Part shown: piece by piece, positions 1-64,000 of the stretch
Numbering within the stretch: position 1 is the stretch's first letter
How the letters are laid out: every line of letters begins with the position of its first letter
Assembly: GCF_018449605.1 (NCBI RefSeq)
Contig: NZ_JAAVUW010000001.1
Span: forward strand, 930,001-994,000
Origin: Luteibacter sp. dw_328
Lineage (GTDB): Bacteria; Pseudomonadota; Gammaproteobacteria; Xanthomonadales; Rhodanobacteraceae
Length of the DNA stretch: 64,000 nt
Direction of reading: 5' to 3'
The notes under the pieces: model-generated
Database searches by the model: none
What the model was told of the DNA's origin: nothing
The model's input: only the letters and a program-made list of their open reading frames with translations
Position numbers and translations under genes: made by a program

Positions 1-1
1 G

Positions 2-877
2 TACCTGCGCTTTGGTCTGGCCAAGACCATGGCGCGCGGCCGCATCGACGACGAAAAGGTCGCCACGTCGGCGGACGTTGCGCTGATTACCGACGGCCCG
101 GCGGCCGGCCAGGTGCTCTGGTCCGGCAGCGGCGGCAACCCGAAGCTCAAACCGTATATCGCGGTCGGCGCCGATCTGTCGTGGGAGAAGTATTTCGGCA
201 CAGCGAGCTATGTTTCGGCGGCGGTCTTCAATAAGAACCTGCTCAACTACATCTACAACGAAACCACGCTCGACTACGACTTCTCACGCTATACCAACGA
301 TACGCCGACGCTGACCCCAACCAGCACCATCGGTTCGTTTACCCGCCCGGAAAACGGCACCGGCGGCAGGATGCAGGGCCTGGAACTGTCAGGCTCCTTC
401 GAAGGCGGTCTGTTGGCGCAGGCGCTCGATGGCTTCGGCATGCAGGCGAACTTCTCGCTGACCAACAGCTCGCTACCGGTAAGTGCGGTATCGACCATTC
501 CCGGCAGTCCGTCCACCCTGCCCGGCCTGTCGCGCAAGGTGGCGAACCTTGCCTTCTACTACGAGAAGCACGGCTGGTCGGTGCGTATCGCCGAGCGTTA
601 TCGCTCATCGTTCACCGGCGAAGCCGTGGCGCTGTTCGACCAGCTCGGCTACACGAAGATCCTGGCGGACAAGCAGACCGACTTCCAGCTCGGCTATGCC
701 TTCGCCGAGGGCCGCTTGAGTGGTTTGTCAGTGCTGTTACAGGTGAACAACCTGACCAACTCGCCTGAGAAGACGCAGCAGGTCGCCTCGCTGCCGAACA
801 ACATCAAGATCGCCAGGCCGCTGGAGTACGACACCTACGGCCGCACGCTGATGTTCGGCGTCAACTACAAGCTCTGA
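2..877 (+). CDS. TonB-dependent receptor, C-terminal part (5' end outside window)
   Basis: This is the last ~290 codons of an outer-membrane TonB-dependent receptor; the frame is open from base 2, so the plug and most of the barrel lie upstream of the window. The visible part has alternating barrel-strand patterns, for example LRFGLAKTMARG near the start, NPKLKPYIAVGADLSWEKYF, and a LQVNNLTNSPEKT strand-turn typical of the last barrel strands. It ends in YDTYGRTLMFGVNYKL, the usual closing strand of TBDRs. Such receptors take up siderophores, cobalamin or glycans with TonB energy; substrate cannot be told from the C-terminus. The internal ATG at 29 is not the start because homologous barrel sequence continues before it. 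Confidence 0.9.
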   Translation, partial: YLRFGLAKTMARGRIDDEKVATSADVALITDGPAAGQVLWSGSGGNPKLKPYIAVGADLSWEKYFGTASYVSAAVFNKNLLNYIYNETTLDYDFSRYTNDTPTLTPTSTIGSFTRPENGTGGRMQGLELSGSFEGGLLAQALDGFGMQANFSLTNSSLPVSAVSTIPGSPSTLPGLSRKVANLAFYYEKHGWSVRIAERYRSSFTGEAVALFDQLGYTKILADKQTDFQLGYAFAEGRLSGLSVLLQVNNLTNSPEKTQQVASLPNNIKIARPLEYDTYGRTLMFGVNYKL

Positions 878-884
878 GTCCGGG

Positions 885-1067
885 TCACCCGGGCCAGGGC
901 GTATCCGAAGCGGGCTGTCCGAGGTGTTCCTCGGCCGGTCCCGCACAGGCCCAGCACGGCACACCGATCTGGCAGCCGACCTCCTCGTCGATATACGTCA
1001 CCTCACCCAGGCCCTTGCATACCGGGCACGGCTCGTCTCCAGGATTTGCGTGGTCTGCGATGGGCAT
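885..1067 (-). CDS. Small CxxC zinc-ribbon-like protein
   Basis: A 60-residue protein with two CxxC pairs, CPVCKGLGEV near the N-terminus and CWAC about 25 residues later, an arrangement that suggests a single zinc-binding ribbon similar to a DnaJ central-domain repeat. The ATG at 1067 is preferred because GAGGG lies 8 bases before it; another in-frame ATG at 1082 would add five residues. The gene is convergent with the TonB receptor, ending 8 bp from its stop. Function is unknown. The cysteine spacing and the RBS are the main support, so it could still be a chance frame. Confidence 0.55.
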   Translation of the reverse strand: MPIADHANPGDEPCPVCKGLGEVTYIDEEVGCQIGVPCWACAGPAEEHLGQPASDTPWPG

Positions 1068-1147
1068 GGCGGCGGCCCTCATGCGGTCTTCGATGCTTCG
1101 TTATACCCTTCTGCCACGGCGGGTGCGTGGATGCCCGGGGAGCGACC

Positions 1148-1882
1148 ATGCTCAAGCAGCGACCATCGGGCGCCTACGACACACGGCCATCGCTCGCGCG
1201 ACGCCTCGTGTGGACCGTCAGCGGGGTGCTCATCCTCGTGCCGCTCCTCTACCTTGCCGCCGCCGTCATCCTCGGCGCCATTCCGCTGAATCGCGACTGG
1301 CGACACGCCGATGACGGAGTGACCGTATGGCTCACCACCAACGGCGTCCATGCGGGGCTGGCGATGCCCGCCAGGCACGCGCTGATGGATTGGACAGCGC
1401 TGTTCCCGCCAGTGCACAACGCGCGACGGAACGACGCGGACGCCGACGAGTACGTCACGATCGGCTGGGGCGATCGCACCTTCTTCCTCGACGTACCGCA
1501 ATGGAGCGATCTGAAGCTGGCGATCGCCCTGAACGCGATCGGTGGGCGCGACGCCGCCGCGATGCACGTGGAATATGGACCCGCGCCGACACGCGATGCG
1601 ACGGCGATACCGCTCACCGTGACGCCCGAGGCGTATGCACGGCTTGTTGCCTTTGTACGCCGAAGCGTCACCGTCAATGGCAACGGCTCGGCTGTCTGGA
1701 TTCCCGGCCGCCACTACGACGTGAACGATGCTTTCTACGAAGCCAGCGGCCGCTACAGCCTCTTCGTCACATGCAACCAGTGGACACGCGATGCCCTGGC
1801 CGAGAGCGGCGTGCGCGTGCCTGCGTGGTCACCGTTCGACAAGGCGCTGTTCTGGCAGTTGCGTGGCGAAGCCGGTCGTTAG
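1148..1882 (+). CDS. DUF2459 / TIGR02117 family membrane-anchored protein
   Basis: A 244-residue protein with one N-terminal transmembrane segment (about residues 16-38, VWTVSGVLILVPLLYLAA) followed by a periplasmic domain. Motifs typical of DUF2459 (TIGR02117) are NGVHAGLAMP, TIGWGDRTFFLDVP and TCNQWTRDAL. The conserved His and Cys in the first and last motif suggest a papain/NlpC-like fold, but no activity is established for the family to my knowledge. The start at 1148 is chosen for the GGGGAG sequence just upstream and because family similarity begins after it; the frame stays open further upstream with low-quality sequence. It overlaps the convergent LysR gene by 4 bp. Confidence 0.85.
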   Translation: MLKQRPSGAYDTRPSLARRLVWTVSGVLILVPLLYLAAAVILGAIPLNRDWRHADDGVTVWLTTNGVHAGLAMPARHALMDWTALFPPVHNARRNDADADEYVTIGWGDRTFFLDVPQWSDLKLAIALNAIGGRDAAAMHVEYGPAPTRDATAIPLTVTPEAYARLVAFVRRSVTVNGNGSAVWIPGRHYDVNDAFYEASGRYSLFVTCNQWTRDALAESGVRVPAWSPFDKALFWQLRGEAGR

Positions 1883-2796
1883 GTCGGCGTGTCTTTCGCA
1901 AGGGTGGCAACGCGCTCGCGCAGCCATTGGTGCGCGGGATCGGCGTGCATGCGCGGATGCCACGACGCATACAGGGAGATGTCGTGCGTCGGGATGGGCA
2001 GCTCGCAGGCATCGAGCCGCCCGCCGAAACGCTGTACGAGCCGCGAAGGCATGACACCCACATAGTCGGTAGCCTCGAGTATGTCGGGCATCAGGTGATA
2101 CTGGGGAACAGACACTGCCACCTGTCGCCGGCGCCCGAGCCTGTGAAGGTAGTCGTCCATGAAGCCGTGAAAGCCGCCGCCATCGAGCGAGACGAGCACG
2201 TGCCGCAGTGCGCAATACGTGTCCAGGTCGGGCGGCGTCGGGCCGCGCGGGTGCCCTTTTCGCTGGGCCATGAGGTAGCGGTCCTTCAGGAGCACGCGGG
2301 CCTTCATCGCGGGCGGGATGAGGCTGTCGATGCTGACCAGCAGATCGACCTCGCCCGATTCCAGTTGCGTGCCGATGCGGGCGGGGTCCACCGGCCGGAA
2401 GGCCACGCGGATACCAGGCCCTGCGTGAGCGGCTATCCAGGCAACGAGGTCGACACCGAGGATGGCCACGCCGTTGTCGCTCAGGGCGATCTGGAAGTCG
2501 CGCGAGCTATGTGCCGGATCGAACTCCGGCGCATGGGTGAGCACACGATCGAGATCCCGCAAGGCCGCACGCAGCGGTTCGCGGAGGGCCGCCGCCCGGG
2601 CGGTCAGGGTCATGCCGCGCCCGGTTTCCGCGGGTAACAGCAAGGGATCGCCAAAAGACTCGCGCAGACGTGCCAGCTGGGCGGACAGTGCTGGCTGGCT
2701 GAGCTTGAGGCGACGGGCGGCTCGGGTGACGTTCGCCTCCTCGAGCAGCACGTCCAGTGAGGCCAGCAGATTGAGGTCGACCCGATTGATATCCAT
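1879..2796 (-). CDS. LysR family transcriptional regulator
   Basis: 305 residues with the standard LysR layout: an N-terminal winged helix-turn-helix (residues 1-65, DLNLLASLDVLLEEANVTRA, then LKLSQPALSAQLARLRE) and a periplasmic-binding-protein-like effector domain from about residue 90. It is divergent from the MFS transporter at 2886, with a 90-bp gap that would hold both promoters, so regulation of that exporter is a reasonable inference. The start is the family-typical MDINRVDLNLL. The effector cannot be deduced. Confidence 0.93.
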   Translation of the reverse strand: MDINRVDLNLLASLDVLLEEANVTRAARRLKLSQPALSAQLARLRESFGDPLLLPAETGRGMTLTARAAALREPLRAALRDLDRVLTHAPEFDPAHSSRDFQIALSDNGVAILGVDLVAWIAAHAGPGIRVAFRPVDPARIGTQLESGEVDLLVSIDSLIPPAMKARVLLKDRYLMAQRKGHPRGPTPPDLDTYCALRHVLVSLDGGGFHGFMDDYLHRLGRRRQVAVSVPQYHLMPDILEATDYVGVMPSRLVQRFGGRLDACELPIPTHDISLYASWHPRMHADPAHQWLRERVATLAKDTPT

Positions 2797-2885
2797 GAAA
2801 TGGATGACTCGTATGCCTGGAATCGATGTTGATTATAGGTCGGCGAACCCGAGATAAGGCGCTCCCTCATCGTTGCGAAGCCGTC

Positions 2886-4073
2886 ATGGCCCGTCTTTCC
2901 CCTCCCCTGGTGCTGCGCATTCTCAGCATCTGCAATTTCGCCCTCGGCAGCGCCTCACTGGCGGTCGTGGGCGCCCAGGCCTCGATGGTCGGCGCCGGCA
3001 TGACGGTCGCGCAGGCGGCCGAGCTGGTCGCCGTGTTCGCGCTGACGTTCTCCGTCGGCGCCCCGCTCGCCCAGGTGTTCATCGGTCACCGGCGGCGACG
3101 CGACGTGCTGATCGGCGGGCTGCTGGTCCTCGCCTTCGGTTCGGTCTTGTGTGCCGTCGCGCCAGGCTATGGCTGGTTGCTGGCGGCCCGCGTGATCGCC
3201 GGCCTCGGTGCCACGGTGGTGGCCCCGATGGCATCTTCCATCGGCGTCGGCCTGGTGCCGGCCGAGCGACAAGGGCACGCGCTGGCCGTGGTGTTCAGTG
3301 GCATTGCCATCTCCAGTGTCCTGGCCGTACCTCTGGCCATCGCGGCCTCCGCAGCCTTCGGCTGGCGCGTGGTGTTCGTCGGTCTGGCGGCACTGGCCAG
3401 CATCGCGGCCCTCCTGGTCTGGCTAACCGTGGACGACGAGTCACGCGGTGTCCGACTGGACCTGCGACGGCTGTTGAAGGCACTTACCCACCCGGCCACC
3501 GGTACCGGTCTCGCTGTGATCTTCTTCCAGGTCTCCGGTTACTTCGTCACCTATACCCTCATCACCGCGCTGCTGCGCGACCGTTTCGGAGCGGACACCG
3601 CGACGGCTTCCGGCATCATGTTCGGCTTCGGTGTCCTGGGCGTTGCGGGCAACTGGCTCGCCCAGCGCCTCGCGCTTCGCTTCGGCGCCAACCGACTGCT
3701 GTATGCCGCCATGGGCACGATGCTGCCGGTGTTCCTCGCCCTTGCGGTCGTGCCGGCGTACTGGTGGGCTCCGATACTGCCGCTGCTGGTATGGGCCTTG
3801 TCGCAGGACGTGTTCTACCCCTCGCAGCAGCGGCGCGTGGTCGAACTCGAGCCGGAGATCCGCGGCCTGATCCTCGCCCTCAATTCCTCGGGCCTGTTCG
3901 CCGGTATCGCGTTCGGCTCGTTCCTCGGCGGGCGCATCGCGCAAGCGAGCGGCGTGGCCAGCCTGCCGCTGGTCTCCCTGGTGTTGACGGCGATGGCCCT
4001 GGCGGCGTTGACGGTATCGCGCCACGCCGCCCGCAGGCACGAGGTTCAGGCCCGATCGATGCGCGCGGCGTAG
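2886..4073 (+). CDS. MFS transporter, DHA1-like (AraJ/sugar-efflux type)
   Basis: A 395-residue inner-membrane protein with twelve predicted hydrophobic segments in two halves separated by a basic loop (DDESRGVRLDLRRLLKALTH). The motif-A-like loop after TM2 reads GHRRRRDVLIGG, typical of DHA1 drug/sugar efflux transporters. The start at 2886 (MARLSPPLVLR) is preferred to an in-frame ATG at 2826, because the added residues are hydrophilic and fall in the divergent promoter region. The neighbouring LysR gene is the likely regulator. Its last 28 bp overlap the convergent DUF1203 gene. Substrate unknown. Confidence 0.9.
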   Translation: MARLSPPLVLRILSICNFALGSASLAVVGAQASMVGAGMTVAQAAELVAVFALTFSVGAPLAQVFIGHRRRRDVLIGGLLVLAFGSVLCAVAPGYGWLLAARVIAGLGATVVAPMASSIGVGLVPAERQGHALAVVFSGIAISSVLAVPLAIAASAAFGWRVVFVGLAALASIAALLVWLTVDDESRGVRLDLRRLLKALTHPATGTGLAVIFFQVSGYFVTYTLITALLRDRFGADTATASGIMFGFGVLGVAGNWLAQRLALRFGANRLLYAAMGTMLPVFLALAVVPAYWWAPILPLLVWALSQDVFYPSQQRRVVELEPEIRGLILALNSSGLFAGIAFGSFLGGRIAQASGVASLPLVSLVLTAMALAALTVSRHAARRHEVQARSMRAA

Positions 4074-4513
4074 CAGCCGTACGCCGCATAGTGCACGTGC
4101 GCATACCGGACCGAGGACATCGCGAACAGGCGCTCGATCGCTTCGTCCAGCACGCTGCCCTCGACGAGGACCGCACTGGCGATGTGGTCGCGCTCGTCGA
4201 AGCCGCGCAACGCGAGCGTACGTGTACGCAACACCTCCGGCACGTCGTCACTCACCTCACACGCTTCGGTCGCCCCTTCGCGAATGAAGATGGCGTGGCT
4301 GGAGCGATAGGGCGAGTCAGCCGGCTGATGGGTGTGATTGAGCAGGAGCAAGGCTTCACCGCGGCGCGCGTTGCGTAGTTCGATACGCTCCGGGTAGCCG
4401 GTGTCGTTGGCGGCGATAACGCGGATCACGCCACGCTTGGCGAGTTGCGCTTCGTCCAGGCCATACAGCGACGTGAACGGCTTCGGGTCGATACCGGAGA
4501 TGCGGAAGGACAT
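4046..4513 (-). CDS. DUF1203 family protein
   Basis: 155 residues starting MSFRISGIDPKPF. It matches DUF1203: the N-terminal FRISGIDP.PF.SLYGL, then YPERIELRNARRGEALLLLNHTHQ and a C-terminal VRYAHVHYAAYGCYAARIDR. No signal peptide or membrane segment. DUF1203 proteins are small cytosolic proteins of unknown function. The frame is open further upstream, but similarity begins at this Met. It lies in the same direction as, and directly downstream of, the AraC gene (70 bp gap), so the two may be co-transcribed. Its 3' end overlaps the MFS gene by 28 bp. Confidence 0.85.
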   Translation of the reverse strand: MSFRISGIDPKPFTSLYGLDEAQLAKRGVIRVIAANDTGYPERIELRNARRGEALLLLNHTHQPADSPYRSSHAIFIREGATEACEVSDDVPEVLRTRTLALRGFDERDHIASAVLVEGSVLDEAIERLFAMSSVRYAHVHYAAYGCYAARIDRA

Positions 4514-4583
4514 GGGGTGGCTCCGTGGTGGGTACGAGGCCATGTTCCGCTCGCACTGCCTGCGCCACCATCCGGATCTTGCG

Positions 4584-5504
4584 CTACGAAGCGGCTCTTC
4601 CATCGCGACGAAAACGTGCCGGCGTCGTGCCCATGACGCGCGCAAACGCCTTGCCGAACGCGGACTCGGAACGATACCCCACGCGCTCGGCCACGGCGCC
4701 GGCAGTGAGTTCGCCACGGCGCAGAAGCTCCGCGGCTACGTGCATGCGCAAGAGTGTCAGTACCTCGTGCGGGGCGACGTTTCCTCGTGCCTCGAAGTGA
4801 CGTGCGAACGTGGCGCGCGACATCGCCGCCTGTTCGGCGAGCGAGCCCACCGTCCACTCGCGCTCGGGCTCGCGCAGCATGGCGAGCAAGGCGCGACTGA
4901 GCCGGGGATCGACCATGAGACCGAGCAAGGAGGGCGGCATGAGCCCATCGCGCAACTGCGCGCGGAGTGCGAAGACGAACAGCGCCTGGGTCAGCGCCGT
5001 GACCACGGCCAGCGCACCCGGATCCATGCGCGCCACCTCGTCGCGAAACATCCTTACGATGCCGGACAGTGCGTCCAGCCCGTGCTCGCGACCGAGCCGT
5101 ACATGGAGTACCTCGGGCAAGGCACTGAACAGTAACTTCCCCGCGTCCGGCGCGAAGGTGAAGCGGCCGCAGAGCAGATCGAGATCGGTGTCCCCTTCGG
5201 TATTGCGCTTGATGCGGAAGGGACCTGCATGATCGAGTGAGAGGGTGGTAGTGACATCCCGCCCGCGCAGATCGTGGACGCGGTGGCGAGTGCCCTGGGG
5301 TAGCACCAGCAGGTCACCCGCTTCCATCACCACTGTGTGGCCCGGCAGCTCCATGGCCGCGCTTCCGCCCAGGACCAGATGAAAGGGCGCCTCGCCGGGC
5401 TCGGCATCCACGTGGTCGAGGCTGAAGCCGCCCGCCAGCTGGCAGCGAAGGTCCAGGACGCCCTGCACCTGGGCCAGTTCTAGCACGCGGGTCAAGGCAT
5501 CCAT
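4584..5504 (-). CDS. rclR: AraC family regulator, RclR-like (reactive chlorine sensor)
   Basis: 306 residues: an N-terminal cupin_6/AraC-binding-like sensor domain (1-175) and a C-terminal double HTH (about 200-300; AAMSRATFARHFEARG and VGYRSESAFGKAFARVMG). The N-terminus (MDALTRVLEL, then C21) closely resembles E. coli RclR as I recall it (MDALSRLLML, C21). A second cysteine, C112 in LLCGRF, lines up with the VCG motif that holds RclR C89. These are the two cysteines reported for hypochlorous-acid sensing in RclR. It is divergent from an RclC-like gene at 5600, as in the rcl locus, supporting the assignment. rclA and rclB are not next to it here. Confidence 0.8.
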   Translation of the reverse strand: MDALTRVLELAQVQGVLDLRCQLAGGFSLDHVDAEPGEAPFHLVLGGSAAMELPGHTVVMEAGDLLVLPQGTRHRVHDLRGRDVTTTLSLDHAGPFRIKRNTEGDTDLDLLCGRFTFAPDAGKLLFSALPEVLHVRLGREHGLDALSGIVRMFRDEVARMDPGALAVVTALTQALFVFALRAQLRDGLMPPSLLGLMVDPRLSRALLAMLREPEREWTVGSLAEQAAMSRATFARHFEARGNVAPHEVLTLLRMHVAAELLRRGELTAGAVAERVGYRSESAFGKAFARVMGTTPARFRRDGRAAS

Positions 5505-5599
5505 GAGACGTTCGCGCCATTCATTGAGTGATATGAGTATTCATCCTCTCACCGTGCTGGGCAACACTTTCTTCGACCTCCCAGAAGAAAGCCCTCCCC

Positions 5600-6178
5600 A
5601 TGAACGCCACTGCCCGCCAGATCCTCGCCACCTTCGTTCGAACCGAGCGTCTCGGCCCGAACCTCATGCGCATCGCCATCGCCATCGTCTTCCTCTGGAT
5701 CGGTGCACTGAAGTTCGTTCCGTTCGAGGCCGACAGCATCACACCCTTCGTCGCCAACAGCCCCGTGATGTCGTTTTTCTACAACCACCCTGACGAATAC
5801 AAGGCGCACCTCACGCACGAAGGCCAGCTGGTGCCCGAGCAGCGGGAATGGCAGACGGCGAACAACACCTATGGCTTCTCCACCGGCCTGGGTGTCGTCG
5901 AATGGACTATCGCGGTGCTGGTACTGGCGTATCCGCTATCGAAGAAGCTTGGTCTGCTCGGCTCTTTCCTCGCTTTCGCCACCACGCTCGTCACCTTGTC
6001 TTTCCTGTTCACCACCCCTGAAGCGTGGGTCCCCGCGCTCGGTGACGCGCAACACGGATTCCCGTATCTGTCGGGTGCCGGGCGCCTGGTGCTCAAGGAC
6101 ACGATGATGCTGGCGGGATCGTGGATCATCGGCATCGACGCGGCCAAGGCGATCCTCGCCGGCGATCAGAAGCGATAA
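5600..6178 (+). CDS. rclC: DUF417 / YkgB family membrane protein, RclC-like
   Basis: 192 residues with about four transmembrane helices. DUF417 hallmarks are IAIVFLWIGALKFVPFEADS near residue 30, then GITPFVANSP-type sequence (ITPFVANSPVMSFFY) and a C-terminal GAGRLVLKDTMMLAGSW. The family includes E. coli YkgB/RclC, an inner-membrane protein of the reactive-chlorine-resistance operon with unclear biochemistry. Divergence from an RclR-like regulator with a 95-bp gap suggests induction by hypochlorite-type stress. It overlaps the convergent ompW gene by 13 bp. Confidence 0.85.
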   Translation: MNATARQILATFVRTERLGPNLMRIAIAIVFLWIGALKFVPFEADSITPFVANSPVMSFFYNHPDEYKAHLTHEGQLVPEQREWQTANNTYGFSTGLGVVEWTIAVLVLAYPLSKKLGLLGSFLAFATTLVTLSFLFTTPEAWVPALGDAQHGFPYLSGAGRLVLKDTMMLAGSWIIGIDAAKAILAGDQKR

Positions 6179-6783
6179 CCGACGCTCACCCCGTAGACCC
6201 AGGGATCGACGTGGGCGGTGCCGACACGGGCACCGTCCACCTTCACCCTGGAATCGATGTCCATCCAGCGCGCGTCGACGGTGACGGTCCAGCGCGCGTC
6301 GAGTGCGATATCGACGCCGCCGTGCCATGCGACACCCCAGCTGTCGCCAAGGCCCACCGTAGTGCCGTCCAGCGCGTTGTGGCCCTTCGCATCGAAGAAA
6401 TGCGTGTAGTTGATACCGACACCGAGGAATGGCGAAACCGCCCGGCCCGCCAGAAAGTGGTAGTTCACACCGACGACGGGAGGTAGCTGTTTCACGCTTA
6501 CCGCACGCTGGCCGTCGAGGCGAACATCGTGCTTGAACGGCAGTGCGGCCAGAACCTCGATGCGCCATGCAGGCGCCAGCAGGTACTCCACGCTGACCGA
6601 GGGGCGCATGCTTCGCGTGGTGCTCGCCGACAGGCCGGCGAGGTCGCCCGAGTTCGATGTCGGATCGACCACATGGGCACCGACATGCACGATCCACGGC
6701 GATTCAACGCCTTCCGCGAGGGTGCCACCGACGGGTGCAACACACAGAACGCCCGCGATGATGAGCTTTTTCAGGGGATACAC
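6166..6783 (-). CDS. ompW: OmpW family outer-membrane protein
   Basis: 205 residues: signal peptide (about 1-23, KKLIIAGVLCVAPVGGTLA) and an eight-stranded barrel ending in VYGVSVGYRF with the C-terminal Phe of outer-membrane proteins. OmpW-like features are SPWIVHVGAHVVDP at the mature N-terminus, VSVEYLLAPAWRIEVLAALP, and SPFLGVGINYTHFFD. A GTG start at 6783 is chosen because AAGGAG sits 6 bases before it; an ATG at 6807 would translate that RBS as part of the protein. OmpW forms a narrow hydrophobic channel linked to stress and small-molecule uptake. Confidence 0.88.
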   Translation of the reverse strand: MYPLKKLIIAGVLCVAPVGGTLAEGVESPWIVHVGAHVVDPTSNSGDLAGLSASTTRSMRPSVSVEYLLAPAWRIEVLAALPFKHDVRLDGQRAVSVKQLPPVVGVNYHFLAGRAVSPFLGVGINYTHFFDAKGHNALDGTTVGLGDSWGVAWHGGVDIALDARWTVTVDARWMDIDSRVKVDGARVGTAHVDPWVYGVSVGYRF

Positions 6784-6905
6784 GTTGAACTCCTTGCCTG
6801 CTTGCATCGGTCATGACGACCGGATGCGCACAGGTTAGGAAGTCAACGCATGCGAGATGAGGAATGTCGTTTCGACGCGACAATCTGCCCGATCGTCGCC
6901 CGGCG

Positions 6906-7883
6906 TTACGACGTTGCTGGCGGGGCGGCGGCCACGGTCGGCGGCAGCAGTTTGTTCTGCGCGAGGCGCACGACCGTACCGACGGTCAAGACCACCATCA
7001 CCAGGTTGGTGAAGACGAACAGCACCGGTGCCAGCTCGGCGATCGCACCCGTCAACCCGCGCAGAGTCATGGTCAAGGCACTGCCCGATAGCGCCGTGAT
7101 GCCGAAGCTGAAAGCCCAGTAGCTCGACGCGAACGGCTGCTTCGCGATCCATGGAAACAGACGAATCATCATCAGCAACTGCACGAGGCCATAGCCCCAC
7201 GCGGCCTGGACCATGAGTTCCGGAGCGCCCTGCGTGTTCGCCAGCCACGCTGCCGCCGCGACGGCGGGGGGTGCGAGCTGGATGCCCAACGTCGGCCGCA
7301 AAGGCGGCGGCAAGGGCGTGGCGTTGAGCAGACGATTGACGATGACCGACTCGAGCGCGAGCCAGCTGAACACGCCGACGCCGAAGAACAGGATGCCCCA
7401 CGAGGGGAAACCGAGCAGACCTGCTGCCGCCGAGATGATCAGGTTACCGGCGACCGAAGGCAGGTAGATCACCGGTGTGGTGGTGGATATGTCGCGGTCG
7501 CCCTGGAGCATGGCGCCAAAGCGCCATAGCGCGAACACTACCTGCCCTACGCCGCCGGTCAGCAGGGCCGCCACGGCCAGGCCGTGCGCGTGCGGTGCAA
7601 GCACGATGCCCATCAGGGCGCCCGACGATGGCACCAGACCGATGAAGCAACACTGCACGGGATGCCGCGCTTCCTCGATAGCGGCCGCACGATGCACCAG
7701 CCACTTGTACGCGTAGGCCAGGGTGAGCACTGCGCAGACCACGAAGGCCACCGCCATGATGCTTTCGCCGATCGCGGCTGGCAGGCCCCAGAGGCGCGAC
7801 GCCGTGCGCCAGTTGGCGCCCAGACCGACCAGGCCAAGCACCATGCCGAAGAACGACGCGGGAATGGGACGCGGAAGAGCCAT
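6906..7883 (-). CDS. TDT family transporter, TehA-like (SLAC1 fold)
   Basis: A 325-residue inner-membrane protein with about ten hydrophobic helices. It begins PIPASFFGMVLGLVGLGANW, the TehA/SLAC1-type first helix, and contains VPSSGALMGIVLAPH and SYWAFSFGITALSGSAL, the segments that line the anion pore in this family. The start at 7883 (MALPRPIP) follows an AAGGGGG Shine-Dalgarno; an upstream in-frame ATG at 7970 would add hydrophilic residues. Members are annotated as tellurite-resistance or C4-dicarboxylate transporters, while the fold is an anion channel. No tehB methyltransferase neighbour is present, so the substrate is open. Confidence 0.88.
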   Translation of the reverse strand: MALPRPIPASFFGMVLGLVGLGANWRTASRLWGLPAAIGESIMAVAFVVCAVLTLAYAYKWLVHRAAAIEEARHPVQCCFIGLVPSSGALMGIVLAPHAHGLAVAALLTGGVGQVVFALWRFGAMLQGDRDISTTTPVIYLPSVAGNLIISAAAGLLGFPSWGILFFGVGVFSWLALESVIVNRLLNATPLPPPLRPTLGIQLAPPAVAAAAWLANTQGAPELMVQAAWGYGLVQLLMMIRLFPWIAKQPFASSYWAFSFGITALSGSALTMTLRGLTGAIAELAPVLFVFTNLVMVVLTVGTVVRLAQNKLLPPTVAAAPPATS

Positions 7884-8023
7884 GAAACCCCCTTGCAGGT
7901 GACCGTGAGACGCATGCGCCAGAACTAGATCGTTTCGCGTATTTCCCGGCGCACGCGCCAGGACCATCATGTTCTCACCGACGACGCAAACCCGTGCCGC
8001 CGGCCATTCCGGAGGAAACCCCC

Positions 8024-8365
8024 ATGCTCGATTGGCCTGAATATCGCAACGAACTCGGCGCCCGTATTGGTGAAATCGCCAAGCTCAGCCCCGACACGAT
8101 CAAGGGGTACCAGACCTTGTCCGGTGCCGGCGCCAAGACGAACCACCTCGATGCGAAGACGCGCGAACTGATCGCCCTGGCCATCTCGGTGACGACGCGT
8201 TGCGACGGCTGTATCACCGTGCACACCGCCGAAGCGCTGAAGCAAGGGGCGACACGCGAGGAAATCGCCGAAGCACTCGGCGTGGCCGTCGCCCTTAACG
8301 CCGGCGCAGCCCTGGTCTATTCCGCCCGCGTCATGGACGCCACCGAGGCCTATTCCAAAGCCTGA
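8024..8365 (+). CDS. Carboxymuconolactone decarboxylase / AhpD-like alkylhydroperoxidase
   Basis: 113 residues of the CMD/AhpD fold. The full AhpD proton-relay motif E-x11-C-x2-C-x3-H is present as E48, C60, C63 (CDGC) and H67. This points to a thiol peroxidase or disulfide reductase role rather than gamma-carboxymuconolactone decarboxylation. The start MLDWPEY follows GGAGGA at 8 bases. It is divergent from the TehA-like gene. The stop codon lies inside the first unit of a 20-bp tandem repeat. Confidence 0.88.
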   Translation: MLDWPEYRNELGARIGEIAKLSPDTIKGYQTLSGAGAKTNHLDAKTRELIALAISVTTRCDGCITVHTAEALKQGATREEIAEALGVAVALNAGAALVYSARVMDATEAYSKA

Positions 8366-8480
8366 CGCGCCACGTGCCTTGGGGACGCGCCCCGCGCTAT
8401 CTGGGCGCGTCCCACGCTCTCTGGACGCGCCACGTGCTCTCTGGACGCGCCACGTGCTCTCTGGACGCGCCACGTGCTCT
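8361..8480. repeat. Six-unit 20-bp tandem repeat
   Basis: Six contiguous 20-base units in perfect register. The last three (8421, 8441, 8461) are identical, CTGGACGCGCCACGTGCTCT; the first three (8361, 8381, 8401) are diverged. Each exact unit contains CACGTG. The first unit includes the TGA stop of the AhpD-like gene. No spacers occur, so it is not a CRISPR array. Confidence 0.95.
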
Positions 8481-8481
8481 G

Positions 8482-8514
8482 TGTAGGAGCCGATTCATCG
8501 GCGATGGGTGCTAG
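8482..8514 (+). repeat. REP-like palindrome, copy 1 (ATTCAT type)
   Basis: Contains TGTAGGAGCCGATTCATCGG followed by CGATGGGTGCTAG. The core CCGAT-TC-ATCGG is a perfect hairpin. It directly follows the tandem repeat and lies just beyond the 3' end of argS. The same extended tail GGGTGCTAG is found in the copy at 60342-60374. Confidence 0.85.
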
Positions 8515-8522
8515 CGACAACC

Positions 8523-10286
8523 CTACATACGCTCAGGCACGTCAATCGCAAGCAACGACAGCGCACGCTCCAGCACGCCCAGGGTAAACACGCACAAACC
8601 CAACCGCGACGTACGCGTGCCGAGGTCAGGCTCGGCCAACACCGGGCACTCGGCGTAAAACCGGCTGAAACGCTGCGCCAGTCCGAACGCATATTCCGCA
8701 AGCACCCCCGGTTGCATCAGGCGCACCGACTCCGCCACGACATCGCCGAAACCCAGGCATGCCATGACCAGCGCCCGTTCGCTGCCGTGCACCGGCACAC
8801 CGGGCTCCGCGACCGTCACGCCGTCCGCCTTCGCCAACAACGAACGCAACCGCACACAGGCGTATTGCAGATACGGCCCGGTGCGCCCTTCAAAGGCCAC
8901 CATCCGCTCGACATCGAACACGTAGCCCGACAGCCGGTCCCCCGAGAGATCGGCGAACTTCACTGCCCCGATGCCGATGCGCCGGGCCAGTGCACGCTTT
9001 CCTGCCGCATCCAGCTCCCTTCCGTAACCCGAACCTTCGATACGCTCGGTGGCCTTGGCCATCGCGTCGTCGAGCAATTCAGTAAGCCGTGCCACGCCGC
9101 CATCGCGCGTCTTGAACGGCCGGCCATCGCGTCCGTTCACGGTGCCGAAGCCGACGTGGATCAATTCCACGCCTGCCGCGATGCCGGCCTTGCCCGCCAC
9201 GCGGAAGACCTGCTCGAAATGCAGCGCCTGCCGCTGATCGACGACGTACACCACGCGTGCGAGGCCTTCGTGCGTGGCACGCGCCTCCAGCGTGGCCAGA
9301 TCGGTCGTTGCATAGAGCGCCGCACCGTCGCGCTTGGCCAGCAAGAGCGGCGGTACCTCAAAGGTGTCCTCCGCCGTAGCGACATCCACGACCAGCGCAC
9401 CTTCGCTTTCGCGAGCGATGCCGCTGGCACGAAGGCGCTCGACGAGGGGCGTGATGGCATCGCGTACGTCGCTCTCGCCGTCGAGTGCATCGAACACCAC
9501 ACCGAGCTCGCGAAAGTCCGCCACCTGGGAGGTCAGGCTCAAGGCGCGCAACGAACGCCACAAGGCGAGCAACCCGGGATCGCCCGCCTGCAGGGCCGCG
9601 GTGTCGGCGCGGGCCTCGGCCATGCGCCGGGCATCGCTGCGGCAGGCAGCCGCCGCCTCGGGATACAGACGCTCGAGTTCATCCAGGGTCACCGGCGCGT
9701 TCGACGGGAAGGCCTCGTTGTCACCGCGGCTGAAGAAGGCCAGTGACGGGTCACGATGCCGTATGGCCGAGCTCAGCATGCCCATCTGCAAGCCCCAGTC
9801 GCCCAGATGCGCATCGCCCAACGTGCGCCAGCCGAGCGCCGTATGGATGCGGCGCAGGCTTTCACCGAGCACCAGCGAACGGAGATGCCCCACGTGGAGG
9901 GGCTTGGCCACGTTGGGGCCGCCGAAGTCGAGGATCACCAGACGGCCCTGGCCCAGGTCGGGTATGCCAAGGCCCGCATGAGCGATCGTGGCCCGTGCAG
10001 AGGCCGCCAGAAAGGGTGCAGCCAGCGTCAGGTTGACGAAGCCTGGTCCGGCGACCTCGACGGCCGAAAATATCGCCTCCTGCCGGAGCAGACCCGCGAT
10101 GTCTTCCGCGATGGCACGCGGCGGCCGCCCCTGTTCACGAGCGAGGGCCAGCGCGGCGTTGCACTGAAAGTCGCCGAAATCCGACCGCGTCGAGGGCTGG
10201 GCGCGAGCGAACGCCGTGGGCAGCCCAAGGGCCGCGAACACGGTGGCGAGCGAGGCGTCGACATGCGACGCCAGGGACAGGAACAT
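8523..10286 (-). CDS. argS: Arginyl-tRNA synthetase
   Basis: 587 residues, near the usual size (E. coli 577). It attaches arginine to tRNA-Arg in the cytosol. Class I signatures are the HIGH-type HVGH at residues 121-124 after FGGPNVAKPL, and FKTRDGGVARL in place of KMSKS, as in E. coli ArgRS. The N-terminal tRNA-binding domain has STRSDFGDFQCNAAL, and the DALR anticodon domain has GRTGPYLQYACVRLRSLL. The start at 10286 (MFLSLASHVD) fits other ArgRS proteins; an ATG at 10319 would add 11 residues. Confidence 0.96.
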   Translation of the reverse strand: MFLSLASHVDASLATVFAALGLPTAFARAQPSTRSDFGDFQCNAALALAREQGRPPRAIAEDIAGLLRQEAIFSAVEVAGPGFVNLTLAAPFLAASARATIAHAGLGIPDLGQGRLVILDFGGPNVAKPLHVGHLRSLVLGESLRRIHTALGWRTLGDAHLGDWGLQMGMLSSAIRHRDPSLAFFSRGDNEAFPSNAPVTLDELERLYPEAAAACRSDARRMAEARADTAALQAGDPGLLALWRSLRALSLTSQVADFRELGVVFDALDGESDVRDAITPLVERLRASGIARESEGALVVDVATAEDTFEVPPLLLAKRDGAALYATTDLATLEARATHEGLARVVYVVDQRQALHFEQVFRVAGKAGIAAGVELIHVGFGTVNGRDGRPFKTRDGGVARLTELLDDAMAKATERIEGSGYGRELDAAGKRALARRIGIGAVKFADLSGDRLSGYVFDVERMVAFEGRTGPYLQYACVRLRSLLAKADGVTVAEPGVPVHGSERALVMACLGFGDVVAESVRLMQPGVLAEYAFGLAQRFSRFYAECPVLAEPDLGTRTSRLGLCVFTLGVLERALSLLAIDVPERM

Positions 10287-10472
10287 GGGCTTCTCCGTAA
10301 CCGATGGGCACAGGCGCACGCATGGGCGCGCCGCGTGGTGCTAGCGCATCGTTCGTCGTCGGAGCAGTCGTGCGGGAGTCATGTTCTCGATTTAGCCGGA
10401 AAAGATCAGTCTTCGCAAGCAAGCAACGAATCCATGCGTATGCTCGGAACCAGGCTATTTGAGGAGACTCGT

Positions 10473-11777
10473 ATGACGGCTTCAAAGCGACCCGGTGCCC
10501 ATAGCATCGTGATCGTGGGCGGTGGCGCGGCGGGCATCGAACTGGCGGCACGCCTGGGCAAGCGTGGCGACTTCGATGTCGCCCTCGTCGACCGGGACTC
10601 CAGCCATTTCTGGAAGCCACGCCTGCACGAGCTCGCGGTCGGGCTGCTGGGCGATGGCGAAGAGGCGGTGCCCTATCTGGCGCACGCGCAATCGCACGGA
10701 TACCGTTTCGAACCCGGCGCGCTGCGGCACGTGGACCCTGCGGCGAAGACCCTCGCCCTCGACGAGGTCCGCTTTCCGCTCACCGAGGAGATCATCCTGC
10801 CGGCCCGCACCCTCACCTACGACACCCTCGTACTCGCATTCGGCAGCAGGGTGAACGATTTCGGCACGCCCGGCGTCCTCGAATACTGCGACATGCTGGA
10901 CAGCCCTGCACAGGCGATCGACCTGCGTCGCAAGATCCTGGCACTGGCGCTGCGCACGGCGGGCGATCCGGAAAAACGCATCAGCATCGGCATCGTGGGC
11001 GCCGGAGCCACCGGGGTGGAGCTGGCGGCCGAGCTGCACCACGCCTTCAACGATATGCACCGCTATGGCGGTCTCGATCCGGCAAGCAAGCTGGATATCA
11101 CCCTGATGGATATGGCGAAGCGCGTGCTTCCCAACGTCGATCCGCGCACGTCGGAGTCCGCCGAGAAGATCCTCCGGCGCATGGGCGTGACGCTGCGCAC
11201 GGGTGTCGGCGTGGATGCGGTCGAAGACGGCGCCTTCCATCTGTCGGACGGCAGCAGCGTGCATTGCGATATCCAGGTGTGGGCCGCAGGCGTGACGGGG
11301 CACGACATGGTGAAGGGCCTCGGCCCGTTCGAACTGTCGAAGGACCGGCGCATCCTGGTGGACGGCCAGCTCAAGGCCCAGGGCCTGACTGACATCTATG
11401 CCATGGGCGATTGTGCGTTCGCCACCACGGCTCCCGGCGGCCCCAGCGTCCCACCCACCGCACAGGCGGCCCACCAGCAGGCGACCTACCTGGCACGTGC
11501 CCTGCCCCGCGCCCTGCGCGGTGAGAACGTCGCGCCCTTCGTCTACCACTCCAAGGGCACGCTGGTGTCGCTCGGGTCCCGTCAGGCGACGGGCGAACTA
11601 CCTTCGGGGCCCAAGGGCCGGTCGATCATCCCCATGCGGGGCTGGGTGGCGAAGATGCTCTACGTATCGCTGCAGCAACTGCACCGCGCCACGCTTCATG
11701 GCTGGCCGCGGGCTACCGCGCTATGGCTGGCCGACTGGCTACGAAATACAACGCTGCCACCCGTAAAGCTCCATTAA
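10473..11777 (+). CDS. NAD(P)/FAD-dependent oxidoreductase, NDH-2-like
   Basis: 434 residues, the same length as E. coli Ndh. Two dinucleotide-binding motifs are clear: IVIVGGGAAGIELAARLG near residue 12 for FAD and GIVGAGATGVELAAELHH near residue 172 for NADH. The C-terminal FAD motif is DIYAMGDCAFA. This is the layout of type II NADH:quinone oxidoreductases, which oxidise NADH at the inner membrane without pumping protons. The C-terminal tail (VAKMLYVSLQQLHRATLHGW) could be the amphipathic membrane-binding part. The start follows GAGGAG. A related reductase family member cannot be excluded. Confidence 0.87.
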   Translation: MTASKRPGAHSIVIVGGGAAGIELAARLGKRGDFDVALVDRDSSHFWKPRLHELAVGLLGDGEEAVPYLAHAQSHGYRFEPGALRHVDPAAKTLALDEVRFPLTEEIILPARTLTYDTLVLAFGSRVNDFGTPGVLEYCDMLDSPAQAIDLRRKILALALRTAGDPEKRISIGIVGAGATGVELAAELHHAFNDMHRYGGLDPASKLDITLMDMAKRVLPNVDPRTSESAEKILRRMGVTLRTGVGVDAVEDGAFHLSDGSSVHCDIQVWAAGVTGHDMVKGLGPFELSKDRRILVDGQLKAQGLTDIYAMGDCAFATTAPGGPSVPPTAQAAHQQATYLARALPRALRGENVAPFVYHSKGTLVSLGSRQATGELPSGPKGRSIIPMRGWVAKMLYVSLQQLHRATLHGWPRATALWLADWLRNTTLPPVKLH

Positions 11778-11958
11778 AAGGGACGACCGCGAACACGCCA
11801 GCCATATAGAGGGCGGCGCTGCCCTACATCGACTGAAGCGAGATCTTACTTTTGGGCAGCGACTGGCAGCATTGACGAGGGGGCGCCGACGTACCGCAGT
11901 ATCTACCGCACGACTCACCCTTTGCTCGGCCGATTCAGTTCGCAACCGCGCTCAGGGC

Positions 11959-11988
11959 GAAAACACCGGCCATCGTGCCGGTGTTTTC
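11959..11988 (+). terminator. Strong rho-independent-type hairpin
   Basis: A perfect 12-bp stem, GAAAACACCGGC with its complement GCCGGTGTTTTC, around the loop CATCGT. The A-run and T-run on the two arms make it usable in both directions. It lies about 180 bp past the NDH-2-like stop; the DNA between holds no gene I can recognise. Confidence 0.8.
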
Positions 11989-12018
11989 ATTTGGAGCTTT
12001 GGAATTTGGAGCAAGGGA

Positions 12019-12443
12019 TTGCGAACGATCGCGTATGTTGACGGATACAACCTTTTTTACGGCTGCCTTCGAGGAACCTCATTCAAATGGCTCGACGTAG
12101 GCGCGTTGCTTCGGCACGTCCTGCACGTGCAAGATCCGGCGGCATCGTTTCAAACGACTCGGACTTGTCACCGGCCCTCCGAATGATGAAGACCGATTTT
12201 CCGGCGGTACGCATCGGCCTTGTCATTCCATCCAGACCGCCTGACGGTTCGCCAGGGGATCGAGCTGTCACCGAACACCTTAAGCGGCACGCAGACTGGA
12301 CGCGTGAGCACCTTCTCGATTCAGAACTTCGGGCGTTTCAGTTCGCCGACCGGGTGAAGACCGGCAGCCGACCAGCGGACCGCCCCGCGCTCTGGACGCA
12401 CAAGATGCTTCCTCCACCTCCGACCGAACCCACAGGCTCCTGA
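12019..12443 (+). pseudogene. Broken NYN-domain (LabA/DUF88-type) RNase gene
   Basis: The first 37 codons from a TTG at 12019 give RTIAYVDGYNLFYGCLRGTS, the opening of NYN-domain proteins with the first metal-binding Asp. After about 12135 the family sequence continues in another frame as GGIVSNDSDLSPALRMMK, the central NYN motif, then LVIPSR and a C-terminal FQFADRV tail to the stop at 12443. The middle of the domain (roughly 80 residues, including the usual second acidic motif) is missing, and the frame changes at the junction. This reads as an internal deletion with frameshift, so the nuclease should be inactive. Confidence 0.75.
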
Positions 12444-12604
12444 GTTACGAGCCTGCACGGATTCCCAAGGATTCACGCAAAAACCCGCGCAAGCCGCTAT
12501 AACCATGGCAATGCCAAGCGACCCGTCCTCCGGATAGTGACGTGGATCACGTCCGGCAGGCTGCCGAGCCGCTACGTTCCGCTGTCCCCACTTCAGGAGC
12601 CGCG

Positions 12605-14014
12605 ATGCTAGCCGCGCCCTTACCCGACGACGAAGTGCGCCGCCTCGAGCGACTGCGCGGCCTTGCGGTGCTGGACACGGCGCCGGAGCCCTTTTTCGAC
12701 GGGATCGTGCGGGTAGCCTCCCTGGTGACGGGATCGCCGATCGCCCTGGTCAGCCTGATCGATCATGACCGCCAGTGGTTCAAGGCCCAGGTGGGCCTGG
12801 ACGGAACGACCGAGACGCCCCGCGACATTTCTTTCTGCGCCCATGCGATCCACGGCAGCACCCTGTTCGAAGTGCGCGATACCCACAAAGACCATCGCTT
12901 TGCCGATAACCCCTTGGTCGAAGCGGATCCCAACATCCGGTTCTATGCGGGTATGCCGATCGCCATGGAGGGCGGCTCCGGCATGGGCACGCTCTGCGTC
13001 ATCGACCATGTCCCCCGGGAGCTGACACCCACCCAGCGGGACATCCTAGCCACCCTGGCCGGTCTCGTAGGGATGGCGTTGGAACAGCGCGCGACAGCCG
13101 TCGAACGCAACGCCGCACTTGCCCGCGAGGTCACCCTGGAACGCGATCTCAGGCGCACCGCACAGGAATGGGAAATGCACCGCCGGCGCGCGGTCACCTC
13201 ACTGGAAGCAAGCGAGCGTCGGTTTCGCCAGTTGTTTCACTACAGCCTCGGCCTGATCTGCACGCACGACCTCGACGGCGTCCTTCTCTCGGTCAATCCC
13301 GCGGCGGCCAAGTCACTGGGTTACCCGATCAACAGCCTGATGGGCAGGTCGCTCGCCGAGTTCATGCGCCCGGAAATGGTTCCCGCGTTCAACGCCTATC
13401 TACGCCGGATCATCGACGAAGGCAGCGACTCGGGTCGCCTCGAACTGCGCGCGGCCAACGGTGAGTTGCGGATCTGGGCCTATCACAACGTGCTCGATGA
13501 GGACGACGAAGAGCGCTACGTCCTCGGTCACGCGCAGGACATCACCGAGCAGCACCGGCAGGAGCGGCAGCTTCGCGAGTGGTCGCTGAGCGATCCCCTC
13601 ACCCACTGCTTCAACCGTCGCTATCTGGGCCAGCTCGGTGACATGACGCGTGACGAAACCCTCGGCTGCATCACCGTGGACCTCGACCACTTCAAGGCCG
13701 TCAACGATACCTACGGCCACCAGCGCGGCGACGACGTGCTGGTCGATATGGCGACGTTTCTCCGGGCACGCGTGCGCGACGAAGACGCCGTGGTTCGCCT
13801 GGGTGGCGACGAGTTCCTGGTGGTATTGCGTAGCGCCGATGACCGGCAACTCGCCGAGGTCAGCGCCCGTCTGCGTGACGATGCGCAATCCGCGCCGATC
13901 GGCTTTACGCTGGGCGCAGCGATGAAGCTAGCCGGCACCCCGTTAGATGCGGCGTTGAGTCGTGCCGACCAGCGCCTCTATGAGGCGCGGGCCAGCCGTT
14001 CCGCGATTATTTGA
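12605..14014 (+). CDS. GAF-PAS-GGDEF diguanylate cyclase
   Basis: 469 residues: a GAF domain (about 20-165, [18 protein letters not shown] and DISFCAHAI), a short coiled linker (170-200), a PAS domain (about 203-325, [20 protein letters not shown]) and a GGDEF domain (about 330-465). The active-site motif is intact (LGGDEFL near residue 399), and an RDED inhibitory I-site lies five residues before it. It should make cyclic di-GMP with product inhibition. GAF and PAS ligands are unknown. The start at 12605 follows AGGAG; a frame extension to 12542 exists. Cyclic di-GMP commonly controls exopolysaccharide synthesis, which is encoded 4 kb away. Confidence 0.93.
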
Positions 14015-14867
14015 CAGCGTGCTCCAGGGCTTCGAAGTCTTCCTGTGACAGCTTCAGGGATGCACCCTTGACGTTCTCTTCGAGGTGGTCGGGGCTACCC
14101 GTGCCCGGGATAGGCAGGATCACCGGCGAACGCTTGAGCAACCATGCCAGGGCGACCTGGCCGTCGGTAGCGTTCAGCTTCTTGGCAATCTTCGACAAGA
14201 CCGACCCCTCCTTCGCCAGCTCGCCGGCGGCAAGCGGGAACCAGGGGATGAAGCCGATGTTGTGCTTATCCGCGTAGTCGACCACGGCCTCGCTCTGGCG
14301 GTTGCCGAGGTTGTAGAGGTTCTGCACGGTCGCGACCTTGAAGAACTTCGATGCCGCTTCGATCTGGCCGACGTTGACCTCGGAAAGACCCACGTGGCGA
14401 ATCAGGCCCTCGTTCTGCATGTCGCGGATGACGCCAAACTGCTCGTCCTGCGGCACCTTCTCGTCGACACGATGCAGCTGCCAGAGGTCGATACGTTCCA
14501 CGCCGAGGCGACGCAGGCTCATCAGCACGCACTGGCGCAGGTACTCGGGACGGCCGAGCGGAGCCCAGATGTCCGGACCGTGGCGGGTCAGTCCGCCCTT
14601 GGTCGCAATCACGAGGCCCTTGTAGGGATGCAGGACTTCCCGGATCAGATCCTCACTGACGTAAGGACCATAGCTGTCGGCCGTGTCGATCAGGTTGACG
14701 CCGAGCTCGGGCAGCTTCGCCAGGGTTTCGCGGGCGGCCTTGGGGTTGGCCGGATCACCCCAGATTCCCTTTCCGGTGATGCGCATGGCGCCGAAGCCGA
14801 GTCGATTGACCTCGAGATCGCCGCCGATCTTGAACGTGCCGCTCGCGGATGCGTTGATGTTTGCCAT
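14007..14867 (-). CDS. Aldo/keto reductase
   Basis: 286 residues with the AKR (beta/alpha)8 layout and an intact catalytic tetrad: D61 and Y66 in DTADSYG, K90 in IATKGG, and H132 in WQLHRVD. The C-terminal NADPH-binding sequence is [16 protein letters not shown]. It reduces aldehydes or ketones with NADPH; substrate unknown, though close relatives are often annotated as oxidoreductases linked to reactive-aldehyde stress. It is convergent with the diguanylate cyclase, overlapping it by 8 bp. Confidence 0.92.
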
Positions 14868-15054
14868 CGGTAGACTCCGTTACGTTGGGACGAAGGAAAG
14901 TCAGACAGACATTGGTACGCCATCGCACGTTTAAAGGGCGTCGCGATATATCGATGCGATGATGACAGACATCGTACAAGCTTGCGTTCGCGCGAGCTTG
15001 AAGCACGTGATGGCAAACCGCGCAGGTTTCGTCCAAAAATGCTGTTGTCGCCAG

Positions 15055-17337
15055 TCAGAGTCGTGCGGCAATCGCATCAAGAAGCTGCCCGACAAGCCTG
15101 CCGTCCACAGGATCTCCGGCGAGTGCCCGCTCGATGCGATCGATGTCCGTCACGATGGAGGTCGCGCCCCAGACCAGCGCACCGCCCTTGAGACGGTGCG
15201 CGAAATGGGCCGCGCTAGTGAGGTCAGTCGCCGCTACCGCGGCACGGATGGCGGCGAGATCCTTGAGACACTCCTTGATGAAGGTCGCATCGATCTCCGA
15301 CTCCGTGCGCGGTGCCACAAGAGCGGCCTTCAGCCCTTCAAGCGAGAGCGGCTTACCCAGCACGGTATCGATGCCGCTTTCTTCACAGCGCCTTATGTGG
15401 GCCTCGCCGTGATTGGCCGAGATGGCGATGAACCGTGTGCGAGGCCCACCAGCCGACCGCTCGCGAGCGCGCAACTCGGCGGCGATATCGTATCCCTGCA
15501 TGTCAGGTAGCTCACAGTCGAGCAAGACGCCGACGTAGCGTCCCGCCTCGAATACGTCGATCGCTGCCTGCCCGTGATCCACCGCATGCGTCGCATAGCC
15601 GATGAACTTGAGCTGCGCCGCGATGATCTGGCGATTCGCCGGGTGATCCTCGACCAGAAGCACCGTGCCGAAGGGCTCGTCCTTCGCCACATCGAGCGGG
15701 TCGTCGTCGGTAACCGTCGTGACGGCAGGCACGAGACTGGTCGGCAATTCGATGCGCACGGCCGTGCCGACGCCCACTTCGCTGGTGAGGTCGAGCCGTC
15801 CACCCAGGTGCGTGACGATATCGCGACAGATCGCCAGGCCCAGGCCCGTGCCGCCGAGCCGTGTATCGAGCGGTCCATTCGACTGGGCGAACGCGCGGAA
15901 CAGCTCGCGCTGCCGGTCGACCGGCACACCGATACCGGTGTCGAAGACTTCGATGACCAACCGCCGCACGCTGTCGGCCGTCTCTTCCGTGCCTTGCCAA
16001 AGTGCGATGCCCACATGCCCTTGCTGCGTGTACTTCACGGCATTCGCGAGCAGGTTCTCCAGGACCTGGCGCAGCCGGGTCTCGTCGAGGAGTAACCAGG
16101 GCAGCGGCCCCATGGGGAGGTCGAGGCGCATATGGAGATCCTTCGCCTCGATCGCCGTGCGCTGCGACTCGATGACCTGCCGCGCCACGGCCAACGCATC
16201 GCAGGACACGAGATCGGGCGTGAAGCCCTGCACCTCGGATCGGGTGTAGTCGAGTGCGCTCTTCAGCAGCGTGCGCAGATTGCGGCTACTCGACTGCGCT
16301 ATCGCCATGAGGTCTCGCTGCGGCCCCTCCAGTGGCTGCCGGGCCATCAGGTCGATCGATGAGACGACGGCATTGACCGCATTGCGCACCTCGTGGCTCA
16401 TCACCGCGAGCAGCATGGTCTTCTGTTGCTCGCCACGCTGTGATGCGAGCTGCGCCCGGCGCATCTGCCACAAGGCGAACATCAACACCAGGACCAGGCA
16501 GCCACCCAACGCGATCTCTCCCTGGTACACCGACACGACCTGCGACAGGGTCGGTGCGCGCAGGTATGCCGCCTCCAGCCAGCGCTCGATCACCGCCTCG
16601 TTCTCGTCGGCGGTGATGCGGCGCATGCCCCTGTCGAGCATGTCGATCAGTTCCGGTTCGTCGCGCTGCACGACCACCCTGACAGTCACCGGCATGTCGG
16701 GCACATCGCCGGCGACGCGCAGGCTGGAGGCGTAGTCGCGGCGCACGATGGGGTGGTATGCGACGTCCATACCCACGGCAGCGTCCGCGATACCGCTTTC
16801 CACCGCGGCAAGCACCTCGTGGATGTCGTCCAGCGGAAGACGCGTCACCAGTGGATGTTCCCGCTTGAGCCAGCTCTCGTAGGCACCGCCGCCCTTGAAG
16901 GCGACCGTATGGCCGTCCAGGTCACGCATCACCACCTTCGCCGGGCCGACGGTGCGGGTCACGATCAGGGTCCGACCCACGTAGAACGGTGCCGAAAGAA
17001 GGGCGCGGTCGCCCAGGTCGGCCACGACCATTCGGTCACTGGTCGAAGGCAGCAGGTCGACGCGATGCTCGGTGAAGGCTTTGACGGACTCCTCCCACGA
17101 GGAGGTGCGCAACGTCTCGAAACGGACGCCCGTATGTTCCGCGACCAACGCCAGGTACTGGCTGACCAGGGGATTGGCTTCCCCACCACGAATCTCGGCG
17201 CCCTGCTGCGGGTCGATCGCAAGACGCAGCACGGGATGCTGCGCGACCCAGCGCTGGCGATCGGGATCCGGCGGATCCGTTGCGGCACCGGCCGTCATCA
17301 TGAACCCGATCAGGAAACACGCGATCCATCGCCTCAC
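15055..17337 (-). CDS. BvgS/EvgS-like hybrid sensor histidine kinase
   Basis: 760 residues. Order: signal peptide (1-19), a periplasmic solute-binding-protein-like (SBP_bac_3) sensor domain (about 35-260), one transmembrane helix (275-293), HisKA with phospho-acceptor H315 (MSHEVRNAVN), HATPase (N-box ENLLANAVKYT; G-box DTGIGV and GGTGLGLAI), a receiver domain with D607 (LLDCELPDMQG) and an Hpt domain with H714 (HFAHRLKGGA). All four phosphorelay residues are present. It overlaps the response regulator gene by 4 bp and is translated after it. BvgS has two sensor domains; only one is present here. Confidence 0.94.
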   Translation of the reverse strand: MRRWIACFLIGFMMTAGAATDPPDPDRQRWVAQHPVLRLAIDPQQGAEIRGGEANPLVSQYLALVAEHTGVRFETLRTSSWEESVKAFTEHRVDLLPSTSDRMVVADLGDRALLSAPFYVGRTLIVTRTVGPAKVVMRDLDGHTVAFKGGGAYESWLKREHPLVTRLPLDDIHEVLAAVESGIADAAVGMDVAYHPIVRRDYASSLRVAGDVPDMPVTVRVVVQRDEPELIDMLDRGMRRITADENEAVIERWLEAAYLRAPTLSQVVSVYQGEIALGGCLVLVLMFALWQMRRAQLASQRGEQQKTMLLAVMSHEVRNAVNAVVSSIDLMARQPLEGPQRDLMAIAQSSSRNLRTLLKSALDYTRSEVQGFTPDLVSCDALAVARQVIESQRTAIEAKDLHMRLDLPMGPLPWLLLDETRLRQVLENLLANAVKYTQQGHVGIALWQGTEETADSVRRLVIEVFDTGIGVPVDRQRELFRAFAQSNGPLDTRLGGTGLGLAICRDIVTHLGGRLDLTSEVGVGTAVRIELPTSLVPAVTTVTDDDPLDVAKDEPFGTVLLVEDHPANRQIIAAQLKFIGYATHAVDHGQAAIDVFEAGRYVGVLLDCELPDMQGYDIAAELRARERSAGGPRTRFIAISANHGEAHIRRCEESGIDTVLGKPLSLEGLKAALVAPRTESEIDATFIKECLKDLAAIRAAVAATDLTSAAHFAHRLKGGALVWGATSIVTDIDRIERALAGDPVDGRLVGQLLDAIAARL

Positions 17338-18020
17338 TTCGACGGCACCTCGCTGTCCGATGCCAGCAGGTACGCGCGCAGCATATGCAATTCGTTATCC
17401 GCTCGGATATCCAGCTTCCGGTAGGCCGCCGTCTTCTGGGTGCTGACCGTCTTCAGGCTGCGGTTGAACTTGTTGGCGATCTGCGTCACCGACAGGCCTT
17501 CCAGCACACAGCGAACGACCTCCCATTCGCGAGGTGAAAGGTCAGCCATGGGATGAGCCGCCAATCCGCTGACCATACCCGGTGGCAGGTATTCCCGCTC
17601 GGTCATCACGGCGTCGATCGCACGAATAATCTCATCGAGCTCCTGGCTCTTCGCGACGAAGCCGTGTGCACCTGCCTGCAAGAGACTGCTGATGACCAGG
17701 CGCGAACCGTGAGCGGAGACAACGAGAATCTTCAACGCCGGATGCGACGCCCGAAGCAGCTTGATCAGCGCGACACCGTCGATGTCATCCATGGCCAGGG
17801 AGTAGTCGATCAGGGCGACGTCCACGGGCATGGCCGCCAGCATCGCCCGGAAGGGCTGGCTGCTGCCGTGGCTGCCGACGATCAGGATCGAAGGGATTCT
17901 CTCAAGGTGCGCAATGAGCCCTTTGAGGACGAGCGCATGATCGTCCAGCAAGGCCACGCGCACTGAGCCGGTGTAGGTTCGCGCGGACATGAGTCGATCG
18001 GGGGGCTGCCTTGTAGTCAT
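17334..18020 (-). CDS. NarL/LuxR-type response regulator (BvgA/EvgA-like)
   Basis: 228 residues: receiver domain with the phospho-acceptor D72 (VALIDYSLAMDD), acidic pair in ALLDDHA, conserved Lys in FVAKSQE, and a C-terminal LuxR HTH (about 160-220, LSPREWEVVRCVLEGLSVTQ). It should accept phosphate from the Hpt domain of the kinase encoded just downstream. Start ATG at 18020; a later ATG at 17990 (MSARTYTG) is also possible. It is divergent from the exopolysaccharide genes at 18217, and the shared gap holds a 20-bp perfect dyad, so control of the exopolysaccharide locus is plausible. Confidence 0.93.
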   Translation of the reverse strand: MTTRQPPDRLMSARTYTGSVRVALLDDHALVLKGLIAHLERIPSILIVGSHGSSQPFRAMLAAMPVDVALIDYSLAMDDIDGVALIKLLRASHPALKILVVSAHGSRLVISSLLQAGAHGFVAKSQELDEIIRAIDAVMTEREYLPPGMVSGLAAHPMADLSPREWEVVRCVLEGLSVTQIANKFNRSLKTVSTQKTAAYRKLDIRADNELHMLRAYLLASDSEVPSK

Positions 18021-18137
18021 ATGCCCTGCCTCTTAAGCGGAGCGGAATGAACGATATATCGGCGATGGAGGCTTGTAAACGCCAGCAGCTCCATGAACGT
18101 CGTATCGGCCATTCGGCTACCTCCGTAAGCCGTACAG

Positions 18138-18157
18138 GCAATCCACCAGTGGATTGC
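18138..18157. promoter_or_regulatory. Perfect 20-bp dyad upstream of the EPS genes
   Basis: GCAATCCACCAGTGGATTGC: 9-bp arms around a 2-bp centre. It sits 60 bp before the start of the TviB-like gene and 118 bp before the divergent response regulator, a typical place for an operator. No T-tract follows. A weaker hairpin (CCCCG-CAAGA-CGGGG, 18171-18185) is next to it. Confidence 0.6.
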
Positions 18158-18216
18158 TAACCTCTCATCGCCCCGCAAGACGGGGATTTCCGACCAACAA
18201 GGGGTAGGACGCGGGC

Positions 18217-19587
18217 ATGGATACAGTAAGCCGCAGACCGGCCGGCACCGCCGCCGTGCGCGAACCCGTCGCCGACGGCCAGCCGTACGAGCGTGCGGGG
18301 GAAGCCGTCACACTCTCGCTGGACACGGTGCGCATCGGCATTGTCGGATTGGGGTACGTGGGCCTGCCGCTCGCCGTCGAATTCGGCAAGCGGTACGCAA
18401 CCCTCGGATTCGACATCAATTCCGGTCGCATCGAAGAGCTCCGTCGCGGCCATGACGTCACGCTGGAGGTGGATGGCGAGGAGCTTGTCGCCTCGCGTCG
18501 GTTGCGTTTTTCCTCAGGAATCGACGATCTGGCCGAGTGCGATGTCTACATCGTCACCGTGCCGACGCCGATCGACGACGCTCGGCGGCCGGACCTTACG
18601 CCACTGATGCGCGCGAGTGAGACCCTCGGCAAAGTGCTCAAGCGCGGCGACATCGTGGTCTATGAATCGACGGTTTATCCGGGCTGCACCGAAGAGGTCT
18701 GCGTGCCCATCCTGGAGAAATTCTCCGGCCTCGTCTTCAACGAAGATTTCTTTGCCGGCTACAGTCCGGAACGCATCAACCCGGGCGACAAGACGCATCG
18801 TGTTACGGGAATACTCAAAGTCACCTCGGGATCGACCCCGGCCACGGCGGACTTCGTCGACGCGCTGTACCGCTCGGTGATCACGGCAGGCACGCATCGG
18901 GCCAGCTCGCTGAAGGTAGCCGAGGCCGCCAAGGTGATAGAGAACACCCAGCGTGATCTCAACATCGCCCTGGTCAACGACCTCGCCATTCTCTTCAACA
19001 AGCTGGGCATCGACACCCTCGAGGTGCTCGAAGCCGCCGGCACCAAGTGGAATTTCCTGCCTTTCCGGCCCGGATTGGTCGGCGGACACTGCATCAGCGT
19101 CGACCCTTACTACCTGACCCACAAGGCGCAGCAGGTCGGCCACCATCCCGACGTAATCCTCGCCGGCCGGCGCACCAACGACGGCATGGGCACGTACATT
19201 GCCTCGGAAGTGGTACGGCTGATGGTGCGCAAGGGGATCAATCCCGTGCGCGCCCGGGTCCTGATCCTCGGCCTGGCCTTCAAGGAAAACTGCCCGGACC
19301 TGCGCAACACCCGCGTGGTCGACATCATCAACGCCCTCGACACCTATGGGGTCGGCGTGGACGTGCACGACCCCTGGGTGCGTGCCAGTGAGGCCGAGCA
19401 CGAATACGGCATCACGCCCATGGCCGATCCGGCGCATGGCGCCTATGATGCCGTTGTCGTCGCCGTGGGCCATCGCGAATTTGTCGCCTTGGGCGCCACA
19501 GGCATCCGCGCCTTCGGCAAGGCCGATTCCGTGGTCTACGACGTCAAGTACGTGCTGCCGCGCGATGCGGTGGACGGACGGCTTTGA
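18217..19587 (+). CDS. UDP-N-acetylhexosamine 6-dehydrogenase (TviB/WbpO-like)
   Basis: 456 residues. It oxidises C6 of a UDP-HexNAc (UDP-GlcNAc or UDP-GalNAc) to the uronic acid with two NAD+. Motifs: RIGIVGLGYVGLPLAVEFG (NAD site, from about residue 38), VYIVTVPTPID, YESTVYPGCTEE, and the catalytic cysteine in GGHCISVDPYYL (about residue 291). Family resemblance is strongest to Vi-antigen TviB and WbpO rather than UDP-glucose dehydrogenase. The first ~35 residues are extra relative to homologs, so a later non-ATG start is possible. It is followed 16 bp later by the epimerase, reproducing the tviB-tviC pairing. Confidence 0.88.
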   Translation: MDTVSRRPAGTAAVREPVADGQPYERAGEAVTLSLDTVRIGIVGLGYVGLPLAVEFGKRYATLGFDINSGRIEELRRGHDVTLEVDGEELVASRRLRFSSGIDDLAECDVYIVTVPTPIDDARRPDLTPLMRASETLGKVLKRGDIVVYESTVYPGCTEEVCVPILEKFSGLVFNEDFFAGYSPERINPGDKTHRVTGILKVTSGSTPATADFVDALYRSVITAGTHRASSLKVAEAAKVIENTQRDLNIALVNDLAILFNKLGIDTLEVLEAAGTKWNFLPFRPGLVGGHCISVDPYYLTHKAQQVGHHPDVILAGRRTNDGMGTYIASEVVRLMVRKGINPVRARVLILGLAFKENCPDLRNTRVVDIINALDTYGVGVDVHDPWVRASEAEHEYGITPMADPAHGAYDAVVVAVGHREFVALGATGIRAFGKADSVVYDVKYVLPRDAVDGRL

Positions 19588-19603
19588 CCGCGGCCTCTCC
19601 AGC

Positions 19604-20614
19604 ATGAAAGTCCTCGTCACCGGCACCGCTGGCTTCATCGGTTCGCACGTGGCCATGCGTCTGCTCGAGCGCGGCGATGAAGTGATCGGCTTCGACAGCC
19701 TGTCGGACTACTACGACGTGGAACTGAAGAAGGCACGGCTGGCACGTTTCGCCAACCAGCCGGGCTATACCCATATCCACGCCGATCTCGCCGACCGCGA
19801 CGCCGTCGAAAACGCCTTTGTCACGCACAAGCCGCAACGTGTGGTCAACCTCGCGGCGCAGGCCGGCGTGCGTTATGCCGCGGAGAATCCGCACGTCTAC
19901 ATCGCCAGCAATGTCACCGGCTTCCTGCACGTCCTCGAGGGCTGCCGTCGTCACGGCGTGGAGCACCTGGTCTTCGCCTCGACCAGCTCGGTTTACGGCG
20001 CGGATACGCGCATGCCCTTCTCCGAGCACCAGCCGACCGAACATCCACTGACGCTCTATGCCGCCTCGAAGAAAGCCAACGAACAGATGGCGCACAGCTA
20101 CGCGCATCTCTACGGCGTGCCCTGCACCGGCTTGCGCTTCTTCACCGTCTACGGCCCCTGGGGCCGCCCGGACATGGCGCTGTTCCTGTTCACCAGGGCG
20201 ATCCTTGCCGATGAACCGATCCAGGTTTTCAACCATGGTCATCACAAGCGCAGCTTCACCTATGTCGACGACATCGTCGAAGGCGTATTGCGCACGCTGG
20301 ACCAGATACCCGAAAAGAATGTGAACTGGTCGGGCGACCGACCCGATCCGGGCTCCAGCGGCGTCGCGCCCTACCGTATCTACAACATCGGCAACGAAAA
20401 GCCGGTGGAGCTCATGCAGTACATCCGGGTGCTCGAGAAATGCCTTAAAAAAACGGCACGCATGGAAATGCTCCCCCTGCAGGCCGGTGATGTACCCGAC
20501 ACCGAAGCCAACGTTTCCGCCCTGGTCCAGGCCACCGGCTATCTGCCCAAGGTGGACGTCAGCGAGGGCGTGGGCAAGTTCGTGGATTGGTATCGGGGTT
20601 ACTACCGGGCGTAG
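19604..20614 (+). CDS. NAD-dependent UDP-sugar 4-epimerase (TviC/GalE family)
   Basis: 336 residues of the extended SDR family. GTAGFIGSHVAMRLLERG is the NAD-binding motif; the catalytic triad is in STSSVYG and YAASKKANE. Other signatures are FFTVYGPWGRPDMALF and KRSFTYVDDIVEG, which are typical of UDP-glucuronate/UDP-GalNAcA 4-epimerases. Together with the preceding dehydrogenase it would supply UDP-GalNAcA, or a similar uronate, to the surface polysaccharide. ATG at 19604 is directly before the family N-terminus. Confidence 0.9.
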   Translation: MKVLVTGTAGFIGSHVAMRLLERGDEVIGFDSLSDYYDVELKKARLARFANQPGYTHIHADLADRDAVENAFVTHKPQRVVNLAAQAGVRYAAENPHVYIASNVTGFLHVLEGCRRHGVEHLVFASTSSVYGADTRMPFSEHQPTEHPLTLYAASKKANEQMAHSYAHLYGVPCTGLRFFTVYGPWGRPDMALFLFTRAILADEPIQVFNHGHHKRSFTYVDDIVEGVLRTLDQIPEKNVNWSGDRPDPGSSGVAPYRIYNIGNEKPVELMQYIRVLEKCLKKTARMEMLPLQAGDVPDTEANVSALVQATGYLPKVDVSEGVGKFVDWYRGYYRA

Positions 20615-20675
20615 GACTCGCCGCACAACAAGAACAACAACAACACACGACTCACGACGCTGGGAGATACACCCC

Positions 20676-22346
20676 GTGATCATCGACTACCTCGACAGGT
20701 CGGCCGCTGCCGACTATCAGGCGGATCTCTGTGTCATTGGCGCGGGCCCTGCCGGCATCGCGATTGCACGGTCCTTCATCGGCACCTCGACCACGGTCTG
20801 CCTGATCGAAGGTGGCGGCCTCACTGGCGAGGATCGCAGTCAGTCGCTCTACGAAGGAAGCTCCGCAGGGAGCACCCCATTCGACGCCGGCACCTCGCGC
20901 ATGCGCGTCTTCGGGGGAAGCTGCACGCTCTGGGGTGGTGGCTGCATCCCGCTGGCCAATACCGATCTCGAGCCGCGCGACTGGGTGCCCGATAGCGGCT
21001 GGCCGTTGCGTTATGCCGACCTCGCACCGTGGTACGCGAAGGCGCGTGAGTTCTGCCAGATCGAGCCGGAACACGCGTTTCGCCCCGGAACGTTCGACGG
21101 GCCGACGCCGCGAGTCCCGCTCGATCTCGACGCCGAGGCCATGGTCAACTTCATCTTCGCGCGCAGCCCGATCACCTTCGGTGACGCATACCGCGACGCC
21201 CTCGGCCAGGCGGCCAATGTCACCGTGCTGCTGCATGCCAACGTGATGGAACTGCGCGCGAGCGAGAACGCGACGACGGTAACCGACGCCACGATCGGCT
21301 CGCTCGACGGGCGGCGCGGGCACGTGCGTGCGCGGCATTACGTACTGGCCGCGGGCGGCATCGAAAACGCGCGCATACTGCTGCTCTCCGACAGTGTGGC
21401 GCCGAAGGGATTGGGGAACGATCGCGACCTTGTCGGCCGCTACTTCATGGACCATCCCAGCGGTGCAATCGGCAGCATCCGGTCGGAACACCCTGACCGC
21501 CTCACCCGGCCCTACGAGCGCACGATAGGCAAGATACGCGCATCGGTCGCCTCGGAAATCGGCCTTTCACCGGCAGCCCAACGCGAGCACCACACCCTCA
21601 ATGCGCGCGTCCATCCGTTCGCGGTGGAGGGTGACGTACCCCGCGGCATCCGCGCCCTGCGCGATGTACGCGCCGCGTTGCGCCCGCCGGCGCGCGATGA
21701 AGCCACCTTGCTGGAAGCGCGCCTTTCAGCGGCCCTGCAGAACGGGCCAGGCGGTGCGGCAGCCATCGCCATGCCACAGAACCTTGCGATCAGTGCGATG
21801 CGACTCGGCCTGCACATCGGTGATGTCATCCGCGCGGTGGCGTCAAAAGTGAGCGACCGTCCCACGGTGGGCAGCGATCGCGTGGAGCTCGTCGGCTTCT
21901 TCGAGCAGGCCCCGAATCGCGACAGCCGTGTCACGCTCGACGACACGCGCGACGCACTGGGTCTGCGCCGTGTCCGCGTGGACTGGCGCCTCACCGAACT
22001 CGACCGGCATACGCATCGCGTACTCGGTGCATTGACGGGCGATCGCCTGGCGCAGGCCTGCGCGGGACGGTTCGACGCCGCTGCATGGACAACCGACGTC
22101 GATGCGCCTTCGGAAGTGCACGGCACGGCGCACCACATGGGCACCACGCGCATGGCCGAGGACGCGACACAAGGCGTCGTCGACACCCAGGGCAAGGTCC
22201 ACGGCGTCGCCAATCTTCATGTCGCCGGCAGTTCGGTGTTCCCCACCGGTGGTTGGGCATTCCCGACCTTCACTCTGATCGCGCTGAGTCTTCGTCTGGC
22301 GGAACAACTGCGTGTGTTGTTGAGCGTCGCCGAGTCCGGCCTGTAA
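20676..22346 (+). CDS. GMC-family FAD oxidoreductase in EPS locus
   Basis: 556 residues. FAD-binding motif DLCVIGAGPAGIAIARSF near residue 17, GGSCTLWGGGC near residue 80, and the GMC C-terminal block with HHMGTTRM and VAGSSVFPTGGWAFPT near the end. GMC enzymes oxidise alcohols such as sugar hydroxyls. The GTG start at 20676 is chosen for GGGAG upstream and because the FAD motif follows at the usual distance; the frame extends backwards through the epimerase end. Lying between sugar-nucleotide genes and the initiating transferase, it may modify a glycan or precursor; the true substrate is unknown. Confidence 0.87.
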   Translation: MIIDYLDRSAAADYQADLCVIGAGPAGIAIARSFIGTSTTVCLIEGGGLTGEDRSQSLYEGSSAGSTPFDAGTSRMRVFGGSCTLWGGGCIPLANTDLEPRDWVPDSGWPLRYADLAPWYAKAREFCQIEPEHAFRPGTFDGPTPRVPLDLDAEAMVNFIFARSPITFGDAYRDALGQAANVTVLLHANVMELRASENATTVTDATIGSLDGRRGHVRARHYVLAAGGIENARILLLSDSVAPKGLGNDRDLVGRYFMDHPSGAIGSIRSEHPDRLTRPYERTIGKIRASVASEIGLSPAAQREHHTLNARVHPFAVEGDVPRGIRALRDVRAALRPPARDEATLLEARLSAALQNGPGGAAAIAMPQNLAISAMRLGLHIGDVIRAVASKVSDRPTVGSDRVELVGFFEQAPNRDSRVTLDDTRDALGLRRVRVDWRLTELDRHTHRVLGALTGDRLAQACAGRFDAAAWTTDVDAPSEVHGTAHHMGTTRMAEDATQGVVDTQGKVHGVANLHVAGSSVFPTGGWAFPTFTLIALSLRLAEQLRVLLSVAESGL

Positions 22347-22361
22347 CGCTGGTGTTACAGG
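22340..22361 (+). terminator. Stem-loop at end of GMC gene
   Basis: CCTGTAAC and GTTACAGG form an 8-bp perfect stem with loop GCTGGT, overlapping the GMC stop codon. It is followed by G-rich sequence, not a T-tract, so it could be a weak or rho-assisted terminator or an mRNA-stability element rather than a classical terminator. Confidence 0.4.
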
Positions 22362-22464
22362 GGGGCGATACACCGATGCATCAGGCGGCCGTTTGGCCTA
22401 GCCGTGCGACGACCGGAAGTGCAATCGACAGAACGTGCCCAGGTTTCTAGCCTCCATGTATCGA

Positions 22465-22481
22465 CACGTTCGGACAACGTG
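22465..22481. promoter_or_regulatory. Inverted repeat before glycosylphosphotransferase gene
   Basis: CACGTT-CGGAC-AACGTG, 6-bp arms with a 5-bp spacer, ends 14 bp before the ATG at 22496 and just upstream of the GGAGGGG ribosome-binding region. It could be an operator or a hairpin affecting translation of the initiating transferase. Confidence 0.4.
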
Positions 22482-22495
22482 CGGAGGGGAACACG

Positions 22496-23896
22496 ATGAT
22501 CCGTCTTTTCAGACAGCCGATCGTTCGCTGGCTTATCCTGATGGGTGCCTGTGAACTGCTGTTGCTGGCCGCCTCGCTCAACGTCGCGACCTATATCCGG
22601 TTCGCCCCATCGCCCGACGACCTCGCCGCATCGACACAGACACTGACCGCGCGTGCGGTGATGTTCGCGGCGGTGATCTTCTTGGGCATGGCGGCACTCG
22701 GCGAATACCGCTCCACGTTGCGCATGAGCTGGCGGGGCCAGCTCGCACGCCACGCCATCGCCTTCGTGCTGGGCGGTCTTGCCCTGGTGGTCGGCTACTA
22801 CGTGATTCCGCAGGCCTATGTCGGTCGCGGCGTGCTCGGCATGGCACTGCTCATCGCCTTCGTCGCCACGGCGGCCTTTCGCGGCCTGTTCATGCGACTG
22901 GTAGAGATGGAGTCGCTGAAGCGACGCGTGGTGGTGCTAGGCGCGGGACAACGCGCCGCGCAGATCCACAACCGCATGCGCCGTCGCTCGGACCGCCGCG
23001 GCTTCTGCCTCATCGGCTACCTGCAAGGCCCGAACGAAACCGTCATGGTGCCCGAGAACCTTCTCCTGGCGCGCGATGAATCCTTGGCCCAGCTCGCGCG
23101 TCGCGAACACCTCAACGAGATCGTGGTCGGCGTGGACGATCGCCGCGGCAGCCTGCCGATGGACGACCTCCTCGCCTGCCGTCAGCTCGGCGTGCAGATC
23201 ACCGACCTGACGACCTTCGTCGAGCGCGAGGCGGGTCGTGTGCAGCTGACCATGCTCGACCCTTCGTGGCTGGTTTTCTCCGGCGGCTTCAACGCATCAC
23301 CGGCGGCTGTCTTCCTGAAACGTAGCTTCGACATCGTCGCTTCGCTCGCGATCGCCCTGCTCTGCTGGCCAATCATGCTTGGCGTGATGCTTTTCATTCG
23401 CGTGGAGTCCGGACGCGGCCAGCCCATTTTCTACCGTCAGGAACGCGTCGGCGAGCATGGCCGTCCCTTCTGGCTCTACAAGTTCCGCAGCATGCGTACC
23501 GACGCCGAGATGGACGGCGTGGCACGTTGGGCAAAGAGCAACGACGACCGGATAACGCGCGTCGGCCGGATCTGCCGCAAGCTACGCTTCGATGAGCTGC
23601 CGCAGCTGTGGAATGTGATCCGTGGCGACATGAGCATCGTCGGTCCGCGCCCGGAACGTCCGCAGTTCGTGTCGGACCTGGAAACGAAGATCCGCTATTA
23701 CAACCTGCGCCACAGCATCAAGCCGGGTCTCGCCGGCTGGGCGCAACTGAGCTATCCCTACGGTGCTTCCGAGGAAGATGCCGCGGAGAAGCTCAAGTAC
23801 GACCTCTTCTACGTGAAGAACCACAACCTCTTCCTCGACATGGTGATCCTGATCGAGACGGTCGAGGTGGTGTTGTTCGGCCGCGGAGCGCGCTAA
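22496..23896 (+). CDS. Initiating polyprenyl glycosylphosphotransferase (EpsB/GumD-like, TIGR03013 type)
   Basis: 466 residues. Four N-terminal transmembrane helices, a nucleotide-fold region (RRVVVLGAGQRAAQIHNRMR), then a fifth helix and the bacterial sugar-transferase catalytic domain from about residue 275 (KRSFDIVASLAIALLCWP, YKFRSMRTDAE, KLRFDELPQLWNVIRGDMS, VGPRPERP). It should place the first sugar-1-phosphate on undecaprenyl phosphate at the inner membrane. The length and sequence resemble the sugar transferases of XrtA/exosortase-type EPS loci (TIGR03013). Its 3' end overlaps the convergent J-domain gene by 4 bp. Confidence 0.9.
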   Translation: MIRLFRQPIVRWLILMGACELLLLAASLNVATYIRFAPSPDDLAASTQTLTARAVMFAAVIFLGMAALGEYRSTLRMSWRGQLARHAIAFVLGGLALVVGYYVIPQAYVGRGVLGMALLIAFVATAAFRGLFMRLVEMESLKRRVVVLGAGQRAAQIHNRMRRRSDRRGFCLIGYLQGPNETVMVPENLLLARDESLAQLARREHLNEIVVGVDDRRGSLPMDDLLACRQLGVQITDLTTFVEREAGRVQLTMLDPSWLVFSGGFNASPAAVFLKRSFDIVASLAIALLCWPIMLGVMLFIRVESGRGQPIFYRQERVGEHGRPFWLYKFRSMRTDAEMDGVARWAKSNDDRITRVGRICRKLRFDELPQLWNVIRGDMSIVGPRPERPQFVSDLETKIRYYNLRHSIKPGLAGWAQLSYPYGASEEDAAEKLKYDLFYVKNHNLFLDMVILIETVEVVLFGRGAR

Positions 23897-24399
23897 GGCG
23901 TGGATGCCATGCTGACGGTTTCGGTCGCGGCATCGTCGTCATCCGTGCCGCCGACGGGAATCAGCGACCATGCGATCACCGCGACAATCACCAGCGCGGC
24001 AAGCCAGAGCCAGCGAGTGCGCCATGCCCGCAGGGGCGTTTCCTCGAAGCGTTCGTCGCCACCCTGCGTGCCTGAAGCAGCGACGGCCGCGGTGGGCAGA
24101 TCGTTCTCGACATATACGGCGGTTTCCGTGCTATCCGCCACTAACACGGCAGTACGCGGTAACGCCGCCGCGCCGGGCAAGCGCCCATGACGCCGGTGGA
24201 ATTCCATCGCCGCGCTGTATTGAGCCGTAAGGCGCTGAAGACGCGCGGCGGCGAGGGTGTCGGCGCGGCTGCCGCGACGGCGATCCGGATGCCAGGCTGC
24301 AACGTGTCGCCGGTAGGCCTGCTTGAACTCGGCCAACGAGCAGTTCGGCTCCAGGCGGAGCTTGCCGTAAAGGTCGAGAAAGTCGGTTTCATCGGCCAC
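23893..24399 (-). CDS. Membrane-anchored J-domain (DnaJ-like) protein
   Basis: 168 residues. An N-terminal J domain (about 6-60, FLDLYGKLRLEP, KQAYRRHVAAWHPDR) has the essential HPD at residues 37-39. One transmembrane helix lies near the C-terminus (about 128-148, WLWLAALVIVAVIAWSLIP), followed by an acidic tail (GGTDDDDAATE). So a cytoplasmic J domain tethered to the inner membrane by a C-terminal anchor is expected, recruiting DnaK there. The GTG start at 24399 follows AGGGGAG; upstream ATG at 24471 adds unrelated residues. Confidence 0.82.
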   Translation of the reverse strand: MADETDFLDLYGKLRLEPNCSLAEFKQAYRRHVAAWHPDRRRGSRADTLAAARLQRLTAQYSAAMEFHRRHGRLPGAAALPRTAVLVADSTETAVYVENDLPTAAVAASGTQGGDERFEETPLRAWRTRWLWLAALVIVAVIAWSLIPVGGTDDDDAATETVSMASTP

Positions 24400-24423
24400 C
24401 GTGCGGCTCCCCTGTCGCGACGT

Positions 24424-24442
24424 GCACGACGTATCGTCGTGC
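24424..24442. promoter_or_regulatory. Inverted repeat between divergent genes
   Basis: GCACGACG-TAT-CGTCGTGC, perfect 8-bp arms around a 3-bp centre, placed 25 bp upstream of the J-domain gene start and 69 bp upstream of the secreted-protein gene at 24511. A candidate operator for one or both. Confidence 0.4.
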
Positions 24443-24510
24443 GAACCGTCGCCCGGCCAAGGGTGGCCCACGCCCGGACACCTTGCAAGTACAACTTTTG
24501 GAGAGGGCCG

Positions 24511-25233
24511 ATGCGCCAGGCACGCCGATTCATGCTGGCAGGGCTCCTGCTGGGAGTATCTGTCATGTCATTCGCCACCGATGCCCCACCCCCCTCGCTC
24601 GGCGCCCACGTCTTCCTTGGCCAGGGCGAGGGTCTGGGCGTCAGCCCTGCCGTGACGCCGGCTGTGGACACCCAGGCAACCGGAAGCGTGTTCGTCGTGT
24701 TCAACGCGGGCTACAGCAACAATGACAGCCCACCGGTCGATAGCTACGGAAACCGGTGGAAAGCCTTGGGCCACCCCCTCACCTATGCCGACTATGGGGA
24801 TCGATTCGATGTCCGCGCCTATGTGGCCGTGGCGGGAAAAGGTGGTCCCGCGCACACGGTTTCCATTGCCAAGCCCGGCGAGCCCAAAGGCGAACTATCT
24901 TTACCCTTCGTCGAAGTGCGCAACGCATCGCGCGTACAGGCCTTTGCGCAGAACTACGCTGACAAGGCACTCATCGTCGCCAGTGACGACATCACCGTCG
25001 ATGGCCCGGCGACGCTACTGGCTTTCTGGTGGGGCGACGGTGGCGTCAAGAGCATGACGGCAACACCTGGCGACGGCTTTCAACTCATTGATGCCTTCGT
25101 GCAGCTACCCGACGAAAGTGGCGTCCAAGGCGCGGTGGCCTGGCGTCAGGTGAATGCCGCAGGTACCTATCGCGTGCATTGGACCGTCGCACCCGTGCAA
25201 GGTGCCGCCCTCTGGATCATCGCGATCCGCTGA
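24511..25233 (+). CDS. Secreted protein of unknown function
   Basis: 240 residues with a clear Sec signal peptide (1-22, MLAGLLLGVSVMSFA). The rest is beta-rich, without cysteines or recognisable motifs: GSVFVVFNAGYSNND, VDSYGNRWKALGHP, WRQVNAAGTYRVHWTV. The start follows GGAGAGGG. I do not recognise the family. It precedes the autotransporter and Ig-like repeat genes, and a TGTCCGAWWTCGKACR palindrome begins 6 bp after its stop. Confidence 0.75.
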   Translation: MRQARRFMLAGLLLGVSVMSFATDAPPPSLGAHVFLGQGEGLGVSPAVTPAVDTQATGSVFVVFNAGYSNNDSPPVDSYGNRWKALGHPLTYADYGDRFDVRAYVAVAGKGGPAHTVSIAKPGEPKGELSLPFVEVRNASRVQAFAQNYADKALIVASDDITVDGPATLLAFWWGDGGVKSMTATPGDGFQLIDAFVQLPDESGVQGAVAWRQVNAAGTYRVHWTVAPVQGAALWIIAIR

Positions 25234-25238
25234 GCGGC

Positions 25239-25254
25239 TGTCCGATTTCGGACG
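25239..25254. promoter_or_regulatory. Palindrome TGTCCGATTTCGGACG (site A)
   Basis: One of four sites matching TGTCCGAWWTCGKACR in this window. It is 6 bp past the stop of the 24511 gene, 108 bp upstream of site B. Confidence 0.5.
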
Positions 25255-25346
25255 TTCGTGAGTGCTGACGGATCGCCTGCGGCCCTTTCGCGTCGCCGCT
25301 CGATTCAAATGACGGACAACATGAGGTCGATACCTGTCACGGTACC

Positions 25347-25362
25347 TGTCCGAAATCGTACG
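25347..25362. promoter_or_regulatory. Palindrome TGTCCGAAATCGTACG (site B)
   Basis: Second site. Its right flank (GGCGCCTACAACCATCGACC, then TATTTTCTTC) matches the right flank of site D, so the similarity extends over about 50 bp. Confidence 0.5.
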
Positions 25363-25609
25363 TTGGCGCCTACAACCATCGACCTATTTTCTTCGCAATT
25401 ACATGGGATTAGCTTTGGTTCCCGACACCCAGGGCCGCGGCGAGTCGAAGGAAACGCCACGGAATATGCAGGGAGCAAGGCCGCTTCAGTCTGCGCAGGG
25501 ACGCCAAGGGCACGGAGGCCTCAGACTGAGCACGAACGCGCAAGGGACGCTGGATGCATAGAGCGCACCTCGCACGCGGCCCCGCGGTGTCGACCCACGA
25601 GAAACCCCG

Positions 25610-28189
25610 TCAGAACGTAACGCGAACCCCCACGTTACCTGCCCAACCCCGCATGCCATAGCTGCCGACGAAGTGCTGGTACGTGCCTTCACCGAAAACC
25701 TGAACGTGCTCGCCCAGCTGGCTGACCGCACCCGCAGCCACCTTGTACGCATTGCCCACGCGCCCCGATCCGAAGCGATCGGCAAGGCCCCAGTCCGCAC
25801 TGGACACGTCCGCGCTCGGGTCGCCGTTGCTCGTATGCGTGAGATCGAGGTTGGCGTACGGCATGAATACCGGGTTGGCAGTGCGCATGAGGCGTGCGCC
25901 CACCGTCTCACTCGTCTGCTTCGCGGTACCCAGGCGGACGTCCAGTCCATCGCCGTCGGTGAAGTCGCGGAAATTCAGTGACTGGTGCTTCAGCTGGAAG
26001 CGTGGCTCGACGGTCCATTCGTCGCCCAGCGCAAACGGCATGCCAGTCTCGACCGACATGATCCAGCCATTCGCACGCACCGTGCCGACGTCACCGCCCC
26101 GCAGGTCCGTGCCGACATCACCACGGTAGCGCGTGGAACCGAGCACACCGTCGACCCACAGGCCGCCGCCATGCTGCCAGGTCATCCAGGCAGACATGCC
26201 ATTGGCGTTGTACTTCGCCGAGCTGTTGCCGTCGGCTGCCTTGGGTGTGACACGCGTCGTGCCGTGGTCAGCTGCCCAACCCGCGCGCAACGTGCCGTTG
26301 TCGCCATCGAGCGCGATGAGGCTGCCGCCGACCTGCAATGCGTTGACCTGCTGGTCGAAGTCGTAGCCGTAGCGCTGGAACGACAGGTTCGACGTGTAGC
26401 GCAGCTGGCCGCCCAGGTAACGTGCGAACACTTCGCCACCGACGGGATCGTGCGACGAGCCGTTACGCAGGTCACCCAGGCGCTGATGCAGACCGTCGTT
26501 CATCATGTCGCCGTAGGTCAGCAGCGCTGCCGGTGCGGAAAGGTACGACGGCAGCTGCGGTACGACGGCGACGCGCCCGTTGTCGGGCGGAAGGACGGGA
26601 TTGACCGGATTGCCCGGATCGCCGGGGTTTTCCGGATTGCCGGGGTCACCCGGATCGACCGGCCTGGTCGGATCCACAGGATCGCAGTCCACCTGACAGA
26701 CGTAGCGGTTGCCTAGGCGGTAGTCCCAGCTGAGCGTGCCATTCGCAAAGGCGCTCTGCGTCGGGTCGGTCGCTCCCGGACCGAACGCGTGCAAGGTGTA
26801 CTGCCACGGGCCGGCAGCCACGTAGCCTCCGCGCAATGCAAAAGCATCGGCACGGGAGGTGCCGGCAACCTGGACCAGCGAAATACCTTCACCCGCTTCG
26901 ACGACACCGTTCTGATTGACGTCGGTGAGTGCGCCGGCACCCGTTGGTATGACCATGATCTCCGTGGGACCAGTGGTCGTGACATTGCCTTCGATGAGCA
27001 ATCGATCCGTATGCTGCGCGGTGAGCGCGCCGCCTTCATTGAGAACCGAGTGCAACGTCAGGCTGCCACCCGTACCCATGAGGTCACGGTGAACCGTCAA
27101 TGCCTGGGCGGTCGAACCATCGCCCAGCGTCACGCCGCCTCCGTTGAGGACGAGCGTATTCATCGACGATGCGCCGGTCATGGTCCACCTACCGCCGTTG
27201 GCTACCGTCATGGCGACGCCGCCCTGCGTGCTGCCGCGCATGTCTCCGCCGTCGAGCGTGCTGTCGATCCGCCCGGTGGCCGCATCGAGATCGCCCACGA
27301 GTGAGCTACCCGCAAGGAGATTCAACGTGACGCTCGCTCCGCCCGTCACGGCCACCCCGCCGATCAGGTTGCTGTCCGATGCCGTTATGCTCGTGGATAC
27401 CGCGCCGTTGGCCTCGATTGACAACCCGTTACCGCCGATGAGACTGCTACCGTTCGATAGCACAACATCGGACGCGTTCATCGTGGCATTGCGCGGCGAG
27501 ACGAGGATTGCGCTCCCCGCACCACCCTGCACGGTCGATCCGTTGATCACCACATGCCTGCCAGAAGGCGCGTTGTCGCCGAAGCGGTTCTCACCCAATA
27601 TCAGGATACCGTTCGTCGTACCCGCGATACTGCTGTTGCCCTTGATGTTCACCGTGCCATCGTAGAGGTTCATGCCCGTGCCGTTCGTCCCCGTGACGGT
27701 CGATCCGGCATCCAGCGTCAACACGCTGGCGTTGGCGATCGAGGCGCCGGAGGTCGTACCGCTGATGTGCGAAGCACTCACGTCCGCACGTGTCACCAGA
27801 TCTGAGCCAGGGCCACCTGAGGAACCGCCGTCGTTGCTCATATGCAGGCCCACACCGTCCGTCGTCGCCACCTGCGCATTCGTCATCGTGAGCGTCGTGC
27901 CGTTATGGATCCTCAGCGCATCGTCCGTCGCACTACTCACTACTCCGGAGTCGACAGTGACCACGGAATGGAACGCCTCGATGGCCAGCGTCCTGCCCTG
28001 AGGGGCGACCGTCAACGTGGCGCTATAGAGCTTCCAGGCCTCTTCGTTGCCGATCGGCGTGTTGATCACCGTAGCGCTATCGCCGGGCATCAGGTTACGA
28101 GCAAGGACGGGAGAGGTAGGTAAGGTCAAGGCCAGCGCAATGGCCACGAACAAGCGCGCGCGACCCGCGTGCGAGATCTCTGAAATCAT
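25610..28189 (-). CDS. Classical autotransporter (type Va), beta-helix passenger
   Basis: 859 residues. Signal peptide (1-30, RLFVAIALALTLPTSPVLA), a passenger of repeated short beta-helix turns (about 35-495; many NGST/GTxxG-type repeats such as VVINGSTVQGGAGSAILVSP), a Pro/Gly/Asn-rich linker at about 500-536 made of PGDPGNPENPGDP-like units, and a pertactin-type 12-strand barrel (about 560-859) ending VGVRVTF with terminal Phe. It would secrete its own passenger across the outer membrane, probably as an adhesin. Passenger similarity suggests the pertactin-like group. Divergent from the Ig-like repeat genes, sharing a 407-bp regulatory gap. Confidence 0.93.
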   Translation of the reverse strand: MISEISHAGRARLFVAIALALTLPTSPVLARNLMPGDSATVINTPIGNEEAWKLYSATLTVAPQGRTLAIEAFHSVVTVDSGVVSSATDDALRIHNGTTLTMTNAQVATTDGVGLHMSNDGGSSGGPGSDLVTRADVSASHISGTTSGASIANASVLTLDAGSTVTGTNGTGMNLYDGTVNIKGNSSIAGTTNGILILGENRFGDNAPSGRHVVINGSTVQGGAGSAILVSPRNATMNASDVVLSNGSSLIGGNGLSIEANGAVSTSITASDSNLIGGVAVTGGASVTLNLLAGSSLVGDLDAATGRIDSTLDGGDMRGSTQGGVAMTVANGGRWTMTGASSMNTLVLNGGGVTLGDGSTAQALTVHRDLMGTGGSLTLHSVLNEGGALTAQHTDRLLIEGNVTTTGPTEIMVIPTGAGALTDVNQNGVVEAGEGISLVQVAGTSRADAFALRGGYVAAGPWQYTLHAFGPGATDPTQSAFANGTLSWDYRLGNRYVCQVDCDPVDPTRPVDPGDPGNPENPGDPGNPVNPVLPPDNGRVAVVPQLPSYLSAPAALLTYGDMMNDGLHQRLGDLRNGSSHDPVGGEVFARYLGGQLRYTSNLSFQRYGYDFDQQVNALQVGGSLIALDGDNGTLRAGWAADHGTTRVTPKAADGNSSAKYNANGMSAWMTWQHGGGLWVDGVLGSTRYRGDVGTDLRGGDVGTVRANGWIMSVETGMPFALGDEWTVEPRFQLKHQSLNFRDFTDGDGLDVRLGTAKQTSETVGARLMRTANPVFMPYANLDLTHTSNGDPSADVSSADWGLADRFGSGRVGNAYKVAAGAVSQLGEHVQVFGEGTYQHFVGSYGMRGWAGNVGVRVTF

Positions 28190-28408
28190 GATGGAATCCT
28201 TTAAAAAGCGGGCGCCGTGGTACGGTGAAGCGAGGCGCGATATTCCATCACACGTCGCCCGATCGGGCTATTGGGATTACTCCTAAAATCCGTACTTCAT
28301 GAGCTTCGCATGGGGCGGAGTTACGCCGCATCCGATGACGGAGTTGTGAAAAAAGACACTGGCTTTCACGGCTTTTTCGTGCACCCGCGTCGCAAATCCG
28401 GACGGCAC

Positions 28409-28424
28409 TGTCCGATATCGGACA
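28409..28424. promoter_or_regulatory. Palindrome TGTCCGATATCGGACA (site C)
   Basis: A perfect dyad. The symmetry extends three more bases on each side (28406-28427), making 22 bp in all. Lies 173 bp upstream of the ATG at 28597 and 220 bp upstream of the autotransporter start. Confidence 0.65.
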
Positions 28425-28483
28425 GTGCGAATGGCGACGCGACGCGAGTTCGCCTCGATCGCTCACTTACCGCAGACCCTCGG

Positions 28484-28499
28484 TGTCCGATTTCGTACA
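28484..28499. promoter_or_regulatory. Palindrome TGTCCGATTTCGTACA (site D)
   Basis: Dyad with one mismatched pair, 98 bp upstream of the ATG at 28597. The downstream flank CGCCTACAAC, then GGCCTATTCTTTT, matches that of site B. Confidence 0.6.
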
Positions 28500-28596
28500 C
28501 GCGCGCCTACAACGGAAGGCCTATTCTTTTTTCCCCACACAGGGATAGATTGCATTTTCGGTATCGGAGTTTTTTCCCAGTGCAAGGAGGCATGCC

Positions 28597-30699
28597 ATGT
28601 CCATTTCGTTCCGCAAGAAAGCTATCTCGTCCGGTGGCTTCGTCGTCGATCGGCGCGCGCGCAACCTGAGCCTGGACGGGCGCACGATCGGTGCAATTCC
28701 CACACGTCGGGTAGGCGAACGCGGTGTCGCCCTGAAGAGCAGTGTCTTCGCAGACATCGTCTCGCCGGTCGTCGCCGCCAAGGTGCTCGCTACGGTGCCT
28801 CCGTCGCCCCTCCCACCCGACAACCTGGTCCTGGCATCGTTCGCGAGTGCCGACGATCCGATCGACATCGAGTGGGGCGGTTTTGACGACGCTTACCCGG
28901 GAGACAAGCTCTCCTATCAGCTCGACGGCATCGAGTTCGCCACTCACGAGGTGGGCGCTAACGACCCACCACCCTACGTCGGAAAGCTGGAGAAATCGCT
29001 GCGGACGGAAGGCACTCATACCCTGACTGTGATTTACAACGGTGCGTCGGGTTCTGCGGAGAGCGATGCCGTCCCCATTGCTTTTGACTATACGGAGCCG
29101 AGCCGCGGGTATGTTCTTGCACCTCTCCTGTTTGACGAAGCGGACGACATTGAGGGATCGGGCATCACGGCCGCCAAGCTCCGCACGGACGACAACGGCG
29201 TCAAGTACATCTGGGCCGAAGTCGCAGGTTATGCGGGCATCGCGCCAGGCGATCGCATCCACTTATTCTGCAACGGCAAGGAATCGAGCGATGTCGGTCT
29301 CGCGGTGGTCGTCGACGAGCATATCGAAATCCACATCACCGAAGCCTTCCTGAAGGAGATCAAGGACACACCGACGGCGAGCTTCACCTATACGAGCGAA
29401 GATCGTGCGGGTTTGACGTCTCTGCCGTCGCAACCGGTAGTAGTCGCCATCCAACTGGCGCAGATCGCGACCCTCGTCGCGCCAACGGTACCGTCGTACG
29501 ACAACGATCCGGACGACCCCGACAACGCGCCGCTCATCGACCACGCCGACGCGCGTGGCGGGGCGAACGAGGGCTTCGTCGTGGTCGTTCCGTGGAACGA
29601 CGACTACCTGCCGGGCGACAAGATCATGCTATCGCTCGATGGCGAGAACGCCGGACCCGTAGACCTCGGTCCGGATGGCGAGGACATGGAGATACTGTTC
29701 CCCTTCGTGGGCACGCATAAAGTCTGGCTCGCTGGCTCTACCAGCGGTACGGAAGACAAACGCGTGCCGGCCAACGTCACCTACACGGTAATACGTGGCC
29801 CAGCCTCCGCGGGCACTTCACCCACGCATGCTGTCGTCCTCAACCTGTATCAGAAGGCCGTCGACCCCGATCCGGAAACGCCTGTCAACGAGCGATTGCA
29901 GGTACCGGTGGTCGTCTCCAAGTCGGGGGTGATAGACGAAATTCCGATCGGCGATTTTGCTATCGATGGCAACACACTTCAGATCGAGAAGCTCACCGAT
30001 GCGGCCTATACGCCCATCGGGCCGGCCTTCGAGATAGGCGACACGCTGCGCATTTATTATGGCGCCCAACCGTTCTTCGCCTTCGACGTCGCCACGCTCG
30101 ACCCACCCAACGATCCCGTGAGCGTGCCCATTCCGGCGAAAACGATCCAGGACGAGGGAAGTGGCGATTCGGTACCGGTGTGGTTCGAAGTCGTACATGC
30201 ACTCGCCGACGGCGGCATGAACGTCAATCTTTCGCCCACCAAGACCATCAAGGTCCATGGGACCGACACGCAGCCCGGTAACGGCCACCTGGACGCGGGC
30301 AACTTTGCCGACAAGGATTCGGACGGCAGAATTCCTCAGCATCCTTACCACTACACCAGCACCCGCTTCGAGATTCCCGACTACACGAATCGGAGCGCTG
30401 ACGACAAGATCGCCGTGCACTTCGAACTCTACAAGGGCCCGGTGCACGCGACAGATGAGAAGCCTTACCCCGACCATGACTGGGATCACGAGCTCGCAGC
30501 CGGCGAGGCCAAGCCGATCGTGGTCACTGTACCCAGCAACGTGTACAACCTCTATTCGGATGCCAGCGGACTCTCGAAGTACATTCACATCCATGCCACA
30601 TATACCGTGACGAAGCTAAGTGGCGACACCACGCCGGTCACGTCTGACCAGGCCAACGTGGCGGTCGACAGTCGCTTCTCGGATGGCCCGGAGTTCTGA
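28597..30699 (+). CDS. Giant Ig-like repeat protein 1 (no visible signal peptide)
   Basis: 700 residues, acidic, made of about five beta-sandwich-like modules of ~110 residues. Repeated signatures are a YxPGDKI/L-type motif (DAYPGDKLSYQLDG, GIAPGDRIHLFCNG, DYLPGDKIMLSLDG) and module ends such as FTYTSEDRAGLTSLPSQPVV. The N-terminus (MSISFRKKAISSGGFVVDRR) is basic and lacks a hydrophobic core, so no Sec signal is seen; no C-terminal sorting or membrane segment either. The strong RBS (AAGGAGG) fixes the start. It and the next gene, 62 bp away, look like diverged paralogs. An adhesin-like or extracellular role is inferred from fold only. Confidence 0.72.
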   Translation: MSISFRKKAISSGGFVVDRRARNLSLDGRTIGAIPTRRVGERGVALKSSVFADIVSPVVAAKVLATVPPSPLPPDNLVLASFASADDPIDIEWGGFDDAYPGDKLSYQLDGIEFATHEVGANDPPPYVGKLEKSLRTEGTHTLTVIYNGASGSAESDAVPIAFDYTEPSRGYVLAPLLFDEADDIEGSGITAAKLRTDDNGVKYIWAEVAGYAGIAPGDRIHLFCNGKESSDVGLAVVVDEHIEIHITEAFLKEIKDTPTASFTYTSEDRAGLTSLPSQPVVVAIQLAQIATLVAPTVPSYDNDPDDPDNAPLIDHADARGGANEGFVVVVPWNDDYLPGDKIMLSLDGENAGPVDLGPDGEDMEILFPFVGTHKVWLAGSTSGTEDKRVPANVTYTVIRGPASAGTSPTHAVVLNLYQKAVDPDPETPVNERLQVPVVVSKSGVIDEIPIGDFAIDGNTLQIEKLTDAAYTPIGPAFEIGDTLRIYYGAQPFFAFDVATLDPPNDPVSVPIPAKTIQDEGSGDSVPVWFEVVHALADGGMNVNLSPTKTIKVHGTDTQPGNGHLDAGNFADKDSDGRIPQHPYHYTSTRFEIPDYTNRSADDKIAVHFELYKGPVHATDEKPYPDHDWDHELAAGEAKPIVVTVPSNVYNLYSDASGLSKYIHIHATYTVTKLSGDTTPVTSDQANVAVDSRFSDGPEF

Positions 30700-30761
30700 A
30701 TTGCGAGCACTAAGCGATGTCACGCCAACGCGTCAGGCACGCTGACTCAAGGAGTACACCG

Positions 30762-33374
30762 ATGAAGGATCATCTCGCGTCGCCCCGCTTCGTCACACGT
30801 TACGCCGCCTTGCGCGCGCGCCGACGGCCGTTGTTACTGCCAGCGGTGGCGCATCCGCAGGGTACCGATGCCAATCTGCCGCCCCCGATCATCCACGGCA
30901 TCTATAACGGCGGGTTGCGCCGCGATCAGTTGCTGGGAGACTTCGCTACCGTGCAGGTTACCGTGGGGCCGTGGGACTACGCTGACCTGAGCGACACCAT
31001 CCTGCTTCACTGGGGCGACCAGTGGACGCAGAGCTTTCCGGTCAAGGACACCAACGGTGCGCAGCTGCTGTCGATCCCCGGCGTCGACATCGCCGGGGAT
31101 CCGCTCGGCAACGGCGACCATTACAGCGGCGAAGGCACCCAGACGGTCTGGTACGAGGTGCGCACCGTCGGTGGCGAGCACCCGCCTTCATCCACCCAGG
31201 ACGTCGTGGTCAAGACCGCGCGACCGGGAGGCGAAGATCCGCGGCCGGATACACCGGTCAACGACAATCTCGGCGCACCGACCGCCAACCCCGATCCGGT
31301 CGAGGAGGGTACGACCGGGGTCACCTTCTCCGTGAGCCCCTGGGCCAATATCACCACGGACGACAAGCTGACCCTGGTCCTGGGCGGGTATCGCTTCGAT
31401 TTTCCCGCGATCGCCAACACCATTACGACACAGACGCTCATCCTCACCGCCGAGCAGATCGAAGCCATCCACGGTGGCCCGCAGACGCCGGTCACCTACG
31501 AGATCGTCGACCGTGTCGGCAATCGCTCCGGTTATGCGCCGTATCTGCTGCTCGATATCTGGCTTGAAGCGGGCGACCGCCTCGAGAAGATCGAACTGTT
31601 CGATGACGCCAAGAATCCGATCGAGGGTGCGATCGACCCCACGATGATCGCCGGCTTTGCGCGAGTGCCGCGCTACACCGGCTGGAAGCCCGGCGAGAGC
31701 GTCACGGTCGTGCTCGAAGGCGTCGACAGTAACGAACAGACGCACGAGACCACGCTCGGACCCCTCGCCTGGACCGCCTCCGACTACTACCTCGACTTCG
31801 CCCTGGCCGGCAGCGACCTGCTCGTCCTTGCCGGCGGCATCGTCCGCGTGCACTACGAAACCAGCAACGGCGGCATCTCCTACCGCCGTCTTTACGTCGT
31901 CGATGCCCTGCCAGAGATGCTACTACCCGAGGTCATCGTGATCGGCGAACAGGCTGGCGAACTGCCGCTGGATGCCATCACCGGCGACTACGTCAGCATC
32001 GTCATCCCCGACAGCGAGGCGCTGGTCGACTTCTCGCGCGTCACCCTCACCATGGAGGGCACCGGTGATATCGGCCCGGTGCGCGAAGAAGAAACCCACA
32101 ACGTCGGTCAAGGCGAAGGCCACACCTCCTACACCTTCGTCTGGACGAAGACGCAGGTGAGCAAACTCCTCGACCACCCGGCCACCTTCAGCTACACCAT
32201 CCGCACGCTCGATGGCACGCTGGCCATCCACCCGTCCGAGCCGCACGACCTGCTCATACGGAAAACAGGTGCGCCCGGCCAGCTCGCCCCACCCGTCGTC
32301 CTGGACCTGATCGACGGCGCGGTGTCGCCCACGCTGCCGAAACTCCGCTTGACCGTGCCTGCCGGGACCGCGAGCGTCGCCGGTGCAACCGTCGTCACCA
32401 CCGTCGCCGGCCGGACGACCGAAACCCGTACCGACCGCATCTTCGACGACGGAGAGACCCTCACGGTCGACTTCCCCGGTTGGCCGGCCGTCAACGATGG
32501 CGACGCCAAAGCCTCGTACACCATCGACGGCAAGCCGTCGCGGGAAGCGTCCTTCCAGGTCGGGGTCGCGCAGCCTTTCTCCATCGCGGAGACGCCGATG
32601 ACACTGGATATTGGCGACAGCCAGCAACGACAGCCCACCGGCGGCACCCTGCCCTACGGCTACGTGTCCCTCAGCACGACCGTCGCCACCGTGGATGCCG
32701 ACGGTGTCGTCACCGCCAGGGCGGCCGGCTCGAGCGTGATCACCGCCAGCGACGACGCAAACCACGCCGGCTCCTACGATGTCACGGTGAGATCGGCCTT
32801 CGCCATCGATCGCACACCGATGGTTCTGGATATCGGCGACACCAGGCAGCGCGAGGCCACCGGCGGTACGCGCCCGTATCGATACGCCTCCAGCGCGACC
32901 ACGGTCGCCGTCGTCGATGAGTTCAACGGCACCGTGACGGCCAGGGCAGCCGGCCCGGCCACCGTCACTGCATCGGACGACGCTGGCCACTCCGACTTCT
33001 ATAACGTCTCCGTCAATCCGTCCGACGTCATCGAGCTGCTCGCACCCGTACCGGACTTCGTCGATTTCAATGGGAAAATCGACATCGGGAGAATCAACGC
33101 GTCGAAAGGACTGAGGATCGTCGTCAAGCAGTTCCAGGGCATGGCAATCGGGCAGACGATTGAACTTTCGGTCGTCACGGCTTTTGCAACCAGTTCGCTA
33201 GGCCGGCTGAAAGTCGCCATCATCGAGGATCAGGAATTCTTCTTCCCGAAAAGCGACATCGAAAGGCTCGTCGCCGAACTACAGACCCCCGCGGCGGGTT
33301 TTGAGTATCTGGTGACCTCGACAGGAGTCCACGAACCTTCTCCGTATACCGAGGTGCTTTTCTATATAGGCTGA
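30762..33374 (+). CDS. Giant Ig-like repeat protein 2 with two BIG2-like domains
   Basis: 870 residues. The N-terminal ~600 residues hold Ig-like modules like those of the preceding gene (for example WANITTDDKLTLVLGGYRFD and VTYEIVDRVGNRSGYAPYLL). Two bacterial Ig-like group 2 repeats follow at about 605-750: MTLDIGDSQQRQPTGGTLPY and MVLDIGDTRQREATGGTRPY, each ending in an AGSSVITASDDAN-type strand. A distinct ~120-residue C-terminal domain follows. No signal peptide: the N-terminus is MKDHLASPRFVTRYAALRAR. The ATG at 30762 follows AAGGAG; an ATG at 30717 is less likely. Probably co-transcribed with the 28597 gene. Confidence 0.75.
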   Translation: MKDHLASPRFVTRYAALRARRRPLLLPAVAHPQGTDANLPPPIIHGIYNGGLRRDQLLGDFATVQVTVGPWDYADLSDTILLHWGDQWTQSFPVKDTNGAQLLSIPGVDIAGDPLGNGDHYSGEGTQTVWYEVRTVGGEHPPSSTQDVVVKTARPGGEDPRPDTPVNDNLGAPTANPDPVEEGTTGVTFSVSPWANITTDDKLTLVLGGYRFDFPAIANTITTQTLILTAEQIEAIHGGPQTPVTYEIVDRVGNRSGYAPYLLLDIWLEAGDRLEKIELFDDAKNPIEGAIDPTMIAGFARVPRYTGWKPGESVTVVLEGVDSNEQTHETTLGPLAWTASDYYLDFALAGSDLLVLAGGIVRVHYETSNGGISYRRLYVVDALPEMLLPEVIVIGEQAGELPLDAITGDYVSIVIPDSEALVDFSRVTLTMEGTGDIGPVREEETHNVGQGEGHTSYTFVWTKTQVSKLLDHPATFSYTIRTLDGTLAIHPSEPHDLLIRKTGAPGQLAPPVVLDLIDGAVSPTLPKLRLTVPAGTASVAGATVVTTVAGRTTETRTDRIFDDGETLTVDFPGWPAVNDGDAKASYTIDGKPSREASFQVGVAQPFSIAETPMTLDIGDSQQRQPTGGTLPYGYVSLSTTVATVDADGVVTARAAGSSVITASDDANHAGSYDVTVRSAFAIDRTPMVLDIGDTRQREATGGTRPYRYASSATTVAVVDEFNGTVTARAAGPATVTASDDAGHSDFYNVSVNPSDVIELLAPVPDFVDFNGKIDIGRINASKGLRIVVKQFQGMAIGQTIELSVVTAFATSSLGRLKVAIIEDQEFFFPKSDIERLVAELQTPAAGFEYLVTSTGVHEPSPYTEVLFYIG

Positions 33375-33453
33375 GCTTTCGCGACCGTCACGGTCTACCT
33401 CGGCTGAAGAAGGCGCCTGTGAAAGCAGCATCATCGACTTGAAAGGAATCATT

Positions 33454-33993
33454 ATGCGAACCTCTGTCGTCAAAGCCATCCTCCGTGCGTCAGCAGCGAG
33501 TTGCCTGGTCATGGGGTGGTCAGTTGCGATCCATGCCACGGAACTGACACAACCGATAAGCATTACGGGAAACGTAATCGCACCAACGACCGCTCCTGGC
33601 GCCAAGGCGACCCTGAGCCTTATCCAGGATCCCCAATCCAACCTGGGCGTCAACTGGTCGTGGACGACGACACCGGTCGACTACGGCAACGAACAGGTGC
33701 TTGCAGGGCATTTCGTTGGCCTCCTGATCAGGAATAGATCGCTGCACAAGTGGCATCCCTTCAAGGCCATCGTCAACGCCACAGCGACAACCTGGGGACA
33801 AGCCATCCAGGCCGTCCATGACCGGTATCCCGTTGGCAAACTGAAGGAACCGGGTCCCGTGCTATTCGAAAGCGGCACCTGGTGCGTGATGCTGGCTGAG
33901 GCTTACGACAGGACCACCGACGCCGATCTCAAGATGGCACCGGGGACGCCGGAAGAGTGCGAAACCATCTCATCCGAGAAGGCGTCACCGTGA
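33454..33993 (+). CDS. Secreted protein upstream of adhesin-like genes
   Basis: 179 residues with a signal peptide (1-27, ending SVAIHATE). The mature protein starts ELTQPISITGNVIAPTT, a strand-like beginning reminiscent of fimbrial subunits; two cysteines near the end (GTWCVMLAEAY, EECETIS) could pair. The ATG at 33454 follows AAAGGAA; an ATG at 33439 is in the same frame. Its stop overlaps the GTG start of the next gene (GTGA), so the two are translationally coupled. I cannot name the family; a pilin-like or adhesin-assembly subunit is possible. Confidence 0.7.
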   Translation: MRTSVVKAILRASAASCLVMGWSVAIHATELTQPISITGNVIAPTTAPGAKATLSLIQDPQSNLGVNWSWTTTPVDYGNEQVLAGHFVGLLIRNRSLHKWHPFKAIVNATATTWGQAIQAVHDRYPVGKLKEPGPVLFESGTWCVMLAEAYDRTTDADLKMAPGTPEECETISSEKASP

Positions 33994-34838
33994 CCCCGTA
34001 TCCCGCCCGACGTAGCCGGACGCTCCTGCTCCTGTCGCTAGCCGGCTCTGCGCTTGCACCGGCGGAGGCATTCGCGTCGATGTCGTTCAGCGCCACGCCG
34101 ACGCAATTGAGCATCTACGTCACCGCAAACCTGCCGGGGTCGGCAGGCGGAAGATCGTGGACCGCGCTGGTCGGACCGGTACGGTCGCGCGACAAGAAGC
34201 TGATCGTCGGCCCACCCACCTATGCCTTCGCAGGACAAGCCTGCCAGGCAACGATCTTCGGCTGTAAACCCACCCCTTGGGCGACCGTCGAATCCGCATG
34301 GGTTCAAGCGTTCGGCGCGAGCTCGATGACGGCACCGCGGCTGGACATCAATGATTGGCAGCCGGGAGATCAGGTCTGCGAAGGTACGGCGCACGTAGAG
34401 TCCTACCTTCCCAGCTGGCTACCAGCGCCGGCGAATATCACGCTTACGGGATACTGCTATGCACTGCCCGATCCCCGGCCTGTCCAACCGGTGTCCTGTT
34501 CGGTCGCGTTGCCATCGCCTCTTGCCCACGGCGATATGACGGCCTCGCAGGTAAATGGCCGTGTCGCGTCGACCGATCTCGCCATCTCATGCTCGCGTGC
34601 CACGACCGTGCACATTCGCGCTGTCCTTGGCACGACCCAACTGACATCGAAGGTACCCGTGCGGGCTGATGGAAGCATCGCCGCGACCCTGACGATCAAC
34701 GGCGCGGATGGGGCCACGGGTGCATCCGTCCCTGTTTCAACAACGACAACATTCAGGCTGGCGTCGACCCTCGCTTCGGAGGCGCCCACGCCGGGAACCC
34801 TTCAGGGGAACGCGGTACTGATTGTGGACATCCCATAG
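33990..34838 (+). CDS. Two-domain secreted adhesin-like protein (shared C-terminal module, copy 1)
   Basis: 282 residues with a signal peptide (1-30, TLLLLSLAGSALAPAEAFA). N-terminal head domain (about 31-165) with Cys pairs (GQACQATIFGC, VCEGTAHV). From about 168 comes a ~115-residue module: SCSVALPSPLAHGD, a second Cys, VPVRADGSIAATLTINGADG, ATGASVPV, STLAS and a terminal LQGNAVLIVDIP. This module recurs in the next two genes. Two-domain head plus pilin-like tail is the plan of fimbrial tip adhesins (MrpH-type annotations), but no chaperone or usher is nearby. GTG start overlaps the previous stop. Confidence 0.72.
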   Translation: MTPYPARRSRTLLLLSLAGSALAPAEAFASMSFSATPTQLSIYVTANLPGSAGGRSWTALVGPVRSRDKKLIVGPPTYAFAGQACQATIFGCKPTPWATVESAWVQAFGASSMTAPRLDINDWQPGDQVCEGTAHVESYLPSWLPAPANITLTGYCYALPDPRPVQPVSCSVALPSPLAHGDMTASQVNGRVASTDLAISCSRATTVHIRAVLGTTQLTSKVPVRADGSIAATLTINGADGATGASVPVSTTTTFRLASTLASEAPTPGTLQGNAVLIVDIP

Positions 34839-34850
34839 AGGAAGGAAACC

Positions 34851-35363
34851 ATGCACATGTCACGGATAGACCATTCATGCATTGCCTTTGCACTTCTGTT
34901 CGCCGCGACACAAGGGCACGCGGCAGTTAGCGGCCTTCGTCAAGGCGAGGCCAGCTCAGGGGGACGCGCCTGGCCGCAGCCCGCATGCACCGTATCGTCA
35001 CCTACTCCATTGGCTCACGGCGACATGGATGCTGTCAGTGTCAACAACAACGTTTCCAACATGGAAATATGGATTTCCTGCTCCGTCGCGTCGATTGTGA
35101 CCGTGCGCGCCTTCCTGAGCACGAGCGATCCGACGTCAACCGTGCCCGTGCGGCCGAACGGCACGATCACGTCGCGACTCACAGTCAACGGTATGGATGG
35201 CGCTACCGGCGTGAATCTTTCCATTCCAGGCGGCGGCCGATGGCCAACACCTCCAACGAAAGTCGTTGTGACATCGACCCTGGCTACGGCTGCACCAACC
35301 GCTGGCGACCTGCAAGGTACTGCGTTGCTGGTCGTCAACGTTCCTATCATCCCAGATCCTTGA
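34851..35363 (+). CDS. Secreted stand-alone pilin/adhesin-like module (copy 2)
   Basis: 170 residues: signal peptide (about 1-24, CIAFALLFAATQGHA), a short linker, then the shared module alone: CTVSSPTPLAHGDM, VPVRPNGTITSRLTVNGMDG, ATGVNLSI, STLATAAP and LQGTALLVVNVP. It lacks the head domain of its neighbours, so it looks like a major or spacer subunit, or a truncated adhesin. The ATG at 34851 follows GGAAGGAAA, 12 bp after the preceding stop. Confidence 0.72.
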   Translation: MHMSRIDHSCIAFALLFAATQGHAAVSGLRQGEASSGGRAWPQPACTVSSPTPLAHGDMDAVSVNNNVSNMEIWISCSVASIVTVRAFLSTSDPTSTVPVRPNGTITSRLTVNGMDGATGVNLSIPGGGRWPTPPTKVVVTSTLATAAPTAGDLQGTALLVVNVPIIPDP

Positions 35364-35418
35364 CCACCCTGCCCGCACCGCGCATCCCGCCTGCTCTCGC
35401 CGCACCGAGTGAATCATC

Positions 35419-36261
35419 ATGAAAACGCTAAGACTCTTCATTCTGGCGCTGACACTCATCGTCTGCATGCCGGTCATGGCAGGACTCAGAATAGATAACA
35501 TCATTCCCGACCCGAACGGGCCGTATCCGGGATATTCATTCTCGTTTCGAATCACCTATACCCCGGATGCCCAAGATAACGTATGCATGAGCGGTTCCGG
35601 ATGCGCCAACAACTATCACAGCAGGGGACAACTCTGCTGGGTAGCAGATCCTTCCGCCACCACGTGCGATCCGGGAAGCTGGTATTCCCTGGCGGGACTT
35701 TCCATCGCGTTGCCCCCTTGTGACACCGCGAGGCAGTTCTTCACCACATGCATGAGAGGCAGTGCCGTCGTTAACGGACGAGGGTATTACACCGCCAACC
35801 ACCCTCCATTGTCCGGTTACTGGTGCGCAGGCGCATGGCATACCAGTGCCGCCAATTCGCACATGAACATCTATCCGGGCTCTTGCGCCAAGGTGGGCGA
35901 GGTAGCCCTTAGTTGCTCCATCACCCCACCGTCGCCCCTGGCTCACGGGGACGTGTCGGTCGCCGGTGTCATTGGCGACTCCGCCGAGAGCACGGCCACC
36001 GTCCTGTGCAACCGCAGTGTGACCGTCATAGTCAGGGCGATCGCCAGTCCAGGCAGTCCGAGTTCGGTGGTGCCGCTACGTGCCGATAGCAGCATTACCT
36101 CGAAACTGACGGTCAACGACCTCGATGGCGCGACTGGCGCGAGTATTCCTGTCACGGCCAACTATCCGGTCACCGTCAACCTGAGGTCGACGCTGGCTTC
36201 AACGCAACCTTCCCCGGGAGCCGTACAGGGCAATGCCGTCCTGGTCCTCGATGTTCCATGA
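35419..36261 (+). CDS. Two-domain secreted adhesin-like protein (copy 3)
   Basis: 280 residues: signal peptide (1-21, LFILALTLIVCMPVMA), an N-terminal cysteine-rich head (about 22-160; CMSGSGC, CWVADPSATTC, CDTARQFFTTC, WCAGAWH) and the shared C-terminal module from about 165 (SCSITPPSPLAHGD, VPLRADSSITSKLTVNDLDG, ATGASIPV, STLASTQP, VQGNAVLVLDVP). The head differs completely from that of the 33990 gene, as expected for receptor-binding heads under diversification. Last gene of the island; 280 bp of non-coding DNA follows before the biosynthetic operon. Confidence 0.73.
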   Translation: MKTLRLFILALTLIVCMPVMAGLRIDNIIPDPNGPYPGYSFSFRITYTPDAQDNVCMSGSGCANNYHSRGQLCWVADPSATTCDPGSWYSLAGLSIALPPCDTARQFFTTCMRGSAVVNGRGYYTANHPPLSGYWCAGAWHTSAANSHMNIYPGSCAKVGEVALSCSITPPSPLAHGDVSVAGVIGDSAESTATVLCNRSVTVIVRAIASPGSPSSVVPLRADSSITSKLTVNDLDGATGASIPVTANYPVTVNLRSTLASTQPSPGAVQGNAVLVLDVP

Positions 36262-36541
36262 GCCCTCAGCCATTTGCCCACCCCGGCTAGCACGCCAGTT
36301 GTATATGCCGCCCCTGACCCGCGGGCTATAAAGATTCCACAGACGCGAAAGGGACACACCGTCCCTGACGCGTGACGGGGGATCGCATGAAAGCCGAAGG
36401 CACGGCACGGTGGATGAGGGATGACAGGGGTACCACGGCAAGCTTTTGCGACGCATTCAGCGCCTCGCATGGGTTCGCTGTTGCCGCCTCGTCCATTTGG
36501 CCTATGCCTTCGCGCTCTCCCAACGGGTACGAGGCCATACG

Positions 36542-39500
36542 ATGAATGACGCACCATCCAGCAGCCAGCACGGCGCCGACACCGTCCACGGACGCTTCGC
36601 CTCGGTGGCTCGCACCTATCCGGAGCGGATCGCCACCGCGTCGGACGCGTCGACCCTGACCTATGCCGAACTGGACGCCCGCAGCGATCGCATCGCGGCA
36701 GGCCTGGTGGCGGCCGGTGTGGAGCCGGGTAGCTATGTCGCACTGCTGATGGAGCGTTCCGTCGAGGCGATCGTTGCCGTGTTCGGTGTACTGAAAGCCG
36801 GTGCAGCCTATCTGCCGATCGATACGCGGTGGCCCGTTGAGCGCGTGGCGTTTGCGCTGCGGGATGCGGATGTGGCGGCCATTGTCGCTGACGAAGGGCT
36901 GGAAGTTCTCAGTGATGAGATTCCTCTCTTTACGGTTCCGGAGCTGGAGACGGCTAGTGGCGAGCGCCCTTCGCCGCTGAAGCGGCTCCTACAGGGGGGT
37001 GAGGGGGCCGATCTTGCTTATGCGATGTATACGTCCGGGTCGACCGGGACGCCTAAGGGCGTCGAGATTCGTCATGTCGCCATCCTTCGCCTGGTGCTGC
37101 GTTCGGATTACATCGACTTCGATGCGCCGAAGGTGCTGCATGCCGCGCCGCTCGGGTTCGATGCTTCCACGTTCGAGATCTTCGGTCCGTTGCTCAATGG
37201 CGGCACCTGCGTCGTCTACGGCGAGCGGGTTCCCACGGGCTGCGGCATCGCGCGCACTGTCGAACGCCATGGCGCCGAAGTAGCGTGGCTCACCGCTGCG
37301 CTGTTCAATGCCATCGTCGACGATGATGCGAGCAATCTTTCCGGCCTGCGTGTCGTACTCACCGGCGGCGAAGCGCTTTCCGTGCCGCATGTGCGCAAGG
37401 CATATGCGGCCCTTCCGGCGACGCAGCTGATCAACGGTTACGGTCCGACCGAATGCACGACGTTCGCGACGACGTATCGCATTCCACGTGAACTGCCCGA
37501 CGAACTTCGCGCGATTCCCATCGGTACGCCGATCGGCGAGACGTCGCTGCATGTGCTTGATGAGACAGGCAACGAAGTCGAACCCGGCACCGTCGGTGAG
37601 CTCTACATCGGTGGCAACGGCGTCGCACGTGGCTACCTCAACCGCCCTGAACTCACCGCTGAGCGCTTCGTCGCTGGCGGCACCCGTTATCGCACAGGCG
37701 ACCTCGTGCACTGGCTGCCCGACGGCAACCTTGGTTTCGTCGGTCGCGTCGACGGACAGGTGAAGATCCGCGGTTATCGCATCGAGACCGGCGAGATCGA
37801 CATCGTGCTTCGCGCCCTGCCCGGCGTCGCCGCGGCGGCCGTGATCGCGCGTGAAGACACACCCGGCGAAAAGCGCCTTGTCGCTTACTACGTAAGCCAC
37901 GAGGACGGCGTTACCGCCCGCAGCCTGCGCGATGCCCTCGCCCTGACCCTTCCCGACTACATGCTCCCGGTGGCCTGGGTGCGTCTCGACGCCCTCCCGG
38001 TCAACGACAACGGCAAGCTCGATCGCCGCGCCCTGCCCGCGCCGAGCAACGCGCGCCCTGAACTGGCGGCGCCCTTCGTGGCACCGCGAGGCGACGTGGA
38101 AACGCGCCTCTGCGCCATCTTCGCCGCGACACTCGGCCTGGACACGGTCGGCCGCGACGACAATTTCTTTGACCTCGGCGGCAGCTCCCTTCTTGCGACG
38201 CGTGCCATGACTCGCGTGCATGAAGAACTGTCGCCGACTCCCTCCCTGGTCGGCTTCTTCGCCGAGCCGACCCCGGCCGCCGTGGCGGCCACGATCGAAG
38301 GGCGCGCCACCCGCCAGGCGTTGGCAGGACGTTTGTCAGGTGGCGCGCCGGCGGTGGGCGAGCCGGTGGCGATCATCGCCATGGCGGGCCGCTTCCCCGG
38401 TGCGCCTGATGTCGAGACGTTCTGGGACAACCTCTGCAATGGTCGCGAGTCGATCCGCTTCTTCGCGCCGGAGGAGCTCGACCCGGCTGTGAGCCAGGCC
38501 GATCGCGACGATCCGGACTATGTCGCCGCGCGCGGTGTGATCGACGACGTGGAACAGTTCGACGCCGGCTTCTTCGGCATGTCTCCGCGCGAAGCAGAGC
38601 TGACGGATCCGCAGCAGCGACTGTTCCTGGAGCTGTGCTGGGAATGTCTCGAGCGCGGCGGTTACGTTCCCGATGCGCAGGACGTGCCGGTCGGCGTCTT
38701 CGGCGGCATGCATAACGCCACCTATTTCCAGAAGCACATCAGTGGCCGGCCCGACCTTATCGACAAGCTCGGGGCCTTCCAGGTGATGCTCGGCAACGAG
38801 AAGGATTACCTGGCCACGCGCGTCGCGCACAAGCTCAACCTTACCGGTCCGGCGATCAGTCTCAATACCGCGTGCTCCACGTCGCTCGTTGCCATCGCTC
38901 AGGCTTTTGACGCCTTGCGCGCCGGCCGTTGCGGCATGGCACTTGCCGGGGGCTCGTCGATCTCCTGCCCACCGAACAGCGGTTACATCGCGCAGGAAGG
39001 CTCGATGCTTTCGCCCGACGGTCACACGCGTACCTTCGATGCCGATGCTCAGGGCACGGTGTTCAGCGACGGTGCGGCCGTGGTCCTGCTGAAGCGTCTT
39101 TCGGATGCGCTACGCGATGGCGACCCGATCTACTCGGTGATCCGTGGCGTCGCGGTGAACAACGATGGCGGGGTCAAGGCCAGTTTTACGGCGCCAAACG
39201 CCGCCGGCCAGGCAGCCGTCATCACGATGGCGCTGGACGATGCCGGTGTGTCGCCGCGCGACATTTCCTACGTCGAAGCACATGGCACAGCCACGCCGCT
39301 AGGCGATCCGATCGAGCTGGAGGGGCTGACACAGGCCTTCCGCCAGAGCACGACCGATAAGGGCTTCTGCGCGCTAGGCTCGCTGAAGAGCAATGTCGGC
39401 CACCTCGTGATGGCCGCCGGTGCGGCCAGCGTCATCAAGACCTCGCTGGCCCTGTGCGAACGTCGCCTGCCGCCGTCCCTGCACTTCACGTCCGCCAATC

Positions 39501-42500
39501 CACGCCTCAACCTTGCCGATTCACCCTTCGTGGTGAACGACTCGCTGCGCCCCTGGCAGACTGCGGGAGGTCCCCTGCGCGCCGGTGTCAGCTCGTTCGG
39601 CGTCGGCGGCACCAATGCCCATGTGATTCTCGAGGAAGCGCCGGAGCGCGTGCCTTCCGATGTCGCCAGTGGTGCGCAGCTGCTATTGATTTCCGCACGG
39701 ACGCCGACGGCTCTGGGCAACGCTGCCGCGCGACTCGCCGACCATCTCGCCGCGCACCCGGACGGCAACCTCGCCGACACCGCGTGGACGCTCGCCCGTG
39801 GTCGCAAGGCGTTCGTCCAGCGCACCCATGTCGTCGCCACGTCCACCAACGACGCGGTGGGCAAGCTGCGCGACATCGCCGCCGCCGCGATGTGCCGCAC
39901 CTGCATCACGCCGTCACCGGGCATGGTCTTCCTCTTCCCTGGCCAGGGCTCGCAGTACGCCGGCATGGGTCGCGAACTGCATGCAACTGAACCCGTCTTT
40001 CGCGCGGCGCTCGACGAAGTCGCCAGTGCGCTGCGCGGGGAACTGGGCTTCGACCTGCGTGAGCGCATGTTCGCCGCAGACGCGGACGCGCTGAAGGCCA
40101 CCGAACTGACCCAGCCCGCGACCTTCGCCCTGGAGTACGCGCTGGCCCGCCTGTGGATGAGCCTTGGTGTCGAACCGGTGGCGATGATCGGCCATAGCGT
40201 CGGCGAGTTCGCCGCCGCCGTGCTCGCCGGCGTGATGCCGCTGGCCGCTGCCGCGCGACTTGTCGCGCGCCGCGGCCGCCTCATGCAGGCCCTTCCCGCG
40301 GGCTCCATGCTTTCCGTTCGTCTGGGAGCCGCCGAACTGCGGGCGCGCCTCCCGGACGCTCTTTCCCTCGCTGCCGAGAACGCGCCGAATGCGAGCGTGG
40401 TTTCCGGAGAGACGGCGGCCGTCGAATCCTTCCGTCTCGCGCTCGAGGCCGAGGGCGTCGCCTGCCGCCTCTTGCATACGTCCCACGCCTTCCACTCCGC
40501 GATGATGGAGCCCGTCCTGGTCTCCTTCCGTGCCGAAGTGGCGGCGGTGTCGCTCAGTGCGCCGCGCATCCGCATCGTCTCTACGTTGACAGGACTGCCG
40601 CTGACCGACGAGGAAGCCACCTCGCCGGACTACTGGACCCGGCACATGCGTCACGCCGTGCGCTTTTCGCCAGCGCTGCTGCATACGCTGGACGATGCGA
40701 CGCACGCCTTTCTCGAAGTCGGTCCGCGGCCGAGCCTCGCCTTGTTGGCCCGCCAGCACTCGCAGAGTCGCGGCCGGACGATCGTTGCCTCCCTGGGTGA
40801 CGGCCCGGCCGACGAACGTGCCGCACTGCTCGGTGCCGCCGGCGCGTTGTGGTCCGCAGGCGTAGCGGTGACGACGGCAGCCTTCGACCACCGCGAAAAC
40901 CGCCGCCACGTGCGCCTGCCCACCTACCCCTTCGAACGCAAGCGTCACTGGATCGACGCACGCCTCCCGGCGTCCGTCACTCCGATCGCCGCTGCCGCCC
41001 CTCTGCCTCAGCTTCCGCAGATCGCGCCGACCCTGGTCGCGCCGTTCGCGTCGCTCGATACCACCCCTTCCGTTTCTCCCGTCGTACCGGAGCCCCTCAT
41101 GCCGATGCCTTCCGCCCCCACCAGCAACGCTCGTCCGCAGCGCCTCGTCGGCGAACTCCTCGCGCTGTTCGAGGATGTCTCGGGAACCGAACTGGAGGGT
41201 GTCGACCCGGGCGCCAACTTCGTGGAACTGGGGCTCGACTCGCTCTCGCTCACCCAGGTGGCCTTGCAGTTGCAGAAGACCTACGCACTGAAGATCACCT
41301 TCCGCGAACTGATGGACGGCTGCTCGTCGTTCGAGCGGCTCGCGGCACACATCGATCGCCTGTTGCCGGCTGAAGCCCAGCCGGTGGCGCCCGCGTCGGC
41401 GGCCATGCCCGCCCCGGTCGCGGCGGCGGCGCCCGTGGCGATGGCCATGGGCGGCGGACTGGTCCAGGACGTGATCGCGCAGCAGATGCAGATCATGCGG
41501 GAACAGTTGGCGTTACTGGCGGGAGCCGCCGCTCCCGCATCCGCCTTTGTGGGAGCCGCTTCAGCGGCGATAGCCAGTTTGCCGCAAGCACCCATCGCCG
41601 CTGAAGCGGCTCCTACACAGAGCAGCCTGGGCGGTAGCACCAGTGACGAAGAGGCTGCGCTCGCCCATACCACCTACGACGTCAAGAAGGCTTTTGGTGC
41701 GATCGCCCGCATCCATCACGGCGCCACCGAACTGAGCGGTCGCCAGCGTGCTCGGCTCGACGCCTTCATGCGCCGCTATATCGAGCGCACGAAAACGTCC
41801 AAGGCCTATACCGAAGAGCACCGCGGCCATCTTGCCGATCCCCGCGTCGTCAATGGCTTCCGTCCGCTGCTGAAGGAGATCGTCTATCAGATCGTCATCG
41901 AGCGCTCCAAGGGCTCGAAGGTATGGGATCTCGACGGCAACGGTTACGTGGACGCGCTCAACGGCTTCGGCATGAACCTGTTCGGCTGGCAGCCCGACTT
42001 CGTGCTCGACGCGGTGCGCAAGCAGCTGGATGCGGGCTACGAGATCGGCCCGCAGCATCCGCTCGCCGGCATCGTGGCGAAACAGGTCTGCGACCTCACC
42101 GGCTTCGACCGCGCCGCCTTGTGCAATACCGGCTCCGAAGCCGTCATGGGCTGCGTTCGCGTGGCGCGCACCGTCACCGGCCGCGACACGCTGGTGATTT
42201 TTACCGGTTCCTACCACGGCATCTTCGACGAGGTGATCGTCCGTGGCACGAAGAAGCTGAAGTCCGTACCCGCCGCGCCGGGCATCCTGCGCAATACCTC
42301 CGAACATGTGCTCGTGCTCGACTACGGCACACCTGAGTCGCTGCAGATCATCCGCGAGCGCGCCTCGGATATCGCTGCCGTCCTGGTCGAGCCCGTGCAG
42401 AGCCGTCGCCCCGATTTCCAGCCGGTAGAGTTCCTCCAGGAACTGCGCGCGATCACCGAAGAATCCGGTTCGCTGCTCATCTTCGATGAAGTGGTTACCG

Positions 42501-43213
42501 GCTTCCGCGCCCATCCGCGCGGTGCCCAGGCTGTCCTCGGGATCGACGCGGATATGGCTTCCTACGGCAAGGTCGTCGGCGGCGGCTTCCCGATCGGCGT
42601 CATCGCCGGCAAGCGCCGCTTCATGGACGCGCTGGACGGCGGCCACTGGCGCTTTGGCGACGACTCCACGCCGACGGTGGGCGTCACCTATTTCGCCGGC
42701 ACGTTCGTGCGCCACCCGCTGGCCCTGGCCGCCGCGCACGCCGTACTCACCCATCTCACGAACGAAGGCGGCCAGCTGCAGACCACGCTCAACGCGAAGG
42801 TCACGGCCATGGCCGAGCAACTCAACGCGTTCTGCGTGAGCGTCGGCGCACCGATTCACGTCGTCCACTTCGCTTCGGTGTGGAAGACCACGTTTACCGA
42901 AGACCACCCGCTGCAGGACCTGCTCTTCGCCATGATGCGCAGCCGCGGCATCCACATCCTCGACAACTTCCCCTGCTTCTTCACCACCTCGCACAGCGAA
43001 GCGGATTTTGCCGCCATCGCCACGGCGTTCCGTGAATCGATTCTCGAAATGCAGGAAGCGGAATTTCTGCCGCGCCGCCGCGAAACGCCTTCCTTCGATG
43101 CCGAGCGTCCGCCCATGCCGGGTGCACGCCTGGGCAAGGATCCCGAAGGTCGTCCCGCCTGGTTCGTTCCCAACCCGGATGCGCCGGGCAAGTACCTGAG
43201 GGTCACCGCATGA
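36542..43213 (+). CDS. Hybrid NRPS-PKS with aminotransferase: A-PCP-KS-AT-ACP-AMT
   Basis: 2223 residues. Adenylation domain (about 20-515: [32 protein letters not shown]), PCP (Ser in LGGSSLL, ~545), ketosynthase (605-1030; Cys in TACSTS, His in EAHGTATP and NVGH), acyltransferase (1128-1430; GHSVGE and malonyl-type HAFH), ACP (GLDSLS, ~1564) and a class-III PLP aminotransferase (from ~1715; Lys in [10 protein letters not shown], ~2007). No KR, DH or TE. By my alignment to GrsA, the specificity residues read DAFWLGGTFK, one change from a known valine code. Expected product: an aminoacyl starter extended by malonyl, with the beta-keto group aminated. The N-terminal start follows GAGG. REP elements sit inside at 36971 and 41548-41617. 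Overlaps the next gene by 4 bp. Confidence 0.93.
36971..36993 (-). repeat. REP-like palindrome, copy 2, in coding sequence
   Basis: TCGCCGCTGAAGCGGCTCCT then ACA; core hairpin CCGCT-GA-AGCGG. It lies in frame within the adenylation domain, in the variable loop before the TSGSTG motif, where it encodes SPLKRLLQ. Confidence 0.85.
41548..41617. repeat. Inverted pair of REP-like palindromes (REPIN-like) inside NRPS-PKS gene
   Basis: Left copy 41548-41572 (TGTGGGAGCCGCTTCAGCGG and on) and right copy 41594-41617 in opposite orientation (ATCGCCGCTGAAGCGGCTCC and on), 21 bp apart. The pair is in frame and encodes an Ala-rich linker (VGAASAAIA and IAAEAAPT) between the ACP and the aminotransferase domain. 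Confidence 0.88.
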
Positions 43214-46200
43214 CGCAGAACGAGCTGGCCGCCGCCACAGCGGTCGACTATGACCCCTTCGCCGGTGCGCCGCTGTCGCGGCTTGTGCCGACCACGGAGC
43301 CGCAACGCGAGGTGTGGCTGGCATCCCGGCTGGAGCCGGAAGCCTCGCTGGCATACAACGAAGCGGTGTCGATCAACCTCAAGGGCTTGCTCGACGTGCC
43401 GGCTCTCGAAGCGGCCCTGCAGGCGATCGTCGATCGCCACGAGGCCCTGCGAGCCACGTTCAGCAGCGACGGCGAAGGTCTCTTCGTCGCCGAACACACG
43501 ACGCTCCCCGTCGCCTTCCACGACCTCTCGCTCCTTGCGCCCTTCGAAAGCGATGCGCGCATCATGGGTGCGCTCCACCGCATCGTCACCACGCCCTTCG
43601 ATCTCGAACACGGCCCCCTGGTGCGCGCGGAGCTGTTCCGCCTCGCCGCGGACCGTCACCTGCTCACCATCGCCGCACATCACATCGTGTGCGATGGCTG
43701 GTCTTTCGGCGTGATCGTGAACGATCTCGCCGCCCTCTACGCGCAGCGCACGGGCCACGGCACCAGCCCGGCCGACGCCGGCGCGTTCTCGAACTTCGCG
43801 TTGGCCGAGGCCGCGCACGCCGGCACCGGGGCAGCCCGTGAGGATGAACAGTACTGGCTGGGCCGGTTCGCCGGTCTCGTGCCCGTGCTGGACCTCCCTA
43901 CGGACCATTCCCGTCCCCGCCGTCGGTCGTTCACCTCACGGCGCGAAGACCGCACGCTGGATCCGACCGAGGTCACCGCGATCAAGCGCCTGGGCGCCGC
44001 CCACGGTGCAAGCTTCTACGCGACCCTGCTCACCGCCTTCGCCGTCCTGCTCCGCCGTATCGCGGGGCAGGACGATATCGTTATCGGCATGCCGTCGGCA
44101 GGCCAGGCGGCGGAGGGTCACGACACCCTCGTCGGTCACTGCGTCAATGTGTTGCCCCTGCGCACGCAGATCGACGACACAACCACCTTCGCGCAGTTGC
44201 TCGGCACGGTACGCACCGACCTGCTCGATGCCTTCGACCACCAGCGCTATACGCTGGGTAGCCTGCTCGCCCGGCTGTCGATCGCCCGCGATCCCTCGCG
44301 CCTGCCCCTGGTGGCCGTGCTGTTCAATCTCGATGCCCAGCTCGACGAAAGCACCGTGACCTTCCCCGGGTTGCGCTTCGATGTCGAAGCCATACCGCGC
44401 GCCTACGAGAACTTCGAGCTCTTCGTCAACGCCGTGCAGGTTGGCGGCGGCTTGCGCCTCGAATGCCAGTACAACGCCGATCTGTTCGATGGCGCGACGA
44501 TCCAGGGCTGGCTCGACGCCTACGCGATGCTGCTCCGTCAGGCCGCCATCGATCCGACCCTGGAGGCCGTCGCGCTTCCGATCGTCTCCGACGCGGTATA
44601 CCGCGAACTGGCCGCACTGCAACCCGCGCCGACGCCATTCCCCGAACTCCGCCTCGCCCACGAATTCTTCGAGCAGCAGGTGGACCGCGCGCCGGAGCGC
44701 TCGGCCGTGCGTCATGCCGACCGCTCACTCAACTATGCGGCACTCGAGTCACGGTCCAACCGTGTGGCCAATGCCCTGCGCGAGCGGGGCATCGGCCACG
44801 GCGACCTGGTCGGCCTCTCGCTTGCGCGGGGTCTCGACATGGTTGCGGCCGTTCTCGGTGTGCTCAAGTCCGGTGCCGGCTACGTGCCCCTGGATCCCAC
44901 CTTCCCGGCCGATCGTCTTGCCTTCATGGCGGAGGATGCCGCGCTGGCCGCCCTCGTCGTCGACGACAACGCGCCCCTGGCCTTTCCGTTCGACCCGACA
45001 CGCGTCCTCGCGCTTACCAGTGAAGAAGTGGTGCACGCTTCCTTCGAGCGCCCGGAACGTAATCGCAAGGCGGCCACGCCCGATTCGGTGGCCTATGTGA
45101 TCTTCACCTCCGGATCGACCGGCCGCCCCAAGGGAGTGCGCGTGCCGCACCGCGCCGCGGCCAACTTCCTCACCAGCATGCAACGCGTCCCGGGTATCGC
45201 TCCCGACGATCGTCTGGTCGCCGTCACGACCCTGTCCTTCGATATCGCCTTCATGGAGCTAATGCTCCCGTTGACCAGCGGTGCCGAAATCGTCGTCGCC
45301 GGTCGTGACGACGTGCGCGATGGCGGACAGCTGCGTCGCCTTATCGAAGAAGTGGATGCCACGATGATGCAGGCGACTCCTGCTGGCTGGCGGTTGCTCG
45401 TCGACGCCGGCTGGAAAGGTCGCCCCGCGTTCCGCGCGGTCTCCGGCGGTGAACCCCTGCCGGTCGACCTCGCCGAGGCCCTGCTCGATCGTTGCGGCGA
45501 GGTATGGAACGGCTACGGCCCGACCGAAACCACGGTGTACTCGACCTACTGGCGTGTGTCCGACCCGCGCGAAGGGATCTACATCGGGCGTCCCATCGCG
45601 AACACCACCGTGCACATCCTCGATGAGCGCGGCAACCACTGCCCACTCGGCGTGCCCGGCGAGATTCACATCGGCGGTGCCGGCGTCACGCTCGGCTACC
45701 TCGATCGTCCGCAGCTCACCGCGGAGCGTTTCGTTCCCGATCCCTGGGCGGAGGCACCGGACTCACGGATGTACCGGACCGGCGATCGCGGTCGTTGGCT
45801 CGCCAACGGCATGATCGAACACCTGGGCCGCCTGGACTTCCAGGTGAAAGTTCGCGGCTACCGCATCGAGCCGGGTGAGATCGAAAGCGTGCTCGCCGAC
45901 ACCCCCGAGGTCGGCCGCGCCGTTGTCATCGCGCGTGAGGACCGTCCGGGCGACGTGCGCCTTGTGGCTTACGTGGTGGGTCGCGAGTGTGCCACGGTCA
46001 GTGAGGACACGTTGCGCTCGCGCCTGCGTTCGCGTCTGCCCGACTATATGATTCCGCAACACATCCTCATGCTGGACGCGATCCCGCTGCTGCCCAACGG
46101 CAAGATCGACCGCAAAGCCCTGCCGCCGCCGATCGCCCACTCGGTGGCGACACCCGGTGAACGAATGGCGCCGCGCAACGACGACGAGCGCCGCGTAGCC

Positions 46201-49200
46201 GCCGCCATGGAAGCCGTGCTCAGCCTGCCCGACCTCGACGTGCGCGACGACTTCTTCGCCCTGGGCGGCCATTCGTTGCTCGCTGCGCAGCTCACGGCGC
46301 GACTCAACCGCGAGTTCGACGTCACGCTCTCCTTCCGCACCCTGTTCGACGCGCCCACCATCGAGCAGCTGGCCGCCGCCATCGGCTCGCAGGTGGCCAG
46401 CGGGACGGCACCCGCCGCCGCACCGATCGATCACCGCGCGCATCAGGACCAGGCGCCGCTCTCGCTCATGCAGCGTCGCCTGTGGGCACTCGAGCGCATG
46501 CATCCCGGTCGCGTCACCTACAACGCGCCGTCCGCGCACCGCCTTCGTGGTCGCCTCGACGAACATGCCTTCGACATGGCCTTCCAGGCCTTGATCCAGC
46601 GGCAGCCAAGCATGCGTACCGCGTTCCGCGACGTGGGCCAGGATATCGCGCAGGTCGTCTCATCGCAGCTGGAATACCCCTTGTTCCCTGCGGAGGATCT
46701 CTCGCACCTGCCCGCCGAAGAACGCGAAGCACGCCTGATGCACCGCCTGCAGGAGCTCACCGATACGCCCTTCGACCTGGGCAGCGCTCCGCTCTTCAGC
46801 GCTCGCATGTTTCGCCTGTCCGCAGACGAGCACGCGTTCTTCTTCATGCCGCACCACATCATCTGGGACGGCTGGTCGTTCGACATTCTCTACAACGAAC
46901 TGTCAGCGCTGTATCGCTCCTTCGTTGCCGGACTGCCCTCGCCGCTGGCTGCGCTACCTGTCACCTACGGCGATTTCGCCGAGTGGCATTCGCACTGGCT
47001 GGACTCTCCGGCCTTCCAGTCGCAGCTTGGCTTCTGGCGCGAGCGTCTTGCCCAGATGGGCGACGTGCGGGCATTGCCGACCGATCATCCGCGCCGTCCG
47101 GGCATGTCCGGGCTCGGTCGCACGGAGTGGATCCGCGTCACGCGTGAAGACACCGACGCGATGCACGACGTAGCCAGGCAGGCCGACGCCACGCTCAACA
47201 TGACCCTGCTCGCCCTGTACTACGCCATGCTGTCGAGCTCGGCGGGCCAGCACGAGCTGGTTGTCGGTACGCCGGTGCGCGGCCGCAACCAGACCGAAGT
47301 CGAATCGGTCATGGGCTACTTCAACAACCTGCTTCCGCTTCATGTGAGCGTGGACCCTGCGCTCTCCTTCCTCGAATTCGTGCGCCACGTGAAACGCACA
47401 GCGATCGAAGCCTTCGGTCACCCGGACGTGCCACTGGAATACCTGCAACGCGAACTGAAAGTCGGCCACGGCGCCAGCGCCACGCTCTACCAGGCCCTGT
47501 TCTCGTTCCAGGATGCACGCCAGCGCTCGGTGGACTGGGGCGGCCTTGCACATGAACAGATCCTGCTGTTCCAGAGTGCCGCGACCGAAGACCTCGGCCT
47601 GTGGTTCCTCGAAAGCCACAACGGCATGGTCGGCGGCGTCACCTATAACGCCGACCTGCTCCAGGCGAGCACGGCGCGCCTCATGCGCGAGCGTTACCTG
47701 GACATGATGAAGCGCGTCGCCGCCGATCCTTCCCTCTCGGTGGGTTCACTCACCGCGGCCACACCGGCCGAGCGCGAAAAGATGCGCGGCTGGAACGCCA
47801 CGGGTAGCGACGCCCATCTGCCGCTCGACCTCTACGCCATGGTAGAAGGCGGGGCGAAGCTCTCTCCGGATGCGGTGGCGATCATCCATGGACCGCGCAG
47901 CACCACCTACGTGGCGCTGCTGCGCCGGGCGCTACGCATGGCGACCCTGTTGCGCGACCGTGGCGCCCTGCCCGGTAGTGTGATCGGCCTCTGCGTCGAT
48001 CCGGGTGCCGACCGCCTTGCCGGCCTCCTCGCCATCGCGCATGCCGGCGGCACCGCCCTGCTCCTCGACCGCGCCGACCCCGCCGCGCGCCTGCGCGACA
48101 TCGTGGCCGACGCGCGGATGACCGTGATGATCGGCGACATGGCACTCGAAGCCACGCTGGACTGGCCACGTGCCTGCGCGCTGTGGCTCGACGCGGATCA
48201 TGCCGAAATCGAAGGCGTGCGCCTCGACGATGTCGTGGCAGGTGCTTCTCCTGAGCCCGATATGCCGGCCGTTGCGTTCCACGTTCCGGGTGCCGATGGC
48301 AACGCACGTGGTGCGGCCCTCTCGCATCGTTCCATAACCAATACAGTCGAAGGCCTGATCAAGGCACTCGACCTGCGCGCCGGTCAGCGCATCGGTGGCG
48401 ATGCCCTGGCTACCGATCCCCTGTCGATGATCGAGCCCCTGCTCGCCCTGGCCAGCGGTGCGACCTGGGTCGTGCAGGAGCCGCAGGACCTCGCGCGCGG
48501 TGAACTTGGCGCGCTCGACCGCTTCATCGCCACGCCGGAGACCTGGCACGCCTTGCTCGAGCAAGGCTGGGCCGGCGATCCACAGTTGCAGGCGGCGATC
48601 GTCAGCGGTACGCCCACACCGGAGATGGCCACCCATGTCGGCGAACGTACGGCCGGCCTGTGGACGCTGTTCGGCGATGCCCTGTCGGCACCCGTCGCCA
48701 CCTGTGGTCGCGTCGACCGCACCGTCGATGCCTTGCATGAGGGCCGCCCCCTGGCGAACAGTGAAGTCTGGATCCTCGACGACGATGGCGAACCGTCGCC
48801 GATCGGAGCGACTGGTGAGTTGGCCATCGCTGGCCGCGGCCTGGCGACAGCCTTCGGTACGCGGGCGCTCGCCGATCGCCAGCCGGGCGACGACCGCCTG
48901 GTCCGCACGGGCTATCGCGGTCGCTGGCTCGCCGACGGCATGGTGCAGGTGCTCGACCGTGACGACCGCCGCATTCGCCGGCACGGCCTCGACATCGAAC
49001 CCACCGCCATCGAAACCCTTCTGCTCGCCCAACCCGGTATCGTCCGGGCCCTGGCGGTACCTCGCATCGGTCACGCCGGCGATCACCACATCGACGCATA
49101 CGCCGTCGCCGCGCCGGGTTGCCAGCCGGACGCGGACGGCGTGCGCGCCGCACTCGCCGCCCACCTGCCGGCCTGGTCCATGCCGGCCAGCCTGACGCTG

Positions 49201-49584
49201 CTCGATGCCCTGCCGCTGCTGGCTACCGGTGAGCCGGACATCGCCGCGCTGCCGCTGCCGACCGAACAACAACCCGGGAACGGTACGTCGAGCAGCAACG
49301 AGCCCCGCACGGAAAGCGAGCGTCTGCTCGCCGCCGTGTGGCAGGAGCTGCTGGGCATGTGCCGGATCCGCACCAGCGACAACTTCTTCGATGTCGGTGG
49401 CCACTCGCTGCTCGCCGTCGACATGGCCATGCGCGTGCAGAAACTGACGGGCGTGCAACTCAACCTGCTCGACATCGCAAACGGCACGCTCGGCACGCTC
49501 GCCGCGGATCTCGCCCTGGCTCCGCCAGCGGCGCCGACCGCCTCGAAACGTGGCCTGTTCAGTCGTCTGCTCGGGCGCGGTTGA
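43210..49584 (+). CDS. NRPS: C-A-PCP-C-A*-PCP, second A domain degenerate
   Basis: 2124 residues. C1 (HHIVCDGW, ~157), A1 ([11 protein letters not shown] ~631, NGYGPTETT ~767, YRTGD ~855, NGKIDRKAL ~963), PCP1 (LGGHSLL ~1017), C2 (HHIIWDGW ~1215), then an A-like domain in which core motifs are lost: the P-loop reads [10 protein letters not shown] (~1692), the GPTE motif reads [13 protein letters not shown] reads RTGY, and the catalytic Lys region reads [11 protein letters not shown]2 keeps its Ser ([10 protein letters not shown] ~2062). No TE. A1 specificity residues by my alignment are DIMQVGGVYK, loosely glycine-like at best. It should extend the chain from the PKS and then hold or release it by an unknown route. 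25 bp before the GT2 gene. Confidence 0.93.
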
Positions 49585-49609
49585 CACACACGGCACCGGG
49601 GGGAATGCC

Positions 49610-50743
49610 ATGATTTCGCACATTGCCTGGCTCGCCTGCTGGACATCGGCCCTGCTGCTTGTCCATGTCTTCGTCGGCTACCCCGTGTTGGTGTGGCTGC
49701 AGGCACGCCTGCGCCCGCAGCCGGTGGCACGACGGGCCATCCTGCCGACGGTGAGCATCGTGATCGCCGTGCACGACGGGGCCGGCTTCATCCGCGCCAA
49801 GCTGGCCAGCCTGCAGGCGTTGGACTATCCACCGGAACTCATCGACATCGTGGTCGCCTGCGACGGTTGCCACGACAACACCGTGACCACGGCGCGCCGC
49901 TCCACCGACGCGCGCCTGACTGTGCTGGATTATCCGAACCGCCGCGGCAAGGCCGCCTGCCTCAACGACGCTGTCGCTCTCACCCGCGGCGACGTGCTGC
50001 TCTTCACCGACGTGCGGCAGAAGCTCTCGCCCACCGCGTTGACCGAACTGGTCGCCAACCTTGCCGACCCCACTGTCGGCGCGGTGGGTGGTGAATTGCA
50101 CATGGAGAACGTCCGTACGGGGTTCGCCCAGGGCGTCGATTTCTACTGGCGCTACGAGAAAGGCATCCGTCACGCGGAGAGCCGCTCCGGGTCGACCATC
50201 GGCGTCAGCGGGGCGCTCTACGCGATGCGCCGCTCCCTGTTCCAACCGATCCCCCCAGGTACCGTCCTCGACGATGTGCTTGTCCCGATGCGCGTGGCCG
50301 CCCAGGGCAAGCGCGTGGTCTTCGAACCGCGCGCCATGGCCTGGGACCAGCCCTCCCAGGTGCCCGAAGACGAACGCCGCCGCAAGATCCGCACGCTGGC
50401 GGGCAACTACCAGTTAATCCAGCTCGCACCCTGGCTGCTCCTGCCCTGGCGCAATCCACTTTGGCTGCGCTTTGTCAGTCACAAGCTGCTCCGGCTGCTC
50501 GCGCCCTGGCTCATCCTCACACTCACGGTGAGTACCGGGGTGTTGTTCACCCGGCACCCGATGTATGCCTTCGCCTTCTGCTGTCTCGTCGCCGGTGCGC
50601 TGATGGTCGGCCTCGCACGCCTGCGCCCCGCACTCGGCCGCCTGCTTCCCCTGCGAATCGCCGTGGCGTTCTTCTACCTCAACCTCTTCGCGGCGCAGGC
50701 CTTGCTGGCCTTCGCACGCAATCGAAGGCTGCACTTATGGTGA
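49610..50743 (+). CDS. Membrane glycosyltransferase family 2
   Basis: 377 residues. One N-terminal helix, a GT-A domain (VSIVIAVHDGAGFIRAKL near 50, VVACDGCHDNT, FTDVRQ as the DxD-like site, GVSGALYAMRRSL, DDVLVPMRVAAQGKRV) and about three C-terminal transmembrane helices (from ~300). The architecture is that of processive or single-addition GT2 enzymes of exopolysaccharide loci, acting at the cytoplasmic face on UDP-sugars. First glycan gene after the two megasynthase genes in the operon. Overlaps the next gene by 7 bp. Confidence 0.9.
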   Translation: MISHIAWLACWTSALLLVHVFVGYPVLVWLQARLRPQPVARRAILPTVSIVIAVHDGAGFIRAKLASLQALDYPPELIDIVVACDGCHDNTVTTARRSTDARLTVLDYPNRRGKAACLNDAVALTRGDVLLFTDVRQKLSPTALTELVANLADPTVGAVGGELHMENVRTGFAQGVDFYWRYEKGIRHAESRSGSTIGVSGALYAMRRSLFQPIPPGTVLDDVLVPMRVAAQGKRVVFEPRAMAWDQPSQVPEDERRRKIRTLAGNYQLIQLAPWLLLPWRNPLWLRFVSHKLLRLLAPWLILTLTVSTGVLFTRHPMYAFAFCCLVAGALMVGLARLRPALGRLLPLRIAVAFFYLNLFAAQALLAFARNRRLHLW

Positions 50744-51843
50744 TCGATATGAACGGTGGCGCTCCAGGCATCCGTGGCCGTCTCGGTGAACTCTGCTATT
50801 CCAGCGGCCTGCTGCATTCGCTGCAGCGGGTGCGTGCCTGGTGGCAGCGTGACCTGCGCATCCTCGCCTATCACCGCATCATGCCGCTGCCCGATCCGGA
50901 TACCTACGAATTCGACCTCGAACTGATCAGCACGCCGCCGGACCAGTTTCGCGAGCAGATGCTGCGCCTGCGCAAGTACTTCCGGCCCATGCGCCTGACG
51001 GACATCGTCGCGGCGCTGGATGCCGGCGAAGCACTGCCGCCGGACACGGTCGCCGTGACCTTCGACGACGGCTACGACGACAACTACCGCATTGCCGCGC
51101 CGATCCTCGACGAGCTGGGCGTGCCGGCCACCTTCTTCGTCTCCACCGGACATATCGACAGCGGCAAGCCGTATGCGTACGACTGGCTGGTCCATATGAT
51201 CCTGACCACCAGCGCACCTCGCCTGGTGCTGCCGGAGCTTCAGATCGATGTTCCGCTTCCGCCCGACCGCGCTTCACGGCGACGCATCGCCGGCAGCATC
51301 CTGCTGAAGATGAAATGGCTGGATGCACTGGGCCAGAGCGCCATGACCGACCGCCTCGAGTCCGAGTGGAACATGCCCTCGGCCCACGCCCGGCCGGTGG
51401 ACTGTCGCCCGATGACCTGGAACCAGGTGCGCGAGATGGAAGCCGCCGGCCTCGAGTTCGGCTCCCACGGTGTGCACCATCGCATGCTCGCCCGGTTACC
51501 ACCGGACGAGATGGAGCGCGAGATTCGCGAGTCGAAAGCCACGCTCGACCGCGAGCTTCGCAACCCGTCGATCCTCATGTCCTACCCCGTCGGTGGCGAC
51601 CGTGCATACAACGACGCGGTGATCGCGGCGACCCGCAACGCGGGGTTCAAGCTGGCCTGCAGCTACATCTGCGGGACCAATGCCGAGCCCTCCGAGAATC
51701 GCTACTCTCTCTACCGCCTTCCGGTAGAAAGCAACATGGGCCCCGGCTGGTTCGCCGCCATGCTCGCCCTGCCGCAGCTGATGAGCTATCCCACGCCCGC
51801 GCATGAGGCGAATGGCCCCAAGGAACAGGCATGTTCCCTCTGA
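50737..51843 (+). CDS. Polysaccharide deacetylase (CE4, NodB-like)
   Basis: 368 residues. After a helical N-terminal part, LRILAYHRIMP and the metal-site motif TFDDGYDDN (about residue 108) mark a CE4 domain; GSHGVHHRML carries the HxxxH-type histidines and MSYPVGGDR the conserved active-site loop. These enzymes remove N-acetyl groups from sugars such as GlcNAc. No signal peptide is clear, so it may act in the cytosol on lipid-linked oligosaccharides. Start ATG overlaps the GT2 stop; a second ATG lies 12 bp downstream. Overlaps the ligase gene by 13 bp. Confidence 0.9.
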   Translation: MVIDMNGGAPGIRGRLGELCYSSGLLHSLQRVRAWWQRDLRILAYHRIMPLPDPDTYEFDLELISTPPDQFREQMLRLRKYFRPMRLTDIVAALDAGEALPPDTVAVTFDDGYDDNYRIAAPILDELGVPATFFVSTGHIDSGKPYAYDWLVHMILTTSAPRLVLPELQIDVPLPPDRASRRRIAGSILLKMKWLDALGQSAMTDRLESEWNMPSAHARPVDCRPMTWNQVREMEAAGLEFGSHGVHHRMLARLPPDEMEREIRESKATLDRELRNPSILMSYPVGGDRAYNDAVIAATRNAGFKLACSYICGTNAEPSENRYSLYRLPVESNMGPGWFAAMLALPQLMSYPTPAHEANGPKEQACSL

Positions 51844-53093
51844 TCCTCCTCTACGTGGTACTCACGATCATCCGGCCGCAGGACTACCTGCCCGGGCTGG
51901 AGAACGTGCCCGTTCTTCCCGTCGTGCTTTTGCTCGCCTTTGCGTCATGGCTGTTCTCGAACACGAAGACGTTCGCCGCGCCGCAGTTCCTCATTCTTCC
52001 CGCCTTCCTGCTCATCCTGATGATCTCCGAAGTCACCAACGGATGGACCGGCGGCGCGATCGATGAACTCGCGCGCTTCGGTCCGGTCGTGATTGCCTTC
52101 TTTGTCTTCGGCGCAGCCTGCAACACGCAAAAGCGCGTCCGCGTTGCCATGGGCGTATTCGTCACCTGTGCCGCCGTGCTCGCCCTGCACGGCGTCGAAC
52201 AGTCGCGACTGGGTACGGGCTGGACCGGCATCCCACTGAGCGAAGGTGGACGCATCCAGTACGTCGGCATCTTCAACGACCCGAACGACCTCGGCCTGCT
52301 GTTCGCCGCCTGCCTGCCCATGTCGGTCTTTCTCGGCCGTCGCGGCACCGGGATGATGCGCCCCGTCTGGCTGGGGTGCGCCATGCTCCTGCTTTACGGC
52401 ATCGTCCTGACCAACTCGCGCGGCGCCCTGCTCGCCGTGCTCATCATCGCCGGCTGCTACGTCTGGTATCGCAAGGGTATCGTGGTGGCGGGCATCCTCG
52501 GCGTGGTCGGCCTGACCGCCATGAAGCTTGTCTCCTCGCGCATGGACGAGCTCGACGCGGGTGAGGAATCCGCAGCCGGGCGTGTCGATGCCTGGTATGC
52601 CGGCCTCGAGATGTTCCGCGACAACCCGGCTTTCGGCGTGGGCGCCGGCAACTTCACCGAATACAACGAGCTCACCGCGCACAACTCGTTCGTGCTGGTC
52701 CTGGCCGAAACCGGCTTCGTCGGATTCGTGCTCTGGCTCGCTTTCGTCGGCTACGGCTTCTGGATGATGCTCACTATCCTCCGCCACGTGCGCGTCCCCG
52801 GCACGGACCCCAGGGTCGAAGCGGAGTGGATGATGGAAAAACAGATCGCACTCACCCTGCTGCTTTCGCTGTGCGGCCTGTTCGCCGCCGCCTTCTTCCT
52901 CAGCCGCAGCTACATGGTGGTGCTGTACCTGATCGCCGCCATGGTCGCGGGCCACTACATCGGCGCACGCAAGCGCTGGCCGGAACTGCCCTTCTTTCGT
53001 CTCTCCGACGGTGGATGGCGCTGGGTACCCGCCGCCGCAGGTAGCGTCGCCGCCCTCTTCGTTCTCGTCGCCGTGCTGCTGAGAACCGTATGA
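51831..53093 (+). CDS. O-antigen ligase / Wzy-like polytopic protein
   Basis: 420 residues with about eleven transmembrane helices and the large periplasmic loop of Wzy_C/WaaL proteins. Family signatures are VLTIIRPQDYLPG at the N-terminus, GIFNDPNDLGLLFA, LTNSRGALLAVLI and TAHNSFVLVLAETGFVGF. The start IRPQDY resembles the exosortase-associated putative O-glycosylation ligases (TIGR03097). It could polymerise repeat units or ligate glycan to an acceptor in the periplasm; the sequence alone does not separate the two. Overlaps the CapK-like gene by 4 bp. Confidence 0.9.
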   Translation: MFPLILLYVVLTIIRPQDYLPGLENVPVLPVVLLLAFASWLFSNTKTFAAPQFLILPAFLLILMISEVTNGWTGGAIDELARFGPVVIAFFVFGAACNTQKRVRVAMGVFVTCAAVLALHGVEQSRLGTGWTGIPLSEGGRIQYVGIFNDPNDLGLLFAACLPMSVFLGRRGTGMMRPVWLGCAMLLLYGIVLTNSRGALLAVLIIAGCYVWYRKGIVVAGILGVVGLTAMKLVSSRMDELDAGEESAAGRVDAWYAGLEMFRDNPAFGVGAGNFTEYNELTAHNSFVLVLAETGFVGFVLWLAFVGYGFWMMLTILRHVRVPGTDPRVEAEWMMEKQIALTLLLSLCGLFAAAFFLSRSYMVVLYLIAAMVAGHYIGARKRWPELPFFRLSDGGWRWVPAAAGSVAALFVLVAVLLRTV

Positions 53094-54448
53094 GCTTCTA
53101 CGAATCCGCCCTGCGTAACGTCATCTGGCCCGCCTACGAAGGCGGCTTGCGTCGACGTGGCACGCCGCGACATATGCGACGTTACGAGAGCGACCAGTGG
53201 CTCAGCCGCGAAGCGATCGAAGCGCTCCAGTTCGAGCGCCTGCAGGCGTTGCTCGACTGGTGCTACCGCGAGGTACCGTTTTACCGCGAGCACTGGACGG
53301 CGCTGGGCATCGTACCGCGTGACATCCGGAGCGTGGCCGACTTCGCGCAGTTGCCGGTGCTGACGAAAGCCGACATCCGCAACCATGCCGACGACCTGAA
53401 AGCTCCTTCGCTGAAAGCCGGCCTCGGCTACAAGGCCACCGGCGGATCGACCGGCGAACCGCTGCGCTTTGGCTTCACCCGCGAGAGCAACGACCGCCGC
53501 GTCGCCGTGATGTGGCGTGGCTATCGATGGGCGGGTTCACGCATGGGCCGACGCACGCTCTTTCTCTGGGGCGGGCCCGTGGGTAACCCCAGCGCGAGTC
53601 ATCAGCTGAAGGACCGCCTCTACAACACCGTGTTCGCACGGAAGCTGCTCGACAGCTTCCGCATGAGCGAATCGAACCTCGCCGACTATGCCGACGCGAT
53701 CGACGCCTACCGTCCCGACGTCATCGTCGGTTATGTGGGCCCGCTGGTGCGCCTCGCCGAGTGGCTGCTGGCGAACAACCGCCGCGTGGCTTCCCCCGCG
53801 TCGATCATCGGTGCGGCAGAGGCCCTGCACCCGTTCCAGCGGCAGATCATCGAGCGCGCCTTCGGCGCGCCGGCCTTCAACACCTATGGCTGCCGCGAAT
53901 TCATGCTGATCGCTTCGGAGTGCGAGCACCGCGACGGCCTGCACGTCAACGCGGACCATCTCGTGGTCGAGACACTGGATGCCTATGGCAAGCCGACAAC
54001 GACGGGCAGCGGCGAGATCGCCATCACCGACCTCTACAACTACGGCATGCCATTCATTCGCTACGTCAATGGCGACATGGCCACCCACGCCGACGGCAAA
54101 CCCTGCGCCTGCGGTCGCGGGCTGCCCAGGCTGGCATCGGTGGACGGACGCAAGCTCGACGCCATTCGTACACCCGCAGGCCACGTCCTGCCGGGAGAAT
54201 TCTTCCCGCACATGCTCAAGGACGTGCCGGGCCTGACACGCTTTCAGCTGGTACAGCGCCGCCTCGATCGGCTCGACCTGTCGATCGTGCGTGGCGATGC
54301 ATTCAACGACGCATCGCTCGATTACATCCGCCATGAAGTCGCCAAGGTACTCGGTGAGAGCGCCGAGCTGCACTGCCACTTCGTCGACGATATCCCGCTG
54401 ACCCGCAGTGGCAAGCTGCGCGTCACCGTCTCGGAGCTGACTGAGTGA
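53090..54448 (+). CDS. CapK-like adenylate-forming enzyme (phenylacetate-CoA ligase family)
   Basis: 452 residues of the PaaK/CapK branch of the ANL superfamily. Its P-loop-like motif is KATGGSTGEPLRFG (about residue 110); other signatures are IIGAAEALHPFQRQII, FNTYGCREFMLIASECEH, and YVNGDMATHADGKPCACGRG with paired cysteines. CapK homologs are common in capsule and EPS loci, but their reaction is not well defined; activation of a carboxylic acid for transfer is likely. In this operon it could activate a group for the glycan or work with the NRPS whose second A domain is dead; both are inference. Confidence 0.88.
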   Translation: MSFYESALRNVIWPAYEGGLRRRGTPRHMRRYESDQWLSREAIEALQFERLQALLDWCYREVPFYREHWTALGIVPRDIRSVADFAQLPVLTKADIRNHADDLKAPSLKAGLGYKATGGSTGEPLRFGFTRESNDRRVAVMWRGYRWAGSRMGRRTLFLWGGPVGNPSASHQLKDRLYNTVFARKLLDSFRMSESNLADYADAIDAYRPDVIVGYVGPLVRLAEWLLANNRRVASPASIIGAAEALHPFQRQIIERAFGAPAFNTYGCREFMLIASECEHRDGLHVNADHLVVETLDAYGKPTTTGSGEIAITDLYNYGMPFIRYVNGDMATHADGKPCACGRGLPRLASVDGRKLDAIRTPAGHVLPGEFFPHMLKDVPGLTRFQLVQRRLDRLDLSIVRGDAFNDASLDYIRHEVAKVLGESAELHCHFVDDIPLTRSGKLRVTVSELTE

Positions 54449-55563
54449 ACATCACCCACTTCGTCGAGAACCTCAATCGCGGCGGCCTGGAGCGGATGGT
54501 GCTCGATCTGGTCACGGAACAACGGCGCCTCGGTCACAAGGTGCAGGTGGTCTGCCTGTTCGAGCGCGGCTCGCTCGCCGGCGAACTGGACGGCCTAGGC
54601 ATCCCGGTGCACGCCTGCCACAAACAGCCCGGCTTCGACCTTCGCGCCGTTGGCCGCGCCCGCGCTCACATTGCCGCGCACCACACCGAAGTGCTGCATA
54701 CACACAATGCGGTGGCGCACTACCAGGCCGTGCTCGCCTCGGCCGGCATGGGCATCCGCCAGGTGGTCAATACACGTCACGGCATGGGCGGACAGCAGAA
54801 ACCCAGTCGCCGCGAATGGCTGTTCCGTCGCGCCATGAAAGCGACCGATGCCGTGGTGGCCGTCTGCGAGGCCGCGCGCCGCGATGCGGTGCACCGCGGC
54901 ATCGTACCGGCGGCGAAGGCTTGCGTGGTACCCAACGGTATCGTGCTTGGCGGCTTCGATCTGGCCTCGGACACGATGCACGAGCGGCTCACGCGCATGC
55001 TCAACATCCCCACGGGCACGCGCATCATCGGCACGGTGGGCCGGCTCAACTGGGCCAAGGACCAGGCCAGCCTCATCCGCGCCTTCCGTGAGGTGCACCA
55101 GAGCCGCCCGGATACCGCTCTCGTCCTGGTCGGCGATGGCGAGCTGCGCGAGACCCTGCGTGCCTGCGCCTTCGATGAGGGCGTGGCCGGCGCCGTGCAT
55201 TTCCTCGGCGACCGCAACGACGTACGCCAGTTGCTGCAGGGTTTCGACCTGTTCGTACTCTCGTCGATCACGGAGGGCTACTCGATGGCCCTGCTCGAGG
55301 CCTGCGCGACCGGCCTGCCGATCATCGCCACGGACGTCGGTGGCAATGCAGAGATCGTTCGCGACGACGCCACCGGACGACTGGTCCCCGCGGCCGATGC
55401 ACCCGCCCTGGCCAACGGCATTCTCGGCCTGCTCCACGAATCCCAGCGCGCCGCGTCGTTCGGCCGTGCGGCGCGTCAGTGGGTGGAAACCCATGGCTCG
55501 CTCGAAGCCATGGCGACGCGGTATGGAAAGCTCTACTTTGGCGACATGGAGGCGGTCTCATGA
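54445..55563 (+). CDS. GT4 glycosyltransferase (TIGR03088-like)
   Basis: 372 residues, GT-B fold. The GTG start (overlapping the previous stop by 4 bp) gives NITHFVENLNRGGLERMVLD, close to the EPS-associated Stp2/TIGR03088 transferases. The donor site is SSITEGYSMALLEACATGLP with the Ex7E motif, and IIGTVGRLNWAKDQ opens the C-terminal domain. It transfers a sugar from a nucleotide donor to the growing lipid-linked glycan on the cytosolic side. Sugar specificity is not predictable. Confidence 0.9.
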   Translation: MNITHFVENLNRGGLERMVLDLVTEQRRLGHKVQVVCLFERGSLAGELDGLGIPVHACHKQPGFDLRAVGRARAHIAAHHTEVLHTHNAVAHYQAVLASAGMGIRQVVNTRHGMGGQQKPSRREWLFRRAMKATDAVVAVCEAARRDAVHRGIVPAAKACVVPNGIVLGGFDLASDTMHERLTRMLNIPTGTRIIGTVGRLNWAKDQASLIRAFREVHQSRPDTALVLVGDGELRETLRACAFDEGVAGAVHFLGDRNDVRQLLQGFDLFVLSSITEGYSMALLEACATGLPIIATDVGGNAEIVRDDATGRLVPAADAPALANGILGLLHESQRAASFGRAARQWVETHGSLEAMATRYGKLYFGDMEAVS

Positions 55564-56732
55564 AGATCCTGGTCCTGACCAACCTGTTCCCCACGCCGTG
55601 GGATCCGCGCCGTGGCACCTTCAATCGCCAGCAGTTCCAGCGGCTGGCCGAGCGCCACGAGGTGGATGTCCTCACCGCCGTCGATTTCCGTGAACGCATG
55701 GCCGGCGCCCAGGGCACCGTGAACGTGCCGGGCGTCAAGCGCGACCATTTCACGTTCTACCACCCGCCGGGCATCGGTCGCTTCCTCAACGCGTTCTGCT
55801 TCTTCGCCAGCGTGATGTGGCAGCGCGGCCGTGAGCTGCGCGCCGCGCGCTACGACGTACTGCTGGCCAGCTGGGCGTTTCCCGATGCGGTTGCCGGTGC
55901 CTGGGTAGCGCGACTGCTGGGCATACCCTATGTGGTCAAGGTGCATGGCAGCGATCTCAACGTGCAGGCCGAAGCCCGCCTGCGCCGCCCGCAAATTCGT
56001 GCGGCCCTGCGCGGCGCAGGCGCCGTGGTGGCGGTAAGCAAGGCCCTCGCGCGCAAGGCCGTCGAACTGGGTGCGCCCGCGGAAGCCGTCGAAGCGATTT
56101 ACAACGGCGTCGATACCCGCGTATTCAACCGCGGCGATCGCACCGCGGCGCGCCAACGGCTAGGCCTTCCGGCCGAAGTGCCCATCGTGCTCTACGCAGG
56201 TAACCTCAAAGCCACCAAGGGCTGTCACGACCTTATCGAAGCGTTCCCCATGCTGGTTAAGCGCCATCACGATGCACGTCTGATCTATGTTGGCGACGGC
56301 GCCTCACGAGCGAACCTCGAGGACCGCGCCGCCTCGCTCTGCTGTGCGCCGGCCGTGCGTTTCGAAGCCGCCGTGGACCATGCCGCGCTAGCTGACTGGT
56401 TTCGCGCCGCCGACGTGCTCTGCCTGCCGAGCCACAACGAGGGCGTGCCGAACGTCGTGCTCGAGGCCATGGCCTGCGGCACTCCGGTAGTGGCGACGGC
56501 CGTCGGCGGCATTCCGGAAGTGCTGCCGGAGACGGCGGGCATCCTCGTACCGGTCCATCAGCCCCATGAACTGGGCACGGCCCTGGTCGAAGTCTTCGAA
56601 CGTCATTTCGATCCCGCCGTGATCGCCGCGCATGCGGCTACCTTCCGTTGGGACGAGAACATCGATCGCCTGGAGCACACGCTCCATCGCGTAGCCGCCG
56701 GCGAACCGGCACATCTTGGCGCCAACGCATGA
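55560..56732 (+). CDS. GT4 glycosyltransferase
   Basis: 390 residues, GT-B fold. MKILVLTNLFPTPWDPRRGT at the N-terminus, VVKVHGSDLNVQAEARL in the acceptor domain, LYAGNLKATKGCHDLIEAF, and the Ex7E donor motif in SHNEGVPNVVLEAMACGTP. Start chosen at the ATG overlapping the preceding stop (ATGA) and at the family N-terminus; the frame runs back to 55479. A cytosolic glycan-building enzyme of the same operon. Confidence 0.9.
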   Translation: MKILVLTNLFPTPWDPRRGTFNRQQFQRLAERHEVDVLTAVDFRERMAGAQGTVNVPGVKRDHFTFYHPPGIGRFLNAFCFFASVMWQRGRELRAARYDVLLASWAFPDAVAGAWVARLLGIPYVVKVHGSDLNVQAEARLRRPQIRAALRGAGAVVAVSKALARKAVELGAPAEAVEAIYNGVDTRVFNRGDRTAARQRLGLPAEVPIVLYAGNLKATKGCHDLIEAFPMLVKRHHDARLIYVGDGASRANLEDRAASLCCAPAVRFEAAVDHAALADWFRAADVLCLPSHNEGVPNVVLEAMACGTPVVATAVGGIPEVLPETAGILVPVHQPHELGTALVEVFERHFDPAVIAAHAATFRWDENIDRLEHTLHRVAAGEPAHLGANA

Positions 56733-57367
56733 ACTGGAAACTGAAAAAACACGACTTGCTCGGCTTGCTGCCGGAGGCGCTCGTGCTGACGCGCACGCGC
56801 GACCATGACCTGCGTTATCTCAGTTTCGACGACGGTCCGGACCCTCAGCACACGCCCAGGCTTCTGGACACGCTGGCACGACACAACGTGAAGGCGAGTT
56901 TTTTCCTGGTCGGCGAGAAGATCGAGCAGTACCCGGAGATCGTCCAGCGCATCGTGGCGGACGGCCACATGATCGGCAATCACTCCTACAGCCATTGGTC
57001 CTTCACCAACATGGATCTGCGCAAGCAGCTCGACGAGGTGTACCGGACCGACGCGCTGTTGCGCCTGTTCGACAACCGGCCGCACCACCGGATGCGCCCC
57101 CCGCATGGATACGTCGGGGCAAAGCTTCTCCTGCATTTCGCGCGCCGCAAGCGCAGCTTCATTTACTGGTCGTACGACAGCCTCGATTACCAGGACCGTC
57201 CGATCGAGGCGCTCATCTCGCGCCTGCGCGACGACCCGCCCGCCGCTGGCGACATCGTGCTCATGCACGATGACAGCGACAAGGCCGCCGAGGCGCTCGA
57301 CGTCATGCTGCCGGAATGGCTCGGCCAGGGCATTCGCTTCGGCGCCCTGCCCGGCAACGCCCCTTGA
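56729..57367 (+). CDS. Polysaccharide deacetylase (CE4, NodB domain only)
   Basis: 212 residues, nearly all NodB domain. The five CE4 motifs are visible: SFDDGPDPQHTP (metal-binding Asp), HSYSHWSF (HxxxH), RPPHGYVGAK, a motif-4-like YWSYDSLDYQD and DIVLMHDD. No signal peptide or membrane segment, so it is expected in the cytosol. Second deacetylase of the operon: free amino groups on sugars would result. ATG overlaps the previous stop by 4 bp. Confidence 0.9.
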   Translation: MNWKLKKHDLLGLLPEALVLTRTRDHDLRYLSFDDGPDPQHTPRLLDTLARHNVKASFFLVGEKIEQYPEIVQRIVADGHMIGNHSYSHWSFTNMDLRKQLDEVYRTDALLRLFDNRPHHRMRPPHGYVGAKLLLHFARRKRSFIYWSYDSLDYQDRPIEALISRLRDDPPAAGDIVLMHDDSDKAAEALDVMLPEWLGQGIRFGALPGNAP

Positions 57368-58530
57368 ATATCCTCTACCACCACCGGACGCGCGGACGCC
57401 ACGTCGAGGGCGTGCATATCCGCGGGATCGTGCACGCGCTCCGCGATCTGGGGCATGACGTATCGGTCATGTCGTTCCCCGGTGCGGATCCGGAACGTGA
57501 GGCGCCCGAGGCTGCCACCGGTGGACGCGGCGGTCTCGCAGGCCTGGTCACGAAGCTGCCAGGCGTGGTCTTCGAGATGTTCGAACTGCTCTACAACCTC
57601 GTCACGCTGGCCCGCATGCGCCGCGCATGGCGCACGCATCCGCCGAAGCTGATCTACGAGCGTTACTCGCTATTCCTCTTCGCGACGATATGGCTGGCCC
57701 GTCGTCGCGGCATCCCGCTGGTGCTGGAAATCAACGATTCCGCCCTGGTCGATCGCGTGCGACCGCTGACCATGAAGGGTCTGGCGCGACGCATCGAAGG
57801 CTGGTGCCTGCGCCACGCCACCGGACTGGTCTTTATCTCCACCTACTTCCGCGACGCGGCCATCGCGGCCTACGGCGACATCGCGCCGTCGGTGATCTCA
57901 CCAAACGCCGTCGACCTGTCTCGTTTCGATCCCGCGCGCTTCGACCGCGAGACATTACGCCACGAACGCGGGCTGAGCGACCGCACCGTGTGCGGGCATA
58001 TCGGCGCCTTCGCCCATTGGCATGGCGTGGACGACTTCGTCGAGGCCATCGCCAGCCGTCTCCACGACGTGCCGGAGCTGGCCCTGGTCTTCGTCGGCGA
58101 CGGCAAGACGCTCCCCGCGGTGCGCGCCCTGGTGGCCGAGCGGGGCCTGAGCGACCGGGTGCTCCTGCCCGGCCGGGTGCCCCACGAGGACGTCGCCAGC
58201 TGGATCGCCTGCATGGACTATGCCGTGTTGCCGAATTCCAATCACTACGGCTCTCCCATGAAGCTGTTCGAGTTCATGGGTATGGGCGTTCCCATGGTCG
58301 CACCGGATTACGCGCCGGTCGCCGAAGTGATCGCCGATGGCCGCACGGGATGGTTGTTCCCGCACGGCGATGCCGCCGCCTGCGTCGAGCGCGTGCTCGA
58401 GCTGGCCCGGCTGACCGATGAACGCAGGCGCGTGGGACATGCCGCGCGTGACTACATCGCCAGCGAGCGGCAGTGGCGCAACAACGCCGAACAACTGCTT
58501 ACCCTGGTGCCAGCCGGAGTCGCCGCGTGA
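57364..58530 (+). CDS. GT4 glycosyltransferase (TTG start)
   Basis: 388 residues, GT-B fold. A TTG start overlapping the preceding TGA (TTGA) gives NILYHHRTRGRHVEGVHIRG, where family similarity begins; the frame stays open further upstream inside the deacetylase gene. Donor-site region NHYGSPMKLFEFMGMGVPMV; domain opener GHIGAFAHWHGVDDFVEA. Third GT4 of the operon, so four glycosyltransferases in all here plus the initiating enzyme at 22496, suggesting a repeat unit of several sugars. Confidence 0.88.
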   Translation: MNILYHHRTRGRHVEGVHIRGIVHALRDLGHDVSVMSFPGADPEREAPEAATGGRGGLAGLVTKLPGVVFEMFELLYNLVTLARMRRAWRTHPPKLIYERYSLFLFATIWLARRRGIPLVLEINDSALVDRVRPLTMKGLARRIEGWCLRHATGLVFISTYFRDAAIAAYGDIAPSVISPNAVDLSRFDPARFDRETLRHERGLSDRTVCGHIGAFAHWHGVDDFVEAIASRLHDVPELALVFVGDGKTLPAVRALVAERGLSDRVLLPGRVPHEDVASWIACMDYAVLPNSNHYGSPMKLFEFMGMGVPMVAPDYAPVAEVIADGRTGWLFPHGDAAACVERVLELARLTDERRRVGHAARDYIASERQWRNNAEQLLTLVPAGVAA

Positions 58531-59732
58531 TCGTCCTCGCCCTGATCGTCTTTCTCCTGCTCGCTTTCGCCGCTGCGGTGACGGTGGCTATCCGCGCGCG
58601 CAACATGCAGTACTGGCTGTGGGGCTACCTCACCCGGCATAAGCGGCCGGAGGTTTCCGGACCTGTGCACGTCATGTTCTGCTTTGTCGACCACTTCGAG
58701 CCGAACTGGGGCCGGGTAGACATGGACACGCAGCGCCGTCGCGTCGATCGCTGGTGCACCGACTACCGCGCCCTGGCCTCGCGTCACCGCGACGCCGACG
58801 GCCGCGTGCCGCAGCACAGCTTTTTCTATCCCGAAGAAGAATACGTGGAGGAGCACCTCGACAAGATCGAGTCGCTCTGTGCCGATGGCTACGGCGAGAT
58901 CGAGATCCACCTCCACCACGACAACGACACGCCGGAAAACTTCGTCGCCACGATCGATCGTTTCAACCGGCTGCTGCACGACAAGCACAACGCGTTGCCG
59001 CGCGACCCGGTGACTGGCCAGCTGCGTTTCGCCTTCATCCACGGCAACTGGTGCCTGGATAACTCACGCGCGGATGGCCGCTGGTGCGGTATCAACAACG
59101 AATTGATCCTGCTGCGCGAGCTTGGTTGCTACGCCGACTTCACTCTGCCTTCGGCGCCTAGCGATACGCAGACGCGAATGTCGAATGCCATCTACTACGC
59201 CACCGACGACCCGCATAAGTGCAAGTCGCACGATACCGGCGTACGCATGCGCGTGGGCGGCGAGCCGTCGGGCGACCTGCTGATCATCCAGGGCGTATTG
59301 GGCCTGAACTGGAAGAACCGCCGCTTCGGCATCATCCCGCGCATCGAGAACTCCGATATCCGCCGTGGCTCACCGCCCACGCCGTCTCGCGTGGACCAAT
59401 GGGTGCGTACGGGTATCCATGTCGAAGGCCGGCCGGAGTGGACCTTCATCAAGATCCACACCCACGGTACCCAGGAAGGCGACATGGACACCCTCCTCGG
59501 CCAGCCTGTCGACGCGATGCACGATTACCTGGAGTCGACGTACAACGACGGCCGCGACTACGTCCTGCACTACGTCACCGCCCGAGAGATGTACAACATC
59601 GCCAAGGCCGCCGAAGCCGGCATGACCGGCGACCCCGGCCGCTACCGCGACTTCGAGCTCCCCAAACCCGGCAAAGCAACCGCGACCGCTGTTGTAGGAG
59701 CCGATTCATCGGCGATCCAAACCGTGTCGTAA
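58527..59732 (+). CDS. WalW-like (CE4-related) protein, membrane-anchored
   Basis: 401 residues. GTG start overlapping the preceding stop gives a short N-terminal transmembrane helix (2-22, LALIVFLLLAFAAAVTVAI). The rest is a TIM-barrel-like domain with HVMFCFVDHFEPNWG, YGEIEIHLHHDNDTPENF, FAFIHGNWCLDN, and WTFIKIHTHGTQEGDM. Conserved acidic and His motifs resemble the WalW branch of polysaccharide deacetylases, but I hold this with moderate certainty. The last ~13 residues (VGADSSAIQTVS region) are encoded by a REP-like repeat, so the natural C-terminus was probably changed. Last gene of the 11-gene operon. Confidence 0.75.
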   Translation: MIVLALIVFLLLAFAAAVTVAIRARNMQYWLWGYLTRHKRPEVSGPVHVMFCFVDHFEPNWGRVDMDTQRRRVDRWCTDYRALASRHRDADGRVPQHSFFYPEEEYVEEHLDKIESLCADGYGEIEIHLHHDNDTPENFVATIDRFNRLLHDKHNALPRDPVTGQLRFAFIHGNWCLDNSRADGRWCGINNELILLRELGCYADFTLPSAPSDTQTRMSNAIYYATDDPHKCKSHDTGVRMRVGGEPSGDLLIIQGVLGLNWKNRRFGIIPRIENSDIRRGSPPTPSRVDQWVRTGIHVEGRPEWTFIKIHTHGTQEGDMDTLLGQPVDAMHDYLESTYNDGRDYVLHYVTAREMYNIAKAAEAGMTGDPGRYRDFELPKPGKATATAVVGADSSAIQTVS

Positions 59733-59760
59733 CGCCCAGCGCCGATGAATCGGCTCTTAC
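59693..59760. repeat. Inverted pair of REP-like palindromes (REPIN-like), ATTCAT type
   Basis: Left copy 59693-59716 (TGTAGGAGCCGATTCATCGG and on) and right copy 59738-59760, inverted (GCCGATGAATCGGCTCTTAC at its end), 21 bp apart. It spans the stop codon of the WalW-like gene, may also serve as a transcript-end hairpin, and ends 18 bp from the convergent small gene. Confidence 0.88.
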
Positions 59761-59777
59761 CGAGCGAGAGCTACACG

Positions 59778-60227
59778 CTACGGCTGGCCAAACCGCAGCC
59801 GCGTATCCGCGACACTAAAATCGCAATACTCATTCTCACAGCCGATCAGCTTCGGATCGTGCGTCGCAGGCCCACGCGCGCCCGTACACAACGCATAACG
59901 AACCGCATCCGTCTTGAGCTCGTCACACGCTCCGGGATACTGGGGCGACCTTACGTAGATAAGCCCCCGGTGTACGATTCTCCCCACCGGTCCGCCAGCC
60001 GCAACGCCGACTTGCGCCATGCAGCCGGCGAGCTGGTCGAATGCCTCCGCGGAGATAAAAATCTCATCCGGATCGTCCTGGGCGCCAAACGCCGTCGCCT
60101 TCCAGTCCACCTTCCTGAGGCAGCCGGATGCCTTATCCCTGGTCTCATGGGCCACACTCGCCGCGGACCAGACTGCCAGAAGAACGCACGCCATCCATAG
60201 CAGTGACCTGCTTCCCTTGCCGTTCAT
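59778..60227 (-). CDS. Small secreted Cys-containing protein, unknown
   Basis: 149 residues. Signal peptide (1-26, SLLWMACVLLAVWSAASVA). The mature part has six cysteines (36, 69, 101, 114, 130, 135), enough for three disulfides; RGLIYVRSPQYPGACDELK and LIGCENEYCDFSV are its clearest stretches. The ATG at 60227 follows GGGGAG; the frame extends upstream to 60296 without merit. I do not recognise the family. Convergent with the operon. Confidence 0.68.
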   Translation of the reverse strand: MNGKGSRSLLWMACVLLAVWSAASVAHETRDKASGCLRKVDWKATAFGAQDDPDEIFISAEAFDQLAGCMAQVGVAAGGPVGRIVHRGLIYVRSPQYPGACDELKTDAVRYALCTGARGPATHDPKLIGCENEYCDFSVADTRLRFGQP

Positions 60228-60341
60228 CACCACTCCCCTTGACCGCCGCAGCCGGGTCAGGCTGCATGGAACGCTTCCTGGCGGAGAATCTTTCACCGCG
60301 TCCGTACAGGGTGCGTGAACGGGTTAATTCCTCACGTTTGG

Positions 60342-60374
60342 GCTAGCACCCTTCGCCGCTGAAGCGGCTCCTAC
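60342..60374 (-). repeat. REP-like palindrome, copy 7, at a gene end
   Basis: Reads on the minus strand CTGTAGGAGCCGCTTCAGCG then GCGAAGGGTGCTAG. It supplies the last codons ([10 protein letters not shown]) and the TAG stop of the 60343-60801 gene, so the repeat inserted into or across the gene end. Confidence 0.85.
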
Positions 60375-60801
60375 AGAAGAGAAAGGCGGCTCTCAGGAGC
60401 GCTCCGGAGATCACGCCGGCGCAGCAGCTGAGCACTACTGTCGCCGGCAGTGAGAGCGAGCCGCTCCACTGCTCCGGTGGTCCGAAAGCCTCGAACATCA
60501 CGATCCCCAGTATGGCCACGGACAGAAACGTCACCAGCCAAAGCGCGTACGCCAATAAGTCGGTGAGCGAGCTGTACTTGAGGAACCCGACGAAGCTCAA
60601 TGCGAAGACGACTGCCCCGACGGCGGGCGCCGATCGGAAGCCATCGTGCCCGACGCAGACCAACAGTGCGCCCCCGTCGTACGACGATACACAACGCAAC
60701 AGCACGGGGACCACGGCGAACATCAGCGCGGTCCAGGGCGCCGGGTAGCGCCTCACCAGGGCAGCCGAGACGGCCGCGATCATCGATTTCTTCCAGATCA
60801 T
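60343..60801 (-). CDS. Small integral membrane protein, unknown
   Basis: 152 residues with about four transmembrane helices (near 22-37, 53-73, 83-103, 120-140), for example TALMFAVVPVLLRCVSSYDG and LLAYALWLVTFLSVAILGIV. No known family seen. The last eleven residues and the stop codon come from a REP-like repeat, so the original C-terminus is uncertain. It lies divergently from the metal-efflux genes with a 114-bp gap. Confidence 0.62.
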   Translation of the reverse strand: MIWKKSMIAAVSAALVRRYPAPWTALMFAVVPVLLRCVSSYDGGALLVCVGHDGFRSAPAVGAVVFALSFVGFLKYSSLTDLLAYALWLVTFLSVAILGIVMFEAFGPPEQWSGSLSLPATVVLSCCAGVISGALLRAAFLFCRSRFSGEGC

Positions 60802-60915
60802 GGGCCGGAAGACTAGGGGTCCCCCGCGGCATCGGATATCGGATCATTCTGAAAAATGTGTCCGATTGCACGATGGAATTGTCTAACAGGCAGGCGATCC
60901 CCTAGCATCCCGACC

Positions 60916-61302
60916 ATGTCCCGCACCCTTCCCACGCTGCTTCAGCGCCTGCGCCGCCACAAAGGCGGCTGGTTGCTATTGATCGCGGCGCTGATGATCA
61001 AGATAGCGGCGGGAACCGTGTGCGTGCTGGACGGCCCCCGTGTGGCATCCAACGTGCCGCCCGGCGGTCACACAACGATCGAGAGCATGGTCGCAGCGGC
61101 GACGTCGTCTGCGGACGAGGGTGACACATGCCTGCTCGGTGAAGCTGGCGGCTGCCACTGTGCCTGTGCGCACGCGACGGCGTTGCCGGCGACCCTGCCT
61201 GTTCTGGCCGCTGTCATCGGCTTGCCCGCCGTCGTCAGCCATCTACCGGCGGCGCCGAGGCTGCTGTTCAATCGTTCGCCGCTACGGCCTCCTATCGCCT
61301 GA
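60916..61302 (+). CDS. Small Cys/His-rich protein leading the czc operon
   Basis: 128 residues. A basic N-terminus and a hydrophobic segment (17-34) suggest an uncleaved anchor or signal; a metal-ligand-rich stretch follows with C72, C80, H81, C82, C84 and H86 (GGCHCACAH). It lies 71 bp upstream of czcC in the same direction. Small metal-binding periplasmic proteins such as CzcI occupy this position in some czc operons; sequence similarity to CzcI itself is not evident, so only the analogy is proposed. Upstream DNA has an ATCGGA...TCCGAT inverted repeat (about 60842-60866). Confidence 0.68.
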   Translation: MSRTLPTLLQRLRRHKGGWLLLIAALMIKIAAGTVCVLDGPRVASNVPPGGHTTIESMVAAATSSADEGDTCLLGEAGGCHCACAHATALPATLPVLAAVIGLPAVVSHLPAAPRLLFNRSPLRPPIA

Positions 61303-61373
61303 AACCCTCGTCTCCGACGCTCGCCCGATAAATCGGGTGCGTCGATCGTTGCTGGTTTTCAGGAGATTTCCCC

Positions 61374-62648
61374 ATGTTCTTGTTGCGTGCAGCGCCCTGG
61401 GGCGCCGTGTGCGTGTTCCTTGCCGCCACTGTTTCCGCTTCCCCTTATGCGGAGGCCCCACCGCCGGTCCTCCTCGCACCTCCCGCGTTGCAATCCGCAG
61501 TCCATGAGCTGTGGGCCAACAGCCCGCAGGTGCAGCTTGCCGATGCGGCCCTGCGTGCCGCGCGGGCCCGTGCTCGCGCCGCCGCACAGCCTCTCTACAA
61601 CCCCTCGTTGCAACTGGAGGGCGAGAACGCCGACGTCGATCGCCGTACGGTCGGTGCGAGCCTGGCGCTGGACCTCTCCGGCAAACGCCGGGCCCGGACC
61701 ATCGAGAGCGATGCGGACGTGCGGGCCCGGCAGGCGGCCTACACACTCGCGCGTCGTGATATCGCCGCGGACTGGTTGAAGGCCTGGGCCGGCGCGATGC
61801 TGGCGCGAGAACAAACCGAACTGGGTCGCCGACGCCTGGCCCTGATGGGACGTTTCGACGAGCTCGCAGCCCAGCGTCTGAAGGTGGGCGACATCAGCAG
61901 TTCCGAACGCGACCTGGCGGCCCTGGCCCTGGGCGAGGCGCAGATCCAACAGGCGTCCCTGGCAGGCCAGGAGGCTGCGTCTCTGGCGGCCCTGGCCACG
62001 GTCGGCGGGGACGCCGGCGACGCGCTGCCCGGACTGCCTCCGGCCCTGCCGCCGAGCGCCGGGCTAGTCGTTCCTGTGGCGCTGACCGACCGCCCGGAGT
62101 GGCTTCAGGCACAAGCGGATCAGGACCGTGCCGAGGCCGGCGTCGTGGTCGCCCAGCGCGCGCAGCGGCCCGATCCGACGGTGAGCCTGACCGGCGGGCA
62201 TGTGCGAAGCGGCACGCGCACCGATCGTGTCGTCGGCGTCAGCCTTTCCATTCCGATTCCGATATTGAACACCGGTCGTGCCGAGATCGCCGCCGCACAA
62301 GCTGACGCCGACGCGGCGTTCGCCTCACGACGGGCGACCACGCTGCGCTCGAACGCCGGCCTCACGCAGGCCCAGTCCACCTACACCGCCCTGCGCGGCG
62401 CGGCGGAATCGTTCCGGCAAAGCCGCGCCAACGCCTTCGACGAACGCATCCAGACCCTCGAAAAGTTGTGGCAAGCCAGCGAGATCGGCACCTCGGACTA
62501 CCTCGTGCAACTCAAACAGAGCCTCGATACGGCGCTCTCCGGCCGCGCGCTGGAAAGCCAGACCTGGCAGGCCTGGTTCGATTACCTCGCCGCCTCCGGT
62601 CGTCTGACCGAATGGATCGACGGACCCTTCAAGGACACTTCCCGATGA
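61374..62648 (+). CDS. czcC: Outer-membrane factor of heavy-metal RND efflux system
   Basis: 424 residues, TolC-type. Signal peptide (1-23, VCVFLAATVSA), then long heptad-rich helices in two repeated halves: NSPQVQLADAALRAARARA and AQADADAAFASRRA, with short strands (PTVSLTGGHVRSGTRTDRVV, VSLSIPIPILN) for the barrel. CzcC-family length and the genes after it (membrane fusion protein, RND pump) support a cobalt/zinc/cadmium or copper exporter. The start follows AGGAG. It overlaps czcB by 4 bp. Confidence 0.92.
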   Translation: MFLLRAAPWGAVCVFLAATVSASPYAEAPPPVLLAPPALQSAVHELWANSPQVQLADAALRAARARARAAAQPLYNPSLQLEGENADVDRRTVGASLALDLSGKRRARTIESDADVRARQAAYTLARRDIAADWLKAWAGAMLAREQTELGRRRLALMGRFDELAAQRLKVGDISSSERDLAALALGEAQIQQASLAGQEAASLAALATVGGDAGDALPGLPPALPPSAGLVVPVALTDRPEWLQAQADQDRAEAGVVVAQRAQRPDPTVSLTGGHVRSGTRTDRVVGVSLSIPIPILNTGRAEIAAAQADADAAFASRRATTLRSNAGLTQAQSTYTALRGAAESFRQSRANAFDERIQTLEKLWQASEIGTSDYLVQLKQSLDTALSGRALESQTWQAWFDYLAASGRLTEWIDGPFKDTSR

Positions 62649-63778
62649 CGACGCCACTGCTCCGTTCTACCGTCCTGAGCCTCTCGCTTACCGTGTTGCT
62701 CGGCGGTCTGTCCCTTGCCGCATGCGCGGAAGATGCCAGCGCGACGGCCGCCGATGAGGCTGCGGCGAGCAACCCTCTCGTCCTCGATGTCGCCGCGATC
62801 AAGACCGCCGGCATCGTCGTCGACACCCTTACCGTCCGCACCGTGTCCGACCAGTTCAAGGCACCCGGCGAGGTCAAAGTCGATGCCTACAACACCGTAC
62901 TGGTCTCGCCCCGGGTCGCGTCCCAGGTCGTCGCCCGCAAAGCGAGGCTGGGCGACATCGTCACTGCCGGCGCACCGCTCGTCGTGCTGTCCAGCGTCGA
63001 GGTGGCCGAGACACAAGGCCAGCTCATCGTAGCCAGCCAGGATTGGCAGCGCGTGGCCGCACTCGGCGCACAGGCGGTCTCGGCGCGTCGCTATAACGAA
63101 GCCCTGGTGCAGCGCGACCAGGCCAAGGCAAAGCTCAGGGCATATGGCTTATCCGAGGGGCAGATCGCCCATCTGATCAAGCGAGGCTCGTCCGCAGCGG
63201 ACGGCAGCTTCGAGCTGCTCGCCCCGCGTGCCGGACGCGTGACGACGGATGCGTTCCTGGTCGGTGAACGGATCGAACCTGGCCGTCCCTTGTTCACCCT
63301 GGTCACCGAGTCGTCCGTGTGGGTCGAGGCGCGTCTGTCCCCTGCCGCCGCCGAACAGGTGAAGGAAGGCGATACGGTGACCATCCTCGCGCACGGTACC
63401 GAACTGCCCGGCAAGGTCGTGCAGCGATCTCACCAGACGGATGAAAAAACCCGCACCGTCGATGTTCGCATCCAGGTGGCCAACGAGAAGGACGTGTTGC
63501 ACCCAGGGGAGCTGGTGGAAAGCCGCATCGCCATCACCTCGAACACGCGGCAGCTGGCTGTGCCCGCCGAGGCCGTCGTGCTCTTGCAGAACCAGGCCAC
63601 GGTCTTCGTCCGCGGCCAGAAGCCCGGCCAGTTTGAACCGGTTCCGGTGGAGGTGGGCGACACACGCGATGGCTGGACCGAAATCAAGCAGGGTCTCGCT
63701 GCAGGCGCGCCCTACGTGCGCAAAGGCGCGTTCGCGCTGAAGGCCCGTATCCTGCGTTCGCAGCTTGGAGAAGACTGA
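62645..63778 (+). CDS. czcB: Periplasmic adaptor (membrane fusion protein) of metal RND system
   Basis: 377 residues. The N-terminus ends in a lipobox (GLSLAAC, Cys27), so it should be a lipoprotein anchored to the inner membrane. The biotinyl-lipoyl-like hinge is seen in VSPRVASQVVARKARLGDIV and FELLAPRAGRVTTDAFLVGE; beta-barrel sequence ends with VPVEVGDTRDGWTEIKQGL. It links the pump to the outer-membrane factor. ATG overlaps czcC stop (ATGA). The stop overlaps czcA by one base. Confidence 0.92.
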   Translation: MTTPLLRSTVLSLSLTVLLGGLSLAACAEDASATAADEAAASNPLVLDVAAIKTAGIVVDTLTVRTVSDQFKAPGEVKVDAYNTVLVSPRVASQVVARKARLGDIVTAGAPLVVLSSVEVAETQGQLIVASQDWQRVAALGAQAVSARRYNEALVQRDQAKAKLRAYGLSEGQIAHLIKRGSSAADGSFELLAPRAGRVTTDAFLVGERIEPGRPLFTLVTESSVWVEARLSPAAAEQVKEGDTVTILAHGTELPGKVVQRSHQTDEKTRTVDVRIQVANEKDVLHPGELVESRIAITSNTRQLAVPAEAVVLLQNQATVFVRGQKPGQFEPVPVEVGDTRDGWTEIKQGLAAGAPYVRKGAFALKARILRSQLGED

Positions 63779-64000
63779 TGCTCGAGCGTCTGGTCGAACT
63801 CTCCCTCAAATACAAAGTGCTGGTCCTGATCATCTTCGCGGTGATTGGCTTGGTCGGTTTTCAGGCCGTTCGCACCTTGCCGATCGATGCCTTCCCGGAC
63901 GTCACGCCCGTGCAGGTGAACGTCTACACGGAAGCCTCGGGCCTCGCCGCCGAGGACGTCGAGCAGTTGCTGACGACTCCCGTGGAGTCGGCACTTGCCG
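63778..64000 (+). CDS. czcA: Heavy-metal RND pump, N-terminal part (3' end outside window)
   Basis: The first 74 codons: MLERLVELSLKYKVLVLIIF with the first transmembrane helix, then TLPIDAFPDVTPVQVNVYTE, the conserved start of the periplasmic porter domain of CzcA/CusA pumps, and EDVEQLLTTPVESAL. Proton-driven export of divalent or monovalent metal ions is the family function; the metal-selecting residues lie beyond the window. Overlaps czcB by one base (TGATG). Confidence 0.93.
   Translation, partial: MLERLVELSLKYKVLVLIIFAVIGLVGFQAVRTLPIDAFPDVTPVQVNVYTEASGLAAEDVEQLLTTPVESALA

What the first reader, a model, noticed from the sequence alone, without database searches (positions are those of the whole stretch)
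36542..59732. Eleven-gene operon fusing NRPS-PKS megasynthases to a surface-glycan pathway
All eleven genes run in one direction. Nine of ten junctions overlap (4 bp at most, 7 and 13 bp elsewhere); the only gap is 25 bp. Two megasynthase genes (8.7 modules/domains' worth of NRPS-PKS) are followed directly by a GT2, three GT4s, two CE4 deacetylases, an O-antigen-ligase-like protein, a CapK-like enzyme and a WalW-like protein. Such tight coupling suggests one product: a glycan carrying, or carried by, a short peptide-polyketide. I know of no described pathway with this exact combination, but cannot search. Deacetylases could expose amino groups on sugars that receive the NRPS product as an amide.
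Basis: partly seen in the sequence, partly recalled or inferred. Interest (0 to 1): 0.93.

Follow-up and report, generated by a model that had tools for sequence, protein, structure and literature searches.

The report
Polysaccharide locus carrying a peptide-polyketide assembly line
In Luteibacter soil bacteria, genes for a secreted sugar polymer share one operon with an antibiotic-style peptide-making assembly line, which suggests that the bacterium decorates its surface sugar coat with a small custom-made peptide.

Summary
Eleven same-strand genes (36542-59732) overlap at 9 of 10 junctions, and the arrangement recurs across Luteibacter and, with variations, its family. The operon is the middle of a larger exopolysaccharide (EPS) locus. 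Upstream lie sugar-nucleotide genes and an initiating sugar transferase (18217-25233). Downstream, 4-16 kb past the window, lies a convergent Wzx/Wzc/kinase/Wza export block with two hydrolases of the exosortase-A-EPS type; no exosortase was found. The megasynthases are A-T-KS-AT-T-aminotransferase and C-A-T-C-A-T, without thioesterase. Codes suggest Val + malonate + amination, then Gly-like residues. The last A domain is dead or deleted in Luteibacter, yet its C and T partners are kept. In 19 of 26 distinct genomes tested, the glycan core occurs without such a megasynthase, so the peptide is an optional add-on. Best reading (0.55): a short cationic peptide-polyketide is built on the carrier and moved onto an amino sugar (exposed by a NodB-like deacetylase) of the EPS repeat, then flipped, polymerised and exported. 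The transfer step and the product are inferred. Seven searches of an open-access library found no description.

The parts
36542..43213 (+). PKS1: A-T-KS-AT-T-aminotransferase(class III); A code DAFWLGGTFK (Val-like), AT with HAFH (malonyl-type by recall)
   Evidence: Pfam; domains; code; motifs (KS TACS 30 of 30, HAFH 32 of 32 loci)
43210..49584 (+). NRPS2: C-A-T-C-A(dead)-T, no thioesterase; A2 code DIMQVGGVYK (Gly-like, less certain)
   Evidence: Pfam
49610..50743 (+). GT2 membrane glycosyltransferase, PgaC/NodC-like below cut-offs
   Evidence: not matched in 8 NRPS-bearing loci (L087, L088, L089, L095, L104, L111, L114, L142)
50740..51843 (+). CE4a polysaccharide deacetylase (PgaB/PdaB-like below cut-offs)
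   Evidence: PF01522
51831..53093 (+). Wzy/O-antigen-ligase-family membrane protein, presumed polymerase
   Evidence: PF04932; TIGR03097 below cut-off
53090..54448 (+). CapK/PaaK-like adenylate-forming ligase
   Evidence: conservation
54445..55563 (+). GT4a glycosyltransferase (XrtA-system stp2-like, below cut-off)
55560..56732 (+). GT4b glycosyltransferase
56729..57367 (+). CE4b NodB-like deacetylase; no signal peptide by eye; FDDGP / NHS..H / RPP.G invariant
   Evidence: 13 of 13 sequences aligned
57364..58530 (+). GT4c glycosyltransferase (stp3-like, below cut-off)
58527..59732 (+). WalW-like protein with an N-terminal hydrophobic helix, weakly CE4-like fold
   Evidence: best PDB match chitin deacetylase 5z34, E 1.6e-4, the only one below 1e-3; model mean pLDDT 68
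18217..19587 (+). UGD: nucleotide-sugar 6-dehydrogenase, nearest the UDP-ManNAcA-dehydrogenase/Cap5O group
   Evidence: 16 of 19 relatives upstream of PKS1
19562..20614 (+). Epi: nucleotide-sugar epimerase
   Evidence: 13 of 19 relatives at 74% identity or more
20487..22346 (+). GMC-type oxidoreductase (true start probably later)
   Evidence: 18 of 19 relatives
22496..23896 (+). PGT: initiating polyprenyl-phosphate sugar transferase
   Evidence: PF02397; 19 of 19 relatives
24511..25233 (+). u348: secreted-looking beta-sandwich protein of unknown function, linked to the locus (the listed ORF starts at 24187)
   Evidence: 18 of 19 relatives; alignment; model pLDDT 89.6; no PDB match below E 1e-3

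Best explanation
The operon is the chain-assembly part of a Wzx/Wzy-type exopolysaccharide locus into which a thiotemplate acyl-donor machine has been built. PKS1 loads a Val-like amino acid, extends it with malonate and transaminates the beta-ketone, giving a beta,gamma-diamino acyl thioester (if Val: 3,4-diamino-5-methylhexanoyl). NRPS2 adds one Gly-like residue on T3 and, through its second C domain, one more residue on T4; as the third A domain is dead, T4 is probably charged by A2. The chain stays on T4. The NodB-like deacetylase CE4b, probably cytoplasmic, exposes an amine on a lipid-linked sugar made by PGT, GT2 and the GT4s, and the peptidyl group is transferred to it, most likely with the Cys-nucleophile hydrolase and its pseudo-hydrolase partner next door. 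Wzx, Wzy, Wzc/kinase, Wza and the beta-barrel then flip, polymerise and export the decorated polymer. Shown: gene content, domain order, motifs, synteny, presence/absence pattern, dead A3 with kept C2 and T4. Inferred: substrates, transfer step, acceptor, product.
For: Overlapping junctions, 9 of 10. Order conserved across the genus and, with variations, in Dyella/Rhodanobacter/Pinirhizobacter. Pairwise distances of KS, AMT, A2 and C2 track those of CapK, Wzy, GT2, CE4a and GT4a within the genus (r 0.79-0.95; no housekeeping control). UGD-Epi-GMC-PGT-u348 upstream of PKS1 in relatives. Export block just downstream and convergent, with the genome's only Poly_export match. No thioesterase. T4 keeps its Ser in 61 of 61 loci although A3 lacks the core motif in 30 of 30 loci typed degenerate or is gone. 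The hydrolase pair starts within 0.5 kb of the NRPS2 match in 6 loci (L193, L196, L199, L200, L203, L208) and about 2 kb on in L204; Hyd365 has Cys at the elbow in 20 of 20 copies that reach it, Hyd258 has Arg (17) or Gln (3) in 20 of 20. CE4b catalytic residues invariant in 13 of 13.
Against: No chemistry or transcript data. No acyltransferase proven to use T4. CapK's role is unexplained. The glycan core exists without this megasynthase (19 of 26 distinct genomes tested), and GT2, CE4a or GT4c are missing in some NRPS-bearing loci, so the linkage could be neighbourhood. Related megasynthases outside the family (4 of 9 hit genomes fetched) show no clear EPS locus, two lie beside sulfotransferases, so the machine can serve other products. 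A1 distances agree less well with the glycan genes (r 0.49-0.59). Two of 16 family AMT loci fetched (L191, L205) showed no clear EPS context. The distance correlations may only reflect the species tree.
Confidence: 0.55

Rival explanations
1. The NRPS-PKS makes a free diffusible peptide-polyketide (signal, siderophore or antibiotic) that is merely co-transcribed with the EPS genes so that both appear together in biofilms.
For: Homologous machines outside the family show no clear EPS locus, two beside sulfotransferases; the glycan core can exist alone.
Against: No thioesterase and no small-molecule exporter in the operon; the only nearby pump genes (61374-63778) are of the OEP/CusB-HlyD type, and in L079 the export block begins 0.9 kb after WalW and leaves no room for them. 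Recurrent embedding between PGT and Wzy over several genera.
Confidence: 0.2
2. The direction is reversed: the sugars decorate a secreted peptide, giving a glycopeptide or glycolipopeptide surface molecule, as in mycobacterial glycopeptidolipids.
For: NRPS and several glycosyltransferases in one operon.
Against: PKS1 starts with an amino-acid A domain (Val-like code); an initiating polyprenyl-phosphate sugar transferase, Wzy, Wzx, Wzc and Wza form a polymer pathway.
Confidence: 0.1
3. The peptide is amide-linked through one of its amines to the carboxyl of a uronic acid (made by UGD/Epi), perhaps activated by CapK, instead of being N-acylated onto an amino sugar.
For: UGD and Epi in the locus; CapK looks intact; a sibling locus carries an AsnB-type amidotransferase (L075).
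Against: CapK is conserved in loci without the megasynthase; it would leave the terminal thioester without a use.
Confidence: 0.1

Closest known systems
Exosortase-A (PEP-CTERM/EpsH)-associated exopolysaccharide loci
   Same: Export block matches TIGR03016, TIGR03018, TIGR03100 and TIGR03101, and GT4/Wzy genes match stp2, stp3 and PEP_O_lig_1 models, all below the curated cut-offs
   Different: No exosortase match in the genome (PF09721, E 0.01); a full NRPS-PKS in the locus
Lincosamide synthetase
   Same: A carrier-bound amino acid is condensed with an amino sugar to an amide (abstract of PMC4351081)
   Different: A free antibiotic, single amino acid, no polymer; no homology tested
Mycobacterial glycopeptidolipid loci (recalled)
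   Same: NRPS and glycosyltransferases together for a surface molecule
   Different: Peptide is the core and carries a fatty acid; no Wzy/Wza
Nod-factor pathway NodC/NodB/NodA
   Same: GT2 and CE4b have NodC- and NodB-like scores, suggesting deacetylate-then-acylate logic
   Different: Below the NodC/NodB cut-offs; no NodA among the family matches of the operon; acyl donor would be an NRPS carrier
Iturin/mycosubtilin-type PKS-aminotransferase modules (recalled)
   Same: KS-AT-ACP followed by an aminotransferase to set a beta-amino group
   Different: Here the starter is an amino acid and not a fatty acid

Membership tests
Wzx/Wzy-dependent exopolysaccharide pathway | initiating sugar transferase (PGT) | tested here: met
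   PF02397 at 22496-23896; 19 of 19 relatives
Wzx/Wzy-dependent exopolysaccharide pathway | Wzy polymerase-like and Wzx flippase-like proteins | tested here: met
   PF04932 in operon; Wzx PF01943 in the convergent block
Wzx/Wzy-dependent exopolysaccharide pathway | Wzc/Wzz, kinase and Wza export proteins | tested here: met
   Wza, Wzz and kinase-like protein in L158; single Poly_export match in the genome; kinase model TIGR03018 below cut-off
Exosortase-A (XrtA) EPS system | exosortase EpsH | tested here: not met
   PF09721: 0 matches in own genome at E 0.01
Exosortase-A (XrtA) EPS system | accessory families over curated cut-offs | tested here: not met
   TIGR03016, 03018, 03100, 03101, 03088, 04063, 03097 all matched below cut-off
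Modular NRPS-PKS assembly line | A, C, KS, AT, T domains with catalytic motifs | tested here: met
   the third A domain is an exception (dead)
Modular NRPS-PKS assembly line | terminal thioesterase or reductase for release | tested here: not met
   none nor in the fused relative L063; release must be in trans
Glycopeptidolipid-type locus | lipid-loading ligase at the start of the NRPS | tested here: not met
   PKS1 begins with an amino-acid A domain
Nod-factor-type acylated glycan | NodB over cut-off | tested here: not met
   101 bits against a cut-off of 240
Nod-factor-type acylated glycan | NodA acyltransferase in the genome | not tested
   whole genome not searched for NodA
Peptide-decorated polysaccharide | covalent peptide on the polymer | not testable with these tools
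   needs chemistry

The most novel reading that the evidence does not exclude
A bacterial Wzy-type polysaccharide whose repeat unit is decorated with a thiotemplate-made peptide-polyketide (for Luteibacter perhaps a 3,4-diamino-5-methylhexanoyl-Gly-Gly group), so that NRPS modularity (Val-like or Pro-like start, Gly-like or Ser-like codes, one or two extensions) acts as a surface-coat diversification system.
Probability: 0.45. Interest if true: 0.9.

Novelty: new variant of a known kind. Interest (0 to 1): 0.72.

Why it matters
Amino acids on bacterial polysaccharides are usually single and made by dedicated ligases (recalled). If an NRPS-PKS supplies the decoration, surface chemistry gains the combinatorial range of natural-product assembly lines, and genome mining that splits 'saccharide' from 'NRPS/PKS' clusters would misread such loci. 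The locus offers a natural experiment: the same glycan core with, without and with variant megasynthases, and a last A domain caught dying while its C and T partners are kept.

Tried and rejected
Rejected: a chance run of ORFs (22 of 22 other same-genus genomes by CapK). Rejected: CapK as an NRPS-specific transferase, because it is conserved in genomes without such a megasynthase. Rejected: WalW as an acyltransferase; its weak model matches a CE4 fold best. Weakened: FemAB as the general transfer enzyme, found by similarity in only 3 fetched relatives plus the own genome, though many flanks were too short to reach it. My early note that the loci beside CapK in Dokdonella and others lack the NRPS was wrong for some: in G507 and G482 the aminotransferase end lies about 30 kb upstream of CapK. 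My idea that GT2 goes with the NRPS also failed: 8 NRPS-bearing loci show no GT2 match and two loci have GT2 without NRPS. The Val-like, Gly-like, Ser-like and Pro-like codes rest on recalled signature tables; no specificity predictor was run. The u348 fold search gave nothing usable. Promoter/terminator scans: 0 promoter-like and 3 terminator-like sites on the + strand in 36000-61500, no more than in shuffles. Literature: seven searches on the locus and one for a precedent; none of the listings named this locus. Papers opened: PMC9040847 (passages; its NRPS-PKS text concerns the fungus), PMC1569441 (one passage), PMC4351081 (abstract and outline), PMC6701196 (passages); all others seen in listings only, and no supplement was read.

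In one search two of the 28 handles repeat another (G089/G612 and G047/G607), hence 19 of 26. In the Ad_3 row, L058 and L059 lack A3 and their hits are probably other A domains, so its means are approximate; the close-pair values do not involve them. Motif misses: A1 core motif 26 of 31, C1 HHxxxDG 56 of 61 (three of the five misses are cut by the locus edge, two, L118 and L122, truly differ), T1 28 of 29, AT GHSxGE 30 of 32.
Full report
1. What is there. The eleven ORFs are real and run in one direction. With the starts used here, 8 of 10 junctions overlap by 4 bp, one by 13 bp, and the NRPS2/GT2 junction has a 25 bp gap. Pfam and NCBIfam give A-T-KS-AT-T-aminotransferase, then C-A-T-C-A-T, GT2, CE4, Wzy_C, a PaaK/CapK-like ligase, two GT4, CE4, GT4 and a protein without a family match (WalW). 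Consensus scans of 36000-61500 found no promoter-like site on the + strand and 3 terminator-like ones, fewer than in shuffles. The genome belongs to Luteibacter: the nearest named loci are Luteibacter species, and same-genus genome G006 shares its contig length with Luteibacter sp. OK325.

2. Conservation. CapK matches at E 1e-20 in 47 of 101 genomes (own plus relatives); in 40 of them at 45% identity or more, the other 7 at 26-31%; the 40 include 22 of 22 other same-genus genomes. PKS1 and NRPS2 lie upstream of GT2-CE4a-Wzy-CapK in 21 of 21 same-genus stretches fetched, and the run NRPS2 to WalW is complete and in order in 11 of 11 named Luteibacter loci with full flanks. Dyella, Rhodanobacter and Pinirhizobacter carry a similar plan with variations: Wzx between Wzy and CapK in many, and GT2, CE4a or GT4c missing in some. 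The aminotransferase end of PKS1 is found in 89 of 197 family genomes and 11 of 369 class genomes, own genome included in each. Within the genus, pairwise distances of KS, AMT, A2 and C2 correlate with those of CapK, Wzy, GT2, CE4a and GT4a at r 0.79-0.95, T4 at 0.66-0.86, dead A3 at 0.60-0.84 and A1 only at 0.49-0.59, which hints at exchange of the loading domain; there was no housekeeping control, so this shows co-inheritance and no more.

3. The operon is part of a larger locus. Upstream in the window lie UGD, epimerase, GMC oxidoreductase, initiating sugar transferase and a secreted-looking beta-sandwich protein (18217-25233). In 19 relatives fetched, PGT is at this place in 19, u348 in 18, GMC in 18, UGD in 16 and the epimerase at 74% identity or more in 13; some misses are edges of the stretch. 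Between them and PKS1 lies a variable cassette of autotransporter and MrpH-type adhesin genes (25610-36261). Downstream of the window (L158, G000:C1:994001-1013900, at 4183-16383) a convergent block encodes a methyltransferase, a FemAB-like GNAT protein, Wzx, a protein without a match, GalE, two hydrolases, an outer-membrane barrel, an XrtA-type tyrosine kinase, Wzz/Wzc and Wza. It holds the genome's only Poly_export match. In L079 this block starts 0.9 kb after the WalW match. Exosortase was not found, and the XrtA models matched are all below their cut-offs.

4. The assembly line. A1 reads DAFW[LIM]GGTFK or DALW[LF]GGTFK in 28 loci (Val-like by recalled tables); L063 and L064 read DVQFVAHVVK (Pro-like) and L093 and L094 DSRFMGEVFK. 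A2 reads DIMQ[VI]GG[VI]YK in Luteibacter and some others and DILQxGxx[WY]K elsewhere (Gly-like, the former less certain), with a Ser-like code in L095, L111 and L114. AT carries HAFH in 32 of 32 loci and KS TACS in 30 of 30. In Luteibacter and several other lineages the third A domain has lost its core motif (0 of 30 loci typed Ad_3) and its binding-pocket Asp and Lys (0 of 28 read). In L058, L059, L061, L066 and L105 it is absent, leaving C-A-T-C-T. C2 keeps HHxxxDG in 50 of 51 and T4 its Ser in 61 of 61 loci. Among the three closest genomes A3 has dN/dS of 0.10-0.12 against 0.02-0.04 for A2, so it evolves faster but not freely. Where A3 is alive its code is Gly-like (13 loci, duplicates included), and in every locus with a dead or missing A3 the A2 code is Gly-like, never Ser-like; the simplest reading is that A2 charges both carriers. 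Other relatives have a short form ending AMT-C-A-T. Neither window protein nor the fused relative L063 has a thioesterase.

5. The peptide is an optional part. I tested 28 genome handles, chosen because no full megasynthase was seen in the fetched flank (not all such loci were tested): 21 have no AMT match anywhere at E 1e-60, among them L090 (Rhodanobacter sp. C03) and L106 (a MAG), which keep GT2; 7 do have one. Of 16 family loci that I chose for fetching around an AMT hit, 14 show polysaccharide genes or the hydrolase pair in the fetched stretches; L191 shows a GT2 and a methyltransferase only, and L205 is cut by its contig. Outside the family 9 class genomes have an AMT match; I fetched 4: L207 and L209 lie beside sulfotransferases, L208 has the hydrolase pair without polysaccharide matches in the stretches fetched, L206 shows neither; upstream of L207 (L210) there are weak matches, 24-30%, to the hydrolase pair, Epi and UGD, which I did not resolve.

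6. Mechanism. In L193, L196, L199, L200, L203 and L208 the hydrolase pair starts within 0.5 kb of the end of the NRPS2 match, in L204 about 2 kb on. Hyd365 shows Cys at the nucleophile elbow in 20 of 20 copies that reach it (2 fragments do not), and Hyd258 shows Arg in 17 and Gln in 3 of 20. A Cys hydrolase with a pseudo-enzyme partner beside a thioesterase-less NRPS is a good candidate for chain transfer; this is inference. CE4b shows no signal peptide by eye and an invariant CE4 motif set in 13 of 13 sequences, so it could make the acceptor amine before flipping, in the logic of NodB (inference). Precedent for condensing a carrier-bound amino acid with an amino sugar: lincosamide synthetase (PMC4351081, abstract).

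7. Verdict. The coupling is real, conserved and unusual. That the product is a peptide-decorated EPS is the best-supported reading at 0.55. Seven searches of the held open-access library listed no paper on this locus; most subscription papers are not in that library.

Noticed in passing
window 25610-36261: Autotransporter, Big_2 and three MrpH_C adhesin-like genes lie between u348 and PKS1; this cassette varies in kind between the Luteibacter genomes fetched.
   Followed up: partly
window 15055-18020: A hybrid sensor kinase and a LuxR-type regulator, divergent from UGD, at the same place in several Luteibacter genomes; may control the locus.
   Followed up: partly
window 12542-14014: GAF-PAS-GGDEF diguanylate cyclase near the EPS locus.
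   Followed up: no
window 61374-63778: OEP and CusB/HlyD-type efflux genes lie between the operon and the convergent EPS export block in this genome.
   Followed up: partly
G000:C1:663000-706000 and 836000-864000: Two other carrier-domain-rich NRPS/PKS regions in the same genome, one with an open frame of 10,721 codons.
   Followed up: no
L101:13651-17087, L104:13640-17078, L088:13672-17227: In several Dyella and Rhodanobacter loci the GT4c place holds a reverse-strand cassette; in L101 it encodes an oxidoreductase-epimerase fusion and a glycosyltransferase.
   Followed up: partly
L090:2222-3958 and L106:1992-5406: Loci with GT2 but no megasynthase hold a GNAT-FemAB fusion (L090) or ORFs without Pfam match (L106) upstream.
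   Followed up: partly
L207:12091-12951, L209:6082-6942: Homologous megasynthases in other gammaproteobacterial families are followed by a sulfotransferase-family gene.
   Followed up: no
L118 and L122, C domain of the second NRPS part: The HHxxxDG motif of this C domain is replaced, so it may be inactive or changed.
   Followed up: no
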